Origin: Antarcticibacterium sp. 1MA-6-2
GTDB lineage: Bacteria; Bacteroidota; Bacteroidia; Flavobacteriales; Flavobacteriaceae
Assembly: GCF_021535135.1 (NCBI RefSeq)
Contig: NZ_CP091036.1
Span: forward strand, 310,001 to 374,000
Length of the DNA: 64,000 nt
Reading direction: 5' to 3'
Part shown: in pieces, positions 1-64,000 of the stretch
Layout: the number at the start of each line of letters is the position of its first letter
Numbering within the stretch: the stretch's first letter is position 1
Made by a program: the position numbers and the translations under genes
Notes under the pieces: model-generated
Database searches by the model: none
Told to the model about the DNA's origin: nothing
The model's input: only the letters and a program-made list of their open reading frames with translations

Positions 1-1796
1 TTGTTTTTATCACCTCCTGATTTTGATCCGGAATCTGATGCAGATCTTCTTCTTCCGCCGTCATTCGATGATCCGGAATCTGAAGATTTAGCTGATCTTC
101 TTCTACCTCCATCGTCAGAAGAACCTGCGTCGCGAGATTTAAAATCTCCACGGGGTTTTCTGCTTCTGGGTTTTCCTGAAGATCTTCCGCCACCACCTGT
201 ATCCTGTGATACTTCAACGCTAATTCGTCTACCCTGGTGTTGGAAATTTTCAAAGGTTGACAGGATCCTTTCCTTAATTTCTGAACTCGTATTGAAAAAA
301 GAAAAGCTATCTTTTACATCTACCCGGGTCACATCGTCGCGCCCAAGATCCAGCGTAGCCTTTAGAAAATCTTTCAACTTCATCCAGTCAAAATCATCCT
401 TGGCACCAACATTAATAAAGAACCTGGTGCTGTCTCCGCCTGAAGAATAATCCTCACGGCCTGATGATGCTCCTTTTACATTCAGGTCTGAGGAGTTTTT
501 ATAATAGTTAAAGAACCTTGTGAATTCCACAGAAAATACTTTTTTAATAAGTTCTTCTTTAGAAAAATCCTGAAGCACCTCTTCTATACTTGGAAGGTAA
601 GGATCTATATCGTGGTTAATCTTTGTGTTCTTAATGTCTGTTGCAAGGTGGAACAACTGCACGCGACAAATTTCCATTCCGTCAGGAATTTCTTTTTGCT
701 CAAATGGTTGCTTAATAATGCGCTCAATGCTTTTGATCTTTCGCACCTCACTTTTAGAGACAATGACCATTGAAACACCACTTTTCCCGGCACGGCTAAG
801 TTCTACCGCTACGGTGAGTGTAAACTTCAGGTTCATCTGGTAACTGGTAATGAATTACATGGGTAATATCATCTACATCAATTCCTCTAGCCGCAACATC
901 TGTAGCAACAAGCATTTGGATTTGTCTCGCTCTAAAACTCTTCATCACGAGATCCCGCTGATTTTGGCTTAAATCGCCGTGCAACGCAGCAGCATTGTAT
1001 CCGTCTTCAATAAGTTGTTCAGCAACCTTTTGAGTATCACGCTTGGTTCTACAAAAAACTACAGAAAAAATATCAGGATTTGCATCTGCAAGTCTTTTTA
1101 AGGCCGGATAACGGTCTCTGGAATTTACTGCGTAAAATTCATGAGATACATTTGAAGTTCCCTGATTTTTTGTTCCTACTGTAATCTCTACAGGAGTTCT
1201 CATGAACTTCTTTGCAATAGTAGAAACTTCCTGCGGCATGGTAGCCGAAAATAACCAGGTGTTTTTTTCACGTGGGGTATGAGACAATATGGCTGTAATG
1301 TCTTCATAAAAGCCCATATTCAGCATTTCATCGGCTTCATCAAGGATGCAAAACTCAATTTTAGAAATATCAACCAGTTTACGATTGATCATATCCTGCA
1401 TTCTTCCGGGAGTAGCCACAACTATTTGTGCTCCACGTTTTATTTGTTGAGCCTGATCTGTGATGCTGGCTCCTCCATAAATAGCTACGGTGTTTAATCC
1501 CGGAGTAAATTTGGAATAATTTTTAAGTTCATTGGTAATTTGTAAACACAATTCCCTTGTTGGGGAAAGAATTAATCCTTGCGTATGCTTCTTCTCAGCA
1601 GTGATCTTTTGAATTAGTGGGAAACCAAAAGCAGCAGTTTTCCCGGTACCGTTTGGGCAAGAGCCACCATATCTGTGTCTTCCTGCAGTAAAATAGGGAT
1701 CGCTTTTTCCTGCACTTCACTTGGACTCGTAAAGCCCATATCTTCGACAGCTTTAAGAATAGCAGGATTTAACCCTAATTGTTCAAATTTATTCAT
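1..1796 (-). CDS. DEAD-box ATP-dependent RNA helicase with DbpA-type RNA-binding domain (partial, two sequence lesions)
   Basis: Unwinds structured RNA, probably in ribosome assembly or cold adaptation. The N-terminus has a Q motif (FEQLGLNP), then motif I (AQTGTGKT after repair), DEAD motif II at LDEADEML, SAT motif III (FSATMPQE) and motif VI (HRSGRTGRAG after repair). A DbpA-like RNA-binding fold follows (FINVGAKDDFDWMKLKDFL), then a low-complexity Arg/Gly/Ser tail that runs off the left edge, so at least about 598 residues are present. The frame is broken at 1648-1652 (ACCGT where ACCGGT is needed inside the Walker motif) and at 795-801 (GCTAAGT for GCCGGT in the HRSGRTGR motif). Both restored sites are RCCGGY and both hit invariant motifs, so these are probably sequence errors. 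The Ser/Gly-rich open frame on the plus strand at 1-450 is its antisense shadow. Family call is sure; the exact paralogue (DeaD versus RhlE) is not. Confidence 0.9.
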
Positions 1797-1871
1797 ATAA
1801 AATTTTAATAAGTTGCAAAGGTAAGCATTAGTTTACAGCTTATTGCAGAAATCTTATAGGAATAAAAAGGC

Positions 1872-2444
1872 CTATTTTGAGAGATATTCTATTAAATCCT
1901 GAAGCGCAATTCCGCGATGACTAATCTTTGATTTTTCTTCTAAAGTCATTTCGGCAAATGTTTTTTCATAACCTTCAGGCTGAAAAACAGCATCGTAGCC
2001 AAATCCTTCGCTTCCCCTTCTTTCCGTGGTGATTGTTCCCTTACAAACTCCCAGGAACATAAATTGATGGTCATTAAGGTTTAATGCTATGACAGTTTTA
2101 AATTGTGCACTTCGATCTTTTACACCATCCAGCTCCTTTAAGAGCTTGTTAATATTGTTTTCGTTATTTTTATCTCCGCCTGCGTACCGGGCAGAGTAAA
2201 CTCCGGGTGCTCCATTAAGTACAGTTACTTCCAGCCCTGTATCGTCGGCAAAACAATCCATGTTATAATTGTTCTTGACAAAATCAGCTTTTAAAATAGC
2301 ATTTTCATCAATCGTATCGGCTGTTTCAGGAATTTCTTCATAACAGCAAATATCGTCCAGCGATAACAACTCAATTGATGCAGGCATAAGGGCCTGCACT
2401 TCTTTTAGTTTATTTTGGTTGTGTGTTGCAAATACCAGTTTCAT
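1872..2444 (-). CDS. rdgB: XTP/dITP diphosphatase (non-canonical purine NTP pyrophosphatase, RdgB/HAM1)
   Basis: Hydrolyses XTP and dITP to monophosphates and so keeps deaminated purines out of DNA and RNA. The protein opens with the family signature FATHNQNKLKEV (residues 4-15), has the metal/substrate loop FADDTGLEV near residue 65, and the C-terminal motifs GSEGFGYDAVFQPEG and KSKISHRG. At 190 residues it has the usual length. It lies 12 bp downstream of rlmH on the same strand, so the two are probably co-transcribed. No lesion is visible. Confidence 0.95.
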   Translation of the reverse strand: MKLVFATHNQNKLKEVQALMPASIELLSLDDICCYEEIPETADTIDENAILKADFVKNNYNMDCFADDTGLEVTVLNGAPGVYSARYAGGDKNNENNINKLLKELDGVKDRSAQFKTVIALNLNDHQFMFLGVCKGTITTERRGSEGFGYDAVFQPEGYEKTFAEMTLEEKSKISHRGIALQDLIEYLSK

Positions 2445-2456
2445 AGAGTGGTGGAA

Positions 2457-2930
2457 TTATTTATGGTGGTAAGGTTCATTACGTAAAATAGTAAAGCCCC
2501 GGTAAAGTTGTTCTACAAAGAATAGCCTCACCATTTGATGGGAAAAAGTCATTTTTGATAAAGACATTTTAGCATCTGCCCGGTTATAAACTTCCTGAGA
2601 AAAACCATAGGGCCCGCCAATAACGAACATAAGTTGCTTCACCCCACTGTTTAATCTCTTCTGAAGAAATTCTGAAAATTCTACTGAGGTGTATTGCTTT
2701 CCTTTTTCATCAAGGAGCACAACAAAATCTGAAGGACTAAACTTTGACAGCAATAATTCTCCTTCTTTCTGTTTCTGTTGATTTTCATCGAGATTCTTAA
2801 CCTTTTTAAGATCGGGTATAAGTTCCTGCTCGAATTTGTTGTAAAACTGAAGTCGTTTTACATAAACATCAGTTAACTCCTGAAGTGCAGGATCATCGGT
2901 TTTACCTATCCCCAGTAATTTTATGGTCAT
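2457..2930 (-). CDS. rlmH: 23S rRNA (pseudouridine1915-N3)-methyltransferase RlmH
   Basis: SPOUT-class methyltransferase that methylates pseudouridine 1915 in helix 69 of 23S rRNA on the assembled 70S ribosome. The 157-residue protein matches the family length. The SAM-binding trefoil knot is seen at FVIGGPYGFS (about residues 102-111), followed by the C-terminal SLSKMTFSHQMVRLFF and YRGFTILRNEPYHHK stretches, which are nearly invariant in RlmH. It is divergent from nadC, with only 41 bp between the start codons, and sits directly upstream of rdgB. Confidence 0.96.
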   Translation of the reverse strand: MTIKLLGIGKTDDPALQELTDVYVKRLQFYNKFEQELIPDLKKVKNLDENQQKQKEGELLLSKFSPSDFVVLLDEKGKQYTSVEFSEFLQKRLNSGVKQLMFVIGGPYGFSQEVYNRADAKMSLSKMTFSHQMVRLFFVEQLYRGFTILRNEPYHHK

Positions 2931-2971
2931 TTTATCCAGACTTTGCTACATTTACAAAAATAACTATTGCA

Positions 2972-3829
2972 ATGATCTCACAGGCACAATTTGAAAAGGA
3001 AATTGACTTAATTATTAAGAACGCAGTAAGGGAAGATGTAGGAGATGGCGACCATAGTTCATTAGCCTGTATTCCCTCTCAGGCTAAGGGAAAGGCAAAA
3101 TTGCTCGTTAAAGATGATGGGATAATTGCAGGAATAGATTTTGCAAAGCGGGTTTTTAAATACATTGACAAAGATCTTAATGTCGAGACAATTTTAAAAG
3201 ATGGGGAAAGAATGAAGAAAAGAGACGTAGCTTTTTACGTAGAAGGTTCTTCAAGATCTATTTTAATGGCCGAGAGGCTTGTATTGAACGGGATGCAAAG
3301 AATGAGTGCTATAGCCACAAAAACAAAGGAATTTGCAACAAGGCTGGAAGGTACCAAAACCAAAATCCTGGATACCCGCAAAACTACTCCCGGCATTCGT
3401 GCTTTAGAAAAATGGGCCGTGAAAATAGGAGGTGGGGAAAATCACCGTTTTGCTCTTTATGATATGATAATGCTGAAGGATAATCATATAGACTTTGCAG
3501 GGGGTATTACAGAGGCCATAGATAAAACCAAATCGTATCTACAACAGAATAATCTGGATCTTAAAATTATAGTCGAAGCGAGGGACATGGCCGAAATTCG
3601 TGAAATTCTTTCCTCAAGTGGGGTGTACAGAATTTTGATTGATAATTTTAACTTTGAGGAAACGAAAAAGGCTGTAGAGCTAATAAACAACAAGTGTCAA
3701 ACTGAATCCAGCGGAGGAATTACTCTAGAAACAGTAAGAAAGTATGCCGACTGTGGGGTAGATTTTGTTTCAAGTGGTGCCCTTACCCATTCAATTTACA
3801 ATATGGATCTAAGCCTTAAAGCAGTATGA
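2972..3829 (+). CDS. nadC: Carboxylating nicotinate-nucleotide diphosphorylase (quinolinate phosphoribosyltransferase)
   Basis: Converts quinolinate and PRPP to nicotinate mononucleotide in de novo NAD synthesis. The 285-residue protein shows the catalytic stretch DTRKTTPGIRALEKWAV (about residue 130) and GGGENHRFALYDMIMLKDNH, with the C-terminal substrate loop SSGALTHS. I chose the ATG at 2972 (MISQAQF) because an earlier in-frame start at 2885 would lie inside the divergent rlmH gene. It ends 3 bp before the YihY-type membrane gene, suggesting co-transcription. Intact. Confidence 0.95.
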   Translation: MISQAQFEKEIDLIIKNAVREDVGDGDHSSLACIPSQAKGKAKLLVKDDGIIAGIDFAKRVFKYIDKDLNVETILKDGERMKKRDVAFYVEGSSRSILMAERLVLNGMQRMSAIATKTKEFATRLEGTKTKILDTRKTTPGIRALEKWAVKIGGGENHRFALYDMIMLKDNHIDFAGGITEAIDKTKSYLQQNNLDLKIIVEARDMAEIREILSSSGVYRILIDNFNFEETKKAVELINNKCQTESSGGITLETVRKYADCGVDFVSSGALTHSIYNMDLSLKAV

Positions 3830-3832
3830 TAA

Positions 3833-4753
3833 ATGGGGATAGGTAAAAAGACAACATCCCTTCTGGAAAGATTTTCTAACTCCTGGGAACGCAGGACAAG
3901 AAAGATCATTTTGCCGGGAATGGATGGTCTTACTGCTTTTGACCTCTGGGAAATATACTCAGGTGGGATTATTCAGGGAACGTTTTCTACCAGGGCAAGT
4001 GCGATTGCCTATAGTTTCTTTATGGCTATTTTTCCATTTCTCATTTTTATTCTTAACCTCATTCCCTACATTTCCTTTATAGATGATTTTCAAATAGAGT
4101 TCCTGGTATTCATGAACAATATGTTGCCACCCACAACTTATGATTTGTTTGAAGATATCTTTCTCGATATAGCTGGTACGCCACGGGGTGGATTGTTATC
4201 ATTCGCCTTCCTGCTGTCTATTTTTTTAATGACCAATGGTGTAAATGCAATTTTCACAGGTTTTGAGTTTTCTTACCACACACATAAAAATCGCTCTATT
4301 GTAAGACAGTATTTAGTAGCTGTAGCGGTCTCAATTGTAATGGCATTGTTGTTGCTCGTTACTGTGGTAGTGGCCGTTTACCTTACGTATGCAGTAGACG
4401 ATTTAAGTAAGTTGGGATTATTATTTGAGAAGAGCCTTGCCTCGCAATTATTACAGTATATAATTTTAATAATTTTGACATATCTTGCTGTTGCGACACT
4501 TTATTATTTTGGAACTAAGGAAGGCAGGCTGGCAAGGTTTTTTTCAGTTGGAGCTTTGTTTACAACCTTGCTAATAATGTTAACCACTTATCTCTTTGGC
4601 TTGTATATTACCAATTTTTCTTCCTATAATGAATTATATGGCTCGATTGGTGCACTGCTTGTACTAATGGTATATATTTGGCTGAATTCAAACATCCTCT
4701 TGCTGGGTTTTGAACTCAATGCATCCTTAACCAAGATGAAACGAAAATATTGA
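3833..4753 (+). CDS. YihY/BrkB-family inner membrane protein
   Basis: The 306-residue protein has about six predicted membrane helices (for example around residues 40-75, 120-145, 155-190, 205-230, 240-265 and 270-300) and the family pattern ASAIAYSFFMAIFPFLIF near the first helix. YihY/BrkB proteins were once mislabelled ribonuclease BN. Their biochemical role is unsettled, with proposals of transport or membrane homeostasis. It follows nadC by 3 bp and is followed 12 bp later by an exported protein, so the three may form one transcript. Intact. Confidence 0.88.
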   Translation: MGIGKKTTSLLERFSNSWERRTRKIILPGMDGLTAFDLWEIYSGGIIQGTFSTRASAIAYSFFMAIFPFLIFILNLIPYISFIDDFQIEFLVFMNNMLPPTTYDLFEDIFLDIAGTPRGGLLSFAFLLSIFLMTNGVNAIFTGFEFSYHTHKNRSIVRQYLVAVAVSIVMALLLLVTVVVAVYLTYAVDDLSKLGLLFEKSLASQLLQYIILIILTYLAVATLYYFGTKEGRLARFFSVGALFTTLLIMLTTYLFGLYITNFSSYNELYGSIGALLVLMVYIWLNSNILLLGFELNASLTKMKRKY

Positions 4754-4774
4754 TAATCCCTAACAATGAATCTA

Positions 4775-5335
4775 ATGAAAAAAGCAATTTTTTTACTTGT
4801 TGCAGTTCTTACTATCTCAACGGCTTCAGCTCAAACGAAAGCGGCGGGAGTAACTTTGCCAAATACCCAAAGTTTTGAGGGTGAAAAACTGGTCTTAAAC
4901 GGGGTAGGAGTAAGAGAGAAATTTTGGATGGACATGTACGCAGGTGCTTTGTATGTTCAGTCAAAATCCAATAGTGGAGAAAAAATAATGGCTGCCAATG
5001 AACCTATGGCTATTAAGATCCATATAGTTTCAAAATTAATATCCAGCGATAAAATGATTGATGCTGTTAATGAAGGTTTTCAAAGTGCAACAAATGGTAA
5101 AACTTCCGCAATAAATTCTGAAATTGAAGAGTTCAAAAGTTTTTTTAAAGAAGAGATAACCAAAGATGATGTTTTTGATATTGTATATCTTCCAAAACAA
5201 GGTGTAACAGTTTATAAGAATGGCACCAAAAAAGGAAATGTCCAGGGGTTGGAGTTTAAAAAAGCTCTCTTTGGAATTTGGTTATCCAACAATCCGGCAG
5301 ATAAGAAATTGAAAGATGGGATGTTAAAGGGCTAG
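4775..5335 (+). CDS. Exported chalcone isomerase-like domain protein
   Basis: A signal peptide (MKKAIFLLVAVLTISTASAQ, cleavage after SAQ) precedes a domain of about 165 residues resembling the bacterial chalcone isomerase-like family (Chalcone_3). The order is LNGVGVREKFWMDMYAGALYV, a central alpha/beta segment, and a C-terminal ALFGIWLSNNPADKKLKDGML that is typical of the family. The bacterial members are thought to bind lipids or small hydrophobic molecules, and catalysis is not established. The ATG at 4775 fits the signal peptide better than the ATG three codons upstream (4766). It is periplasmic by inference. Confidence 0.85.
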   Translation: MKKAIFLLVAVLTISTASAQTKAAGVTLPNTQSFEGEKLVLNGVGVREKFWMDMYAGALYVQSKSNSGEKIMAANEPMAIKIHIVSKLISSDKMIDAVNEGFQSATNGKTSAINSEIEEFKSFFKEEITKDDVFDIVYLPKQGVTVYKNGTKKGNVQGLEFKKALFGIWLSNNPADKKLKDGMLKG

Positions 5336-5384
5336 GTACTGAAAGCATTTGGAAATAAAATAATAAATTAACAAAGACAACTTG

Positions 5385-5807
5385 ATGAAGAGGACATTGA
5401 CAATTTTATTTCTGTTTGTCTTAGGAGGCCTGCAGGCACAAACCATTTTTGGAAAGTGGAAAACCAGAAACGATGAAACAGGAAAACCCAATTCTATAAT
5501 TGAAATTTATAAGGAGGGAGATGAGATAAATGGAAAAGTGGTTAAAATTTTAAAAGAGAGTGATCGGGACAGGATATGTGAAAACTGTGAGGGAGAATTG
5601 AAGAATAAACCCGTGGAAGGTCTTGAGTTAATGACAGGATTGAAACAAAAAGATGATGAATTTTCCGGGGGAATAATTACAGATCCTGAAACAGGAAAAG
5701 AGTACAGGGTAAAAGTATGGCTGGATGAGAATAATCCCAATCTTTTAAAGGTTAGAGGCTATATCGCCTTCTTTTATAGAACTCAAACCTGGGAGAGAGT
5801 TCAGTAA
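5385..5807 (+). CDS. Exported DUF2147-domain protein
   Basis: A short signal peptide (MKRTLTILFLFVLGGLQAQ) is followed by a compact domain with the DUF2147 hallmarks: GKWKT at the start, EIYKEGDEINGKVVKI, the paired cysteines CENC near residue 65, and a C-terminal LKVRGYIAFFYRTQTWER. Members are lipocalin-like small secreted proteins of unknown function, common next to envelope genes in Bacteroidota. I chose the ATG at 5385; the codon before it is TTG. An imperfect terminator hairpin follows. Confidence 0.85.
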   Translation: MKRTLTILFLFVLGGLQAQTIFGKWKTRNDETGKPNSIIEIYKEGDEINGKVVKILKESDRDRICENCEGELKNKPVEGLELMTGLKQKDDEFSGGIITDPETGKEYRVKVWLDENNPNLLKVRGYIAFFYRTQTWERVQ

Positions 5808-5828
5808 AAATTGAAAAATAGATTTTTT

Positions 5829-5859
5829 AAAGCCATTCTAATATAGAGTGGTTTTTTTT
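5829..5859 (+). terminator. Probable rho-independent terminator after the DUF2147 gene
   Basis: Imperfect inverted repeat AAGCCATTCT / AGAGTGGTT with a five-base loop, followed by eight T residues. It lies 22 bp after the stop codon and before priA. Confidence 0.6.
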
Positions 5860-5901
5860 GAATTAAAAAGAAGCTTAAATTTGTTTCACCTAAACCAGGC
5901 T

Positions 5902-8356
5902 ATGACTTTCTTTATTAATGTTATTCTTCCACTTCCTTTAGAAAAGCAGTTTACCTACCAGGTAAGTAAGGCTGAGGCCGATTTTTTAAAGCCCGGGATG
6001 AGAGTAGCAGTGCCTTTTGGCAAGTCTAAGATCTACACGGGTATAGTTGCGGGAATTCATTCTAATCCACCCCAGTTATATGAGGCTAAGCCTATTGAAC
6101 AAATCCTGGATGAAACTCCAATTGTAACTCTTCATCAACTGGAATTTTGGAAATGGCTTGCACGCTATTATATGTGTGCGGAAGGTGAAGTCTTAAGAGC
6201 GGCATTACCCGGTGGTTTTCTTCTGGAAAGTGAGACGCTTATACAATTATCAGTTTCAGAAAATATCGACATTTCGCAGCTGGAAGATCAGGAATTATTA
6301 ATATTTGAAGCACTTCAAAAGCAGTCATCCTTAAAAATTCAGGAAGTAATGCAATTGCTGGATAAAAAAACCGTTCTTCCGGTGATTAATAAAATGGTGT
6401 CTAAGGGGGTAATTGTGGTTAACCAGGAAATTTTTGAGCAATACAAGCCAAAACTCATCAGGTATATCAGGATTAGTAAAGATTTTTCCGAAGAGGCAGC
6501 AATGCATCAGCTTCTGGATAATTTGAACAGAGCTCCAAAACAAAGAGACGCGGTCCTTGTATTTTTTCACCTTGAGGCACAAAAAAAGAAACTTGTAAAA
6601 GTAAAAGATCTCGTTCGTGCCAGCAGCAGTTCTTCAGCTACAATTAAGACTCTAATAGATAAAGGTGTTTTCGAGGAATATTATTTACAGACGGACAGAA
6701 TTAATTTTGATGCTGATGTGACTAATACTTCCCTTAGGTTAAATGACTGGCAGGAAAAAGCTTTTGAGGAAATAGAACAGCATTTTCAGGAAGGAGAAGT
6801 AGTTCTTTTGCACGGTATAACCTCTTCAGGTAAAACAGAACTTTATATAAAATTAATAGAAAAAGCTATTTCTGAAGGTAAACAGGTTTTGTACCTTCTT
6901 CCGGAAATTGCACTTACAGCTCAACTCGTTTCCCGGTTACAGGCATTTTTTGGAGAGCAGGTTCTCGTTTATCACAGCAAATATTCAGTAAATGAGAGAA
7001 TGGAGGTCTATAATCACGTTCTCAATTCCAGCGGAAAGGCTAAAATTGTGCTGGGAGCGCGATCTTCTCTTTTTCTTCCATTCCAGAACCTGGGTCTTAT
7101 TGTGGTAGATGAAGAACATGAAACAACTTTTAAGCAGTTTGATCCTGCTCCCAGGTATAATGCCCGGGATGCAGCGGTGGTTCTTAGCCAAATGCAAAAA
7201 GCACATCTTATACTGGGATCGGCCACTCCTTCCCTGGAGTCATATTTTAATGCTGTACACGACAAGTACCGCCTGGTAAACCTTAACAGAAGGTACGGGG
7301 AGGTGATGATTCCCGAAATAGAGATTGTAGATATAAAGGAGAAGTACAAAAAGAAAAAAATGACTAAGCCACTTTTCTGACAGGCTTCTGGAGGAAATTC
7401 AAATTGCATTGGACGAAGGGGAGCAGGTTATTCTTTTTCAGAACAGGAGGGGCTATTCTCCCATTCTTGAATGTACAACCTGTGGTTATTCCCCACAATG
7501 CCCCAATTGTGATGTTAGTCTTACTTTTCACAATCACAGCAACCAGTTGCGCTGTCACTACTGCGGATATCATATTGCAATGCAACAAAAGTGTATGGCC
7601 TGTGACAGTACAGAGCTTACAACCAAAGGTTTTGGCACAGAACAAATAGAAACTGAACTTAAAGCTCTTTTGCCCGATGCCAAAATTGGACGAATGGATC
7701 TGGATTCTACCCGTGGAAAGCATGGTCACCAAAAGATCATCACCTCATTTGAGCAGGAGGAGATCGATATTCTTGTAGGTACACAAATGTTGAGTAAGGG
7801 ACTGGACTTTAGAAAAGTTAGACTGGTGGGAATTATGAATGCCGATACTCTTCTCAATTTTCCCGATTTTCGTGCGCACGAGCGTAGTTTTCAGTTAATG
7901 TTACAGGTAGCGGGTAGAGCCGGAAGGACAAAGACAAGAGGAAAGGTTATTATTCAAACATACAATCCGCATCACCAGATAGTAAAACAGGTTTCTACCA
8001 ATAATTATGTAGAGATGTACAAGGAGCAACTGGAAGAGCGCTATCAATATAAATATCCCCCTTATTACAAACTAATAAAGCTTACGGTGAAAAGCCGTGA
8101 TTACAGCAAAACTAACGAGGCTGCTGAATGGGTAGCCAGGTCTTTAGGAAATGTATTCAAAGAAAATGTTCTGGGCCCAGAGTTTCCTCCTGTAGCTCGC
8201 ATTAGAAATGAATATTATAAAAACATCCTCATAAAAATACCTCCTAAGCAATCTCTGGGAAAAACTAAAAAGTATATAGAGAAAGTAATGGGCAGCTTTA
8301 AAGCTATAGGAATATGGCGAAGTGTTAGGGTAATTATTAATGTGGATCCTTATTAA
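5902..8356 (+). CDS. priA: Primosomal protein N' (PriA replication-restart helicase), one lesion
   Basis: 3'-to-5' DNA helicase that reloads the replisome at stalled forks. The N-terminal 3'-end-binding domain (FFINVILPLPLEKQFTYQV) is followed by Walker A (LLHGITSSGKTELY), the DEEH box (VVDEEHETTFKQ), GSATPSLES, a zinc-binding cysteine cluster (CTTCGYSPQCPNC, CHYCG, CMAC) and the QVAGRAGR motif VI. The frame breaks at 7363-7369: ACTAAGC follows ATG where MTGHFSD needs ACCGGC, a +1 shift. Repair gives 817 residues, the normal PriA size. I place the start at ATG 5902 (MTFFINV); the more upstream GTG at 5848 adds unconserved residues. The lesion is a presumed sequencing error at an RCCGGY site. 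Confidence 0.93.
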
Positions 8357-8393
8357 TAGAACAATATAATAGAGTCTTTAATAACGGTTAAAT

Positions 8394-9104
8394 CTATTGC
8401 ATTGCACTTAAGGCTTCTATAAGGTTGGATTTCTTGTGCCTGCTCAAAGGAATTTGTTGTTTGTCTATTTCAATATTCTTACTGTTGTACCGCTCAACTT
8501 TTTCCAGATTAACGATATAAGATTTATGAATACGCAGGAATTGCTCCTGCGGTAACTGCTCTTCAAAAGATTTCATTGTGGCAAGTACAACAAAAGTATC
8601 CTTTTCTGTAACGAATTTAACGTAATCTCCCAGCGCTTCTATATACTTGAGCTTATTGAGAAAAACCTTTCTGTTTTTAAGATTGCTCTTCACAAAAATA
8701 AAGTTTTCGTCCTCCAGTGGAGTGCCGTGAGTTTTAAGATTGTAAAGATTTATCGCTTTTGCAACAGCGTTATTAAATCGTTCTTTGTTTACAGGTTTAT
8801 GGATGTAGTCCACTGCATCATAGTCAAACGCTTTAAAGGCATATTTCGTTTTTCCGGTGACAAAGATGATCTGGGGTTTGTTTGGAAGATCGTCCAACAG
8901 CTCAAAGCCTGTAAGAATAGGCATTTCAATATCCAGAAATATAAGATCTACCGCCGTATCTAATAATCCATTTTTGGTTTCAATGGCATTATTATATTCG
9001 GCAACTAATTTTAAATTAGGGTGGTCTTTTATTAATTTTACAATCGATAAACGTTGTAAACTGGAATCATCAACCACAGCACATTTAAGTAATGTTTCTT
9101 CCAC
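8394..9104 (-). CDS. LytTR-family two-component response regulator
   Basis: An N-terminal receiver domain has acidic residues at VVDDSS, the phospho-acceptor Asp in DLIFLDIEMP, and the conserved Lys in FVTGKTKYAF. It is followed by a LytTR DNA-binding domain (about residues 135-235) with FIFVKSNLKNRKVFL and the ending FLRIHKSYIVNLEKVERYN plus IPLSRHKK. LytTR regulators usually work with a membrane histidine kinase of the LytS/YehU kind, which is not in this window. The start is uncertain: no ATG is available, and GTG 9104 (MEETLLKCAVVDD) or TTG 9128 are the candidates. It is convergent with priA. Confidence 0.9.
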   Translation of the reverse strand: MEETLLKCAVVDDSSLQRLSIVKLIKDHPNLKLVAEYNNAIETKNGLLDTAVDLIFLDIEMPILTGFELLDDLPNKPQIIFVTGKTKYAFKAFDYDAVDYIHKPVNKERFNNAVAKAINLYNLKTHGTPLEDENFIFVKSNLKNRKVFLNKLKYIEALGDYVKFVTEKDTFVVLATMKSFEEQLPQEQFLRIHKSYIVNLEKVERYNSKNIEIDKQQIPLSRHKKSNLIEALSAMQ

Positions 9105-9208
9105 GGGGGTAAGGTTAAGTATAAACAATATTAACCATAAAATTTTACTAAACCAAGGGAAAAAGTAATTTCGTCGATTAAAAGAGCATTTTGCCGTTGC
9201 ATAAAATG

Positions 9209-9239
9209 TTGGCAGAATTAAAAAAACATGTTACTTTTG
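9209..9239 (+). promoter_or_regulatory. Bacteroidota-type promoter of the rpsF operon
   Basis: TTG at 9209-9211 and TACTTTTG at 9232-9239 are separated by 20 bp, matching the flavobacterial consensus TTG-N17-23-TAnnTTTG. The rpsF start codon is 28 bp downstream. Confidence 0.75.
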
Positions 9240-9266
9240 CAGCCAATTTAATTTAAATCATATTTT

Positions 9267-9605
9267 ATGAATCATTATGAAACTGTTTTCATCTTGAATC
9301 CCGTTTTATCTGATGACCAGATAAAGGAAACAGTTCAGAAATACGAAGATTTTCTTGTTTCTAACGGTGCCGAGATGATATCCAAAGAGAACTGGGGGCT
9401 TAAAAAGTTAGCTTACCCAATTCAACACAAAAAGAGTGGTTTTTATCACTTATTTGAGTACACAGCGCCGGGAGAGGCTATAAACCCTCTTGAGGTGGAG
9501 TTTAGAAGAGACGAGCGTATGATGCGTTATCTTACTGTAAAGTTAGATAAACACGCTATCGCCTGGGCAGAAAAGAGAAGAAAAAGAAACAAAGAAAAAG
9601 CGTAG
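9267..9605 (+). CDS. rpsF: 30S ribosomal protein S6
   Basis: Binds the central domain of 16S rRNA together with S18. The 112-residue protein has the S6 pattern [18 protein letters not shown] at the start, [18 protein letters not shown] in the middle, and the [18 protein letters not shown] strand. First gene of the rpsF-rpsR-rplI operon, 2 bp before rpsR and preceded by a clear TTG/TAnnTTTG promoter. Intact. Confidence 0.97.
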
Positions 9606-9607
9606 TT

Positions 9608-9904
9608 ATGTCATCTATTGAACAACAAGCAAAAGGAAAAAAAGACGGAGAGATCAGGTATCTTACTCCTCTTAATATAGAGACCAGCAAAACTAAAAAG
9701 TATTGCAGGTTCAAAAGATCAGGTATAAAATATATCGATTACAAAGACCCGGATTTTTTATTGAAGTTTGTTAACGAGCAGGGGAAATTATTACCCCGTC
9801 GTTTAACTGGTACATCTTTAAAATATCAACGTAAAGTGGCTGTGGCGGTTAAGCGTGCACGTCATTTGGCTTTGATGCCGTATGTGGCCGATTTATTAAA
9901 ATAA
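9608..9904 (+). CDS. rpsR: 30S ribosomal protein S18
   Basis: Partner of S6 in the small-subunit platform. The 98-residue protein contains [20 protein letters not shown], then [19 protein letters not shown] and [16 protein letters not shown], all S18 signatures. The short polar N-terminal extension is normal in Bacteroidota. The spacing to rpsF (2 bp) and rplI (13 bp) indicates one transcript. Intact. Confidence 0.97.
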
Positions 9905-9917
9905 CAAGTAGACAATT

Positions 9918-10367
9918 ATGGAATTAATACTTAAGAAAGACGTAGAAAATCTGGGATTTAAAGATGATGTTGTAAACGTAAAGAATGGTTACGGCAGAAA
10001 CTTCCTTATTCCCCAGGGATTTGCAGCATTGGCTACTCCATCTGCTAAGAAAGTTTTAGCTGAGACTGTAAAGCAACGTTCTTACAAAGAGCAAAAGAAT
10101 ATAGAGGAAGCTAAGAAACAAGCTGCAAAATTGAACAACCTTGATCTTAAACTTACTGCTAAAGCAGGTGGAGGAGATAAAATGTTTGGATCAATTACAG
10201 ATGCAGACCTTTCTGAAGCCCTGGCTAAAGAAGGAATTGAGCTTGAGAAAAAATATATCACTATTGCAGGTGGTAACATTAAACGTTTAGGACAATACGA
10301 AGCTACATTGCGTTTTCATCGTGAAGTGATTTCTACCTTTACATTTGATGTTGTTGCTGAAGCATAA
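9918..10367 (+). CDS. rplI: 50S ribosomal protein L9
   Basis: Binds 23S rRNA near the L1 stalk and helps hold the reading frame. The N-terminal domain MELILKKDVENLGFKDDVV and GYGRNFLIPQGFA is followed by a lysine-rich connecting helix and a C-terminal domain (MFGSITDADLSEAL). At 149 residues it has the standard length. Last gene of the S6-S18-L9 operon, followed by a rho-independent terminator. Intact. Confidence 0.97.
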   Translation: MELILKKDVENLGFKDDVVNVKNGYGRNFLIPQGFAALATPSAKKVLAETVKQRSYKEQKNIEEAKKQAAKLNNLDLKLTAKAGGGDKMFGSITDADLSEALAKEGIELEKKYITIAGGNIKRLGQYEATLRFHREVISTFTFDVVAEA

Positions 10368-10387
10368 GGAAGATAATAATTTAGTAA

Positions 10388-10418
10388 AAGCCTACTCCCT
10401 GCGAGTGGGCTTTTCTGT
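10388..10418 (+). terminator. Rho-independent terminator of the rpsF-rpsR-rplI operon
   Basis: Inverted repeat AAAGCCTACTC / GAGTGGGCTTTT with a five-base loop and one bulged base, followed by a T-rich run. Confidence 0.8.
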
Positions 10419-10465
10419 TTTTAACTGTGAAGAGAGGATCAAACTTAGATTCAAAAAATATATTT

Positions 10466-10939
10466 ATGAAATATACCCGTTTAACAAAGGAACAATTTGA
10501 AGAACTACATCAGGAGTTTATAAATTTCCTGGCAACGCAATCCATTACCTCGAGCGAGTGGGAAGAACTAAAAAAAGATAAACCCCAGGTAGCAGAGGAG
10601 GAGCTGGATGTTTTTAGTGATCTCATTTGGGAAGGTGTTTTAGATAAAGTAAATTATCTTGAACATTTTTCTCCTCAACAAATGTTCTTATTTAATATAA
10701 CCCAGGTAGAAATAAGATTAATTGCCGTGAAGATAGATAACGAAGAAATCGATATAACATCCAGAGCGGGATATCAATGGCTTCAAAAGAATCTTATGGA
10801 CGACAGTGTAAACCTCTATACCTCGAGCAAGGTTTTACAGGAAGACAGGAACAAAGACATTTTTGCACTAATTCAACAGGGAGCAGTAATTACAAAAGGT
10901 GACCTGTTCAGGTATTTTGATGAGGTTGTGAATGAATAA
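10466..10939 (+). CDS. Conserved hypothetical protein (DUF6495-like)
   Basis: A soluble acidic protein of 157 residues with no signal peptide or membrane segment (MKYTRLTKEQFEELHQEF to FRYFDEVVNE). It resembles a family restricted to Flavobacteriia that is commonly annotated DUF6495, often near the L9 gene. No catalytic motif is recognised and no function can be assigned. I chose the ATG at 10466; an upstream alternative at 10427 adds residues that overlap the terminator region. Convergent with the permease gene. Confidence 0.7.
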   Translation: MKYTRLTKEQFEELHQEFINFLATQSITSSEWEELKKDKPQVAEEELDVFSDLIWEGVLDKVNYLEHFSPQQMFLFNITQVEIRLIAVKIDNEEIDITSRAGYQWLQKNLMDDSVNLYTSSKVLQEDRNKDIFALIQQGAVITKGDLFRYFDEVVNE

Positions 10940-10956
10940 ATTTCAGGCAGCTATTG

Positions 10957-12200
10957 CTATTCATAATGAAGGGATTCCACAGGGTCTTGTTTTGCTGCTT
11001 TGCTGGCAGGATAACTCCCGGCTAAAATAGCTACAAGGATAGTAATACCTGTAGCCCAGAACATGGCAGTCCAGGGAGTGACAAAATTGAAGTTTGCTGC
11101 GCTGGAAACTGCGTAACCTACTAGTATGCCAAGAATTATTCCCAAGATCCCACCCAGTTGTCCAATAATTAATGTTTCCATGAAAAACTGAGTTGCTATA
11201 GTACCCCGTTTTGCCCCCAAAGCTTTTCTAATTCCTATCTCACGAGTACGTTCAGCTACAGAAACCAGCATAATATTCATTAAGGCAATGGACGAACCAA
11301 AAATTGTAATTATAGAAATGATCCAGGCTGCGAGGTTAAGGACGCTTGTAATCTGATAGATTTCATTTAAAAGATCATCACTCTTAGCCATTCCAAAATT
11401 ATTTTCTTCCACAGGGCTTAACGCACGAATATTTCGGAAAGTGATAATAGCTTCACTTTGCGCCCCTTCGAGCATCTCTTTGTCTTCAACTTTAATACTA
11501 ATGTTGTAATTAATATTGGGCTGGGTAAATAGGGAGCGAGCTAATTCAACAGGAATTAATACCCTTAGATCCTGATTGTTTCCAAAGGTAGAACCCTTGG
11601 ATTCCAAAATTCCAATAACACGGAATTTTGCTCCTCTAAGACTTATTTCTTTGTCTATGGGGGATACACCTTTAAATAAACCCTCGGCAAAATCGGCTCC
11701 CAGGATGGCAACATTGTTGTTATTCTGAATATCAAAATAGCTAAAATCCCTTCCCTCTTCTAAAGATAAGCCCGAGTTGGTAAGGTAATGCTCATTAACC
11801 CCTAAAATAGACACTTCAGGATCGGTTTTTTGATCTTCATATTTTACCTCTGCACTTAAGCCGTTCCTGTAAATGAAATGGAAGTTTGGGTGCCGGGATA
11901 TTCAAAAGTTTCCTTGAATTCTTTAACCTCCCTATAAGATATTACCGGGTTTACCTTAAATTTTTCACCACCACCCCGAGCCTGAGTGGTTAAGGAATAG
12001 CGTTGCAGGTTAAAAGTGTTAGCTCCCATAGAGGCAAAATCACTACTAATGGTATTTTCAAGAGCACTAACTGCACTTAATATTCCTACTAAAGCGGTTA
12101 TACCAATTGCAATTATGAGGACGGTAAGAATAGTTCTTAAGATCTGACCTTTTATGGAATCAAAAGCTATTCTTATGTTTTCCTTTAGGAGTTGAAACAT
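10957..12200 (-). CDS. ABC transporter permease, MacB/FtsX type (one lesion)
   Basis: N-terminal membrane helix (LRTILTVLIIAIGITALVGI, about residues 21-40), a periplasmic MacB-core domain, then three C-terminal helices forming the FtsX domain with the family motif ERTREIGIRKALGAKRG. Such permeases pair with a LolD/MacB-type ATPase and act mechanically on lipoproteins, antibiotics or peptides. The ATPase is not adjacent here and the substrate is unknown. The frame is broken at 11854-11861, where ACTTAAGC replaces the expected ACCGGC (plus strand), a +2 shift. Repair restores FTGTAGAEVKYED and gives 413 residues, a normal size. Presumed sequence error. Confidence 0.9.
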
Positions 12201-12386
12201 AGTATTAAATATCGTACGTAAAGGTTAGACTAATAACAGGCGCGAATGTTACTTAAAAATTGAAATTTGTTTAAGATCGTATAAAATTTAAGATATTTGC
12301 ACTTCATTAAAAATTACTCTTTTCCGGCTAAACCGGGATTTTTACTTAAAGGTAGAGTAGTTAAAAAGTTCGCATAAATTAGAAAA

Positions 12387-13757
12387 ATGGCACAAAAACC
12401 TTCCATCCCTAAAGGCACCAGGGATTTTAATCCTGTAGAAGTAGCAAAGCGCAATTATATAATTCATGAAATTCGTTCCTGTTTTGAAAAATTTGGATTT
12501 CAACCAATAGAAACTCCCAGCTTTGAAAATTCTGAAACTCTTATGGGGAAATATGGAGAAGAAGGGGACAGGCTTATATTTAAAATTCTTAACTCCGGAG
12601 ATTATTTGAGTAAAGCTGATGAAGATGCTTATACCGGGAAGGATAGTACCAAACTTACTTCTTCAATAAGTGAGAAAGCTTTAAGATATGATCTTACAGT
12701 TCCTTTTGCACGTTATGTGGTGCAACACCAAAGCGAGATTGAGTTTCCTTTTAAGCGTTATCAAATACAGCTAAGTATGGCGGGCAGACAGGCCGCAAAA
12801 AGGCCGTTTTCGTGAATTCTTTCAATGTGATGCAGATGTGGTAGGAAGTGATAGTCTTTGGCAGGAGGTAGAGTTTGTACAGCTATACGATGAAGTATTT
12901 ACAAAACTTAAACTGGAGGGTGTTACTATTAAGATCAACAATAGAAAAATTCTTTCGGGTTTTGCTGAAGTGATAGGAGAACAGGAGAAACTTATAGATT
13001 TCACCGTCGCTTTGGATAAACTGGATAAAATAGGAGAAGAAGGTGTAAAAAAAGAGATGCAGGAAAAAGGAATTTCTGAAAAAGCTCTACAAGCCATTCA
13101 ACCTATTTTTGGCTTATCGGGATCCTTTTTAGACAAAATAGAAATTTTAAAAAATATTCTAAGTGGTTCTGAAACTAGGTAAAAAGGAATTGAAGAACTG
13201 GAGTTTGTTCATAGTGCCATTTCAAATTTAGAGTTAAAATCTGCAAACCTGGAGCTTGATGTTACCCTTGCCCGCGGACTCAATTATTATACGGGAGCTA
13301 TATTTGAAGTTGCGGCTCCAGCTGGTGTACAAATGGGCTCCATTGGTGGTGGTGGTCGTTATGACGATCTTACCGGGATCTTTGGTCTCAAAAATATTAG
13401 CGGCGTAGGGATTTCTTTTGGTCTGGACAGGATCTACCTGGTACTTGAGGAATTAAATCTTTTCCCTGAAACAGTCACCCGTTCCACCAGGGTTCTTTTT
13501 ATCAATTTTGGAGAGGAGGAGGCTCTGTATGGGTTAAAGGCTATTAAACAATTGAGAGACAAAGGAATATTTGCTGAATTATTTCCAGATAGCGCAAAAA
13601 TGAAAAAACAAATGAATTATGCTAATAAAAGAAATATTCCTTTTGTAATACTTGCGGGACCGGAAGAAATGGAAGCAGTAAATTCGCCCTTAAAAATATG
13701 GAAACAGGAGACCAGGAAATAATTAACCTGGAGGAGTTAATAAATCAACTGCTATAA
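12387..13757 (+). CDS. hisS: Histidine--tRNA ligase (three lesions)
   Basis: Charges tRNA-His. Class II motif 1 is at [18 protein letters not shown], motif 2 follows the first lesion ([19 protein letters not shown] after repair), the histidine-A loop [15 protein letters not shown] and motif 3 [15 protein letters not shown] follow, then an anticodon-binding domain. Lesions are GCTAAGT at 12770-12776 for GCCGGT (+1), ACTAGGT at 13174-13180 for ACCGGT giving an in-frame TAA (net zero with one A lost), and a short A-run at 13692-13696 (one A missing) which hides the true end at 13757. The repaired length is 456 residues. As an essential single-copy enzyme it cannot really be broken three times; these are the strongest argument for sequencing artefacts. 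Confidence 0.95.
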
Positions 13758-13762
13758 TAATA

Positions 13763-13795
13763 AAGAAACCCGGCTAAATTGCCGGGTTTCTTTAT
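13763..13795. terminator. Rho-independent terminator after hisS
   Basis: Strong perfect stem AAACCCGGC / GCCGGGTTT with a six-base loop, followed by CTTTATTTAT on the plus strand. The preceding AAAG run gives a T-tract on the other strand, so it could also serve the convergent CCC-motif gene. Confidence 0.85.
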
Positions 13796-13811
13796 TTATG
13801 AAGGACAAAAT

Positions 13812-14141
13812 TTAGCCTCCATACTGTTCAATCATTTCTCTTTGCATTTCCTCAATTCCATCAAAGCCATAAAGCACTATCATTACAAGATTGGCGAGTA
13901 AGACTAATACACTTAAAATAATTCCTATAATAGCCAAAATTCTTCCGGTTTTTACATTGTCGTAGCCGCTGTAAATTCCGGGATTGGCATTATATGTTTC
14001 AATGGCTTTTTTGGACATTACCAAAGCGACGATTCCAAAAATTAAACCTACTACTCCCCAGCAGCAGCATCCAACAATAGAAAGGATACCAAATACTAAA
14101 ATGAGGGTGGAGTTAGGGAGTTGTTGTGTTTCTGTGTTCAT
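13812..14141 (-). CDS. CCC-motif membrane protein
   Basis: A 109-residue protein with two hydrophobic spans (about residues 12-42 and 65-92). The first contains the run VGCCCWGVVGLIFGIVAL that names the CCC-motif membrane protein family, widespread in Flavobacteriia and of unknown function. The cytoplasmic loop MSKKAIETYNANPG fits small DUF4190-like proteins. It lies 18 bp downstream of the DUF2752 gene, and the two families are often adjacent, probably as one transcript. Confidence 0.8.
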   Translation of the reverse strand: MNTETQQLPNSTLILVFGILSIVGCCCWGVVGLIFGIVALVMSKKAIETYNANPGIYSGYDNVKTGRILAIIGIILSVLVLLANLVMIVLYGFDGIEEMQREMIEQYGG

Positions 14142-14159
14142 AATGAATTGATTAGGTGG

Positions 14160-14444
14160 TTAGGTTATTAAAAAGTACATTTTAACTATATAATTGATCA
14201 CCAAAATAGCCGCGTTAACTAAAACGAGACCAATTTTTATAGTGTAATCATATTTAAATTTATAAAATAGATTTATTAAAACGAAAAAGAGAAGGATGAG
14301 CAGGGTGTAAATTGCAGGAAACATATGAAAAGCAGCAGAGAATTCTCCCTTAAGCAGCAACAAAAAAGAGCGTTGCCCCCCACAGCCGTAACAGTCCAGG
14401 CCAAAAATTTCTTTATTTAAACAGGGAAGTAAAAATTCCTCCAT
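14160..14444 (-). CDS. DUF2752 membrane protein
   Basis: The family motif is seen at the N-terminus (PCLNKEIFGLDCYGCGGQRS, cysteines and QRS conserved), followed by two hydrophobic helices (about residues 40-60 and 68-90). DUF2752 proteins are small integral membrane proteins of unknown role, and the cysteine-rich loop suggests metal or disulfide chemistry (inference only). It precedes the CCC-motif gene by 18 bp. Confidence 0.82.
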   Translation of the reverse strand: MEEFLLPCLNKEIFGLDCYGCGGQRSFLLLLKGEFSAAFHMFPAIYTLLILLFFVLINLFYKFKYDYTIKIGLVLVNAAILVINYIVKMYFLIT

Positions 14445-14465
14445 ACATTAAAAGCAATATCTCTT

Positions 14466-16197
14466 TCAATTTGAAATTATTACTTTTTTAGAGATTACAG
14501 CACCATCTTGCGATTTTATTTTTATAACGTAGTATCCATTGCTATAATTCCCTGTAGATATTAAGTATTCCAGCTTCCCGGGATCTGCTTTGACTTCAAC
14601 TAATTTTCTGCCCGAAATATCGAAAAGAGCAATTGCTTCTGTATTAAAATTTGATTGGATGCGAATTTCAGTTCGTTGTTCTATGTTATTCTGAAATATG
14701 GCTATTTCTGAAGGAGGAGAAATTTGAGGAGGATCTAAAGGAGTTTCAAAAGTAAGGTAGAACCTTTGGGCGTAATCACCTTTATTCAAAACTAAGGAAA
14801 TAGGTTCAGAAATATTGTAGTATAGATTTTCTTCAGCATCATATAAGAAGATAGTTTCTTCGAAATTCCCTTTTTCAGCTAATAAAATTTCTACAGGTGT
14901 AGTTTCAGCAATAGAAAAGAAAATTGGCACCTTTTCGTTCCTTTGGAAGGGTTGAACATTTATAAGAAACTCCTCATGTTCAAGTCTCCAGCTAAGCATC
15001 TGATTCAAGAAGCATAAGATTCTTGGCGTCCATTGCTCTGTCTACTCCCGTGGTAGAGCCGGGATGAAATGCAAGTAATAATTGCCTTGTATAGGTGTTG
15101 TCAAAATTTATGTTTAGGCGGAGAAACGGTACTGATTCAGAATTTTTTAAAGGAAGATCAGAAGTTTTAAATTCTGAAATGCCCGCAGCTTCTTTTTGGT
15201 ATTTCCTGTACTCATTTTTAAAAAATATAGGTCCGTTCTCAAGGCCTTCAACCATAAAGCCCTGTGCAATAGGTAAAAATCTTCGGCCATAGATCTCTCC
15301 TGAAATTCCTGTATTTTCAACAGCTTGACCATCAGGAGAATATTTGAAGAAAACAGCAGGCACATACCCGTGAGTTCCTAAAGCAGGAGAGTATGCAGCG
15401 TAACCTCCCAGGTAATCCACAAGATAATGAGAAGTGACTTGTGCAGAGTCCCAGAAGTAGGCGATACTAAGTAATGTTGGAATTGTTAAGCAGGAAGGCG
15501 TTTAAATCCAGGGCAGAGGGATAGGGATTTCCTATTAATTTCACCTCTGCTGTTCTTACCTGCTGTACTATAAGACCATTGTTAGGTTTACCTCTAAAGT
15601 CATATCGCTGCTCATTCCCTGGATTGTTGGAAACCCCGTATAGATTGACTGAATTATTTACTCCCTCTACACCTTTCATAGTAAAACCTTCCCCCGCATC
15701 TAAATTGAAATTATTACCAAGATATTTCCATTCCCCGTAGTTACTGCCTTGTAATTTATAGATCCATTTAGCTGAAATAGTCAAAGGATTTGCTTTCCCG
15801 TTAAGCTCATTTGTGAAATTTGCTTTTCTACTTAAAAGGCGGGTTTGTGGTTCATAAATAATTTCTTCAAATTGATCTTTTCCCGGAAGTTTATCAACAG
15901 GAGAACTCCAGTAATTATAGGTATATTCAGAAGCTTTGCCTTCCTGAAAAACAGAGAGCGTACCGTTCCCCGTATTTGGATCATTATCTTGTCCCTGTAT
16001 TAACTGGGCTTCATTCCGTAGATAAAGGTTTGCTATTCCATTAGGATTCGGGGTAAGATGGATTTGCTTCTCCACAAAGAACACCTCGTTAGCCACATAG
16101 ACAAAGGTCTCTTTATTTTCTGCTTAGGTTTTACATAAAGCTGGGAAAAGCAGTAAAAAGGCAGGAAAAATAATGCTATGGTGTATATTTGTTTCAT
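14466..16197 (-). CDS. Secreted protein with type IX secretion sorting domain (three lesions)
   Basis: Signal peptide MKQIYTIALFFLPFYCFSQ, then a large, mostly beta-rich exported domain that I cannot assign to an enzyme class. The C-terminus is a Por-type T9SS sorting domain (FNTEAIALFDISGRKLVEV, then GYYVIKIKSQDGAVISKKVI, ending IISN). Expected route: Sec, periplasm, T9SS, then cell surface or medium. The frame is broken three times, at 14991-14997 (GCTAAGC for GCCGGC), 15466-15472 (ACTAAGT for ACCGGT) and 16122-16129 (GCTTAGGT for GCCGGT). All are RCCGGY sites and repair gives a continuous 575-residue protein. The T9SS machinery is not in this window. Confidence 0.85.
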
Positions 16198-16279
16198 AAT
16201 GCTGTGTCTATAAAGATAATGCTTAATAAACGGCACTTTTATTAAAGAAAACATTTTAAGTGCTAAAAATCAGTTAATT

Positions 16280-16495
16280 ATGACTAAAAAGAACAGTCAG
16301 CTTCTTAATACTATTTTAATCGTTTTAGGCGGTGGGATCTTAATTTATACCATCGCTAACGAGGAACCGCACCAGCTTTTGCAAATTTTTGGTTTTATAA
16401 TAATAATGTTCGGTCTTTACAGGGCGACCAATCACTGGGTAGAGACAAAACATGATCACAAAGAAGAACAGGAACAACAACAAAATGACCTATGA
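16280..16495 (+). CDS. Small two-helix membrane protein of unknown function
   Basis: A 71-residue protein with two hydrophobic segments (about residues 9-27 and 32-48) and a charged, Gln-rich tail (HDHKEEQEQQQNDL). No family recognised with confidence. Its TGA overlaps the ATG of the downstream Smr gene (ATGA), which indicates translational coupling. Confidence 0.7.
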   Translation: MTKKNSQLLNTILIVLGGGILIYTIANEEPHQLLQIFGFIIIMFGLYRATNHWVETKHDHKEEQEQQQNDL

Positions 16496-17045
16496 AATTT
16501 AAGATAAATGATATAGTTGAAGTCCTGGATGATGCTTTAAAAGGAAAAGTAGTCGCAGTTGAAGGTGCAAATATTTCTATTGAAACTACGGAAGGTTTTT
16601 TGCTGAATTACCACGAAACAGAACTAATAAGAACCAGTCCTGAACAAAACAGATTAATATCAACTTCAGATGTGCTTAGGTTTCTGAAATAATCAAAGAG
16701 AAGCAATCCTCAAAAAAGCCAAGATCCATTAGGATTAAGCCGAAAGAAAGAAACGCACCTCCCATGGAGGTTGACCTTCATATTGAAAAGCTGGTAAATT
16801 CCTATAGAGGAATGACTAATCATGATATTCTTAGCCTGCAGCTCGACACTGCAAAAAGGCAAATTGAATTTGCTACCCGAAAAAGAATTCAAAAAATAGT
16901 ATTTATCCACGGGGTGGGAGAAGGCGTTTTAAAAGCCGAACTCGATTACCTTTTTGGTCGCTATGAAAATTTAAAGTACTATGATGCCGACTATCAAAAG
17001 TATGGTGTGGGAGCTACCGAGGTTTATCTGTTTCAGAATTACTAA
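16492..17045 (+). CDS. Smr/MutS2-like domain protein (one lesion)
   Basis: A short N-terminal beta domain (FKINDIVEVLDDALKGKVVAV), a basic linker, and a C-terminal Smr domain with MEVDLHIEKL and the signature FIHGVGEGVLKAEL. Smr domains bind or nick branched nucleic acid. This small stand-alone type, DUF2027/Smr-like, is common in Bacteroidota. The frame is broken at 16674-16681 where GCTTAGGT replaces GCCGGT (+2). Repair restores DVPVSEIIKEK and gives 183 residues. The start overlaps the stop of the preceding small membrane protein. Confidence 0.85.
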
Positions 17046-17048
17046 CTT

Positions 17049-18083
17049 TTATTCTCCGCCATTTTCTTCGGTTTCTTCTTCATCAGGATTTTCCTCTTCA
17101 CTATTGTCTACATCTATTGGGGTAGTACCGGAAGAATTGTATACTCCCAGAATTTTACTCACAAATGATATCTCTTCACCATCACCATCCTGTTTTTGTA
17201 ATTTCAGGTTTCGGGCTTCTATAAAAGAAGTATAGCGTATAGAAATATCATTAGAAACTTTGAAATCAATTTCCCCGGAGTAGGAATTTGAAGAAAAGCG
17301 ATCCAAATAGAGGTAAAGTACTCCGCCTTCATTGTTGTTTTGTCTTGGATCCTGATTAGCTTCAGTTACTTCCCGACGTGTAGGAACGCCATCCTGGTCA
17401 TCATCTGTATCCAGGTAATTAGGGATCCCGTCACCGTCTGTATCGGGGTAATCATTAACAGTGGGATCATCGGCTTCAATACTGTCCCTAATTTCAAATG
17501 AAGTTGCTACATTATCGCCGTCATCATCTTTATCAAGGAAATCTGGAATTCCATCACCATCCGTATCCTGTAAGGAGTCCATTCCTTCAAGGTTAGATGG
17601 AATTCCATCTTCATCGTGATCAGTGATATTTCCGTAAGTTATATTTGTAGTTATTACTATTTCTCCACCAACGCTTCTGTATTCCTGTAAAACTTTTGGG
17701 GAAGCAGGGGGGATATCGCGGCAAAAATAATCTCTGGCAGGAATAGTGCCGTCATAGGTGCGGTATATCACCTGATTATTTCCTGTTAAAACGATTCTTA
17801 TTGGAGGAAGTACGCCGGGATCTAATGGTAAAGAAAGAGAGGTGAGAGCTTTAATTAATTTATCATCTTCATTTGAAAGGGCCCCGTTTGTAATTTGTAC
17901 CGATAGGGTTTCAAAAACATCTTCATTATTTATATGGTACAAAACTTTGCTGTTACCATCGCCACATATAGTAAAGGCATCTTCCTCAAATTCAAAGGTT
18001 GTTACAATAATATCCCCATCATCGCAGGAAGTAAAGAAAATGGCCATTAAAAGTAAAGCTGAATAGATGCGCATTTTTATCAT
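17049..18083 (-). CDS. Lipoprotein with thrombospondin type 3 calcium-binding repeats
   Basis: Lipoprotein signal peptide with lipobox FTSC (about residue 20). The central region has three to four acidic Asp-rich repeats (DHDEDGIPSNLEG, DTDGDGIPDFLDKDDDGD, DTDGDGIPNYLDTDDDQDG) of the thrombospondin type 3 kind, each expected to bind Ca2+. A glutamate-rich C-terminal tail ends the protein. Likely on the outer membrane or periplasmic; no catalytic domain seen. I prefer ATG 18083, and ATG 18074 is also possible. It is convergent with the Smr gene, 3 bp apart. Confidence 0.8.
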   Translation of the reverse strand: MIKMRIYSALLLMAIFFTSCDDGDIIVTTFEFEEDAFTICGDGNSKVLYHINNEDVFETLSVQITNGALSNEDDKLIKALTSLSLPLDPGVLPPIRIVLTGNNQVIYRTYDGTIPARDYFCRDIPPASPKVLQEYRSVGGEIVITTNITYGNITDHDEDGIPSNLEGMDSLQDTDGDGIPDFLDKDDDGDNVATSFEIRDSIEADDPTVNDYPDTDGDGIPNYLDTDDDQDGVPTRREVTEANQDPRQNNNEGGVLYLYLDRFSSNSYSGEIDFKVSNDISIRYTSFIEARNLKLQKQDGDGEEISFVSKILGVYNSSGTTPIDVDNSEEENPDEEETEENGGE

Positions 18084-18146
18084 TTTCAACAAAAATAAAC
18101 TTTTAGGAAATTCTGGAAGAGCCTCGCATTAATAATTTAAAATATT

Positions 18147-18154
18147 TAATTTTG
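18147..18154 (+). promoter_or_regulatory. Probable -7 element of the cysteine desulfurase gene
   Basis: TAATTTTG matches TAnnTTTG and ends only six bases before the ATG at 18161, so transcription would begin at or next to the start codon. No good -33 TTG is seen at the usual distance. Confidence 0.5.
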
Positions 18155-18160
18155 CTCCCC

Positions 18161-19309
18161 ATGAACAAAGTATATCTCGACAGCGCTGCAACCACGCAAA
18201 TACGTGAAGAAGTAATAGAAAAAATGGTAAGGGTAATGAAGGAAAACTACGGGAATCCTTCCTCTACCCATGCTTTTGGAAGATCTTCAAAATCCTTAAT
18301 TGAAAATGCCCGCAAGACTGTGGCAAAATTTCTAAACGTTTCAGCTGCAGAAATCATTTTTACATCTGGTGGAACTGAAGCTGATAACCTGGCTTTAAAC
18401 TCTGCGGTTCGCGACCTGGGAGTGAAGAGGATCATTACATCCAGAATAGAGCATCATGCTGTGTTATACACAGTTGAGCAACTGGAAAGAACATTTGATG
18501 TTGAAGTAATTTATGTGAACCTTGATAAAAAAGGGAGTGTAGATTTAAATCACCTTAAGGAGTTGTTGGAGGATTCTTCTCATAAGACCCTGGTTAGCCT
18601 GATGCATGTAAATAATGAGATTGGAACTATGCTGGATATTAAAGCTGTAGGTGAACTATGCAAGAAACACCAGGCGCTGTTCCACTCAGATACTGTTCAA
18701 TCAATTGGACATTTTGAACTGGATTTTTCTGATATTCCGGTCGATTTCACTGCGGTAAGCGCTCATAAATTTTACGGTCCAAAGGGAGTTGGATTTGCTT
18801 TTATAAGAAAAAACAGCGGCCTCAAACCTTTAATTTTTGGAGGAGAGCAGGAGCGGGGTACACGTGCTTAGACAGAAAGTGTTCATAACATTGTAGGATT
18901 AGAAGAGGCTCTTAAACTGGCTTACCAAAATCTTGAGGAAGAGAAAAAATATGTTTCTTCTCTAAAATCTCATTTTATTAATGAATTAAAAGAAGCCATT
19001 CCCGGTGTAAAATTTAACGGGCAATGTGAAAACCCAGATTTAAGTACATATACGCTGGTTAATATTTGCCTTCCTGTTTCTCAGGAAAAGGCCTTAATGC
19101 TTTTATTTCAGTTAGATCTTAAAGGAATCGCCTGTTCAAAGGGTAGTGCCTGCCAGAGTGGGAGTGATAAAGGATCTCATGTGCTAAGCGCTTTCCTAAC
19201 TGATGAAGATCTTGCAAAACCTTCCTTACGTTTCTCCTTTTCTCATTATAATACAAAAGAAGAAATTGCTTATGTAGTAAAAGTACTGAAGGAATTTGTA
19301 GAATCCTGA
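18161..19309 (+). CDS. Cysteine desulfurase (IscS/NifS-like), in-frame stop
   Basis: PLP enzyme that takes sulfur from cysteine for Fe-S clusters or tRNA thiolation. Seen are the N-terminal VYLDSAATTQ, PSSTHAFGR, SGGTEADNLAL, HVNNEIGT, the PLP-lysine region SAHKFYGPKGVGF, GGEQERGTRAG and the active-site cysteine loop SKGSACQSGS. The only defect is TAG at 18869-18871, where GCTTAG stands for GCCGGT (RAGTES expected); the downstream frame continues unchanged. Repaired length is 382 residues. The ATG at 18161 is chosen over TTG 18152. No Fe-S scaffold genes are adjacent, so IscS versus NifS/SufS-like is left open. Confidence 0.93.
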
Positions 19310-19320
19310 TAGGAAAGAAA

Positions 19321-19386
19321 CAAGAATCAAGAAACAAGAATCAAGAGCCAAGAATCAAGAGCCAAGAATCAAGAGACAACAAGAAT
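19321..19386. repeat. Degenerate heptamer tandem repeat (AAGARNC type)
   Basis: About nine copies of a seven-base unit (AAGAAAC, AAGAATC, AAGAGCC, AAGAGAC) in phase, directly after the cysteine desulfurase stop. The same unit recurs at 23788-23878. Confidence 0.8.
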
Positions 19387-19502
19387 AGAAATTGAAAATT
19401 TTAATTGCTTCTCACTTTAGATCTGAAAATGGGGAACCACATTCAGGCATATCCAATATTCAAACCTTGAACCTGAAGCTTTAAATCTAAACTTATTTCG
19501 GT

Positions 19503-21194
19503 TTACTTTCTGAAAAAGGTTGCTTCATAGGTTGTGCTGTTTCCAACATTATCTGTTACTATTAACTTTAGTTTATTCTCAGTATCTGTTAAAACTCCGT
19601 CGCTGAATTTGTGGGTAAGGGTGTTGTTCTTATACTCATACTCCATCAGGATAAATTTACCGTTTGCAGTAGCCCGGTAACTTTTAACTCCCGAAAGGTC
19701 ATCAGAAATCTTTAAAACAAGAGTACTGTTGCCGGAGATCCATTGGCCATCTTTAAAATTTACCGGAGAAATGGATGGCGGCCGAACATCAGAGGCCAAA
19801 GTATACGTTCCAAAGGTCCTTATTCCTGTTGTAAACCTGTTATCCTTTTTAGTGGTTGAATTGTAGCTTGGCTTAGTTACGATAGCCAAGGCGGGCAATA
19901 AACATTTTTTCCAGGTCCTCAGGCCTGTATTTGCTTACATCAAAACCCAAAGTAATATTACTGTGTACAGGAGTTTCATCATTGTGTAAATAAATAGTGT
20001 CTCCCTTAAATTTGATGTCCAGGAAGGTATCTTCGTACAGGCTGTTTTTAGGAATATATACGTCTATTCCATTTTCTTCAACAGTAAAAGCCTGGTTAGC
20101 ATCTACAAAATATTCGGTCTTCAGGACCTTTTGTGCAGGAGGGTTCTCAATATTTTTTCCCTGGATTGGAATACGTATTAATCTTTCATTGCCTTCAAAG
20201 TCAGAAACTTTTATTGTGTACACATAATTCAGCTCATCCTGAATGTTAAGTATCCCGTTGTTCACCACATTATTATAGATGCTTAAAGGATTATTTCTTC
20301 CCATAAAGAGCCGGGTAATCCTACTGCTGTTTGAGATATAATACTGGTAGTCTATAAGCTGGTTAAGATGCCGGGATTCATCAAAGGAAAACCTGTCCAT
20401 CTTAATCTCGTAAACGGTATCTCCATTTAAATTAGAAACTATTTTATAAACTCCGTTATTATTTGCGGCCCCATCCTGTTTATCAACAGTAGAAATTCCG
20501 AAGCCAATATTGCCACAGGCATTAATCTGTTCTGTTTTAAAAGATCCATCTGGTAAAGGTATAAGCCGCACTCGCTGACGTTCTGCTGAACCATTTACAT
20601 GAGAGTCTTCTCCCAGGGCGTAAGCATATAAACTGTTTATAGTGGGCGGTTGTGTATCTTTAATATTTATACCAAATAATTTAGGGTTCATTGGGCGTTC
20701 CTCTGCATCCCTAATCTCAAAATGAAGATGAGGCCCACCGCTACCACTCCGGTATTTCCACTCAAAGCCACGAGTTCCCCTTTATTCACAGGAAGTACAC
20801 CTTCTTCGGGATAGATCTCAATTTCATAACTTTCCCTGGCGTATTGCTGCTTCTTGATGTAAGCTTCAATTTCCGGAGAAAATTCTTTTAAGTGACCGTA
20901 AACTGTGGTGTAGCCATTAGGATGTTGAATATAAAGAGCCTTTCCATAACCATAATGCTGGACGTTGATCCTGCTCACATAACCTTCAGCAGCTGCAACC
21001 ACATTTATCCCTTCCCGTTGCTGGGTTTTTATGTCGAGCCCACTGTGAAAGTGATTAGATCTTAGCTCTCCAAAAGTTCCCGAAAGAATGAGGCCCACAT
21101 CCAGAGGATGAGCAAAGTAATCTTTTGGTATCTGGGTTTGGGCGATAATGGTGAAAGGAAATAATAAGGTAATCAGGAAAAAAAACTTCTTCAT
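19503..21194 (-). CDS. M23-family metallopeptidase / LytM-domain protein (two lesions)
   Basis: Signal peptide MKKFFFLITLLFPFTIIAQT, then an M23 (lysostaphin-type) domain: HFHSGLDIKTQQREG (first zinc ligands), YVSRINVQHYGYGKALYI, YTTVYGHLKEF, and SGGPHLHFEIRD (last ligands) after repair. A C-terminal half of about 350 residues with Ig-like sequence follows. M23 enzymes cleave peptidoglycan cross-links or activate amidases, and the zinc ligands suggest activity. Lesions are ACTCCGGT at 20746-20753 for GCCGGT (+2) and GCTTAGT at 19871-19877 for GCCGGT (+1). Repair gives 562 residues. Divergent from the small coiled-coil gene before zapA. Confidence 0.9.
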
Positions 21195-21378
21195 TTTCTT
21201 TAATTAAGAGCAGGTTTTGAGGTGTGCAAATGTAATTAAATCTTTTTATCAAAAATAATACCCTGGCAGCCTGAGTAGTAGGAAAACTTGAACAGAATAT
21301 TGAAAATAGATTTAAAAGTATTGGGAAATTTCAGGCGGTATGTTAACTTTGTGGTAATAAGTAGCACGTTGAGCTTTT

Positions 21379-21669
21379 ATGAGTGATTTGACGGAAATAG
21401 TTGAGAGCCTTGAAAACAGAATAGGCAAGTTGCTTGGGAAGTATGAAGCTCTTAGGCAGGATCAACTTTCAATTCAGGAAGAATTGAAATCTGTTAAAAC
21501 CGAAAACGCCCGGTTAGAAGAAGAAGTTAGAAATTCTCAATACCAGGTGCAGACTTTAAAAGCAGCCAACGCGATGCTAGGCAGTAATGATTACAAGAAA
21601 GAGACTAAGCTCAAAATAAACAGCTTAATAAGAGAGATTGATCAATGTATTGTTCAATTATCAGAATAG
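21379..21669 (+). CDS. Small coiled-coil protein upstream of zapA
   Basis: A 96-residue, almost wholly alpha-helical coiled coil (EIVESLENRIGKLLGKYEAL, then LSIQEELKSVKTENARLEEE). A gene of this kind sits immediately upstream of zapA in many Bacteroidota and is sometimes likened to ZapB. A role in Z-ring organisation is inferred from position and shape only. It ends 8 bp before the zapA ATG, so probably one operon. Confidence 0.72.
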   Translation: MSDLTEIVESLENRIGKLLGKYEALRQDQLSIQEELKSVKTENARLEEEVRNSQYQVQTLKAANAMLGSNDYKKETKLKINSLIREIDQCIVQLSE

Positions 21670-21677
21670 GAAAATAA

Positions 21678-21970
21678 ATGTCGGACGCGCTTAAGATCAA
21701 ACTTTCAATTGCAGACAGGGTTTATCCCTTACAATAAAAGCCCATCAGGAAGAGGGGCTTCGTAAAGCTGCAAAAAAAATTGAGGCGATGATCAAGCAAT
21801 TTGAGCAAAGTTATGCCGTTAGGGATAAGCAGGATGTATTGGCGATGTGCGCCTTACAATTTGCAGCCCAAACAGAACAAAAAAGTTTAGATAATCAAAG
21901 CGAGGTGGAACTTGCAGGAGAAAAATTGAAATCACTCAATGATCTTCTTCAAAAACACCTGGCCACGTAA
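21678..21970 (+). CDS. zapA: Cell division protein ZapA (one frameshift)
   Basis: FtsZ-ring-associated protein that bundles FtsZ filaments. MSDALKIKLSIADRVYPL opens the globular domain and the C-terminal helix is rich in Gln/Glu. The frame breaks at the CCC run 21726-21728: one C is needed to restore RVYPLTIKAHQEEGLRKAA, giving 97 residues. This is a homopolymer-type error and not an RCCGGY site. Followed by the 6S-type RNA, an arrangement also seen in other phyla. Confidence 0.87.
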
Positions 21971-21989
21971 GTTCTTTAAATACACAAGG

Positions 21990-22162
21990 TTTACTGCCTG
22001 TATTAGTAATTTTTTTGATAAACTCAACACGGATTCTTTAAAGAGGGTGAGTTTAAGTTGTAAAAGCGTGCCGTCTTAGAGCGGATACTTGATCAGCTTG
22101 TTAGCCCTAAACCTGTTTTTAAGGAGTTTATACAAAATCGAAGCTAATACAGGCTTTTTTTT
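21990..22162 (+). ncRNA. ssrS: 6S RNA homologue (6S-Flavo type)
   Basis: The region begins and ends with an 11-bp perfect pair, GCCTGTATTAG (21996-22006) and CTAATACAGGC (22144-22154), followed by a run of T. Inside, AAACTCA / TGAGTTT can form a second stem. A long rod closed by its ends, about 170 nt, lying between zapA and rny, is what is known for flavobacterial 6S RNA, which binds RNA polymerase holoenzyme. The call rests on position and fold; I could not run a covariance model. The base string CTTAG at 22070-22074 may mark another corrupted motif. Confidence 0.75.
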
Positions 22163-22180
22163 TACATCTAATTTTAATCT

Positions 22181-23753
22181 ATGGAAACAACTACTATTAT
22201 AATTCTTATTTCTGCTTTAATTGTTGGTCTTGCGATAGGCTTTGCAATAGCAAAGGTTCTTGAAAAGAACAATGCTTCAAAGGTGGTACAAAGAGCCAAG
22301 AAATCGGCCGCCGCTATTCTTAAAGAAGCAAAGACTGAAGCAGAAAGTACTAAGAAGGACAAGATCCTTCAGGCCAAGGAAAAATTTATTGAACTTAAAG
22401 CTGAACACGAAAAGGTTATTCTTTCCAGGGATAAGAAAATTGGAGAAGCAGAAAAGCGGGTGAGGGATAAAGAATCACAGGTTTCAAGTGAACTGGCCAG
22501 AAATAAAAATCTTAATAAAGAGCTGGAAGATAAGATCCAGGACTATGATGCGAGAACAGAATTTCTGGACAAGAAGCAACAGGAAGTTGACAAACTGCAC
22601 CACAGTAAGATCCAACAGCTGGAGGTTATTTCAGGACTTTCAGCAGAGGAGGCAAAAGCACAGCTTACAGATTCTCTTAAAGATTCAGCAAGGGCAGATG
22701 CTATGTCATTGATCCAGGATACTATTGAAGAAGCTAAATTAACAGCACAGCAGGAGGCGAAAAAGATCATTATTAATACGATCCAGCGAATTGGAACGGA
22801 AGAGGCTATAGATAACTGTGTATCTGTTTTTAACCTTGAAAGTGATGATGTAAAAGGAAGAATTATTGGACGGGAAGGAAGAAATATTCGTGCTATTGAA
22901 GCAGCGACTAAGTGTAGAAATTATTGTAGATGATACCCCTGAGGCAATTATACTTTCCTGCTTTGATACCGTAAGAAGAGAAGTTGCACGCCTTTCCCTT
23001 CACAAACTTGTTACCGACGGAAGGATTCACCCTGCAAGAATTGAGGAAGTGGTCAAAAAGACGAGGAAACAGATTGATGAGGAAATTATTGACATAGGAA
23101 AAAGGACTGTAATTGATCTTGGAATTCATGGATTGCATCCTGAATTAATTAAAACTGTGGGTAGAATGAAGTACCGTTCTTCTTATGGTCAAAATCTGCT
23201 ACAACACTCCAGAGAGGTTGCCAAACTTTGCGGGGTAATGGCTGCGGAACTTGGCTTAAACCCGAAACTGGCGAAAAGAGCAGGACTGTTGCACGATATA
23301 GGAAAAGTGCCGGACACAGAAACTGAAGTTCCTCACGCTATTCTTGGAATGCAATGGGCTGAAAAATATGGGGAAAAACCTGAAGTATGTAATGCTATTG
23401 GAGCTCACCACGACGAGATAGAAATGAATTCCCTGCTTTCTCCTATTGTACAGGTTTGTGATGCAATAAGCGGTGCAAGACCGGGAGCAAGACGCCAGGT
23501 ACTGGATTCATACATCCAGAGATTAAAAGATCTTGAAGATATCGCCTTTGGTTTTGGTGGAGTGAAAAAAGCTTATGCTATCCAGGCGGGTAGAGAACTA
23601 CGGGTTATCGTGGAGAGCGAAAAAGTGACTGACGATAAAGCGGCAAATCTATCTTTTGAAATTTCTCAAAAGATCCAAACCGATATGACTTACCCAGGCC
23701 AGGTGAAGGTTACTGTTATAAGGGAGACAAGGGCTGTGAACATTGCGAAATAA
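22181..23753 (+). CDS. rny: Ribonuclease Y (one lesion)
   Basis: Membrane-anchored endoribonuclease for mRNA turnover. It has an N-terminal membrane helix ([19 protein letters not shown], residues 5-23), a long coiled coil to about residue 200, a KH domain ([21 protein letters not shown]) and an HD domain with metal ligands ([10 protein letters not shown] and AIGAHHDE). The frame breaks at 22907-22913, where ACTAAGT replaces ACCGGT in the KH domain ([18 protein letters not shown]), a +1 shift. Repair gives 523 residues, the usual length. Presumed sequence error. Confidence 0.95.
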
Positions 23754-23787
23754 TTGATTTTTACTTTGCGAGTAAAGTGTTTGGAGT

Positions 23788-23878
23788 CAAGAGACAAGAA
23801 ACAAGAAACAAGAAACAAGAGACAAGAACCAAGAGTCAAGAGACAAGAACCAAGAACCAAGAAGTAAGAGAGAAGAGA
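23788..23878. repeat. Degenerate heptamer tandem repeat (AAGARNC type), second copy
   Basis: About twelve in-phase copies of a seven-base unit (AAGAGAC, AAGAAAC, AAGAACC, AAGAGTC), 30 bp after rny. Same unit and same strand as the array at 19321-19386. Confidence 0.8.
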
Positions 23879-23918
23879 AGGTTCTTTTTTTCCTGAATTT
23901 TATGGAAATTACAGATAA

Positions 23919-23958
23919 TGAAAAGCCTCTGATATATTTTATAATCAGAGGCTTTTCA
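23919..23958. terminator. Long perfect hairpin terminator between rny and the aldo/keto reductase
   Basis: 15-bp perfect stem TGAAAAGCCTCTGAT / ATCAGAGGCTTTTCA with a 10-base loop; the A and T runs at its ends let it work in both directions for these convergent genes. Confidence 0.8.
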
Positions 23959-24001
23959 ATTTTAAAATATTAAACATAAGTTGGTCTATGACAAAGCCCA
24001 C

Positions 24002-24934
24002 CTACTTTTTCTCATCATAGATATCTTCATAGGAATTTCCAGGAGTGACAAAGAATTCCCCGGTAACATATCGAAAATGTTTGTTCAGTTTAGTGATCTT
24101 TTCCAGATCTTCTTTGTCCAACTTAATCTCACTACTTTTCAGGTTTTCTTCTATTCTACCGGGATTAGTAGATTTTGGAATAACGGCTGTATCCCGGGTG
24201 AGATGCCACGAAATTAAAATTTGGTAAGCAGAGGCCTGGTGTTTTTCTGCTATCTCTATTATTACCTCATTTTCCAAAAGGGAGGGCTCGTTGGAAGCTT
24301 TCATTCCTTCAGGCCTGTCACCACTTCCCAAAGGGGAATATCCTGTCAAATGGATATTATTTTGTTTACAAAATTCCAGTAATTCCTGTTGCTGTAAATA
24401 AGGATGAAGTTCTACCTGGTTCAATTCAGGATTCTCATTACTTTCAGCCATTAAATCCTGTAATTTTTTTCTGCTGAAATTTGAAACTCCAATATGTTTT
24501 ACCAGTCCCTGCTCCTTTGCTTCCCGCAACATTTTCCAGGTATCAAGAATTGGAGCTTCCTCAAGGGAAAGATAATCCTCATCTTTCTTTGGAGAAGCAA
24601 CATCAGGTTTAAATGCCACTGGCCAATGAATAAGGTATAGATCCAGGTAATCCAGCTCAAGATCTGTTAAGGTTTGTTTTAATGCAGGTATAACATCTTC
24701 TTTTTTATGTGCATTATTCCATAGTTTAGAAGTTACCCATACCTCCTCGCGTTTAATTTTTCCTTCTTTGAAAATCTCAGAAAATGCTTCGCCAATTTCG
24801 GCCTCGTTACCGTAGGTTGCTGCACAGTCTATATGACGATAGCCACTCTTAATTGCTGCTTTCACAGCTCTTCCCACTTCACCTTTTCCAGATTTCCAGG
24901 TGCCCAGGCCAATTGCTAAGCATCTCATCACCAT
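24002..24934 (-). CDS. Aldo/keto reductase
   Basis: NADPH-dependent reductase of aldehydes and ketones on a TIM barrel. The catalytic tetrad is visible: Asp and Tyr in HIDCAATYGNEAEIG (about residues 36-50), Lys in VWVTSKLWN, and His in DLYLIHWPVAF. The C-terminal NADP-binding motif is AVIPKSTNPGRIEENL. At 310 residues it has family length and is intact. The substrate is not predictable from sequence. A bidirectional terminator separates it from rny. Confidence 0.92.
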   Translation of the reverse strand: MVMRCLAIGLGTWKSGKGEVGRAVKAAIKSGYRHIDCAATYGNEAEIGEAFSEIFKEGKIKREEVWVTSKLWNNAHKKEDVIPALKQTLTDLELDYLDLYLIHWPVAFKPDVASPKKDEDYLSLEEAPILDTWKMLREAKEQGLVKHIGVSNFSRKKLQDLMAESNENPELNQVELHPYLQQQELLEFCKQNNIHLTGYSPLGSGDRPEGMKASNEPSLLENEVIIEIAEKHQASAYQILISWHLTRDTAVIPKSTNPGRIEENLKSSEIKLDKEDLEKITKLNKHFRYVTGEFFVTPGNSYEDIYDEKK

Positions 24935-25027
24935 TTCTAAATTTTAATGTTTTCATAGTTGCAATTTTTCCTTAAGATAACAACCGCATAGTGTCTTCAA
25001 AAGCAGAAAGAGGGATTTAGCACAACT

Positions 25028-25931
25028 TTAATATTTGCTTCGGGGATGATAACTGGTGATGACTTTTCTCAAGTGCGTTTTGTCTACGTGCATGTAAATT
25101 TCGGTAGTAGTTATGCTCTCGTGTCCCAACATTTGCTGAATTGCCCGAAGATCGGCTCCATTTTCCAGTAAGTGAGTTGCAAAAGAGTGCCTAAAGGTAT
25201 GAGGACTAATTTTCTTATTTATTCCTGCTGAAGTGGCTAAATTTTTTACAATTGTAAAAATCATTGCCCGGGTTAGCATTTTGCCCCTGCGGTTGAGAAA
25301 TACAATATCTGTATAAGAATTTTGTACAGGGACAATAGACTAAGCTATTTTCTACATATATATTGATGTAATCCTGGGTGACTTTTCCAATAGGTACAAA
25401 TCGATCTTTTTCACCTTTTCCTGTAACTTTTATAAATCCATCATTAAAATAGAGATCGCTAAGCCGGAGATTTATTATTTCTGAAACCCGTAATCCGCAA
25501 CCATACAAAGTTTCTATTATGGCTTTATTTCGTTCCCCCTCATTTTTTGAAAGATCCACACTGTCTATTAAATGGTCTATTTCCTGTAAGGATAAGGTAT
25601 CGGGCAATTTTCTACCTATTTTGGGAGATTCTATTAAATCCATAGGGTTAGTATCACGGTAACCTTCAAAAACCAGGTAACTAAAAAAACTTTTTAAGCC
25701 TGATATAATTCGTGACTGCGATCTTGCGTTAACTAATTTGGCAAGTTCATATATAAATTGTTGTAAGGTTTCTTTAGAAATTTTTGTAGGAGAAACCGAT
25801 AACTGATTTGTGTCTAAATAGTTAATAAGTTTTTGAATGTCAAGCGAATAATTTTCTACTGAATTATCTGCTAAACCTCGTTCTACAAGTAAATAATCCC
25901 GAAAATCCCTAAGTGCCTGATTCCAATTCAT
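25028..25931 (-). CDS. xerD: Tyrosine recombinase XerD (one lesion)
   Basis: Resolves chromosome dimers at dif with XerC-like partners. It has a SAM-like N-terminal domain ([19 protein letters not shown]) and a catalytic domain with Arg in [16 protein letters not shown], the [19 protein letters not shown] box, the [12 protein letters not shown] stretch and the nucleophile Tyr before MHV. The frame breaks at 25339-25345, where ACTAAGC replaces ACCGGC on the plus strand (+1). Repair restores [16 protein letters not shown] and gives 300 residues. Start at ATG 25931; longer upstream starts add unconserved residues. No mobile element is attached, which favours a housekeeping Xer protein. Confidence 0.9.
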
Positions 25932-26011
25932 ATAGTAGGTTATTAACAAAAGAGGTTTGAGTATTAGTATTACTTTAGGTTTAAGTAACACTTTCTTAAC
26001 ACCAGTAAGCC

Positions 26012-26019
26012 TACATTTG
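26012..26019 (+). promoter_or_regulatory. Probable -7 element upstream of the first beta-barrel gene
   Basis: TACATTTG fits TAnnTTTG and lies 25 bp before the ATG at 26045; no clear -33 TTG at standard spacing. Confidence 0.45.
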
Positions 26020-26044
26020 TTCTCAACTTTAAAATCAGAAAGAT

Positions 26045-26674
26045 ATGAAAAAGTCAATTTTATTCGTTGCTCTTGCAATATTTGGATTTACCAATATGAA
26101 GGCACAGGAATTTGTTATGTTTGGAGCTAAAGGAGGTGTGAATTTTTCAACATTTTCAGGAGATGGAGTAAATGCCTGGAATGACCCTTCCGGAAGAACA
26201 TCCTTTCATTTAGGTCTTGTTGCTGAAATTCCCATGAGTGAAAGATTCTCAATTCAACCAGAGGTTCTATACTCAGGGCAGGGTTATGATATTGCCAGCA
26301 GGGAAGATGCAAATGATGTGGAGTACCAGTTAGACTATATCCAGGTTCCTGTTATAGCTAAAGTCTATGTATTTGAAGGTCTTGCTCTGGAAGCAGGTCC
26401 CCAAATAGGATTTTTAGTTAACAGCAGAATAGATGCGAATCCTTCTTCAGTAAATGATGAAAATTCTATTCCTTTGGATGAAGAACAGTTTAATAGCGTT
26501 GACTATGGAGTAGTACTTGGTGCTTCTTACAAATTCCGTGGTGGATTCTTTGTTAATGGAAGATATAACATAGGTTTAAACCAAATCTATGATGATAGTA
26601 TTTCCAACAATCTTTTTTCAGAAGCTGATGCTAAACATTCAGTTATTCAGGCTGGGATAGGATTTATGTTCTAA
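26045..26674 (+). CDS. Outer membrane beta-barrel protein (porin-family, OMP_b-brl_2 type)
   Basis: Signal peptide MKKSILFVALAIFGFTNMKAQ, then alternating beta strands with FGAKGGVNFSTFSG, FSIQPEVLYSGQGYD, LEAGPQIGFLVNS and a terminal aromatic residue (GIGFMF), as expected for a barrel recognised by BAM. 209 residues, probably an eight-strand barrel. Function unknown. First of three barrel genes in a row; the second (26798) is a close paralogue by pattern. Followed by a strong terminator. Confidence 0.88.
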   Translation: MKKSILFVALAIFGFTNMKAQEFVMFGAKGGVNFSTFSGDGVNAWNDPSGRTSFHLGLVAEIPMSERFSIQPEVLYSGQGYDIASREDANDVEYQLDYIQVPVIAKVYVFEGLALEAGPQIGFLVNSRIDANPSSVNDENSIPLDEEQFNSVDYGVVLGASYKFRGGFFVNGRYNIGLNQIYDDSISNNLFSEADAKHSVIQAGIGFMF

Positions 26675-26697
26675 AGATAATTGAACTTATAAACAAG

Positions 26698-26729
26698 AAA
26701 GGTGTAAGATTAGTCTTACACCTTTTTTT
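26698..26729 (+). terminator. Rho-independent terminator after the first beta-barrel gene
   Basis: Perfect stem AAAGGTGTAAGA / TCTTACACCTTT with a four-base loop, then a T run. Confidence 0.88.
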
Positions 26730-26797
26730 ATTTGCCTCTTTCAAAGGATTGAACTATTTCATAGATTAGGTCTCACAATCAGGTAATTAGGGTGAAT

Positions 26798-27395
26798 ATG
26801 AAAAAACTATTGTTAGTGGCATTTTTATTCCTGTCTATTACTTCATCCCAGGCACAAGAATTTAATTGGGGCGCAACAGCAGGTATTAATTTGCTACTGT
26901 AAGCGGGAAAGATTTAAATACGGGCCAGGAATTTAATAACATTGATCCCCGAACAGGTTTTCATATTGGATTTGTTTCGGAACTCTTACTGGGAGGAAAA
27001 CTTTTTATAGCGCCGGAGCTACTGTATTCCTCTCAAGGTGCTACAGGAGACGAGATGGAGCTTAAATTAAATTACCTTCAAATCCCTGTAATGGGTAGAT
27101 ACTATTTTATTAAAAGTTTAAATGTGGAAATAGGTCCGCAGTTGGGAATTTTGCTTGGTTCTTCGGGTGAGATAAAAAATTCCCCGGTTTCCAATGATGA
27201 TTTTGAAAACATTGATCTTTTAATTGCTTTTGGAGTAGGATACAAATTGTCCAACCTAGGTTTTTTGTGAGAGGCAGATATTTTTTAGGATCTAATGTAG
27301 CCAAAGGAAGATTAAGTGGAATTACCGGAGATGAAATTATTGAGGTTGAGTATTTTAATAAAGTAGGCTAATTATCCTTAGGTTATATGTTCTAA
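26798..27395 (+). CDS. Outer membrane beta-barrel protein, paralogue (two or three lesions)
   Basis: Signal peptide MKKLLLVAFLFLSITSSQAQ followed by barrel strands parallel to the upstream gene (GFHIGFVSELLLGGKLFIAP, LNYLQIPVMGRYYF, VEIGPQLGILLG) and the C-terminal LSLGYMF. Lesions are one T missing from the run at 26890-26892 (homopolymer), ACCTAGGT at 27254-27261 for ACCGGT (+2), and probably GCTAAT at 27367-27372 for GCCGGT, which creates an in-frame TAA. The repaired length is 198 residues. A true pseudogene cannot be excluded here because the protein is not essential, but the lesions match the window-wide pattern. Confidence 0.75.
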
Positions 27396-27570
27396 GCTTT
27401 ATTCATTTATACAAGGTAATTTTATAATTTTAGTGGTAGATCCTACTTCGTTTATCCCACACACAAACTGACTTAAAGAACCAAAACGGGTGATTTTTAA
27501 GACAGAATCCTGTAATACTTCTACTACAGAAATTAAGTTGCTATAAACCAATGTTTTAACAAAATATTTA

Positions 27571-27578
27571 TATATTTG
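27571..27578 (+). promoter_or_regulatory. Probable -7 element upstream of the third beta-barrel gene
   Basis: TATATTTG fits TAnnTTTG, 23 bp before the ATG at 27602. Confidence 0.45.
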
Positions 27579-27601
27579 GTTAAACAACTAAAACCACAAA
27601 C

Positions 27602-28093
27602 ATGAAAAAATTAATTTTATTAGTAGTGTTGGCAGTTATGGGATTTACTTCTTCATACGGCCAGGGAAATTTTCGTTTAGGAGTAAACGCAGGTCTGCCT
27701 ATAGGAGATGCAGCTGATTTAACTACATTTCAATTAGGAGCAGATGTTGCTTATATGCTGAGTTTAGCAGATGTGGCGGCCGTAGGTCCTATGGTTGGAT
27801 ATTCGCATTTTTTTGGAGACTCTGGTGAGGAAGGTGATTTTGAATGGGAAGTTGATGATGTGCAATTTGTTCCAATTGCAGCATCTGGTAGATTTAATCT
27901 ACTTTCTTTAGCCCTGGGATTGGATCTTGGTTATGCTGTTGGATTAAACGACGGAAATGACGGGGGATTTTACTATAGACCCCAGGTAGGTTTTAATTTA
28001 GGGCCAGTAGGTTTAATTGCCTCATATCAGGGAATTAGTATGGATGGAGGAAGTATTTCCTCTGTTAACCTGGGAGTGGAATTTGGTTTATAA
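27602..28093 (+). CDS. Outer membrane beta-barrel protein (third of cluster)
   Basis: Signal peptide MKKLILLVVLAVMGFTSSYGQ, then glycine-rich amphipathic strands (NFRLGVNAGLPIGDAADL, VGPMVGYSHFFGD, LGLDLGYAVGLND) ending SVNLGVEFGL with a hydrophobic C-terminal residue. 163 residues, about eight strands. No specific function. Own promoter and terminator, so transcribed separately from its two neighbours. Intact. Confidence 0.83.
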   Translation: MKKLILLVVLAVMGFTSSYGQGNFRLGVNAGLPIGDAADLTTFQLGADVAYMLSLADVAAVGPMVGYSHFFGDSGEEGDFEWEVDDVQFVPIAASGRFNLLSLALGLDLGYAVGLNDGNDGGFYYRPQVGFNLGPVGLIASYQGISMDGGSISSVNLGVEFGL

Positions 28094-28115
28094 CTAATTA
28101 TTAATGACATATTTG

Positions 28116-28142
28116 AAGCAGGAGAAATCCTGCTTTTTTTAT
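28116..28142 (+). terminator. Rho-independent terminator after the third beta-barrel gene
   Basis: Perfect stem AAGCAGGA / TCCTGCTT with a GAAA loop, then T-rich sequence. Confidence 0.87.
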
Positions 28143-28227
28143 TTCTGAAAATTTTCAGTAATATATTTAAGATGTAGAGTGGTAACAGGGAATACTGTTT
28201 AATTCTAAATTTTAATATCTTTAGCTT

Positions 28228-28647
28228 ATGAGAATATTAATAATAAATGGACCTAATTTAAATTTGTTAGGTAGGCGGGAGCCGGAAACTTACGGGAAAG
28301 AAAGCTTTGAAGATTATTTTTCTAAACTTCAGTCTAAATTTAGAGCAGTGGAACTTTCCTATTACCAAAGTAATATAGAGGGCGAACTCATTAGCCGCAT
28401 ACAGGAGGCAGATAAAAATTTTGATGGAATCGTATTAAATGCCGCAGCTTACACTCACACTTCCATTGGTATTGGTGATGCCGTCAAAGCAATTTCTACA
28501 CCTGTGGTAGAGGTGCATATTTCAAACACTTTTGCTCGCGAAGCTTTCCGTCATAAATCATTTCTATCAGCTCACGCAAAAGGCGTTGTTTTAGGATTTG
28601 GCCTTCAAAGTTATGACCTGGCAATTTCCAGTTTCCTTAAAGACTAA
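28228..28647 (+). CDS. aroQ: Type II 3-dehydroquinate dehydratase
   Basis: Third step of the shikimate pathway. The 139-residue protein carries IINGPNLNLLGRREPETYG at the N-terminus (active-site Arg and Tyr), NAAAYTHTSIGIGDA, and EVHISNTFAREAFRHKSF with the catalytic His. Full family length and intact. It ends 2 bp before the PP-loop gene, indicating an operon. Confidence 0.96.
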   Translation: MRILIINGPNLNLLGRREPETYGKESFEDYFSKLQSKFRAVELSYYQSNIEGELISRIQEADKNFDGIVLNAAAYTHTSIGIGDAVKAISTPVVEVHISNTFAREAFRHKSFLSAHAKGVVLGFGLQSYDLAISSFLKD

Positions 28648-28649
28648 TA

Positions 28650-29372
28650 GTGAAAAAATCTTATCTCAACTGGAGCAGCGGAAAAGATGCTGCATTAGCT
28701 CTTTATGAACTTCAGAAAGAGGGAAAATTTTCAGTAGAAAAATTAGTTACCACCATTAATTCTGAAACAAACCAAATTTCGATGCACGGTGTGAGAACTG
28801 AATTGCTTCTCCGTCAGGCCAAATCAATAGGAATTCCGCTTTACGCCATTTCTTTAAATGGTAATGTTTCTCTTTCAGATTATAACCTGAAAATGACTGA
28901 AGCTGTAAAAGACCTGAAATCTCAGAATATGACTCATAGTATTTTTGGAGACATCTTTCTCGAGGACCTGAGGGAGTACAGGGAGAAGGAACTAAACAAA
29001 GTGGGAATAGAAGCTGTGTTTCCTTTATGGAAACGGGATTCTTCGAAATTAATAGAGGTATTTCTGGAAGCCGGATTTAAAGCTATTACAGTTTGTGTAA
29101 ATTCAAAATTTTTGGACAAGTCCTACTGCGGAAAAGTAATTGACAAAGAATTCCTGGCCTCTTTACCTGATGGTGTTGATCCCTGTGGAGAAAATGGAGA
29201 ATTTCACACTTTTGTTTTTGATGGTCCCATTTTTAAAGAGCCTGTAAAATTTGAAGTAGGGGAGGTCGTTGAAAAATTTTATACTCCTTCTTCTTCAAAA
29301 GATGACTGTTTCAAAGAGGAGGAGACATCCTGGGACACAGCATTCTGGTATTGTGATTTACTTCCCATTTAA
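28650..29372 (+). CDS. PP-loop ATP pyrophosphatase, diphthine--ammonia ligase (Dph6)-like
   Basis: Opens with YLNWSSGKDAALALYELQ, the SGGKDS-type PP-loop that adenylates a substrate, and has the Dph6-family stretches MHGVRTELLLRQA, FGDIFLEDLREYRE and DPCGENGEFHTFVFDGP. Diphthamide is absent from bacteria, so the bacterial members must act on something else; the substrate is unknown. Start is GTG at 28650, 2 bp after aroQ. The gene ends 5 bp before the IS insertion. Intact. Confidence 0.85.
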   Translation: MKKSYLNWSSGKDAALALYELQKEGKFSVEKLVTTINSETNQISMHGVRTELLLRQAKSIGIPLYAISLNGNVSLSDYNLKMTEAVKDLKSQNMTHSIFGDIFLEDLREYREKELNKVGIEAVFPLWKRDSSKLIEVFLEAGFKAITVCVNSKFLDKSYCGKVIDKEFLASLPDGVDPCGENGEFHTFVFDGPIFKEPVKFEVGEVVEKFYTPSSSKDDCFKEEETSWDTAFWYCDLLPI

Positions 29373-29374
29373 AA

Positions 29375-29377
29375 GTC
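29375..29377. repeat. Left target-site duplication (GTC) of the IS3-type element
   Basis: GTC directly outside the left terminal TGTCC; the same GTC follows the right terminal ...GACA at 30771-30773. Three-base duplications are usual for IS3. Confidence 0.6.
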
Positions 29378-29418
29378 TGTCCTGTCCTGAAATAGCGATA
29401 CACTAAAAATCTAGTGTA

Positions 29419-29853
29419 ATGAAAACATCAGCGAGCAAAGGGTATATCAAGCGTACCCAAAAAGATTACTCTGTTTCTTTTAAGTTACAAGTTGTCCAGG
29501 AAATTGAATTTGGTCAACTAGGCAGGACAGAAGCTTGTCATAAATATGGGATTCAAGCTAAATCAACAATTAGGGAATGGCTCAGAAAATATGGTAACTT
29601 TGATTGGGAGAATCAATCTGGAACTATTGTGGCAAAAACACCTGAACAAAGAATCCTTGAGCTAGAGGCCAAAGTCAAACTGCTGGAGAAACAGAAGGCA
29701 AGGGCGGAGCATCTTGCCGAGCGAGCAGATAAGAAAGTCATTATCTTCGATATGCTGGTAGATATGGCCGAGAAAGAATATGACATCCAGATCAGAAAAA
29801 ATTACACGCCCGGGTTATCGACCACTTCAAAGAAGAACACAAAGAAACAATAG
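29419..29853 (+). CDS. IS3-family transposase OrfA
   Basis: DNA-binding subunit: a helix-turn-helix (VSFKLQVVQEIEFGQLGRTE, AIREWL-like IREWLRKYG) followed by a leucine-zipper-like helix (ILELEAKVKLLEKQKA). A_AAA_AAT at 29796-29802 near the end of the frame is a canonical -1 slippery site; shifting there joins it to the OrfB frame (…ARVIDHFKEEHKETIV). Confidence 0.88.
   Translation: MKTSASKGYIKRTQKDYSVSFKLQVVQEIEFGQLGRTEACHKYGIQAKSTIREWLRKYGNFDWENQSGTIVAKTPEQRILELEAKVKLLEKQKARAEHLAERADKKVIIFDMLVDMAEKEYDIQIRKNYTPGLSTTSKKNTKKQ
29796..29802 (+). promoter_or_regulatory. -1 programmed frameshift site (A_AAA_AAT) between OrfA and OrfB
   Basis: Seven-base slippery sequence in the right phase for -1 slippage: the OrfA frame reads AAA AAT, and the -1 frame opens into the OrfB reading frame without a stop. 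Typical of IS3, which makes an OrfAB fusion transposase this way. Confidence 0.7.
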
Positions 29854-29930
29854 TTTCTTCCTGTGATTTACTCGGGGTAAGTAGACAGGTATATTACAGA
29901 TCCATTAGATCTACCATTGAAAAACAGGAA

Positions 29931-30719
29931 GTGGCACAAAAGGTAATTGCCTTGGTGCGGCCCGTAAGAATACTGATGCCCAGGCTAGGTAGCAAGAAGC
30001 TGTACCATATCCTTAAAGAAGAACTTGTTCCTTTGAAAGTAGGACGTGACAAACTTTTTAGAATTCTTAGGGCAAACCATATGCTGATAAAATCCAGGAG
30101 AAGCTATCACATCACCACAGACTCGCACCATAGATTTAGAAAGCACAAAAACCTATTGTGTGCCACAGAAATAAATAGGCCAGAACAGGTTTTGGTAAGT
30201 GATATTACTTATGTGGGCAATAGGAGGAATCCTGCATACCTGGCACTGGTCACAGATGCTTACTCGAAAGTTGTAATGGGGCACGACGTATCGAATAGTT
30301 TGGATGTGTCAGGATCAATAAGAGCTATGGAGATGGCAGTCAAAAACAGATGCTATAGCGACCAACCTTTGATACACCACTCCGACAGGGGCCTCCAATA
30401 CTGTTCCAACGACTATCAAAAGGTACTGGATAAAAACAATATTAAACCAAGTATGACTGAGAAGTATGATCCCTATGAAAATGCCATTGCCGAGCGGATA
30501 AATGGAATATTAAAGCAGGAATTCCATATTGCAAAATACGATACTGACCTCACAACAAGAAAAAAGCTAATAGATGAAGCAATAAAAATTTACAACCATT
30601 TAAGGCCACACCTGTCAAACCATATGCTAACTCCACATCAAATGCATCAACAATTAGTCCTAAAAAGAAAACAGTACAAATCAAAAAAGCTGAACAATGA
30701 GATCATCGTTCAGCTTTAA
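29931..30719 (+). CDS. IS3-family transposase OrfB (DDE integrase domain)
   Basis: Catalytic subunit with an HTH_21-like region (PRLGSKKLYHIL) and an rve core. The DDE triad is visible: Asp in VLVSDITYVGN, Asp in IHHSDRGLQYCSND, and Glu in ENAIAERINGILKQEF. The open frame extends upstream to about 29803 (ARVIDHFKEE), so the stand-alone GTG at 29931 is nominal and the functional product is probably the OrfAB fusion. Intact. Confidence 0.9.
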   Translation: MAQKVIALVRPVRILMPRLGSKKLYHILKEELVPLKVGRDKLFRILRANHMLIKSRRSYHITTDSHHRFRKHKNLLCATEINRPEQVLVSDITYVGNRRNPAYLALVTDAYSKVVMGHDVSNSLDVSGSIRAMEMAVKNRCYSDQPLIHHSDRGLQYCSNDYQKVLDKNNIKPSMTEKYDPYENAIAERINGILKQEFHIAKYDTDLTTRKKLIDEAIKIYNHLRPHLSNHMLTPHQMHQQLVLKRKQYKSKKLNNEIIVQL

Positions 30720-30770
30720 ATAATTAATTTTAATCCTTAATAATCTGTATCGCTCATTTAGGACTAGACA

Positions 30771-30773
30771 GTC
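30771..30773. repeat. Right target-site duplication (GTC) of the IS3-type element
   Basis: Matches GTC at 29375-29377. Confidence 0.6.
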
Positions 30774-30782
30774 TTTTAAAAG

Positions 30783-30826
30783 AAAAACCCCGCTAGGTTT
30801 TTTTCGCAGCAGGGTTTTTTATTTTT
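30783..30826. terminator. Hairpin terminator serving lpd
   Basis: AAACCCCGCT / AGCAGGGTTT arms with one mismatch and T runs on the plus strand and A runs on the minus strand. The loop contains CTAGG followed by T, which may be a further corrupted CCGG site. Confidence 0.6.
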
Positions 30827-30874
30827 GTCTAACGTCTAACGTCTAACGTCTAACGTCTAACGTCTAACGTCTAC
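30827..30874. repeat. Perfect heptamer tandem repeat (GTCTAAC)n
   Basis: Six perfect in-phase copies of GTCTAAC plus a partial seventh (GTCTAC), ending at the lpd stop codon. Same period as the AAGARNC arrays but a different unit. Confidence 0.9.
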
Positions 30875-32262
30875 AAGTGTATTACTTCGTCGTATGCGGC
30901 AGCCACTGCTTCCATAACCGCTTCACTCATAGTTGGGTGAGGGTGGATCGCTTTTAAAACTTCGTGGCCTGTAGTTTCCAGTTTTCTTCCTAATACAGCT
31001 TCTGCAATCATATCAGTCACCCCGGCACCTATCATATGGCAACCTAACCATTCTCCGTATTTTGCATCAAAGATTACTTTTACAAATCCGTCAGGAGTAC
31101 TAAGCAGCTTTTGCTTTTCCTGAAGCCGAGAAAGGAAATTTCCCAACTTTCAGTTCGTAACCTTGTTCTTTCGCCTGTTTTTCAGTCATTCCAACTGATG
31201 CAATTTCAGGAGACGCATAGGTACAACCGGGAATATTTCCGTAGTCGATAGGTTCAACATGCAGGCCAGCAATTTTCTCTACACAGGTAATACCTTCAGC
31301 AGATGCAACATGTGCAAGAGCTGGTCCTGCTACCACATCACCTATAGCGTATATACCTTCTACATTGGTTTCATAGAAAGGACTAACAACTATTTTATCT
31401 TTATCAGTTTTAATTCCTAATTCCTCCAGCCCAATGTTTTCAATATTTGTTTTAATTCCAACTGCAGAAAGTACTATATCAGCCTCAAGAGTTTCTTCTC
31501 CTTTTTGAGTTTTGACCTTTGCTTTTACCTTTTTACCAGAAGTATCAACACTTTCTACGGAAGAATTGGTCATTACTTTAATCCCTGCTTTCTTGATGCT
31601 TCTTTCAAATTGCTTGGAAATTTCTTCATCTTCGAGCGGAACCACATTAGGTAAAAATTCTACTATGGTAACATCTGTTCCCATTGAGTTATAGAAATGG
31701 GCGAATTCAACCCCAATTGCACCAGATCCTACAACGATCATAGATTCAGGTTGTTTATCAAGGCTCATTGCTTTCCGGTAACCTATTACTTTTTTGCCGT
31801 CCTGCTTAAGGCTTGGCAATTCCCGTGAACGCGCTCCAGTAGCAATAATTATGTGTTTTGCCTCATAATCGGTAGTCTTGCCGTCCTTAGCTTTAACTTC
31901 TATTTTCTTACCTTTTTTCAGCTTACCATAGCCTTCTATGACATCTATTTTATTTTTTTCATCAGGAATTGAACCCCTTTGCTCATTCCATCTGCTACAT
32001 TTCGGCTACGTTTTATAACTGCTCCAAAATCTTTATCGGCATTCTCCAGTTTTAGTCCGTAATCTTCAGCGTGTTTAAGATAATTAAAAACCTGCGCGCT
32101 CTTAAGCAGGGCTTTAGTAGGTATACATCCCCAGTTTAGGCAAACCCCTCCAAGGCTCTCCTTTTCAACAATAGCGGTTTTAAAACCTAATTGTGAAGCG
32201 CGAATGGCGGTGACATATCCACCTGGACCACTTCCTAAAACAATGATATCGTATTTACTCAT
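30871..32262 (-). CDS. lpdA: Dihydrolipoyl dehydrogenase (two lesions)
   Basis: E3 component of 2-oxoacid dehydrogenases and glycine cleavage. FAD-binding VLGSGPGGYVTAIRASQLG, redox-active disulfide GGVCLNWGCIPTKALL, NAD-binding IVVGSGAIGVEFAHFYNSMG, AIGDVVAGPALAHVA, and the C-terminal catalytic HPHPTMSEA (His-Glu) are all present. Lesions are ACTAAGC at 31099-31105 for ACCGGC on the plus strand (restores KAKAAGTPDGFV) and one base missing from the T7 run at 31953-31959 (restores MKKNKIDVIEG). Repaired length is 463 residues. Not next to E1/E2 genes here. The gene is functional by inference. Confidence 0.94.
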
Positions 32263-32368
32263 TTTTGGAATTTTTTGTAACAGTTAAGAAGTTGCGAATT
32301 TACGGAATAATGGGCTAAACTGAAAGTCTTAATCTTAACCAGAGTAGAATTAAATTCATTCAAATAAA

Positions 32369-32410
32369 ATGGCCCGTCAGTTAAGACAGGCCATTGGAAT
32401 ATTTTAAAAA
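32369..32410 (-). terminator. Probable terminator of the collagen-like lipoprotein gene
   Basis: AATGGCC / GGCCATT arms with an inner GTC/GAC pair. On the minus strand the hairpin follows the stop at 32419 and is followed by an ATTTTATTT stretch. Confidence 0.6.
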
Positions 32411-32418
32411 TTTTTTAT

Positions 32419-32970
32419 TTACAAGCTTGCTTTTTTTACCTCCTTTTCCTGAACGTTCATTGCTTTCAAAACGTTATTCATGTTTGAAGTGTCTAAGGAA
32501 GCTGCCATAGATGCAGGCAATATTACCACTCTAAATACCTGATCTTGCGTGTAGGCAGGGTCTAAATTTTCAAAATTTGCCGTTCCATCCATGAATATAG
32601 ATACATCAAAAAAGGTAAAATCATAATTATATTGAACTTCTCCATCTTCTACATAATAAGTTTGAGGTAAGAGTCTAAAAACTTCAACAGGCAAACCATC
32701 TGCTGTACCATCTTCATCAACTTTGAGGTAAACAAAAACAGCATCTGTTTCTCTTACGGTAACATCCTGATCATTAAAATCAATAAGAATACTATAGTCA
32801 TTTCCGGCGTTGAGATCCACAGGGTTAAAGTCTAAAACCAATCCTGTTCTGGAACCCGCTCCGTCCTCACCTGGAGGTCCTTGTGGTCCTTCCGGACCTC
32901 TTGGGCCCTCCTCTGAACAGGATGAAAAAAGGATAGTTGAAACGAATAATAATGTGAATATTTTTTTCAT
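32419..32970 (-). CDS. Lipoprotein with a short collagen-like Gly-X-Y segment
   Basis: Lipoprotein signal peptide MKKIFTLLFVSTILFSSC, then a collagen-like stretch GPRGPEGPQGPPGEDGAG (six Gly-X-Y triplets) directly after the lipid anchor. A domain of about 140 residues follows with many acidic residues (NDYSILIDFNDQDVTVRETD) and a helix at the C-terminus. The Gly-X-Y part would form a short triple helix and could trimerise the protein at the membrane surface. The globular part has no recognised family. Intact. Confidence 0.75.
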   Translation of the reverse strand: MKKIFTLLFVSTILFSSCSEEGPRGPEGPQGPPGEDGAGSRTGLVLDFNPVDLNAGNDYSILIDFNDQDVTVRETDAVFVYLKVDEDGTADGLPVEVFRLLPQTYYVEDGEVQYNYDFTFFDVSIFMDGTANFENLDPAYTQDQVFRVVILPASMAASLDTSNMNNVLKAMNVQEKEVKKASL

Positions 32971-32985
32971 AATTGTAAGTTTAAA

Positions 32986-33378
32986 TTATTTAGTAAATTC
33001 TATACTGGCCGAGTTAACACAATAACGTTGACCTGATTCTGTAGGACCATCATCAAAAACGTGGCCAAGATGGCTCCCGCAGTTGGCGCAAAGTATTTCT
33101 GTACGAATCATTCCAAAGGTTTTATCCTGTACATATTCAATACTTCCTTCTATGGCTTCGTCAAAACTTGGCCAGCCGCAACCACTTTCAAATTTGGTAT
33201 TACTCTCGAAGAGTTTGGCATGACAGGCCGCACAGTGGTATTCTCCGTCTTCAAAATGAAGATTATATTTCCCTGTATGAGGCGCTTCCGTCCCTTTCCT
33301 TCTCAGGACCCTGTACCGCTCTTCTCCAAGCTGTTCCTTCCACTCCGCCTCAGTTTTTTCTACACTGTATTTTTTCAT
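32986..33378 (-). CDS. msrB: Peptide-methionine (R)-S-oxide reductase MsrB (cytoplasmic)
   Basis: Reduces methionine-R-sulfoxide in proteins. 130 residues with zinc-binding CAAC and CANC pairs, FESGCGWPSFDEAIEG, and the C-terminal catalytic RYCVNSASIEF. No signal peptide, so cytoplasmic. A second MsrB lies directly upstream, 23 bp away, on the same strand. Intact. Confidence 0.95.
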   Translation of the reverse strand: MKKYSVEKTEAEWKEQLGEERYRVLRRKGTEAPHTGKYNLHFEDGEYHCAACHAKLFESNTKFESGCGWPSFDEAIEGSIEYVQDKTFGMIRTEILCANCGSHLGHVFDDGPTESGQRYCVNSASIEFTK

Positions 33379-33400
33379 TGGTAAGCGTTTTCAAAAATTA

Positions 33401-33888
33401 TTACTTCTTATCTGCAGGAATAAAGTTCATCGCAATTCCATTGATGCAATGTCTTTTTCCTGTGGTTTCCTGTGGGCCATCATCAAAAACGTGACCTAAG
33501 TGTCCTCCACAGTCGGCACAGTGAACTTCATCCCTTTGGTACCCTAATTTAGAATCAGATCCATAAGCGACTCCACCTTCTACAGGTAAGTCAAAACTTG
33601 GCCATCCTGTACCACTTTCAAATTTGTGTTTGGTTTTGTAAAGCTCATTTCCACAAGCTGCACAAACAAATGTTCCGGATTCGTGAATGTCATTTAGTTC
33701 GCTGGAGTGAGGCGTTTCTGTAGCTGCTTTTCTTAAAACTGCATATTCCTGGGGAGACAAAATTTCTTTCCATTCAGCTTCAGTCTTTGAAACTTTGTAT
33801 TCCGGGGAATTTTTAGGGGATTTTTTTGAGCATTACTGTTGCAGCTAACAGCAACAACGGCAATTAAAATTATAATTATCTTTTTCAT
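33401..33888 (-). CDS. msrB: Peptide-methionine (R)-S-oxide reductase MsrB, lipoprotein form (one frameshift)
   Basis: Lipoprotein signal peptide (MKKIIIILIAVVAVSC, Cys as lipobox) followed by a full MsrB domain: CAAC and CADC zinc pairs, FESGTGWPSFDLPVEG, and GKRHCINGIAMNF with the catalytic Cys. The 5' part is split from the domain by one base missing in the run at 33821-33827 (A8 read as A7); repair restores CNSNAQKKSPKNSPEYKVS and gives 162 residues. Predicted to repair exported proteins at the outer or inner membrane. Alternative start at 33894. Confidence 0.88.
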
Positions 33889-33908
33889 ATTCATCGAAGT
33901 TACAAAGA

Positions 33909-34784
33909 TTATACCGCGATGAATGTTTTGATTTTGTTAATTACCTCCTTATCTCCAAGGATTTTACGATGACCCAATCCTTCAGTAACATGTATTTCAC
34001 CATTTTCAAGTTGTTCGAGAATTTCATAAGCAGAGCTAACATGAACATCTACATCATCCTTATCATGTACAACAAGTGTAGGTATTTCCACCTCTTTTGC
34101 TGACAAAGCTCCGGAGTATGTATCCATATCCTGTCCAAATTTTCCATCCAGATAGGCTTTCATTTTCATGGCTACAGTTTCGTCCAACTTCATGTTAGAG
34201 GCAAATTCCTTTGTAATATGCGTGACGCTGTTAGCTGTTCCTATGATCACCAGCTTTTGTAAATTCAATCCATCTTTTACCGCTTTTAATAATGACATAC
34301 CTCCAAGGGAATGTCCTATTGCAGCATTAAAAGGTCCAAGCTCTTTATCAACAACCTCTACTCCCTCTATAAAATAAGGCATCATACTCATTTTACCTGT
34401 TGCTTTACCATGAGCAGGGGCGTCAAAACTAATTACCTGGTATCCCAAGGTCACAAATTCTTCTGCGATAACAGATAGTTGAGTACCTCTACCACTCCAG
34501 CCATGGACCAGTAATACCCTTTTTTCAGCCTTTTTGTTACCATAGGTGTAAATTATAATTTCTTCTCCACTTTTTGGAAGCTTTATAGTTCTTTGAAACG
34601 ACTCCCGGTCCATTTTCTTTTCCCTTTCAGGAAGTTTATATTTTCTGGGAGTCAGGAATAATTTAGCTGCAAATCTACTGGCAAGATATGGAGATACTGC
34701 TGTAAGGATTTTTCCTGTTGTAAGTATATATTGAGGAGTAAGAAGAACCTGTACAGGCGTTTTTTCTTTTTGTTTTTTCGTCAT
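33909..34784 (-). CDS. Alpha/beta hydrolase
   Basis: Alpha/beta-hydrolase fold: oxyanion region VLLVHGWSGRGTQ, nucleophile elbow AIGHSLGGMS (Ser), catalytic Asp near TLVVHDKDDVDVHV and His in TEGLGHRKIL. About 291 residues from ATG 34784 (MTKKQKEK); the longer frame to 34844 adds unconserved residues. Substrate unknown; could be an esterase or lipase-like enzyme. Intact. Confidence 0.85.
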   Translation of the reverse strand: MTKKQKEKTPVQVLLTPQYILTTGKILTAVSPYLASRFAAKLFLTPRKYKLPEREKKMDRESFQRTIKLPKSGEEIIIYTYGNKKAEKRVLLVHGWSGRGTQLSVIAEEFVTLGYQVISFDAPAHGKATGKMSMMPYFIEGVEVVDKELGPFNAAIGHSLGGMSLLKAVKDGLNLQKLVIIGTANSVTHITKEFASNMKLDETVAMKMKAYLDGKFGQDMDTYSGALSAKEVEIPTLVVHDKDDVDVHVSSAYEILEQLENGEIHVTEGLGHRKILGDKEVINKIKTFIAV

Positions 34785-34962
34785 TTTTTGAATTAAAAAT
34801 GCAAAGTTAATGATTTGAAGAAGAAAGGGTGGACGCCTTAACATCTCCCGTTAAAACTGGATTGGTATCATTTTTGTCAATGCTCTAATTGTTAAAGCCA
34901 ACATAAACCCTTTAACACAACGGACGTTGTTTTGTACTTTTATTATCTTAAAACCTAATATT

Positions 34963-35784
34963 ATGAGAATCAAAAACTTTTTTATAGCCGTGTTAATGGT
35001 CCTTTCCCTGGCTGGATGTAAAACGAATCCGTTTACAGGGGAAAAGAATCTTAATTTCGTTTCCAACGACCAGCTTTTTCCGGCAGCCTTTGCACAGTAT
35101 GACCAGTTTTTAGCTGAAAATAATGTTGTTACCGGAACAGCTGAAGACCGAATGATAAAGAATGTAGGGCAAAAAATAGTAACTGCTGCTGAAAGATATT
35201 TAAATGCGAACGGGTATCAGGGATATTTAAATGATTTTGCGTGGGAATTCAATCTTGTTAAGGATGAGCAATTAAATGCCTGGGCTATGCCGGGAGGTAA
35301 AATTGTATTTTATACAGGTATATTACCTGTAGCACAAACTGAAACCGGAGTTGCAGCAATTATGGCCCATGAGGTGGCTCACGCTCTTGCCGATCACGGT
35401 GCACAACGTATGAGTGCAGGACAATTACAACAATTGGTAAGTGTTGCCGGGAGTGTGGCTTTAAGCGGAAGAAGCGAGCAAACACAACAAATCTTTGCTC
35501 AGGCATATGGACTTGGATCACAATTAGGAGTAATGCTTCCTTTTAGCCGAAGCCATGAAACTGAAGCCGATAGAATAGGATTAACTTTAATGGCGATTGC
35601 CGGATATAATCCTGAAGAAGCTGCAGATCTTTGGAGAAGAATGGCAGCTCAAAGCCAGGGTCAGTCTCCACCGGAGTTTTTAAGTACTCACCCTGCATCT
35701 TCTACTAGGATAAGTAACATTACTAAATGGGCACCTGAGGCTAAAGCAGAAGCTCGTAAATATGGAGTAACATCCTTTAAATAA
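34963..35784 (+). CDS. M48-family metallopeptidase, lipoprotein
   Basis: Lipobox SLAGC (about residue 19), then an M48 domain with the zinc motif MAHEVAHALADHG (HEVAH) and a third ligand Glu in SRSHETEADRIGLTL; the substrate strand is AWAMPGGKIVFYTG and the C-terminus LSTHPASSTRI. BepA/LoiP-type proteases act in outer-membrane quality control; this one is a single lipid-anchored domain. ATG at 34963 is chosen; the ATG at 34927 would add 12 residues before the signal peptide. Followed by a terminator. Intact. Confidence 0.92.
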   Translation: MRIKNFFIAVLMVLSLAGCKTNPFTGEKNLNFVSNDQLFPAAFAQYDQFLAENNVVTGTAEDRMIKNVGQKIVTAAERYLNANGYQGYLNDFAWEFNLVKDEQLNAWAMPGGKIVFYTGILPVAQTETGVAAIMAHEVAHALADHGAQRMSAGQLQQLVSVAGSVALSGRSEQTQQIFAQAYGLGSQLGVMLPFSRSHETEADRIGLTLMAIAGYNPEEAADLWRRMAAQSQGQSPPEFLSTHPASSTRISNITKWAPEAKAEARKYGVTSFK

Positions 35785-35806
35785 GATTACCTAAAAATAA
35801 AGTAAG

Positions 35807-35838
35807 AAGCTGCTCAATACGGGCAGCTTTTTTTTATT
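35807..35838 (+). terminator. Rho-independent terminator after the M48 peptidase gene
   Basis: AAGCTGC / GCAGCTT stem followed by a long T run. Confidence 0.82.
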
Positions 35839-35846
35839 TTTAAAAA

Positions 35847-37164
35847 ATGAAAGATCTCCCCAAAGGAAGTAAAAAGTTGTTGAATGCCTGGGCATTTTAC
35901 GACTGGGCAAATTCAGTTTACAGCCTTGTAATTGCCAGTGCGATTTTCCCCATTTTTTATGGTGCTATTACCATTGTTAAAGATGACTCAGGCAAAGTTT
36001 TAAGTGACTCTGTCCACTTCCTTGGAATAAATTTTAACAATGATTCCCTTATAAGCTATGTCACTGCCCTCGCTTTCCTGGTAGTTTCAATTATTAGTCC
36101 CTTTCTCTCCGGAATATCTGATTTTGTAGGAAACAAAAAATCCTTTCTTAAGTTCTTCTGTTATCTGGGAGCGATTTCATGTATAGGCTTGTTTTGGTTT
36201 GACCTGAATTTTTTGTGGTTTGGACTATTGTGTTATTTCCTCGCTCTCGTAGGGTTTTGGGCCAGCCTCGTGTTTTATAATTCTTACCTGCCCGATATTG
36301 CTTTTCCCGATCAACAGGATAAAATAAGTGCAAAGGGCTTCTCGCTTGGTTACATTGGGAGCGTTATACTTTTGATCTTATGTCTTGTAATGATCCTAAA
36401 GTTTGAATGGTTTGGTTTTGAGGATGAAGGTTTACCCACACGCTTATCTTTCGTTTTAACCGGGGTTTGGTGGATTGGTTTCAGCCAGTATACTTATTAT
36501 TATCTCCCCAAAGGAAATAAAAAACAGGCCATGACAAGGAATGTTTTATTTAATGGCTATAGGGAATTAAGGTATATCTGGAATTCTATGGAAGATCAAA
36601 TAAGGCTGAAGCGTTTCCTTATAGCATTTTTCACCTATAGCATGGGAGTTCAAACTATAATGCTTATTGCGACATATTTTGGAATAGAGGAACTTGATTG
36701 GGGAGAACAGAACGCTACTACAGGGCTTATTATTAGTATTCTTTTGATCCAGTTAGTAGCAGTGGCAGGTGCAACCCTAACTTCGAGGCTGGCGTTGCGA
36801 ATTGGAAATGTAAAAGTTCTTATTTATCTCAACCTTTTTTGGATTGGTATCTGCGCCTATGCATACTTTATTACTACACCTCAACAATTTTATGTAGCTG
36901 CTGCGGCAGTAGGTTTAATAATGGGTGGTATACAGGCATTATCCCGTTCTACTTATTCAAAGTTACTTCCTGAAACCAGGGATACAGCCAGCTACTTCAG
37001 TTTTTACGATGTTTCAGAAAAAATAGGGATAGTTATTGGAATGTCTATTTATGGTGCAGTAGCCCAGTATCTCCAGTAGCGTACGAAATGCCATTCCTTT
37101 CCTCATAATATTTTTCATTGGTGGCGTTATTTTGTTGTGGAGAGTACCGAAAGAAAGGGTATAA
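35847..37164 (+). CDS. MFS transporter, UMF1 (vacuole effluxer Atg22-like) type (one lesion)
   Basis: About 12 predicted membrane helices; ANSVYSLVIASAIFPIFYGA, PFLSGISDFVGNKKSFLKFF and GGIQALSRSTYSKLLPET are signature stretches of the UMF1 group. Bacterial members are commonly annotated as MFS transporters; substrate unknown. The frame stops early at 37077-37079; repairing CCAGT at 37073-37077 to ACCGGT (two bases lost) restores QYLTGSVRNAIPFLIIFF and carries the gene to 37164, 439 residues. Presumed RCCGGY error. Confidence 0.85.
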
Positions 37165-37165
37165 A

Positions 37166-37192
37166 AAAAGGCCGTTTCTACGGCCCCTCAAA
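37166..37192. terminator. Bidirectional hairpin terminator (MFS and GIN-domain genes)
   Basis: GGCCGT / ACGGCC stem with a TTCT loop, A run before and C/T-rich run after, between two convergent genes. Confidence 0.65.
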
Positions 37193-37209
37193 AAATCAAA
37201 CAAAAATTT

Positions 37210-37944
37210 TTAGCTTTTTGAAACCGATCCAGATCCTGAAGTTTTAAAGTTCTGTTTATCCGGATTCCCTCTGTACTTAATATCTCCTGAACCTGATATC
37301 CGTGCAGCAAGTTCGCTTTCTACGGAAACCTCTATGTCTCCCGATCCTGTCACAGATGCTTTAACCATTTCGGTTTTAAGGTCGTAAGCCAGGAAATCAC
37401 CCGAGCCTGTTACGGTACAGTCAAGTGTTCTTGCTCTTCCTTTCAATTTTACGTCTCCGGAACCTGTAACTGTTCCTTCCAAATCTTCTACTTCAAGGTT
37501 CAGGTTCATATTTCCGGAACCGGTAACGGTAAGCTTAAAATTTTCTGCACGAATTACATCGCTGTTCTTAATATGGCCTGATCCTGTTAAAGTTACCGCA
37601 TCCAGATCTTCAAAAGGTACAGTAATTTTAATGGGATAATTTCTCGATGGCTCCAGGTTTACGCCTTTACGCACAGAAATTTTCAACTGGCCATTACTTA
37701 CTTCTGTCTCGAGATACTCCAGGAGGTTACTTTCAGCTTCAAGATCAATTTTTCCTTCTTTCCCGGCAACCAGTTGTACATCCATCATGCCTGTTACGGC
37801 TACGCGGTCATAATTGTCTACTGTTCTTGTTTGTTGCTTAACATCTTTATTACCCGTTACTTTTGTTGAATTACTCCACCACTGGGCGTTCACAGAATTT
37901 GCCGATAATATCACGACACTGAAAATTAAAATAAAATTTTTCAT
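37210..37944 (-). CDS. Head-GIN-domain surface protein (DUF2807)
   Basis: Signal peptide MKNFILIFSVVILSANSVNAQ, then a beta-solenoid-like domain. The motif T-G-S-G recurs about eight times roughly 20-25 residues apart (TLTGSGHI, TVTGSGNM, TVTGSGDV, TVTGSGDF, SVTGSGDI, RISGSGDI, TSGSGSV), the hallmark of putative auto-transporter adhesin head-GIN proteins (DUF2807). Last gene of the sigma/anti-sigma/DUF4097/GIN cluster. The only intact RCCGGY hexamer in the window (37519-37524) lies inside it. Start at ATG 37944. Confidence 0.85.
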   Translation of the reverse strand: MKNFILIFSVVILSANSVNAQWWSNSTKVTGNKDVKQQTRTVDNYDRVAVTGMMDVQLVAGKEGKIDLEAESNLLEYLETEVSNGQLKISVRKGVNLEPSRNYPIKITVPFEDLDAVTLTGSGHIKNSDVIRAENFKLTVTGSGNMNLNLEVEDLEGTVTGSGDVKLKGRARTLDCTVTGSGDFLAYDLKTEMVKASVTGSGDIEVSVESELAARISGSGDIKYRGNPDKQNFKTSGSGSVSKS

Positions 37945-37969
37945 GTTTAATGGTTTTTTTAATTGATGA

Positions 37970-39067
37970 TTATTGTTGTTGAAATGATATTGTAGCATAA
38001 CTTGAATTTATCGTGATGTTACTGCTATTTGACCTGTTGAGATAATAACCGGAATAAGATTTACTGGTATTGTTATCATTCTGCTTATTAACCTCAAAGT
38101 TATTTATTCCTTTCACGCTTCCGTAGGAGGTATTAAAAGAGAAACTGAATGGATGGTTTGCATCATAACCTATCTTAAGTCCTGTATAGTCGCTGTTGAT
38201 TTTAACTTCACCTGCTCCTTTTACTATCCTGTCTATTGATGCGCTGCCATAATCAAATTTTAGATCTGCAGTTTGATGAAGGTCACCAATTCGTGTGCTT
38301 AAATAATCTCCTGAGCCTGTAATACGCTTTACCTTATCTACAGTTAAACTTCCGTAATCACAACTAAACTGTAGCAGTTCAATTCTATTAAAATTAGAAT
38401 TTGTATAATCGGCATTAAGGTCTACAGATCCTGCATCTTCTACAGTAAATTCAGAATAATCTGCATTTATAATAGCTCGGTTTATATATCCAAACTGGCT
38501 GTTTCGGGAGTAATCAAAACTAATGTGGTTACTGCTGCCTCGCAATTCGCCCAGATCGAGCCTTCCGTAGTCACAACTAATCTTGGCATTACCTGTTAAC
38601 TTATCGAGGAAGATGCTTCCGTAGTCATTACTAAGATCTACATTATTCGTAGCAGGAGCTCTTACAATATAATTTATCTCCATATTTACATTGCTGCTTC
38701 CGCTGAACAAAGAGCCTATCCAGGAGCTGTTTTGTTTGGCAAAGGTGGTACGGGCACTTACTCCCGAAGATGTTTGCTGAAAATCAACATTTATTTCATC
38801 AAGCTTCTCTCGTACTTTTTGCTCGTCATTGCCGTTTGCTTTAATTATTACTTCTATACTAACGGTATTTTGGTTCCAGGTCTTGAGATCGATATTACCG
38901 TAACTGTTATCTATCTTAAGTGTAGCATCGGCTGCCACTTTATAGGTTTTATTGATCTTTTTCTCCCGGGTGTGTTTACCGCTAAGATCACCAGGGCCAT
39001 TTTCAGCCACGAGAATAGAGGGGGAGAGGGCAATTAAAAGTAATAGTTTATATAAAGTTGTTTTCAT
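37970..39067 (-). CDS. DUF4097 beta-strand repeat protein
   Basis: Signal peptide MKTTLYKLLLLIALSPSILVAE, then a long beta-rich region of repeated short motifs with DYGS/SYGN turns (NSYGNIDLKTW, DLSNDYGSIFLD, SFDYSRNSQ, NADYSEFTVED, SCDYGSLTVDK, KFDYGSASIDR), about 365 residues. DUF4097 proteins are exported and often encoded with an ECF sigma and anti-sigma factor. Exact role unknown; probably envelope-stress related by context. The 5' end overlaps the anti-sigma gene by 20 bp. Confidence 0.83.
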   Translation of the reverse strand: MKTTLYKLLLLIALSPSILVAENGPGDLSGKHTREKKINKTYKVAADATLKIDNSYGNIDLKTWNQNTVSIEVIIKANGNDEQKVREKLDEINVDFQQTSSGVSARTTFAKQNSSWIGSLFSGSSNVNMEINYIVRAPATNNVDLSNDYGSIFLDKLTGNAKISCDYGRLDLGELRGSSNHISFDYSRNSQFGYINRAIINADYSEFTVEDAGSVDLNADYTNSNFNRIELLQFSCDYGSLTVDKVKRITGSGDYLSTRIGDLHQTADLKFDYGSASIDRIVKGAGEVKINSDYTGLKIGYDANHPFSFSFNTSYGSVKGINNFEVNKQNDNNTSKSYSGYYLNRSNSSNITINSSYATISFQQQ

Positions 39068-39608
39068 TGTTAGGGTTTTTAAGTTCTTTAATAGTTTCAA
39101 TATGTTCTAAAACGTTGTTCAATAAATCTATACGCTGCTGAAGGTTGGTGATCATAGCAGAAATCACCCGCTTATCCTGGCCGCTCTTCTTTAAGTCTTC
39201 CTTCAATTTTTCATAATCATTATCCAGCTTTTCCATTTGGAGTAAAGCGTCCTTTACTATAGCTTGGGTTGCAGGAGAATCTTCTGCTTTGACTTTTGCC
39301 AGTTCTGTCCTAATAAGATTGGTGTAAAATTGATGCGTCTCCTTCATTTCGGGAGAGATCCCGGCCAAATCACCTGAATTTGAAAGGCTGGTGGTGCCTA
39401 TTAGATTTCCTGCCACAAGAAAAATTATTGTAAGACAGGCTGCAATAGCTACAATTGGGCTCCACAGCATTCTAATTTTACCTCCCTTTGGAGGTTTGTT
39501 TTTTTCAGCCTTGAGTTTGTTAAGGAACCTCGCCTGATGCCCTTCTGTGGGTTCAGCAATGTCAAAGTTCTCTTCTTTGAACAAATCATCAAATTTATTA
39601 TAATCCAT
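39048..39608 (-). CDS. Anti-sigma-factor-like single-pass membrane protein
   Basis: An N-terminal cytoplasmic part of about 50 residues (DYNKFDDLFKEENFDI), one membrane span (VAIAACLTIIFLVAGNLI, about residues 50-68), and a periplasmic helical/coiled-coil tail (QLLKLD-like repeats in the last 90 residues). Position between an ECF sigma gene and DUF4097, and topology, support an anti-sigma role; there is no recognisable RskA or ZAS signature. It overlaps the sigma gene by 11 bp and the DUF4097 gene by 20 bp. Start at ATG 39608; the TTG at 39617 is a longer alternative. Confidence 0.7.
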   Translation of the reverse strand: MDYNKFDDLFKEENFDIAEPTEGHQARFLNKLKAEKNKPPKGGKIRMLWSPIVAIAACLTIIFLVAGNLIGTTSLSNSGDLAGISPEMKETHQFYTNLIRTELAKVKAEDSPATQAIVKDALLQMEKLDNDYEKLKEDLKKSGQDKRVISAMITNLQQRIDLLNNVLEHIETIKELKNPNNENNFI

Positions 39609-40158
39609 ATTCTTCAAGTTTTTTCCGAAGGCTTTCCTTTGCCCGGGAGATTGATGTCCTGCAGTTGGCAGAACTTAAACCTAGTATTTCGCAAATTTCA
39701 TCGTAATCGTAACCTTCAATTAAATGTAGGGTAAGGATGATCCTGTAACTCTCCTTTAAACTGTTCATAGCTTTCAGGACTTTTTGAACTTTTGTATTCG
39801 TTTCTTCAGCAGCTACGTCTATTCCTTCATTTTCCTCCAGCTCGTGTTTAAATTCATCCTCATAAGAGAGGTTTTTATATTTCGAACTTTTATTGAAGGA
39901 GTTGATACTCAAATTCACAGTAATTTTTTTAAGCCAGGCACCAAAAGTGGATTTTCCCTGAAACGTCTTTAATTTAGAGAAAGCCTTTATAAACGCCTCC
40001 TGCATGATGTCTTCAGCTTCTGCCTGATCATTTACTATCCTAAGGGCAGTATTATACATGGCTTTATAATATTTATTATAAATTTCCATTTGTGCACGTT
40101 GATCGCCTTTTATGCAACGGGCAACTAGTTCGTCTATATAAGTGATGGTTGGTGTCAA
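39598..40158 (-). CDS. RNA polymerase sigma-70 factor, ECF subfamily
   Basis: Sigma-2 region (ELVARCIKGDQRAQMEIYNKYY, EDIMQEAFIKAFSKLKTF) and sigma-4 helix-turn-helix (YRIILTLHLIEGYDYDEICE, GLSSANCRTSISRAKESL), 186 residues. Together with the downstream anti-sigma-like gene, DUF4097 and GIN proteins it probably forms a surface- or envelope-stress regulon. Start is TTG 40158; no ATG fits the reading frame downstream of the upstream stop. Confidence 0.9.
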   Translation of the reverse strand: MTPTITYIDELVARCIKGDQRAQMEIYNKYYKAMYNTALRIVNDQAEAEDIMQEAFIKAFSKLKTFQGKSTFGAWLKKITVNLSINSFNKSSKYKNLSYEDEFKHELEENEGIDVAAEETNTKVQKVLKAMNSLKESYRIILTLHLIEGYDYDEICEILGLSSANCRTSISRAKESLRKKLEEYGL

Positions 40159-40373
40159 AAAAATAACTTAAGCTCTATAATAAAGATAGGTGTGTTTTTA
40201 AATTGTTACAGTTTCAGGAAAATTTTTTTCAATTCTTTTGGTGGCATAAGAATTGAATTAGTACGAACGAGTAAATACCTTGATCTCACTGCCTGAGGCT
40301 TATGTATAAATAAGTTGCAGTGAAGTAAAGAATAAATAACCAGCTGTTGTGACAGTTTGACCTAAAAAAAGAT

Positions 40374-42827
40374 ATGGCTAAATCTAAAATAATGAATATT
40401 GACAGTTTGTCATTACAGGGAATAGACGAGGATGCAGAGTTAATTCCTTTAATGACTCCTGAAGATGAAGAAGAAATAAATAAAGAAGACCTCCCGGATG
40501 TTCTGCCCATTTTACCCTTACGTAATACAGTTCTATTTCCAGGGGTAGTAATTCCTATTACAGCAGGAAGGGATACTTCAATAAAATTAATTAATGATGC
40601 TAATAACGGTACCAAAGTTATTGGCGTGGTTGCGCAAAAGGATGAGGAGGTAGAGAATCCCAAAACAAAGGATATACACAATACTTGTGTAGTTGCAAGA
40701 ATACTTCGGGTGCTTAAAATGCCCGATGGTAACACAACAGTAATTATCCAGGGAAAAAAACGCTTTAAGATCGGGGAAGTAATATCAGATAAACCGTATT
40801 TATCAGCAACTATAAACGAAGTACCGGAAGAGCGCCCGGAAGTTGATAATGCAGAGTTTGGTGCTATAATAGAGTCCATTAAAGATCTTGCGCTTCAAAT
40901 AATAAAGGGCAGTCCTAATATACCTACAGAAGCATCTTTTGCTATAAAGAACATTGAAAGCCCGTCTTTCCTTATAAACTTTGTTTCTTCTAATATGAAT
41001 CTTACAGTAGAAGAAAAGCAACAGCTTTTGGAAACAAATAATCTTAAGGACAGGGCTCTTGCGACTTTGAAGTATATGAATGTTGAGTTCCAGAAGCTGG
41101 AATTGAAGAACGATATCCAGAGCAAGGTGCAAAGCGATATGAGCCAGCAGCAGCGGGAGTATTTTCTACACCAGCAAATGAAAACCATTCAGGAAGAACT
41201 GGGTGGGGTATCTCATGAAGATGAAGTGGAGGAAATGCGTGTTCGCGCAAAAAAGAAAAAATGGGATGAGAAAGTAAAAAAGCATTTTAATAAAGAGCTT
41301 GCTAAAATGCAGCGAATGAATCCTCAGGTAGCAGAGTATTCTATTCAACGTAATTATCTTGATCTTTTTCTTGATCTTCCCTGGAATGATTTCAGCAAAG
41401 ATAAATTTGACCTGAAACGGGCGCAACGTATTTTGGACCGGGACCATTACGGTCTTGAAGATGTAAAGAAGCGAATCATTGAATATCTCGCAGTTCTTAA
41501 ATTGAGGAACGATATGAAGTCACCAATCCTGTGTCTTTATGGACCTCCGGGAGTTGGTAAAACTTCTTTAGGTAAATCTGTAGCCGAGGCTTTAGGGCGT
41601 GAGTATGTTAGGGTTTCTTTAGGGGGTTTACGCGATGAGGCCGAAATAAGAGGACACAGAAAAACGTATATAGGTGCAATGCCGGGAAGAATAGTTCAAA
41701 GTCTTAAGAAAGCGGGAACAAGTAATCCGGTTTTCGTTCTTGATGAGATTGATAAGCTGGCAAGCGGTAACCAGGGGGATCCTTCTTCAGCTTTACTGGA
41801 GGTTCTGGATCCTGAGCAAAACAGTGAGTTTCATGATAATTTCCTGGAGATGGGATTTGACCTTTCCAAGGTTATGTTTATTGCTACGGCAAACAGTTTA
41901 AATACTATTCAGCCTGCATTAAGAGACCGTATGGAAATAATCAATGTAACAGGTTATACAATAGAAGAGAAGGTAGAAATTGCAAAACAGCATTTACTTC
42001 CAAAACAGCTTGAGGAACACGGCTTGACTAAAGAGAATTTGAAAGTGGCCAAACCGCAACTGGAAAAGATCATTGAAGGGTACACAAGAGAATCGGGAGT
42101 TCGGGGACTTGAAAAGCAAATCGCAAAAGTGGTAAGGTACGCTGCCAAGAATATTGCGATGGATGAAAAATATAATATCAAAATAAGCAATGAAGATGTT
42201 ATAGAAATACTTGGAAGTCCGCGTCTGGAGAGAGATAAATATGAGAATAATGATGTTGCGGGAGTTGTGACTAAGTCTTGCCTGGACCCAGGTAGGGGGA
42301 GATATTCTTTTTATAGAATCCATACTTTCCCAGGGCAAGGGTAACCTTAATATAACAGGTAATCTTGGGAAGGTGATGAAAGAATCAGCTACCATTGCAA
42401 TGGAGTACATTAAATCAAATGCCGATAAATGGGGAATTTCTCCTGATGTCTTTAATAAGTATAACGTACACATTCACGTGCCTGAAGGTGCAACTCCAAA
42501 AGATGGACCAAGTGCAGGAATTACTATGTTAACCTCGCTGGTTTCACTCTTTACTCAACGTAAAGTAAAGAAGAGTATAGCAATGACGGGAGAAATTACT
42601 TTAAGAGGTAAAGTTCTGCTTAGGTAGGAGGGATCAAAGAAAAGATCCTGGCTGCAAAAAGAGCAAGTATTAAAGAGATCATTCTTTGTAAAGACAACGA
42701 AAGGGACATTGCTGAAATTAAGGACGAATATTTAAAAGGCCTTACTTTTCATTATGTAAAAGAGATGAGTGAAGTAATAGATATTGCGCTCACCCGGGAA
42801 CAGGTGGAGAACGCCAAGTCTCTGTAA
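40374..42827 (+). CDS. lon: ATP-dependent protease Lon (two lesions)
   Basis: Serine-lysine protease for damaged and regulatory proteins. LonN substrate domain ([15 protein letters not shown]), AAA+ Walker A ([15 protein letters not shown]), Walker B ([13 protein letters not shown]), and proteolytic domain with catalytic Ser in [12 protein letters not shown] and Lys in the [14 protein letters not shown] stretch. Lesions are ACTAAGT at 42270-42276 for ACCGGT (restores [13 protein letters not shown]) and GCTTAGGT at 42618-42625 for GCCGGT (restores RGKVLPVGGIKEK). Repaired length 816 residues. A terminator follows. Confidence 0.95.
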
Positions 42828-42833
42828 ATAATT

Positions 42834-42860
42834 AGCCTCTTTTAAAGGGGCTTTTTTTTT
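42834..42860 (+). terminator. Rho-independent terminator after lon
   Basis: AGCCTCTTT / AAAGGGGCT stem with a G-T pair, followed by a T run. Confidence 0.8.
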
Positions 42861-42877
42861 GCTCTTTTATAAATCTC

Positions 42878-42885
42878 TACCTTTG
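42878..42885 (+). promoter_or_regulatory. Probable -7 element of cmk
   Basis: TACCTTTG fits TAnnTTTG, 17 bp before the cmk ATG. Confidence 0.5.
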
Positions 42886-42902
42886 CCAAAATCTTAAATT
42901 CA

Positions 42903-43612
42903 ATGAATAAAAACATTACCATTGCTATAGATGGATTTTCTTCAACAGGTAAAAGTACTGTTGCAAGACAGTTAGCCAAGGAACTGGGATATGTCTATGT
43001 GGACAGCTTAGTGCTATGTACAGAGCCGTCACCTTATTTGCAATGAGAAATTCTTTTATTTCTGAAGATGGATTAAACAAAGAATCCTTAATTAATAAAC
43101 TTCCTTCTATAAACCTTAAGTTCATTTTTGACACTAATATAGGTTATGCCGCTATTTACCTGAATGATGAGAATGTAGAAAAGGAGATCCGTTCCATGGA
43201 TGTTTCCAACTACGTGAGTAAAGTGGCCGCTATTTCCCAGGTAAGAGAAAAGCTGGTATCTCAACAACAAATTATGGGAAAAGAAAAAGGCGTTGTTATG
43301 GACGGGAGGGACATTGGCACCGTAGTTTTTCCCGATGCTGAATTAAAATTGTATATGACCGCTACTGCGGAAGAAAGAGCAAAGAGAAGATTTTTTGAAC
43401 TGAAGGAAAAAGGTGATAATGTTGAGTATGAAGCAGTGTTGAAAAACGTCCAGGAGCGGGATTTTCTTGATACCACAAGAGAAGATTCTCCTCTGGTAAA
43501 AGCTGAGGATGCCATAGAAATAGACAATTCTTCCCTAAATATAGATCAACAGTTTCAGAAAATTAGGGATCTCGCCCTTTCAAAAATTTCAGAAGTAAAT
43601 TCTACTGAATAA
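42903..43612 (+). CDS. cmk: (d)CMP kinase (one lesion)
   Basis: Phosphorylates CMP and dCMP. Walker [15 protein letters not shown]; the CMP-binding YVDTGAMYRAV appears after repair; [20 protein letters not shown] and the lid [13 protein letters not shown] follow. The frame breaks at 43005-43012 where AGCTTAGT stands for ACCGGT (GACACCGGTGCT expected, +2). Repaired length 235 residues. Usually followed by rpsA in Bacteroidota, as here. Essential enzyme, so the lesion is a sequence error. Confidence 0.94.
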
Positions 43613-43641
43613 TTCTTCTACTTAATTTGTTTTCAGTCCTT

Positions 43642-43670
43642 TTGATTTACAGAAAATAGTTGTATTTTTG
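43642..43670 (+). promoter_or_regulatory. Bacteroidota-type promoter of rpsA
   Basis: TTG at 43642-43644 and TATTTTTG at 43663-43670, 18 bp between them; matches TTG-N17-23-TAnnTTTG. The leader before the ATG at 43797 is about 120 nt. Confidence 0.7.
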
Positions 43671-43796
43671 CAGACCTTTTTCGGCAAAATAAAGGAAAAA
43701 GAAAAGGGTTGAAAATCAAAACAATAATCGCTTCTGTGTCTTTTATTGCCTGAATTTTTTCCGAAGGTTCACAGGATACAAATATTACAATCAGCA

Positions 43797-45626
43797 ATGG
43801 CTGAAGAAAACAAAAATCAAGACGTTCAGGAAGTAGCAGGTATGGACACTGCTTCTCAACCGGACACAGTTGCACAGCAACAAAACCCTGAGAAATTTCT
43901 TGCAGATTTTAACTGGCACAACTACGAGGAAGGTATAGATCCTGTAGATGATCAAAAGCTTGAAGAATTTGAGAAGCTTGTTTCAGAAAATTTCGTAGAC
44001 ACTTTAGATGATGAGGTTACAACAGGAAAAGTAATTAATATTACAGATCGTGATGCAATCATTGACATTAATGCTAAGAGTGAAGGTGTTATTTCCCTTA
44101 ACGAATTTCGTTACAATCCAGATCTAAAAGTAGGTGATGAGGTTGAAGTTTTAATTGATGTGCGTGAAGATGCTACAGGACAATTAATTCTTTCTCACCG
44201 TAAGGCCCGAGTTATTATGGCCTGGGATCGTGTAAATAAAGCTCACGACGAAAGTTTAATAGTAAATGGTTTTGTAAAATGTCGTACCAAAGGTGGTATG
44301 ATCGTAGACGTATTTGGAATTGAGGCTTTCCTTCCGGGATCTCAAATCGACGTAAAACCAATTAGGGATTACGATGCATACGTTGGTAAGACTATGGAAT
44401 TTAAAGTTGTTAAGATCAACCACGAATTCAAGAACGTAGTAGTATCTCACAAAGCTCTTATTGAAGCTGATATTGAAGAGCAGAAGAAAGAGATCATTGG
44501 TCAGTTAGAAAAAGGTCAGGTACTTGAAGGTACTGTTAAGAACATTACTTCTTACGGTGTATTCGTAGACCTTGGCGGTGTAGATGGACTTATCCACATT
44601 ACAGATCTTAGCTGGTCACGTATTAACCATCCAAATGAGATCGTTGAACTTGATCAAAAACTTAATGTTGTTATTCTTGACTTTGATGAAGCTAAGACAA
44701 GAATTCAATTAGGTCTTAAGCAATTACACAAACACCCATGGGAAGCTCTTGATGAGAATCTTGCTGTAGGTGATAAAGTAAAAGGTAAAGTAGTTGTAAT
44801 CGCAGATTACGGTGCATTTATCGAAGTTGCTGAAGGTGTTGAAGGTCTTATCCACGTTTCTGAAATGTCATGGAGCACGCATTTGCGTTCTGCCCAGGAT
44901 TTCGTGAAAGTAGGGGATGAGGTTGAAGCTCAAATCTTAACTTTAGATCGTGATGATCGTAAAATGTCTCTTGGAATTAAGCAATTAACTCCAGATCCAT
45001 GGACTGATATTACTTCAAAATATCCTGTAGGTTCAAGACATTCAGGTATCGTACGTAACTTCACCAACTTTGGTGTTTTCGTAGAACTTGAAGAAGGAAT
45101 CGACGGACTTATTTATATCTCTGACCTTTCATGGACCAAGAAGATCAAGCATCCAAGTGAATTTACTAATGTAGGTGATACTTTGGAAGTTGTTGTATTA
45201 GAATTAGATGTTGATGGACGTAAACTTAGTTTAGGTCACAAACAAACTGAATCTAATCCTTGGGATAAGTATGAAACTGAGTTTGCTGTAGGTACAACTC
45301 ACACTGCAGAAATTTCTGAAATAGTAGACAAAGGTGCGACTATCGAGTTTAATGAAGATATCACAGCTTTTGTTCCTACCCGTCACCTTGAAAAAGAAGA
45401 TGGTAAGAAATTAAAGCAGGGAGAAAGTGCAGAGTTCCAAATCATTGAATTCAATAAAGAATTTAAGAGAGTGGTAGCTTCTCACACTGCAATCCACAAA
45501 GAAGAAGAGCAGCAAATAGTGAAGCAGGCAGCTAAAAAAGCTGCATCACAAAACAATGAAAAGACAACCATTGGTGATGTGAATGCTGAGCTACAAGCTC
45601 TTAAAGATAAGATGGAAGGAAAATAA
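43797..45626 (+). CDS. rpsA: 30S ribosomal protein S1
   Basis: RNA-binding S1-domain protein that recruits mRNA to the 30S subunit, of special weight in Bacteroidota with their weak Shine-Dalgarno use. Six OB-fold S1 repeats are visible, for example GVFVDLGGVDGLIHITDLSW, GAFIEVAEGVEGLIHVSEMSW and GVFVELEEGIDGLIYISDLSW. 609 residues. I chose ATG 43797 (MAEENKNQ); the frame is open upstream to 43746, but that part is leader. Intact, with no RCCGGY lesions. Confidence 0.97.
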   Translation: MAEENKNQDVQEVAGMDTASQPDTVAQQQNPEKFLADFNWHNYEEGIDPVDDQKLEEFEKLVSENFVDTLDDEVTTGKVINITDRDAIIDINAKSEGVISLNEFRYNPDLKVGDEVEVLIDVREDATGQLILSHRKARVIMAWDRVNKAHDESLIVNGFVKCRTKGGMIVDVFGIEAFLPGSQIDVKPIRDYDAYVGKTMEFKVVKINHEFKNVVVSHKALIEADIEEQKKEIIGQLEKGQVLEGTVKNITSYGVFVDLGGVDGLIHITDLSWSRINHPNEIVELDQKLNVVILDFDEAKTRIQLGLKQLHKHPWEALDENLAVGDKVKGKVVVIADYGAFIEVAEGVEGLIHVSEMSWSTHLRSAQDFVKVGDEVEAQILTLDRDDRKMSLGIKQLTPDPWTDITSKYPVGSRHSGIVRNFTNFGVFVELEEGIDGLIYISDLSWTKKIKHPSEFTNVGDTLEVVVLELDVDGRKLSLGHKQTESNPWDKYETEFAVGTTHTAEISEIVDKGATIEFNEDITAFVPTRHLEKEDGKKLKQGESAEFQIIEFNKEFKRVVASHTAIHKEEEQQIVKQAAKKAASQNNEKTTIGDVNAELQALKDKMEGK

Positions 45627-45648
45627 ATTTCTTTTTATCATAATAATG

Positions 45649-45679
45649 AACCTCCTTGGGAAACTAAGGAGGTTTTTTT
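45649..45679 (+). terminator. Rho-independent terminator after rpsA
   Basis: AACCTCCTT / AAGGAGGTT perfect stem with an eight-base loop and T run. Confidence 0.88.
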
Positions 45680-45769
45680 ATGTAAGGACTTTTTACAGTA
45701 AATATTAAGAAAGCATTTTAGATAACACCAGTTATTCTTATTCCGCCGTAGAAAAATATAAAATTATCT

Positions 45770-45777
45770 TACTTTTG
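45770..45777 (+). promoter_or_regulatory. Probable -7 element of the pyrR-pyrB operon
   Basis: TACTTTTG fits TAnnTTTG and is 27 bp before the pyrR ATG. Confidence 0.5.
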
Positions 45778-45803
45778 TTTCTGAACTTCAGCCTAAAAAA
45801 ATT

Positions 45804-46350
45804 ATGAGCCAAAAAGTGTTGCTTAATTCTAAAGAGATCAACATAATACTTCATCGTTTGGCCTGCCAGTTAATTGAAAATCATCCCGGATTAGAAAATA
45901 CAGTTCTCATAGGGATCCAGCCCAGGGGGATCTATCTCGCGAACAGAATTATTAAGATCCTGGAAGAAGACTATGGTATAAATAATATTCTTTCCGGCCA
46001 ATTAGATATTACCTTTTACAGAGATGATTTTAGAAGAAGCGATAAACCCCTGGAAGCCAATAAAACTAAAATAGATTTTATTGTTGAAGACAAACAAGTG
46101 GTGTTTATAGATGATGTACTGTACACAGGCCGAAGCATTCGCGCAGCCCTTACTGCTATTCAATCTTTTGGGCGGCCGAAGGAAATTGAACTACTCACTT
46201 TGATAGACCGAAGATTTAGCTAAGCATTTGCCCATACAACCCGATTATAACGGAAGACAGGTGGATGCTATAAACGATGAACAGGTAAAAGTACACTGGA
46301 AGGAAAACTACGGCGAAGATGCAGTTTATCTTATGCCTAAACAACAATAG
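45804..46350 (+). CDS. pyrR: Bifunctional pyr operon regulator/uracil phosphoribosyltransferase PyrR (one lesion)
   Basis: PRTase fold with the PRPP-binding loop VVFIDDVLYTGRSIRAAL, GIQPRGIYLANR, and a C-terminal LIDRRFSRHLPIQPDYNGRQV after repair. PyrR can attenuate pyr mRNA and make UMP. The frame breaks at 46219-46225, where GCTAAGC replaces GCCGGC (RFSRHLPI). Repaired length 181 residues; the stop at 46348-46350 leaves 3 bp to pyrB, so one operon. No anti-terminator structure could be confirmed upstream. Confidence 0.92.
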
Positions 46351-46353
46351 TCA

Positions 46354-47283
46354 ATGAACGAATTAAGTGTAAACCACTTACTGGGAATTAAGTATCTTAA
46401 CCAGAACGATATTGAGCTTATTTTTAAAACAGCCGATCATTTTAAGGAAGTAATCAATAGACCCATTAAAAAAGTTCCTTCTCTGCGGGATATAACAATT
46501 GCCAATTTATTTTTTGAGAACAGCACCAGGACAAGATTATCTTTTGAACTAGCCGAAAAAAGGCTAAGTGCAGATGTTATAAATTTTTCTGCCTCCAGCT
46601 CTTCGGTCACGAAAGGGGAGACTCTTATAGATACTGTAAATAACATCCTTTCTATGAAAGTAGATATGGTTGTAATGAGACATCCCAACCCTGGAGCAGG
46701 AATTTTTTTATCCAGAAATGTTGAGGCCAGTATAATCAATGCCGGAGATGGAACCCACGAACATCCTACACAGGCGCTTCTTGATTCCTATTCAATAAGA
46801 GAAAAACTGGGAGAAGTGAAAGGCAAAAAAGTAGTTATAGTAGGGGATATTTTACATAGCAGGGTTGCCCTTTCTAACATATTTGCTTTACGTCTTCAGG
46901 GAGCAGAAGTAAAGGTATGCGGTCCAAAAACCTTAATTCCAAAACATATTGAATCATTAGGAGTAAAAGTGGAAACAAATCTAAGAAAAGCTCTTGAATG
47001 GTGTGATGTGGCAAACATGTTGCGGGTTCAAAATGAGAGGATGGAAATAAGTTATTTTCCCAGCACAAGAGAATACACGCAGCAGTTTGGACTTAATAAG
47101 CAAATTCTAGATTCACTGGAGAAAAAAATTGTTGTTATGCACCCTGGACCCATTAACAGGGGAGTAGAAATTACAAGTGACGTGGCAGATTCGAAGCAGG
47201 CTATCATTCTTGACCAGGTTCAAAATGGAGTAGCGATTCGAATGGCCGTAATTTATTTGCTGGCTTCTAAGATAAAACCTTAA
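46354..47283 (+). CDS. pyrB: Aspartate carbamoyltransferase catalytic subunit
   Basis: Second step of pyrimidine synthesis. The carbamoyl-phosphate loop FFENSTRTRLSFELAEKRL, HPTQALLDSY, and MHPGPINRGVEI are visible, with NADP-like KVVIVGDILHSRVALSN in the second domain. 309 residues, intact. Directly after pyrR (3 bp) and before a small conserved gene (10 bp). Confidence 0.96.
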   Translation: MNELSVNHLLGIKYLNQNDIELIFKTADHFKEVINRPIKKVPSLRDITIANLFFENSTRTRLSFELAEKRLSADVINFSASSSSVTKGETLIDTVNNILSMKVDMVVMRHPNPGAGIFLSRNVEASIINAGDGTHEHPTQALLDSYSIREKLGEVKGKKVVIVGDILHSRVALSNIFALRLQGAEVKVCGPKTLIPKHIESLGVKVETNLRKALEWCDVANMLRVQNERMEISYFPSTREYTQQFGLNKQILDSLEKKIVVMHPGPINRGVEITSDVADSKQAIILDQVQNGVAIRMAVIYLLASKIKP

Positions 47284-47293
47284 AAAAGCAGTC

Positions 47294-47626
47294 ATGAAAG
47301 TTATTCAGAAGGAAAATTACATAATTATAGAAGGTAACAATGATGATTTGGGTGGACTTGCCACATTAATTTCACAGGAACACAAAGAAATCCAGAAGGA
47401 TAATGTGGTTATAGATATTTTAGCTAAAGAAGATCTTAAAGAAAAGGATCTTCTGGTTTTCCTGGAAATTTCAAATCTTCACAGGCTTCAAAAGAAATCA
47501 TTTGTAATTGCTGCCAGAGAGATGTCTTTTGATAATATTCCGGAAGAATTAATTGTGGTTCCAAGTTTAAGGGAGGCAGAAGACATTATTAATATGGAAG
47601 AGCTGGAGAGAGAACTTGAGCACTAA
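47294..47626 (+). CDS. Conserved small protein between pyrB and rnz (function unknown)
   Basis: 110 residues, soluble, acidic, beta-alpha pattern (KVIQKENYIIIEGNNDDLGG, LLVFLEISNLHRLQKKSFV, EELIVVPSLREAEDI). It resembles the short proteins that sit upstream of ribonuclease Z in many Flavobacteriia. No motif gives a function. It starts 10 bp after pyrB and is followed 43 bp later by rnz. Confidence 0.68.
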   Translation: MKVIQKENYIIIEGNNDDLGGLATLISQEHKEIQKDNVVIDILAKEDLKEKDLLVFLEISNLHRLQKKSFVIAAREMSFDNIPEELIVVPSLREAEDIINMEELERELEH

Positions 47627-47669
47627 CTTTTTTTCTGAAATATTTACCTGAAGCAGGGTACCTGAAACA

Positions 47670-48576
47670 ATGAAACTTACAATATTAGGTTGTTATGCCG
47701 CCACTCCCAGATCTTTTACTAATCCTTCTTCGCAGGTACTGGAGATAAAAGGCCATAAATTTTTAATAGATTGTGGTGAAGGCACCCAGGTTGAATTAAG
47801 ACGGAATAAAGTAAAATTTGGAAAAATTCAACACATCTTCATCTCTCACCTGCACGGGGATCATTGCTTCGGGCTTGTAGGCCTCATTTCAACCTTTAGA
47901 TTACTCAATCGAAAATCTGATCTCCACATTTATGCCCCTAAAGGAATAAAAGAGATTATTACTCTCCAGTTAAAACTCTCAAACTCCTGGACAAATTACC
48001 CCCTGCACTTTCACGAACTTGAAGGTAAAGAACCAGAGATCATTTATGAAGATGATAAAGTGACGGTAGAGACGATCCCTTTGGAAGCACCGCATTTACA
48101 CAAATGGCTTTTTATTTAAAGAGAAGCCGGGGCTTCGGAAGCTCTTAATTAACGAGATTGCTCAACATAAAATTGACGTTTCCTTGTACCAGAGCGTGAA
48201 GATGGGAAAGAACGTGGTTTCTGAAGACGGAGAAGTTATAGATAACCAGTTGGTAACGGCACCGCCAGATCCTCCAAAAAGTTATGCTTATTGCAGTGAC
48301 ACTGTTTTTGATCCCGGTATCGTAGATCAAATTAAAGAGGTTTCTTTACTATATCACGAATCTACATTTTTAGAGGAAAACGCTGAGCTGGCTTTTCCTA
48401 CTAAACATTCCACAGCCATCCAGGCCGCGACTATCGCTAGAGATGCTAAAGCAAATCAACTTCTCCTTGGTCATTTTTCTACAAGATATGGAGATCTTGA
48501 ACAATTTAGAACAGAAGCAAAGACAGTTTTTCCAAAAGTTGAACTTGCTGACGACGGAAAAATCTTCAACTTCTAA
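47670..48576 (+). CDS. rnz: Ribonuclease Z (one frameshift)
   Basis: Zn-dependent metallo-beta-lactamase-fold endonuclease that matures tRNA 3' ends. The HxHxDH motif is at ISHLHGDHCFGL; TNGFLFKEKPG appears after repair; YHESTFLEEN and STRYGDL follow. The frame breaks near 48083-48090 (PLK/E-HRIYTNGF needs one base fewer), not at an RCCGGY site. Repaired length 301 residues. RNase Z is normally essential or near-essential, so a sequence error is likely. Confidence 0.9.
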
Positions 48577-48686
48577 ATGACCATTCCCGTATTTCACACT
48601 TTTAAAATGTAAGAATTAACTTACTTTTTTAGTTAATGTTCACCATAGATCCTCTAAATGAAGACCTACATGTGTTTTTAATCGAT

Positions 48687-48694
48687 TATTTTTG
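48687..48694 (+). promoter_or_regulatory. Possible -7 element (TATTTTTG) of a small RNA
   Basis: TATTTTTG fits TAnnTTTG and is about 75 bp before a strong hairpin terminator, with no ORF between them. Confidence 0.4.
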
Positions 48695-48700
48695 TATTTT

Positions 48701-48800
48701 GGCTAGTGTAAATTCAACAGTAATTTGAAGTAGCTTCATATTTGAGATTGGTTAGTTTTATTGAGAGGGGTCTGACAATTTTTTGTCAGACCTTTCTTTA
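48701..48800 (+). ncRNA. Candidate small RNA
   Basis: Stretch of about 100 nt from the predicted start downstream of TATTTTTG to a terminator hairpin (GGTCTGACA / TGTCAGACC). It has no open reading frame with a family match. Evidence is only promoter plus terminator; treat as a hypothesis. Confidence 0.3.
48769..48799 (+). terminator. Hairpin terminator in the rnz-pdxH gap
   Basis: Perfect 9-bp stem GGTCTGACA / TGTCAGACC with a six-base loop, then TTTCTTT. Confidence 0.75.
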
Positions 48801-49168
48801 AAAAAACCAGATCCGGGCTTTAGGTCGACCAAGTAATCCTACGAAGTTTATAAAGTTTTTTCAGCCGAAGGTCTAAGTTGATGAAAAGTAATTCAAATAA
48901 AAAAGATCTATTCAGCCGGATATCTACCATCTTCAATTAAACTCACGGGATATTTCACCTACATTCTTCTTTTTAGTTTTTTTAGAAAAATTAAAGCTTC
49001 CCGGTTTAATTCTACAATTCAACAACCTTGTTTCTGTTGGATATGTCATATTTCTGCTAAATGTTGTTTCAAAATTTCTATTACCGTCTGCTTTAAAGAA
49101 AGCAATTTGTGTATTGGTCTTATTTAGAGGATTTGCAGAGGCGTTAGTTATTGCCTTTTAATTACAGA

Positions 49169-49309
49169 ATGAGTCAGCTGTCTCTTTCAGAACAACAGGC
49201 TTCAGAAACCAAAAACTTTAAATACGGTACTGAAGATAGGAGTAAAATAGCTGATTTGGTCCTGAAAATCTTAGGGATTCATTTTCTTTCTTACTTGCAA
49301 AACTTGTAA
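49169..49309 (+). CDS. Possible 46-residue small protein (weak)
   Basis: ATG-started frame MSQLSLSEQQASETKNFKYG... to a hydrophobic end (LGIHFLSYLQNL), just before pdxH. No homology or ribosome-binding evidence; it may be a chance frame. Confidence 0.15.
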   Translation: MSQLSLSEQQASETKNFKYGTEDRSKIADLVLKILGIHFLSYLQNL

Positions 49310-49329
49310 ATTGCAGCAAATAGCAATCT

Positions 49330-49974
49330 ATGAGTAAAAGTCTGGCAGATTTCCGGCGGATCTATTCCAAAGGCCAGTTAATGGAAGCTGAAATTCCCGA
49401 TGATCCTCTTAATTTATTTCAGGTGTGGTTTGAGCAGATGGAGAAAATTAAAGACCTGGTGGAGGTTAATGCAATGACAATTTCCACAATGGGATTAGAC
49501 GGTTTTCCAAAAAACAGGGTTGTTCTATTAAAAGAATTTGGAGCTGAAGGTTTTACATTTTTTACAAATTACAATTCAGAAAAAGCGGAAGCTCTTAAAG
49601 CTAATCCTCATATTTGTCTCTCTTTCTTTTGGGCAGAACTTGAGCGGCAGGTAATAATAAAAGGAAAAGCAGAAAAATGTTCAGAAGAGAGATCTACTGA
49701 ATACTTTCAATCCAGGCCCCGGGGTAGTCAAATAGGAGCTTGGGCGTCCAACCAAAGCAGGGAAATAGCTTCGAGGGAAGTATTGGAAGAATCTGTGAGG
49801 GAACTGGAAAACAAATTTGTAAATAAAGATATTCCGAAACCCGAATTTTGGGGTGGATATTTAGTTCGTCCCGTTTCTATTGAATTTTGGCAGGGGCGAC
49901 CCAACAGGCTTCACGACAGGATTTTGTATACAAAAGAAAATGAGCAATGGCTCACTAAACGACTTGCACCATAA
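49330..49974 (+). CDS. pdxH: Pyridoxamine 5'-phosphate oxidase
   Basis: FMN-dependent oxidase making PLP from PNP/PMP. FMN-binding stretch NRVVLLKEFGAEGFTFFTN and PLP-site signature FWQGRPNRLHDR near the C-terminus, both hallmarks; 214 residues. The stop overlaps the next start (TAATG), so it is co-translated with sixA. Intact. Confidence 0.95.
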   Translation: MSKSLADFRRIYSKGQLMEAEIPDDPLNLFQVWFEQMEKIKDLVEVNAMTISTMGLDGFPKNRVVLLKEFGAEGFTFFTNYNSEKAEALKANPHICLSFFWAELERQVIIKGKAEKCSEERSTEYFQSRPRGSQIGAWASNQSREIASREVLEESVRELENKFVNKDIPKPEFWGGYLVRPVSIEFWQGRPNRLHDRILYTKENEQWLTKRLAP

Positions 49975-50459
49975 TGAAAAGACTCATACTTGTAAGACAT
50001 GGGAAATCCTCCTGGAAATATGATGTTGCAGATGACAAAAGACCTCTGAAAAAACGAGGCTTTGCAGATGGGGAACTCATTTCTGAAGCTTTTAAAAGAT
50101 TTCAGGACCATCCTATCCTAATATGGACCAGTCCTGCGGTAAGAGCCTATGAGACTGCAAAAATTTTTAAAGATAAACTTGAGGTGGAGGATCAGGATTT
50201 CGTAATAAAATCCCAGCTCTATACTTTTAATCAAAGTTCCCTGTTAACTCAAATAGGAACCTGTGAACCTTCGGTAAATGAATTAATGATATTTGGTCAT
50301 AACCCGGCTATGACGCAAGTGGTGAATTCCATAGGTGATAAAACCTTTAGTAATATTCCTACTACAGGGTTAACTATAATAGACTTCGAAACCAGGGACT
50401 GGAACGACCTCAAAAATGGAAAAACTATTCTCAATTTATTTCCTAAAAATTTACGATAA
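49974..50459 (+). CDS. sixA: SixA-like phosphohistidine phosphatase
   Basis: Histidine-phosphatase fold with the catalytic RHG (LVRHGKSSWKYDVADDKRPL) and second His in MIFGHNPAMTQVV. 161 residues, close to E. coli SixA. Probably dephosphorylates phosphohistidine or an acid-phosphate substrate. Overlaps pdxH and is followed 5 bp later by ppk1, so the four genes pdxH-sixA-ppk1-ppx look like one operon. Confidence 0.85.
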   Translation: MKRLILVRHGKSSWKYDVADDKRPLKKRGFADGELISEAFKRFQDHPILIWTSPAVRAYETAKIFKDKLEVEDQDFVIKSQLYTFNQSSLLTQIGTCEPSVNELMIFGHNPAMTQVVNSIGDKTFSNIPTTGLTIIDFETRDWNDLKNGKTILNLFPKNLR

Positions 50460-50464
50460 ACCTT

Positions 50465-52564
50465 ATGGGTAACCACCAATATATAAACAGGGAAATAAGT
50501 TGGCTTCAATTTAATGCCCGGGTACTACAGGAAGCAGAAGATGAAACTGTACCTCTTATTGAGAGACTTCGGTTCCTGGGTATTTTCTCTAATAATTTAG
50601 ATGAATTTTTTAAAGTTAGATACGCTACTATTAAGCGTATTGATCTTGCGGGCAAAAGTGCCAAGAGTATATTAGGTGGTATTAAAGCCGGAAAATTACT
50701 TGAAGAAATAACCCAAATTGTAATTGAACAACAGTCAGAAAGTCTTTACGTCCTGGATAAAATCCAGAAACAATTAGAAGATTATGATATTCATATTATC
50801 AACGAAAAACAGGTTTCTTCCTCCCAGGAAACATTTATTAAAAATTATTTTCTCTCTGTTGTAAGTCCGGCCCTCGTAACAATTATCCTAAATGATCTTG
50901 TAGAGGTACCTAGCTTAAAAGATAGTGCTGCTTATCTGGCAGTTAAAATGATCATGAAAGAGGAGATCCCCCAACATGGGATTTCCAAATTACTTAATAG
51001 AAACTCGAGGGATAGGAGATATGTCCTTATTGAAATACCCCGAAGTATAGAGCGGTTTGTAGTTCTTCCGGAGGAGAATGGAAAGCAATACATCATTTTA
51101 CTCGATGATCTTATAAGGTATAACCTTAAAACGATTTTTAATATTTTTGAATACGAGAGTGTTTCTGCTCATATGATCAAAATAACCCGGGATGCCGAGT
51201 TAGATATTGATAGTGATTTGAGTAAAAGCTTTATTGAAAAAGTTTCTATGAGTGTTAAAGACCGCATTAAGGGAGATCCTGTGCGGTTTGTATATGATAT
51301 GAACATTGATGAGGATACTTTAAGTTTCCTTATGAATAAAATGGGGATTGATTCAACAGATAGTATAATTCCAGGGGGCCGCTATCATAACCGTCGGGAT
51401 TATATGAATTTTCCGAGTTTGGGGAATGAAAAGCTGCTTTACAAAGCTATAGAACCTTTACCTATCCCGGGATTGATCCTGCAGGGAAGCTTATTGGGAA
51501 TGATTGCCAAAAAAGATTATTTGCTTTATGCTCCTTATCAGGCGTTTCAATATGTCGTAAAGTTTTTAAGAGAGGCTGCATTGGACCCTAAAGTAAGATC
51601 TATAAAAATTACCATTTATCGTCTCGCTAAAATATCCCACATAGCCAGTTCTCTTATAAATGCGGTGAAAAATGGAAAAAAGGTTACGGTGCAAATAGAA
51701 CTACGTGCAAGATTTGACGAAGTAGCCAATATTCGTTATGCAGAGCAAATGCAGCAGGAAGGCGTAAATCTTATTTTTGGAGTGACTAAGTCTTAAAGTG
51801 CACTGCAAAGCCTGTGTTATAGAAAGGGAGGAAGCTAAAATGCGTAGGTACGGATTTTTAAGCAAAGTAATTTTAATGAATCTACTTCCAGAATATATAC
51901 AGATTACACATTATTTACAGGGAACCAGGAGCTTTTAAAAGAGTTTAATAAGGTGTTTGATTTCTTTGAAATCAACTATAAAGTGAGCAGATACAAACAT
52001 CTTTTAGTTTCACCTCATTATACAAGAACTGCATTAGTAAAACTTATACAAACCGAAATTGAAAATGCTCAAAACGGTAAAAAATCTGGTATCAAACTAA
52101 AGTTAAACAGCCTTTCAGATTTTGCATTAATTGATAAATTGTACGAGGCCAGCAAGGCCGGAGTTAAGATCAAACTAATCATTAGAGGGATATGCTCTTT
52201 AATTCCGGGAGTACCGGGCTTAAGTGATAATATTGAAGCAATAAGTATTATTGATAAATTTTTGGAACACCCAAGGGTCTATATTTTTGAAAACGACGGT
52301 GACGAAAAGATTTATATTTCTTCGGCTGACTGGATGACTCGGAATATGGATTTGAGGGTGGAAATTTCCTGTCCTATATATGACGTGGAGATCAAGAAGG
52401 AAATTATGGAAACCTTTGAAATTTGCTGGAATGATAATGTGAAAGCAAGAGTTCTTTGTAAGAACCAGGATAATGCTTATCGTAGAAATGATAAAAAACC
52501 ATTGCGCTCTCAATTCGCGTTATACGAATACTATCAACAAAAACTTGAAAATTTTAAAGGGTGA
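50465..52564 (+). CDS. ppk1: Polyphosphate kinase 1 (two lesions)
   Basis: Makes polyphosphate from ATP. N-terminal INREISWLQFNARVLQEAED, ATP-site stretches NNLDEFFKVRYATI and YRLAKISHIASSLINA, and the phospho-His region LKVHCKACVIER after repair; C-terminal DWMTRNMDLRVEISCPI. Lesions are ACTAAGT at 51785-51791 for ACCGGT (FGVTGLKVHCK) and AAAGT at 51864-51868 for ACCGGT (FLSTGNFNESTS, one base lost). Repaired length 699 residues. Its TGA overlaps the ppx start (GTGA). Confidence 0.94.
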
Positions 52565-53466
52565 TTGAACAAAAGAAATTTGCAGCAATAGATATAGGAT
52601 CCAATGCGGTAAGGTTATTAATAATGACTATTACCGAGCAGGAAGGAAAGGAGCCGCTTTTTAAAAAGACATCTCTGGTGAGGGTGCCAATAAGATTGGG
52701 AGCAGATGTTTTTATTTCCAAATTAATTTCTGAAGAGAATATAGCAAGAATGGTAGACACTATGCAAGCCTTTAAATTACTTATGAGGTCGCATAAAATA
52801 GAAAAATATAAAGCCTGTGCTACATCTGCTATGAGGGAAGCTAAAAATGGGGAAGATGTTGCAGATCTCATACAACATAAGACCGGGGTGAAAATAGATA
52901 TTATAGATGGAAATCACGAAGCTGCAATTATTGCGGCAACAGATCTAAATGCGCTTATTCAATCTGATAAAACTTATTTATATGTAGATGTGGGTGGTGG
53001 TAGTACAGAATTCACTTTATACAGTAGTGGGGAAACGGTGGCATCAAAATCCTTTAAACTGGGTACTGTTCGTCTTTTGAAAAAAAATGTAGATGAAGAT
53101 TTGTGGGAGGAAGTAGAGGAGTGGATTAAGAATGTGACCAGAGATTATCCAAAAATTGATCTAATTGGTTCCGGTGGAAATATTAACAACATCTTTAAGA
53201 GCAGTGGAAAAGCAGTAGGAAAACCATTAAGCTTCTTGTATTTAAGCTCCTACTATCAACTTCTGAATTCTTTTACTTACGAAGAACGTATTACAGAACT
53301 TAATTTGAATGCAGACAGAGCCGATGTAATTATACCCGCAACAAAAATCTATTTATCTGCAATGAAATGGACCAAGGCGAGGAGAATATATGTCCCAAAA
53401 ATAGGTTTGGCAGATGGCATTATTAAATCTCTCTACCAGGAAAGTATTGAGGAACAGGTAGGTTAG
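52561..53466 (+). CDS. ppx: Ppx/GppA-family exopolyphosphatase/guanosine pentaphosphatase
   Basis: ASKHA-fold phosphatase with the phosphate-binding loop FAAIDIGSNAVRLLIM and a second loop YVDVGGGSTEFTLY. 301 residues, shorter than E. coli Ppx, common in Bacteroidota. GTG start overlaps the ppk1 stop by four bases; the pair would set polyphosphate levels. Ends 4 bp into the convergent miaE gene. Intact. Confidence 0.9.
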   Translation: MIEQKKFAAIDIGSNAVRLLIMTITEQEGKEPLFKKTSLVRVPIRLGADVFISKLISEENIARMVDTMQAFKLLMRSHKIEKYKACATSAMREAKNGEDVADLIQHKTGVKIDIIDGNHEAAIIAATDLNALIQSDKTYLYVDVGGGSTEFTLYSSGETVASKSFKLGTVRLLKKNVDEDLWEEVEEWIKNVTRDYPKIDLIGSGGNINNIFKSSGKAVGKPLSFLYLSSYYQLLNSFTYEERITELNLNADRADVIIPATKIYLSAMKWTKARRIYVPKIGLADGIIKSLYQESIEEQVG

Positions 53467-54046
53467 CCGTGAATACTTTCTTTTTTGCCCAGCTCCTTCA
53501 TTATTTGAGCCTCAAATTCCAATAACTCCTGCCATTTTTTATCTACAATCTCCCGTTCCCCGTATTGTCGTGCAAAATTAAGGAAAAGGGTATAATGATT
53601 TGCCTCACTAATCATTAACTGCTAGGTAGAACTCCCGTAGTTCTTCATCTTCAAGTTGCTCTGAAAGTAACCTGAACCTTTCACAACTCCTGGCTTCTAT
53701 TAATGCAGCAATTAAAAGCTAAGTGAACCATTTGTGTGACACGGCTACCTCCTTTTGGAAAAAAGTCCCTTAATTGGATAACATATTCGTCTTTCCTGTC
53801 CCAGCCCAACTTTAATCCTTTAGCCAAAAGGCGATCGTGCACCATTTTAAAATGTCCCATTTCCTCTCTTACTAAAGCAGTCATAGCTTTTACAAGTTCG
53901 CTGTATTCCGGATAAGTAACAATAAGTGAGATAGCGGTAGACGCAGCTTTTTGTTCGCACCAGGCGTGATCAATGAGGATTTCTTCAATGTTTTTATCGG
54001 CAATTTTTGCCCATCTTGGATCTGTAGGTAGTTTTAAGCCCAGCAT
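53463..54046 (-). CDS. miaE: tRNA-(ms2io6A37)-hydroxylase MiaE (two lesions)
   Basis: Nonheme di-iron tRNA hydroxylase that oxidises ms2i6A37. Four-helix bundle with iron ligands in EEILIDHAWCEQKAAS, LVREEMGHFKMVHDRL and SEANHYTLFLNFAR. The frame is broken at 53718-53724 (GCTAAGT for GCCGGT, restores MVHRLLIAAL) and 53621-53627 (GCTAGGT for GCCGGT, restores EFYRQLMISEA). Repaired length 193 residues. Overlaps the ppx stop by 4 bp; convergent. Confidence 0.88.
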
Positions 54047-54048
54047 AA

Positions 54049-55878
54049 TTATATATCTAGATCAAATGTGGTTCGCAATTTTTCTATCAGGGGATTTTTT
54101 TCTTTTAGCTTATTATATTTTTCAATATTTGTAAAAGCATATTGCTTTGCCTTAGTCTCATTCACCTGAATTTCCAGAACAATAAATGTGTTCTGAAGCT
54201 TTTTCTTCAGAAAGCCCATCAATGGATTTTGCCCTCTCTCTAAATCCTTTTTCATAGTGTCTGCTTAAGCAATTCAATAGAAATAATATTGCCGTTTACC
54301 TTCGGCATATCGGTTTCCATAATCGAGGCGAGGATCTTTTCTCCCTTGTTTTTTAATCTATGAATATAGTCGTCCCAGGCGGCGTGAAGTTGAGTTTCAG
54401 TAAATTTTTCATTTTTCTCCTCTATAGAGGAAGCGGTTTTTCCCTGTTGCTTTGCAAGTAGTTCTTTTTTCTTTCTAATGCTGGCCAGGGATAGTCCTGA
54501 AACTTTCTCTTTTGATATCGCCGCAGTATGAGGAATGGATTCTTCAGTTTTTTGCTGAGAACGCAGCGGTTGTTCATCTGGATGGCAATTTGTTTTTTCC
54601 GGGTCTGGCAAGCCTTCCGCAGGTACTTTGTCGGCCTTTTCAGGATCAGGATTGTTTTGAGCCGGAACCTGAGATTCTACTGTGGGTGCGGAATCTCCTT
54701 TTGCATATTCGTTCTCACTTATTACTCTTCTTTCTTCTGAAGTAAGATTTTTTGGAGAAGTGGGTGCAATGTTTTTAAAATGTTTAGAAGGAATTATGAA
54801 TCCCTCAGGCTTTTTTTTCTCCATCAAAAGTGATAGAGGCAAGTTGCATAAGGCATAATTCTACGAGGAGCCGTTGGTTACGGCTGCTTTTGTATTTTAG
54901 ATCACACTCATTAGCGAGTTCTATACCCTGCATTAAAAACGCTTCACTGGTTTGGCGCGCCTGCTCATAATAGCTTGTTTTTGTAGTTTCTCCAACTTCC
55001 AGAAGGCTAATTGTTTTTGGGTTTCGGCAAACCAGTAAGTCCCGAAAATGAGAAGCAAGACCCGCAATGAAATGATGTCCGTCAAAACCACGGGCAAGGA
55101 TCTCATTAAATTCCACAAGTAATTGCGGAATGTTATTTTCCAGGATTAGCTGGGTAATATTGAGGTATGTTTCATAATCCAGCACATTTAGGTTTTCTGT
55201 CACGGCCTGTCTTGTGAGGCTGGCACCGCTGAAACTTACCACTCTGTCATAAATTGAAAGCGCATCCCGCATAGCACCATCAGCTTTTTGGGCGATTATG
55301 TGTAGAGCATCTTCTTCGGCTTCGACACCTTCCTGTTCTGCAATGTATGCGAGATAATTTCTTACATCTGTCACCGTAATTCTCTTAAAGTCAAAAATTT
55401 GACATCTCGAGAGAATGGTAGGGATTATTTTATGTTTTTCAGTTGTTGCAAGAATAAAGATCGCGTGTTTTGGCGGCTCTTCCAAGGTCTTAAGAAATGC
55501 ATTAAATGCTGAAGCGGAGAGCATGTGTACTTCATCAATAATGTAAACTTTGTATTTTCCAACCTGGGGCGGGATCCTTACCTGGTCGATAAGGTTTCTT
55601 ATATCGTCAACAGAATTGTTTGAAGCAGCATCAAGTTCAAAAATATTGAAAGCAAAATCTTCATCCGGTTTTTGAGTCCCGTCATGATTGATCATTTTTG
55701 CTAAAATACGGGCACAGGTTGTTTTTCCAACTCCACGTGGACCTGTGAAAAGCAGGGCCTGTGCAAGGTGGTTGTGATTAATTGCATTTAAAAGTGTGTT
55801 TGTAATTGCCTGCTGGCCAACCACATCTTTAAATGTTTGAGGGCGGTACTTTCGTGCCGATACAACAAAGTGCTCCAT
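54049..55878 (-). CDS. dnaX: DNA polymerase III subunit gamma/tau (two lesions)
   Basis: Clamp-loader ATPase. N-terminal VSARKYRPQTFKDVVGQQAI, Walker A LLFTGPRGVGKTTCAR, Walker B VYIIDEVHMLS, sensor FILATTEKHKI; then a low-complexity Pro/Glu linker and a C-terminal domain ending EKLRTTFDLDI. The zero frame ends at GEKKA* (54805) because of an A8 run at 54811-54818; A7 (or A10) restores the tau frame. GCTTAAGC at 54263-54270 for GCCGGC (+2) breaks the C-terminal domain; repair restores IELPADTMKKDLER. Total 608 residues if A7. No zinc cluster is seen between residues 60 and 80, as in many Bacteroidota. Confidence 0.9.
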
Positions 55879-56089
55879 TAGATCTTAATTCGAAACAAAT
55901 ATAAAAAACCCTGCTTGAAGAACTCTAACTAATCTTTTATTTTTCTGAAGAGTTATACCCAAACCTGTTGATAAAACAGGCTTCCTGAAGAGGGAATTAT
56001 ATTCCTGTAATTCTGGTCCGGTTTAATGTTTTGTTCCTTTTTTCGAAAAAAATATTTTCAGAAAGATTTTTCAGAAAGCATAATTAATA

Positions 56090-57513
56090 TTAGCGCCCGT
56101 TACTAGTTAGCTTCTCAAGCATTCCCCGAAAAATTGTTCCATGAAAGGGATAGACTGAATACCAATATAATCTACCGGGGATCCCGAGTGGCCTGAAGGT
56201 AGCCGTTTGAACTAACTCGTCTTCTTCAATTCGAAATTCCAGCCAGGCTTCTCCAGGCAATTTCATTTCAGCAAATAAAAGCAATCTGCCTTCTTCCCGG
56301 TTTGCATATAAAACCCGCCAGAAATCCAAAGTGTCCCCGGCATTTATGGAATTTTGGTTGGTTCGGCCTCTTCTCAATCCCACCCCTCCAATTAACTTGT
56401 CAAGGAAACCTCTTACCTTCCAAAGCCAATTCCCGTGATACCATCCTGTTTTTCCACCTATACTCCAAATATTATTAATACAGGCTTCACGATTATCATA
56501 CTTACGACTGCGTTTATCTACAAAACAGCCGTACATGGGAACCCGCACAAAATCTGAAATATTGAAGTTGAGGCCACTACTAATATACGCATCCTTCCAG
56601 CTTGAGATAATCTCATTATTTTCAATTTTGGTAAAGGCTTTTTTAAGAGATTCCTGGTATGATAAAGGTGAAACCTGCAGGATTTTATTAAGTCTGTTAT
56701 CCCTGCATACCACCTCGACTTTCATGCTATCAACGAGGGATTTTGCCAATTTATAAGAGGTAGAGGTGACAAAATAAAGCCAGTACGATGATAATTTTGG
56801 TGTCATCACCGGGACGGTAATAATCTTTCGGTTTAAATTACGGGCTTCAGCAAATCCCAATAGCATTTCTTTATATGACAACACATCTTTTCCACCTATA
56901 TCATAATTTTGATTATAAGTTTCAGAATTAAAAATTGTTTTCGAAAGAAAGGCAATAACGTCTGATATTCCTATTGGCTGGCATTTCGTATTTAGCCATT
57001 TGGGAGCTACCATAACAGGCAGTTTTTCAACCAGGTCTCTTATAATTTCAAAAGAAGCACTACCTGATCCTATTATTATTCCTGCGCGTAGGGTAGTGAA
57101 AGCATAGTTTCCTTTTTCCAATTCTATTTCCACATTCTTGCGGGAAGCTAAATGTTCTGAAAGGTTAGATTCATTTACAATTCCGCTTAGGTATACCACA
57201 TGTTGAACTTTTGTACTGTTAAGGGCAGTGCGGAAGTTAATGGCAGATTCCTTCTCCATTTCCATATAATTTTCTGATGTTGACATGGAATGCACAAGGT
57301 AATAGGCTCCATCAATATCTGTAGGGATTTTTTTAGCGACTCTTTGTCTAACAGATCAACTTCAATGACAGTAATTTTAGCTTCAAGAGAACGGGGAGGA
57401 TTAAACCTTTTTACGTCCCTTACACAACAAATCACCTCATGTCCCCGCTCCAGAAGAACTGGGAGTAATCTTTTACCAATATATCCTGTTGAACCTGTTA
57501 ATAGTATTTTCAT
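56090..57513 (-). CDS. SDR-like NAD(P)-binding protein with DUF2867 C-terminal domain (one frameshift)
   Basis: N-terminal Rossmann domain (ILLTGSTGYIGKRLLPVLLE; NmrA/SDR type), then a DUF2867 SRPBCC-like domain of about 160 residues (GDTLDFWRVLYANREEGRLL, RLYWYSVYPFHG). Such fusions are widespread, function unsettled. The frame breaks at the T7 run 57328-57334, one base short; repair restores LKKIPTDIDGAYYLVHSM. Repaired length 474 residues. Homopolymer error, not RCCGGY. Confidence 0.82.
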
Positions 57514-57656
57514 AACTCCCCTCTTATTGCCTAAGCCTAAAATAGCGGATTTGAGGAGATAAAACGGTATGTTTCACCAGTTGGATCGCTCAATTTTAAA
57601 AACCTTAAGATTTGTTTATTTATTCTCTAGGCTGAAGACTATAATAATTTACGCTG

Positions 57657-57664
57657 TATCTTTG
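57657..57664 (+). promoter_or_regulatory. -7 element of rnpB
   Basis: TATCTTTG matches TAnnTTTG and ends about 10 bp before the RNase P RNA start; a -33 TTG was not recognised. Confidence 0.6.
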
Positions 57665-57673
57665 CATTAAAAT

Positions 57674-58006
57674 AAGCAGGCCGCCTTATCGCTCCGCTTT
57701 TAGCGGGGAGGAAAGTCCGGACACCAGAGGGTAGCATAGTGGGTAACACCCACCGTTCCATTTCTGATATTATCGGGATTGGTTCAGGACAAGTGCAACA
57801 GAAAGGATGTACAGGTAATGCTGTAGTGAAACCAGGTAAACTCTATGCGGTGCAATGCCATGTATACAAGCATTTAAGGGTTACCCGCCCGTTGCCGGAG
57901 GGTAGGCAGCTAAAGTTCTTTGGTAACAAAGATCTAAGATAAATGATAGGGTATTCTGGTAGTGATACTGGAAGAACAGAATCCGGCTTATAGGCCTGCT
58001 TTTTTA
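57674..58006 (+). ncRNA. rnpB: RNase P RNA (type A)
   Basis: Contains the universal GAGGAAAGTCCGGACACC (57708-57725) and the partner ACAGAATCCGGCTTATAGGCCTGC at the 3' end (P4 and helix P1 closing with AGCAGGCCGCC at the 5' end), giving a 330-nt RNA that cleaves tRNA leaders. AGATAAATGATAGGG is a further conserved element. Followed by a T run as terminator. The 5' half may contain one corrupted site (GCTAAAGT near 57910), not proven. Confidence 0.95.
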
Positions 58007-58375
58007 TTTTAAATCGAATCCCTTCACCCAGGCTTTTGCCTCTTCAAGATCGGTAAATAATTCGAAAGGCATTTTGGCAAATTTCTGCTCAAATTCGGCC
58101 ATTTTTAAAGATGAGGCTTTTATACTTACAATGGCAATCCCGGCGAGATTTGTATTCTTAATGTTATAGTAAATAGTGGGATCAACATTATAATCGTTTT
58201 CCCGGAGTGATATATACACAAAGGAATGTTGTTTATAGAACCTGGCGCACTCTTCTAATAAATCCCGGACCTGTTGGATACTAAATAGCACATCTTCCCG
58301 CACCCGTGAAATTACATAATCAGGATAGAATTCTAAACTGGTAAATTCCATGTTTACGCTGTGTATTTTTTCCAT
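58004..58375 (-). CDS. Conserved hypothetical protein (STAS/SpoIIAA-like)
   Basis: 123 residues with alternating strands and helices (SLEFYPDYVISRVREDVLFS, FVYISLRENDYNVDPTIYYN, GIAIVSIKASSLKMAEFEQ) resembling single-domain STAS/SpoIIAA-like proteins of Bacteroidota. No catalytic motif; partner unknown. Convergent with rnpB and ends within the RNA's T run; upstream of rsmD by 7 bp on the same strand. Confidence 0.65.
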   Translation of the reverse strand: MEKIHSVNMEFTSLEFYPDYVISRVREDVLFSIQQVRDLLEECARFYKQHSFVYISLRENDYNVDPTIYYNIKNTNLAGIAIVSIKASSLKMAEFEQKFAKMPFELFTDLEEAKAWVKGFDLK

Positions 58376-58381
58376 GCATTT

Positions 58382-58921
58382 TCAAGTTACGGAAAAAAAG
58401 CTAAATACGGAGTTTCCATACTTTCTTACCTCAATAAAATTAAGGGAAGAGGAAAGGTCAAGTTTTTTTGAATGTTCAATAATAAGCTCCCCGTTTTCCT
58501 CCAGGAGCTCTCTTTCAAATGTTATTGTTACAAGGGAGAGTAGAGTTTCAATATCAAAATTGTAAGGTGGATCGGCAAAAATAATGTCTGCCTTTCCTGC
58601 GCCTTTCTCAAGATATTTAAAGGCGTCACTCTTTACAGGAGAAATATCAAGATTAAGCTCCTCTGCAGTTTTCTTAATGAACTTAATACTTTCAAAGTTT
58701 TCATCTACGGCGATAATAGGTCCTGCCCCGCGGGATCCAAATTCATAAGCGATATTTCCTGAACCCGAAAAAAGGTCAATTACCTTAAGGCCATTAAAGT
58801 GAAATCTATTGTTTAAAATATTAAACAGCGCTTCTTTAGCAAAGTCGGTTGTAGGCCTAATGGGCAGCTTTTTAGGTGCTGTTATTCTTTTTCCTCTATG
58901 TTGTCCTGATATTATTCGCAT
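58382..58921 (-). CDS. rsmD: 16S rRNA (guanine966-N2)-methyltransferase RsmD
   Basis: SAM-dependent methyltransferase. MRIISGQHRGKRITAPKKL at the start, SAM motif VIDLFSGSGNIAYEFGSRG, and DPPY catalytic motif in DIIFADPPYNFDIE; 179 residues. Overlaps the DUF3822 gene end by 10 bp. Intact. Confidence 0.93.
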   Translation of the reverse strand: MRIISGQHRGKRITAPKKLPIRPTTDFAKEALFNILNNRFHFNGLKVIDLFSGSGNIAYEFGSRGAGPIIAVDENFESIKFIKKTAEELNLDISPVKSDAFKYLEKGAGKADIIFADPPYNFDIETLLSLVTITFERELLEENGELIIEHSKKLDLSSSLNFIEVRKYGNSVFSFFSVT

Positions 58922-59742
58922 CCTAGTGTCTTGAGAAGGAGAAAAGCTTCACGCTGGAACTGCTCTCCCTGATATTTTTTCGAAGTACAGTTCAGGCTTT
59001 TGGACAGGAACTTAACATTCTTAATGTATGTATAAAGGATTTTATATAAAGCTGAATCCTCATTTATATTTCCAAGAAGAGTTAATTCCAGCTCTTCGCG
59101 GTTTAGCTTCAATTGTTCAGCTGTAAACAGGAGATAATATATAAAATCTTCCTTTGTATCATAAGTGAAGGTATTACATAACAAAAGCTCTTTCCCTTTT
59201 GCCACTGCAAGATCGTAATACCCCTCAAAGTTATTAAGATATACATTAACCCGGTCCTTATTCAAATCATTTAGCACTTCCTGTGCCAGAATAGAACAAC
59301 TGTGTTGATATTCAAATTCCCCATACCTGTCAAAAAAGAAATTTGTAATGTTGGTGTAAGGGATGTATACATTAACTAAATCTTCAGCTTCCAGAAAATC
59401 ATGAGCCACAATATCGGTTTTGAGGATCTTGGTGTTGAATTTAAGATAAGTAGAAGCTTCCTCTTCTATAAAAAAATCTTTGGGCACAAAGGAATAAAGT
59501 TCATTTGAAAAAAGGAGGCTCACTTCTTTTACAGGTTGTTGCAGCTGTTTTTCAGAATTATAAAGAGCTTCGATTTGTTCAAGGATCTTCAGTGGATTGT
59601 ATTCTTTATGAAAATTCACTTTCTGGTACCAAAGAACTTCCCGGGTCTCCTCATTCATGGTACAAAAAGAAAGTCCATTCAGGCGAACCTGAATGGACAA
59701 CTTTATACTTTGTGAATTTTCCCTATTGGTCGTTTGCTCCAT
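58912..59742 (-). CDS. DUF3822 family protein
   Basis: About 276 residues, soluble, with alternating strand/helix (LSIQVRLNGLSFCTM, VSLLFSNELYSFVPKDFF, YHSCSILAQEVLNDL-like). Matches the DUF3822 family of Bacteroidota, a possible actin/ASKHA-like fold, function unknown. It overlaps rsmD by 10 bp and the upstream gene by 20 bp; the three genes 58382-60373 look like one operon. Start at ATG 59742. Confidence 0.78.
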   Translation of the reverse strand: MEQTTNRENSQSIKLSIQVRLNGLSFCTMNEETREVLWYQKVNFHKEYNPLKILEQIEALYNSEKQLQQPVKEVSLLFSNELYSFVPKDFFIEEEASTYLKFNTKILKTDIVAHDFLEAEDLVNVYIPYTNITNFFFDRYGEFEYQHSCSILAQEVLNDLNKDRVNVYLNNFEGYYDLAVAKGKELLLCNTFTYDTKEDFIYYLLFTAEQLKLNREELELTLLGNINEDSALYKILYTYIKNVKFLSKSLNCTSKKYQGEQFQREAFLLLKTLGCE

Positions 59743-60373
59743 ATACTTGTGGCCAGTTCCCGTTGGTATTAACCTCTTCCATTGAACCAACTTTAATAAA
59801 AGCTCCATTTACCTGGTCAACCGAAACTACCTGTTTCTCCTGCATTACAAGATCTTTATCCTGATCATGAAGAATTACAGCCTTATCAACCTTGGCTTCA
59901 AACACAGGAATTTTATTGTCATTTTTTAATACTGTTCCTGCATCCATTTCAAATTTAGCATCTATTCCATCAACAGGTACGTTCATCATTTCCCGGTAAT
60001 TGCTTCTTTTAAATAAAGAATCTTTAACCGAAGCGTAACCAAGAGTGTCAATAATTATTATGTCTTTATACTGATCTACCCCGTAAGTTTTTTTGTATTC
60101 TTCGTCAAGAACGGTAGAATCTCTTCTTTGGGTCAATACATATTCTGCTGTATCAATAAATTGTACCAATCCATTAAAATCTTTTGCAAAAGTACCCGTT
60201 ACTTCCTGGTGTGCAAGTTGGGCCGCACGAATATCTTTAAGACGTTCAATTACCTTAGCGTACCTTTTTTCTTTAACCTCATTAAATTGAACCGGGCCAT
60301 ATACTGAATTAAAAACCAGATAACCCAGAAAGAAGATCACAATCCAGAGGAGTAATTGAATTACAAGTTTCAT
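59723..60373 (-). CDS. Conserved hypothetical membrane-anchored protein
   Basis: N-terminal membrane helix (LVIQLLLWIVIFFLGYLVF, residues 3-21), then a periplasmic alpha/beta region (EKRYAKVIERLKDIRAAQ, FVDTAEYVLTQ-like). It resembles type II pilin-like or pseudopilin proteins only in its N-terminal hydrophobic helix; I do not recognise the family. First gene of the rsmD-DUF3822 group, overlapping DUF3822 by 20 bp. Confidence 0.65.
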   Translation of the reverse strand: MKLVIQLLLWIVIFFLGYLVFNSVYGPVQFNEVKEKRYAKVIERLKDIRAAQLAHQEVTGTFAKDFNGLVQFIDTAEYVLTQRRDSTVLDEEYKKTYGVDQYKDIIIIDTLGYASVKDSLFKRSNYREMMNVPVDGIDAKFEMDAGTVLKNDNKIPVFEAKVDKAVILHDQDKDLVMQEKQVVSVDQVNGAFIKVGSMEEVNTNGNWPQVYGANDQ

Positions 60374-60471
60374 GCTTTTTTAAGTTTAAAATAATTAGAG
60401 TTCATCGCAAATCTACAATTTTTTTTTATTCGTAAAAGTTTCTGCCCTAAAAATCCATTGTTATCTTTGAT

Positions 60472-60479
60472 ATTTCAAG
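60472..60479 (+). promoter_or_regulatory. Probable -7 element of the RecD-like helicase gene
   Basis: TATCTTTG fits TAnnTTTG and ends 7 bp before the ATG at 60487, so the transcript would be almost leaderless. Confidence 0.5.
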
Positions 60480-60486
60480 AAAATCC

Positions 60487-61923
60487 ATGGAAGACATCAC
60501 TGCCGAAAAATTCTATAAACTGTTACTTAAGGAATTAGGTTTCTCGGCAAAATTAAAACAGGATATTGCTTTACAACAATTAGCCTCTTTTGTTGTAAAT
60601 TCTTCTCCAGACTCTTTATTTCTATTAAAAGGTTTTGCAGGAACGGGTAAAACTACCATAGTTAGCGCACTGGTGAAAAATCTTTGGAAGATAAAAAAGA
60701 GTGGTATTTTACTTGCACCTACAGGTAGGGCCGCAAAAGTTATATCTCTTTACTCCGGCCAGGAGGCTCAAACGATTCACAAAAAAATATATTTTCCCAA
60801 AAAAACTGGTGGGGCAGGAGTACAGTTTGTTTTACAGCCTAACAAGCATAAAAATTCAATATTTATTGTTGATGAGGCCTCAATGATCCCCGATGAGGAT
60901 CCTGAATCACGACTGTTTGAAAATAATGGACTGTTACCCGACCTTATTCAATATGTAAATTCCGGGAAAAATTGTTTGCTTATTTTAATTGGGGATACTG
61001 CACAGCTTCCTCCCGTAAAGTTGGATGTAAGTCCTGCACTCGAGGAGAAAAAGTTAAGAGAGGTTTACCAAAAGGAAGTAATTCATATTGAACTGGACGA
61101 GGTGGTACGCCAAAGTGAGGAAAGCGATATTCTATTAAATGCCACGAATATTAGAGAGGTTTTGGCGGGAGAATTCTATGAATCTTTTAAGTTTCAAATT
61201 ACTTCAAAGGCCGATGTCGTTAGGCTTATGGATGGTCAGGAGATCCTTGATGCTATTCAGGATTCCTACGATCATCTTGGACACGAGGACACATCAATTA
61301 TTGTGAGGTCCAATAAAAGGGCGAATCAATATAATCAGCAAATAAGGTCGAGAATATTATTTCAGGAAGAAGAGATCTCTGCCGGGGATTATTTAATGGT
61401 GGTAAAGAATAATTACTTCTGGATTAAACCTTCTTCAGAAGCAGGTTTTATAGCCAATGGTGATATAATAAAAGTGCTGGAAATCTTTGCAATAAAAGAA
61501 TTATATGGATTTCGTTTTGCTGAAGTTAAAGTGCAAATGGTAGATTATCCAAAAATGAAACCGTTTGAAACTGTTGTAATATTAGATACCCTGCAAAGCA
61601 ACTCCCCTTCTCTAACTTACGATGAATCCAACAACTTATATCAGGAAGTGATGAAGGATTATGAAGACGAAACCTCTAAGTATAAGAAGTTTATGAAGGT
61701 TAAGTCGAACAAATACTTTAACGCACTGCAAATTAAATTCTCCTATGCCATGACCTGTCATAAATCACAGGGTGGCCAGTGGCATACTATTTTTATTGAG
61801 CAGCCGTACCTTCCAAATGGAATGGACAAAGATTATTTACGCTGGTTATACACCGCAGTTACGCGTGCAAGGGAGAAACTGTACCTCATAGGATTTAAAA
61901 ATGAGTTTTTTGCTGAAGATTAA
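60487..61923 (+). CDS. RecD/Dda-like superfamily 1 DNA helicase
   Basis: SF1 helicase with Walker A LLKGFAGTGKTTIVSALV, motif II IFIVDEASMIPDE, motif III LILIGDTAQLPPV, and C-terminal motifs AMTCHKSQGGQW and LYTAVTRAREKLYLIGF. 478 residues, smaller than RecD2, close to Bacteroidota Dda-like helicases. Probably 5'-to-3' helicase in recombination or repair. No RecBC genes adjacent. Divergent from the membrane protein operon; followed 28 bp later by kdsB. Intact. Confidence 0.88.
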   Translation: MEDITAEKFYKLLLKELGFSAKLKQDIALQQLASFVVNSSPDSLFLLKGFAGTGKTTIVSALVKNLWKIKKSGILLAPTGRAAKVISLYSGQEAQTIHKKIYFPKKTGGAGVQFVLQPNKHKNSIFIVDEASMIPDEDPESRLFENNGLLPDLIQYVNSGKNCLLILIGDTAQLPPVKLDVSPALEEKKLREVYQKEVIHIELDEVVRQSEESDILLNATNIREVLAGEFYESFKFQITSKADVVRLMDGQEILDAIQDSYDHLGHEDTSIIVRSNKRANQYNQQIRSRILFQEEEISAGDYLMVVKNNYFWIKPSSEAGFIANGDIIKVLEIFAIKELYGFRFAEVKVQMVDYPKMKPFETVVILDTLQSNSPSLTYDESNNLYQEVMKDYEDETSKYKKFMKVKSNKYFNALQIKFSYAMTCHKSQGGQWHTIFIEQPYLPNGMDKDYLRWLYTAVTRAREKLYLIGFKNEFFAED

Positions 61924-61951
61924 AATGTAAACTTTACTGAAACAGACTAAC

Positions 61952-62695
61952 ATGAATACTACTTCAAATAAAATAATAGCAATGATCCCGGCGCGATATC
62001 AGGCGTCCAGATTTCCGGGAAAACTGATGCAGGATCTGAATGGGAAAACCGTTATCCAAAGGACTTATGAAGCAGCCGTAAACACAGGGCTATTCCAGGA
62101 AGTCTTTGTGGTGACTGATAGTGATATTATTTTTGAAGAGATAATCAGGAATGGTGGAAAAGCTATTAAAAGTAAACAGGAGCACGAATGTGGCAGCGAT
62201 AGAATTGCTGAAGCGGTAGAAAACATGGACGTGGATATTGTACTTAATGTGCAGGGGGATGAGCCGCTAATTGATCATCAAAGCCTTCAAAAGTTGTTAC
62301 AGGTTTTTGAAGGAGACACAGAAAAAAGAATAGACCTGGCATCACTTAAAACTCCTATGCACGAGAGTGAGGAAATCACTAATCCCAATAATGTAAAAGT
62401 AATCACCAATAAAGACAATTTTGCTCTCTATTTTTCCAGGTTTCCGGTACCCTATCCCCGGGATACAGATGCGCGGGTGACTTACTATAAACATATTGGG
62501 GTTTATGCCTTTAGAAAGCAGGCCTTAATGGATTTTCACCAGTTGCCAATGCTCTCCTTGGAGGCTGCGGAAAAGATTGAATGTATAAGATACCTTGAAT
62601 ACGGAAAGAGTATTAAAATGGTGGAGACAGATTTTAGAGGAATAGGAATAGACACTGCTGAAGACCTTGAAAAAGCCAGAAAGCTTTTTAACTAA
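61952..62695 (+). CDS. kdsB: 3-deoxy-manno-octulosonate cytidylyltransferase
   Basis: Activates Kdo with CTP for lipid A/LPS core. [19 protein letters not shown] (residues 7-25) with the CTP-binding motif, [13 protein letters not shown], and [14 protein letters not shown]. 247 residues, intact. Followed by a strong inverted repeat. The presence of kdsB is in line with Gram-negative envelope biosynthesis. Confidence 0.96.
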
Positions 62696-62712
62696 GTTAT
62701 TTGCTTCTTATA

Positions 62713-62745
62713 AGACCTTACAGGTTTCTAAAACCTGTGAGGTCT
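62713..62745. terminator. Long palindromic hairpin between kdsB and photolyase
   Basis: Arms AGACCTTACAGGTTT / AAACCTGTGAGGTCT (15 bases, one mismatch) around CTA. Serves as terminator for convergent genes; the sequence type (ACCTCACAGGTTT-like) recurs as dispersed repeats in many Flavobacteriia by my recollection. Confidence 0.65.
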
Positions 62746-62760
62746 ATCTAAAATTCTTCT

Positions 62761-64000
62761 CTAGGAAAGCCCCTCCTTATAAACTCGTAAAGCTCTTTCC
62801 CGGGCTTCTTTATGATCAACTATAGGTGCAGGGTAAGCTGAAGTGTTGTATTCCCGAATCCATTTTTTTATATAAACATTGTCTTTATCAAATTTTTCTG
62901 CCTGAGTCATAGGATTAAAAATTCTGAAGTAAGGTGCAGCGTCAACTCCGCTTCCGGCTCCCCATTGCCAGTTGCCCACATTAGAAGCCAGTTCATAATC
63001 TAAAAGTTTTTCAGCAAAGTAAGCCTCTCCCCAACGCCAATCTATGAGCAGGTGCTTGCATAAAAAGCTGGCAACCAGCATGCGTACCCGGTTGTGCATA
63101 AAACCAGTTGCATTCAACTGCCTCATTCCGGCATCCACTAAAGCATAGCTCATTTTTCCCATTTTCCACATCTTAAACTCCTCTTCATTATTTCTCCATT
63201 TTATTCGGTCATATTGGGGTTTAAAGGCTTCGGTAACGGTTTGAGGATAATGCCAGAGTATCTGCATAAAGAATTCACGCCAAATGAGCTCCTGTAAAAA
63301 CGTCTCATTCGGTTCAGCAACTGCTTTAGCTACAATAGTTCTAATGCCCACGGTCCCAAATCTTAAGTGCGGCCCTAGATGAGAAGTACCAGCTGCGGCA
63401 GGATCGTTTCGCTTTGCTTCATATTCATTTATTCGAGACGGGGAGACATCCAGCTCCGGAACCTTAATTTGAGATTCGGTAAAACCAATATCAGAAAGAC
63501 TTAAATCGGGGAGCTTAGAATGTTGTATGAGATTTTTAAAATGGACCTTAGAATCAAAAACTTCAAGCCCATTTGCCTTCAGGCGTTCTTTCCACAGCCG
63601 CATATATGGAGAATAAACAACGTACGGATCGCCATCCTTCTTTACAATTTCATTCTTTTCAAAAATTACCTGGTCCTTGTATGTTTGAAATTCAATTCCT
63701 TCCGAAGCAAGAAATTCAGCAATATCTCTGTCTCTCTTCCTGGCATAAGGTTCGTAATCGTGATTCGTAAAAACCTTCTTAATATTATAATCCTTTTGAA
63801 GCTGTTTAAATATTTCTTTTGGTTTTCCGTGATATAGTGCAATGGAGCTGTGGTATTCCTGAAGTTGATATCTTAATTTTTGAAGAATTTGATGAATAAA
63901 TGTAACTCTTGCGTCATCTTCTGGAAGACTGTCCAAAATTTCTGTGTCGAAGATGAAACTAAGCAGAACAGGCAATGAATTATTTAAAGCATGAAAAAAT
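62761..64000 (-). CDS. phr: Deoxyribodipyrimidine photolyase / cryptochrome-family (partial)
   Basis: N-terminal alpha/beta part (VLLSFIFDTEILD..., incomplete at the window edge) and a complete FAD-binding C-terminal domain: TSHLGPHLRFGTVGIR, RELIWREFFMQILWHYP-like, MHNRVRMLVASFLCKHLL, DYELASNVGNWQWGAGSG and PYFRIFNPMTQAEKFD. Repairs cyclobutane pyrimidine dimers in visible light. Over 400 residues; the true start lies outside the window. Intact as far as it goes. Confidence 0.92.
   Translation of the reverse strand, partial: FFHALNNSLPVLLSFIFDTEILDSLPEDDARVTFIHQILQKLRYQLQEYHSSIALYHGKPKEIFKQLQKDYNIKKVFTNHDYEPYARKRDRDIAEFLASEGIEFQTYKDQVIFEKNEIVKKDGDPYVVYSPYMRLWKERLKANGLEVFDSKVHFKNLIQHSKLPDLSLSDIGFTESQIKVPELDVSPSRINEYEAKRNDPAAAGTSHLGPHLRFGTVGIRTIVAKAVAEPNETFLQELIWREFFMQILWHYPQTVTEAFKPQYDRIKWRNNEEEFKMWKMGKMSYALVDAGMRQLNATGFMHNRVRMLVASFLCKHLLIDWRWGEAYFAEKLLDYELASNVGNWQWGAGSGVDAAPYFRIFNPMTQAEKFDKDNVYIKKWIREYNTSAYPAPIVDHKEARERALRVYKEGLS

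Follow-up and report, generated by a model that had tools for sequence, protein, structure and literature searches.

The 28 corrupted RCCGGY sites of a 64,000-nt stretch of the marine bacterium Antarcticibacterium sp. 1MA-6-2 (hereafter the window; NZ_CP091036.1, positions 310,001 to 374,000, assembly GCF_021535135.1) are, with a probability of about 0.93, consensus base-calling errors at methylated sites and not mutations. The mark would be 5-methylcytosine (m5C) placed by the C5-cytosine methyltransferase P0001, and the assembly an unpolished one, probably from nanopore reads. The original prediction, that a modified palindrome had been miscalled, gains support from the depletion of the motif, from intact sites in congeners and from the candidate methyltransferase. 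It is refined in two respects: a few frameshifts of the window are homopolymer indels and not RCCGGY lesions, and the endonuclease adjoining the methyltransferase shows no Cfr10I/Bse634I likeness detectable in its sequence.

Depletion of RCCGGY

CCGG occurs in the window once as RCCGGY but 53, 56 and 50 times as RCCGGR, YCCGGR and YCCGGY, respectively. About 47 RCCGGY sites are expected from the flanks (Poisson P ~1e-19 for the one seen), and the depletion relative to 400 kb of four Gillisia relatives gives a Fisher P of ~1e-15. The claim that CCGG in other contexts is unaffected holds for the 159 such sites counted in the window; errors are restricted to one short motif, with a few homopolymer indels besides. 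The sole intact copy is the following:

37519..37524, ACCGGT, from the motif count

A check for many intact copies elsewhere in the assembly found few: an 824-kb portion of this genome holds 14 where 594 are expected, a loss of ~98% of sites. The whole genome (4.4 Mb, assembly rated 97% complete) holds 21 matches to RCCGGYNNNNRY versus 2,012 to YCCGGRNNNNRY. When both strands are measured against relatives, RCCGGY is the lowest of all cores ranked (28 versus 1,199).

The depletion is absent from 15 congeners, which keep the hexamer at 173 to 1,107 matches per strand. A distant relative (G029) has few sites (11 + 8) in a smaller genome whose controls reach just 59 + 61. Plain avoidance of a restriction site in the course of evolution, combined with unrelated frameshifts, has a precedent in cyanobacteria with DmtD, in which the available text of PMC4390886 describes rCCGGy as under-represented, and may have a mild share here, given 28 lesions and one intact site against the ~47 expected. 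However, avoidance predicts in-frame substitutions, not frameshifts exactly where relatives have RCCGGY, and a loss of ~98% is unlike anything in the 15 congeners or in G180, a genome of the same family described below. As the main cause, it is very improbable.

Lesions and broken frames

The lesions are listed below with the number of relatives supporting a frame change in the scan described afterwards, the relatives (by genome handle) that carry RCCGGY at the site, and Pfam domains; gene names marked with (p) are those of the original prediction.

795..801, RCTAAGY, DEAD-box helicase gene; frame change versus three relatives; RCCGGY in G011; DEAD and Helicase_C
1648..1652, short lesion, DEAD-box gene (p); three relatives; RCCGGY in G011
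7363..7369, RCTAAGY, priA; three-relative cluster adjoining (7335-7349); RCCGGY in G011, G003 and G005; PriA_C downstream
11854..11861, RCTTAAGY, FtsX/MacB-type permease (Pfam); three relatives
12770..12776, RCTAAGY, hisS; one relative; RCCGGY in G011
13174..13180, RCTAGGY, hisS, partly verified; frame stops here, alignments without net shift
14991..14997, RCTAAGY; two relatives; RCCGGY in G011
15466..15472, RCTAAGY; three relatives
16122..16129, RCTTAGGY, T9SS protein (p); one relative, length change in three alignments; fragment without Pfam match
16674..16681, RCTTAGGY, Smr; three relatives; Smr domain downstream
18866..18871, length-neutral, closes the class V aminotransferase (cysteine desulfurase) frame; RCCGGY in G011; Aminotran_5
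19871..19877, RCTTAGY, M23 (p); three relatives; fragment 19873-20688 without Pfam match
20746..20753, RCTCCGGY, M23 gene; three relatives; RCCGGY in G005 and G003; Peptidase_M23
22907..22913, RCTAAGY, rny; two relatives; RCCGGY in G011; RNase_Y_N
25339..25345, RCTAAGY, tyrosine recombinase (xerD); four relatives; Phage_integrase
27254..27261, putative RCCTAGGY, barrel protein (p); single weak alignment
27367..27372, putative lesion, same gene as 27254; single weak alignment
31099..31105, RCTAAGY, lpd; four relatives; Pyr_redox domains
37073..37077, short lesion, MFS/Atg22-like transporter (Pfam); one relative; RCCGGY in G011
42270..42276, RCTAAGY, lon (Pfam); four relatives; RCCGGY in G011 and G003
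42618..42625, RCTTAGGY, lon; four relatives; RCCGGY in G001
43005..43012, lesion, cmk; four relatives; RCCGGY in G001; Cytidylate_kin
46219..46225, RCTAAGY, pyrR; two relatives; Pribosyltran
51785..51791, RCTAAGY, ppk1; +1 in three alignments; PP_kinase
51864..51868, lesion, ppk1; -1 in three alignments, frame restored
53621..53627, RCTAGGY, miaE (p); four relatives; RCCGGY in G003
53718..53724, RCTAAGY, miaE; four relatives; MiaE
54263..54270, RCTTAAGY, at dnaX (p); G011 and G001 in gene-sense frames; RCCGGY in G001

Exactly R-C...G-Y is read in 23 of the 28 intervals (exceptions: 18866, 27367, 37073, 43005 and 51864), and a Gillisia relative has RCCGGY at 14 of the 28. A tblastn scan for frameshifts with the ORFs of four relatives, made without reference to the motif, produced 43 raw clusters in which 22 of the 28 lesions were recovered; together with the depletion, this confirms the reported corruption. 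Support comes from at least two relatives for 19 of these 22 (counting 7363 through its adjoining cluster and 54263 through summed split clusters) and from one relative for 12770, 16122 and 37073. The six missed lesions comprise 18866, which is length-neutral but terminates the frame; 51785 and 51864, which pair as +1 and -1 against each of the three aligned relatives; 13174, where a stop is present and the alignments hold no net shift; and 27254 and 27367, in a poorly conserved gene with a single weak alignment. As a control, 100 kb of each relative was searched with its three fellow relatives, which yielded 11, 2, 8 and 6 raw clusters (2, 0, 1 and 1 with at least two relatives). The comparison is tilted slightly towards the window, which was scanned with four relatives.

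The frameshifts of the window are absent from the four aligned relatives. Five unlisted breakpoints have at least two supporting relatives. At three of them (31960, 32262 and 54811) a T run has been shortened, as is typical of residual long-read errors; 48085 has a single additional base, and the alignment at 21725 contains no indel. Four more breakpoints (21245, 26890, 43652 and 60421) have one relative each. A crude count of length changes at CCGG sites of aligned relatives (30 of 173 for the R-Y class versus 57 of 495 for the others) is weaker than the rest of the evidence.

Pfam agrees with the predicted gene names for all ten fragments of a first set. In a second set, hisS (through its G011 orthologue), DEAD-box, FtsX-type permease, MFS-like (Atg22), MiaE, Smr and M23 stand, while three fragments have no match. 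Around dnaX, the neighbouring fragment 54805-55875 is DnaX by Pfam and the fragment adjoining the lesion has no match. The genome contains hisS solely as a broken copy.

The near absence of the sites from the assembly is also what would be expected had the genome itself been altered, through restriction attack followed by error-prone repair or through mutation. One motif would then have been hit some thousands of times, in many cases with loss of the frame, and the only hisS, as well as lon, cmk and priA, would be broken in an assembly rated 97% complete, whereas each half of an interrupted gene still matches relatives and G180 has intact sites alongside the same enzymes. True alteration is practically excluded. 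Programmed frameshifting was also considered and rejected.

Strings left at the lesions

Counted on both strands, several strings are over-represented with R and Y as flanks: CTAAG/CTTAG (289 versus 157), CTAGG/CCTAG (82 versus 32) and CCTAGG (36 versus 6). By arithmetic on these counts, the named strings account for just about one third of the missing RCCGGY, which counts against the miscalling of m5C. Over the whole genome, RCTAAGY exceeds its reversed control 1.66-fold here and 1.60-fold in G005, so that this count proves nothing by itself. RCTAAGY is strand-biased in the window (20 forward, 3 reverse) and across 444 kb (104 versus 51; control flanks, 73 versus 77). Genome-wide counts (810 versus 740) make the bias a local one. 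The 20:3 ratio raised the question of a replication- or gene-strand cause; by the ORF table and scan frames, the 12 CTAAG lesions divide into six in forward and six in reverse genes, and a gene-strand cause was rejected. The local bias perhaps stems from how the draft was oriented during polishing.

A candidate RCCGGY methyltransferase and its partner

The genome encodes one PF00145 enzyme, with an intact frame, outside the window:

G000:C1:3,944,957-3,946,141, P0001, C5-cytosine methyltransferase (PF00145), overlapping P0002
G000:C1:3,943,900-3,944,979, P0002, putative endonuclease, overlapping P0001
upstream of the P0001/P0002 pair, beyond one 76-aa ORF, vsr

The nearby vsr fits the presence of an m5C writer. 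Among the four best plasmid homologues of P0001, three adjoin endonucleases of the Cfr10I/Bse634I family (PF07832), one of them on pBsrF30, and P0001 is 40-55% identical to these three. A 48% identical homologue lies on an unannotated Rhizobium plasmid, on which three downstream ORFs of at least 150 aa gave no PF07832 match. A C-terminal block, EGD..KS.KRLHR.RYSPT..YGNNEVHLHP, is invariant in all five aligned sequences, three of which adjoin PF07832 enzymes, and probably represents a target-recognition region shared with enzymes of RCCGGY specificity. The predicted RCCGGY-specific methyltransferase thus has a good candidate in P0001, its specificity resting on kinship.

The original prediction spoke of a Cfr10I/BsrFI-like methyltransferase; in the endonuclease adjoining P0001, no likeness to Cfr10I/Bse634I is detectable from the sequence. 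Pfam gives P0002 no match, PF07832 included, and its similarity to the pBsrF30 enzyme is not significant; REase_II PDLC03534 is its sole match among PADLOC models. Neither P0002 nor its two-sequence profile had a match in PDB, and a phage collection had none for P0002. A PF07832 profile search of the whole genome found nothing, but the control genomes also gave no match, so absence of the family from the genome is not established. Distant P0002 relatives on plasmids have no annotated DNA methyltransferase adjoining (a TIGR04325-family methyltransferase lies further off in one record) and thus give no specificity. G180 carries the same methyltransferase-endonuclease pair at 63% and 76% identity yet retains RCCGGY (646 RCCGGYNNNNRY matches); the enzymes alone therefore do not remove sites.

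Altogether, strain 1MA-6-2 would carry a type II restriction-modification pair, P0001/P0002, in which P0001 would methylate RCCGGY, most likely at the first C of both strands as in studied functional counterparts. Native DNA would have been sequenced by a method poor at modified bases (nanopore, most likely), with no polishing by short reads or by methylation-aware calling; the palindrome, modified symmetrically, would then emerge in the consensus as CTAAG, CTTAG, CTAGG and like strings. The same miscalling could be provoked by another modification, such as N4-methylation or a bulkier mark from an unrecognised enzyme: the severity of the errors is unusual (insertions, and ~98% of sites lost), and the whole-genome enzyme searches covered PF00145, PF01555 and PF07832 alone. 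Nevertheless, the PF01555 profile search of the whole genome gave no match, and a methyltransferase of RCCGGY kinship is present with vsr nearby, which leaves this variant a small chance.

Comparison with known systems

The miscalling of m5C would be an artefact of an already known type, and the restriction-modification system behind it new but of a known type. In the parts available of the papers cited here, ~70% of the consensus errors of then-current ONT basecallers in a Klebsiella genome fell in the m5C Dcm motif (PMC6591954), newer pipelines leave few methylation errors (6.5% of errors; PMC12392509), and published methylation errors are mostly two-base ambiguities (PMC11610573). As with Klebsiella Dcm CCWGG, errors cluster genome-wide in one methyltransferase motif, homopolymer indels being another class (PMC6591954, PMC12392509, PMC11610573). 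Here, however, nearly all sites in the assembly appear to be affected, often by insertions. Insertions at most sites are harsher than the two-base ambiguities of PMC11610573, which again counts against the preferred reading. Among the literature matches listed for motif, nanopore and methyltransferase, no title or abstract opening concerned RCCGGY miscalling.

Several RCCGGY m5C methyltransferases have been described, namely EFSG_00659 of E. faecium (PMC6328761), VchM (PMC6555945, PMC13201069) and DmtD (PMC4390886), of which P0001 would be a functional counterpart. P0001 resembles the BsrFI/Cfr10I type as a C5 enzyme with PF00145 and the common C-terminal block, but its partner is not Bse634I-like. 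P0002 likewise adjoins a methyltransferase of the kind found with Cfr10I/Bse634I endonucleases, yet lacks the PF07832 match found in three plasmid neighbours of P0001 homologues.

Implications

At ~0.4 listed lesions per kb in the window, extrapolation to 4.4 Mb predicts roughly two thousand false lesions. Gene calls, counts of pseudogenes and phylogenies based on this assembly are therefore unsafe. One lost hexamer together with CTAAG-type strings can also serve as a detector that reveals, without reads, both a methylation motif and the enzyme responsible; here, it pointed to P0001, the single C5 methyltransferase identified in the genome. Tentatively, and against the odds, P0002 and its 76% identical G180 counterpart might form a separate endonuclease lineage that reached RCCGGY specificity independently of Cfr10I/Bse634I and is paired with a BsrFI-type methyltransferase, with near-total, insertion-rich miscalling as a sequence-only readout of methylation motifs in unpolished long-read assemblies. 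For strain 1MA-6-2, the damage most likely lies in the assembly and not in the organism, in which dozens of genes that appear broken would be healthy.

Depletion of RCCGGY across the assembly

The genome of strain 1MA-6-2 (G000) is a single contig of 4,383,004 bases with a completeness rating of 97.25%, and the window, bases 310,001-374,000, has a GC content of 37.6%. Comparison of Lon protease places it nearest, among named relatives, to Gillisia (Flavobacteriaceae): of the best 80 loci, G. limnaea and one Gillisia MAG both show 91% identity. Within the window, CCGG occurs only once between R and Y, against 53, 56 and 50 occurrences as RCCGGR, YCCGGR and YCCGGY. Twenty evenly spaced 20-kb stretches of the genome contain 5 RCCGGY against 367, 372 and 286 for the other flank classes, and a continuous 444 kb that includes the window contains 10 against 366, 437 and 393. 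When the stretches are pooled and overlaps removed, the resulting 824 kb contain 14 RCCGGY, where 594 are expected from the flanks. ACCGGT makes up 11 of these 14 survivors, a proportion above the 119 of 302 counted in relatives.

Genome-wide, the matches to RCCGGYNNNNRY number 11 + 10, against 1,027 + 985 for the like-for-like control YCCGGRNNNNRY. The same pattern was run on 30 relatives, 15 of the same genus and 15 more distant, the latter giving lower counts in small genomes. The RCCGGY loss extends across the assembly, unlike in the 15 congeners, which have 173 to 1,107 matches per strand.

Table. Matches of RCCGGYNNNNRY and of the reversed-pattern control.
Genome; RCCGGYNNNNRY; reversed-pattern control
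G028; 23 + 20; 50 + 52
G029; 11 + 8; 59 + 61
G030; 26 + 36; 46 + 51
G000; 21 in all; 515 + 561

Sequences read in place of the lost sites

Between R and Y, on both strands, CTAAG/CTTAG is found 289 times against 157 expected from relatives, CTAGG/CCTAG 82 times against 32, and CCTAGG 36 times against 6. By our arithmetic, these enriched strings account for about one-third of the missing sites; the remainder are scattered among other strings or are genuine sequence differences. The whole-genome RCTAAGY count is not decisive by itself, because its ratio to the control is similar in the Gillisia relative G005. RCTAAGY is biased towards the forward strand in the window (20:3) and in the 444 kb at G000:C1:230001-674000 (104:51), where the CTAGG and CTTAGG forms are balanced between strands, and it is nearly even genome-wide (810:740).

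Frame breaks in the window

ORFs from 100 kb of each of four syntenic Gillisia relatives (G011, G001, G003 and G005) were compared with the window by tblastn, and breakpoints, defined as adjacent matches in different frames, were gathered blind to the motif. The window yielded 43 raw clusters, while a control scan of each relative against the other three yielded 11, 2, 8 and 6 per 100 kb, with 2, 0, 1 and 1 clusters backed by at least two relatives. The original prediction had listed 28 lesions at RCCGGY hexamers, of which 22 were recovered, 19 of them with at least two relatives. Among those missed by the scan, the lesion at 18866 is length-neutral, the ppk1 pair at 51785 and 51864 is nevertheless visible in three alignments, and 13174 is partly verified, while 27254 and 27367 are unconfirmed. 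RCCGGY is present at the same place in at least one relative for 14 of the 28. With a cruder measure, length changes near the relatives' aligned CCGG, the contrast is less clear (30/173 for RCCGGY, 57/495 for the other classes).

Five unlisted breakpoints were also backed by at least two relatives; three are shortened T runs, typical of long-read homopolymer errors, one is a single extra base and one shows no indel:
31960, 32262 and 54811: frame breaks away from RCCGGY, with shorter T runs than in the three or four Gillisia relatives aligned there
48085: frame break outside RCCGGY and any long homopolymer, caused by one base more than in two relatives
21725: no indel in the printed alignment

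The broken genes are mostly recognizable, with Pfam matches for fragments of priA, lon, cmk, ppk1, rny, cysteine desulfurase, lpd, dnaX, pyrR and a tyrosine recombinase, and further for DEAD-box helicase, permease, MFS-like, MiaE, Smr and M23 fragments; three others tested alongside the latter set had no Pfam match. The gene hisS is essential; Pfam identifies its G011 orthologue as a histidyl-tRNA synthetase. The sole copy found in the genome is the broken one in the window, which carries three in-frame TAA codons. That the lesions represent the true state of the genome was rejected: hisS is found only broken, and it is not credible that a living cell suffered some thousands of lesions at a single palindrome all at once.

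A candidate RCCGGY methyltransferase

The predicted RCCGGY-specific methyltransferase has a candidate in P0001, the only PF00145 match in the genome at E <= 0.001. This putative C5-cytosine methyltransferase (394 aa, one open frame) overlaps at its end the start of P0002, a candidate endonuclease of 359 aa. The best plasmid homologues of P0001 are found in Nostoc HK-01, Moraxella osloensis, Rhizobium leguminosarum and Geobacillus subterraneus pBsrF30, a plasmid presumably named after BsrFI. All but the Rhizobium homologue adjoin genes annotated as Cfr10I or Cfr10I/Bse634I endonucleases, with PF07832 confirmed in 3/3, and it is on this kinship that the candidacy rests. In the unannotated Rhizobium record, none of three downstream ORFs tested matched PF07832. 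Cfr10I, Bse634I and BsrFI cut RCCGGY. Five aligned methyltransferases share an invariant C-terminal block, taken for the putative target-recognition region. In PADLOC, P0002 hits the type II endonuclease model PDLC03534 (7e-132); it has no Pfam match, and its similarity to the pBsrF30 endonuclease is not significant.

Upstream of the pair lie an ORF of 76 aa and genes for vsr and an integrase, so that the pair appears to be part of a mobile island, likely a defence island. The surroundings (L157) include:
L157:16515-17493 (G000:C1:3946515-3947493): genes for a vsr mismatch endonuclease and a tyrosine integrase, on the upstream side of the methyltransferase
L157:10885-11928: recombinase-family ORF, downstream of the methyltransferase

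A natural control and the origin of the lesions

Among 397 same-family genomes, G000 included, sampled evenly from a larger set, P0001 was found at E <= 1e-60 only in G000 and G180. The latter carries the same gene pair (63% and 76% identity) and has 318 + 328 RCCGGYNNNNRY matches, with no excess of RCTAAGY (418 + 409, control 766 + 803). Since G180 keeps its sites despite the gene pair, the enzymes alone do not erase them, and the likeliest remaining difference is the way the genome was sequenced. Beside the G180 pair, at L163:7311-14485, lie an ORF of 357 aa and one of 2,033 aa that looks helicase-like in translation, which suggests a larger defence cluster.

Bisulfite sequencing and AgeI protection showed that the first C of RCCGGY carries m5C in Enterococcus faecium (PMC6328761), and VchM of Vibrio cholerae is described as producing the same modification (PMC6555945, PMC13201069). 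Methylated motifs are a documented source of ONT consensus error, which was large in older basecallers (PMC6591954) and is smaller in newer pipelines (PMC12392509, PMC11610573). The depletion and the lesions are real observations, and the original prediction, that modified RCCGGY is miscalled and that the strain has a cognate system, is very probably correct, supported by the depletion, the frame breaks and the P0001 candidate. The lesions belong to a known type of assembly artefact, for which m5C in RCCGGY is the most probable cause; the exact base and the platform we infer. Judged from their sequences, P0001 and P0002 are a predicted type II restriction-modification system that this artefact has exposed.
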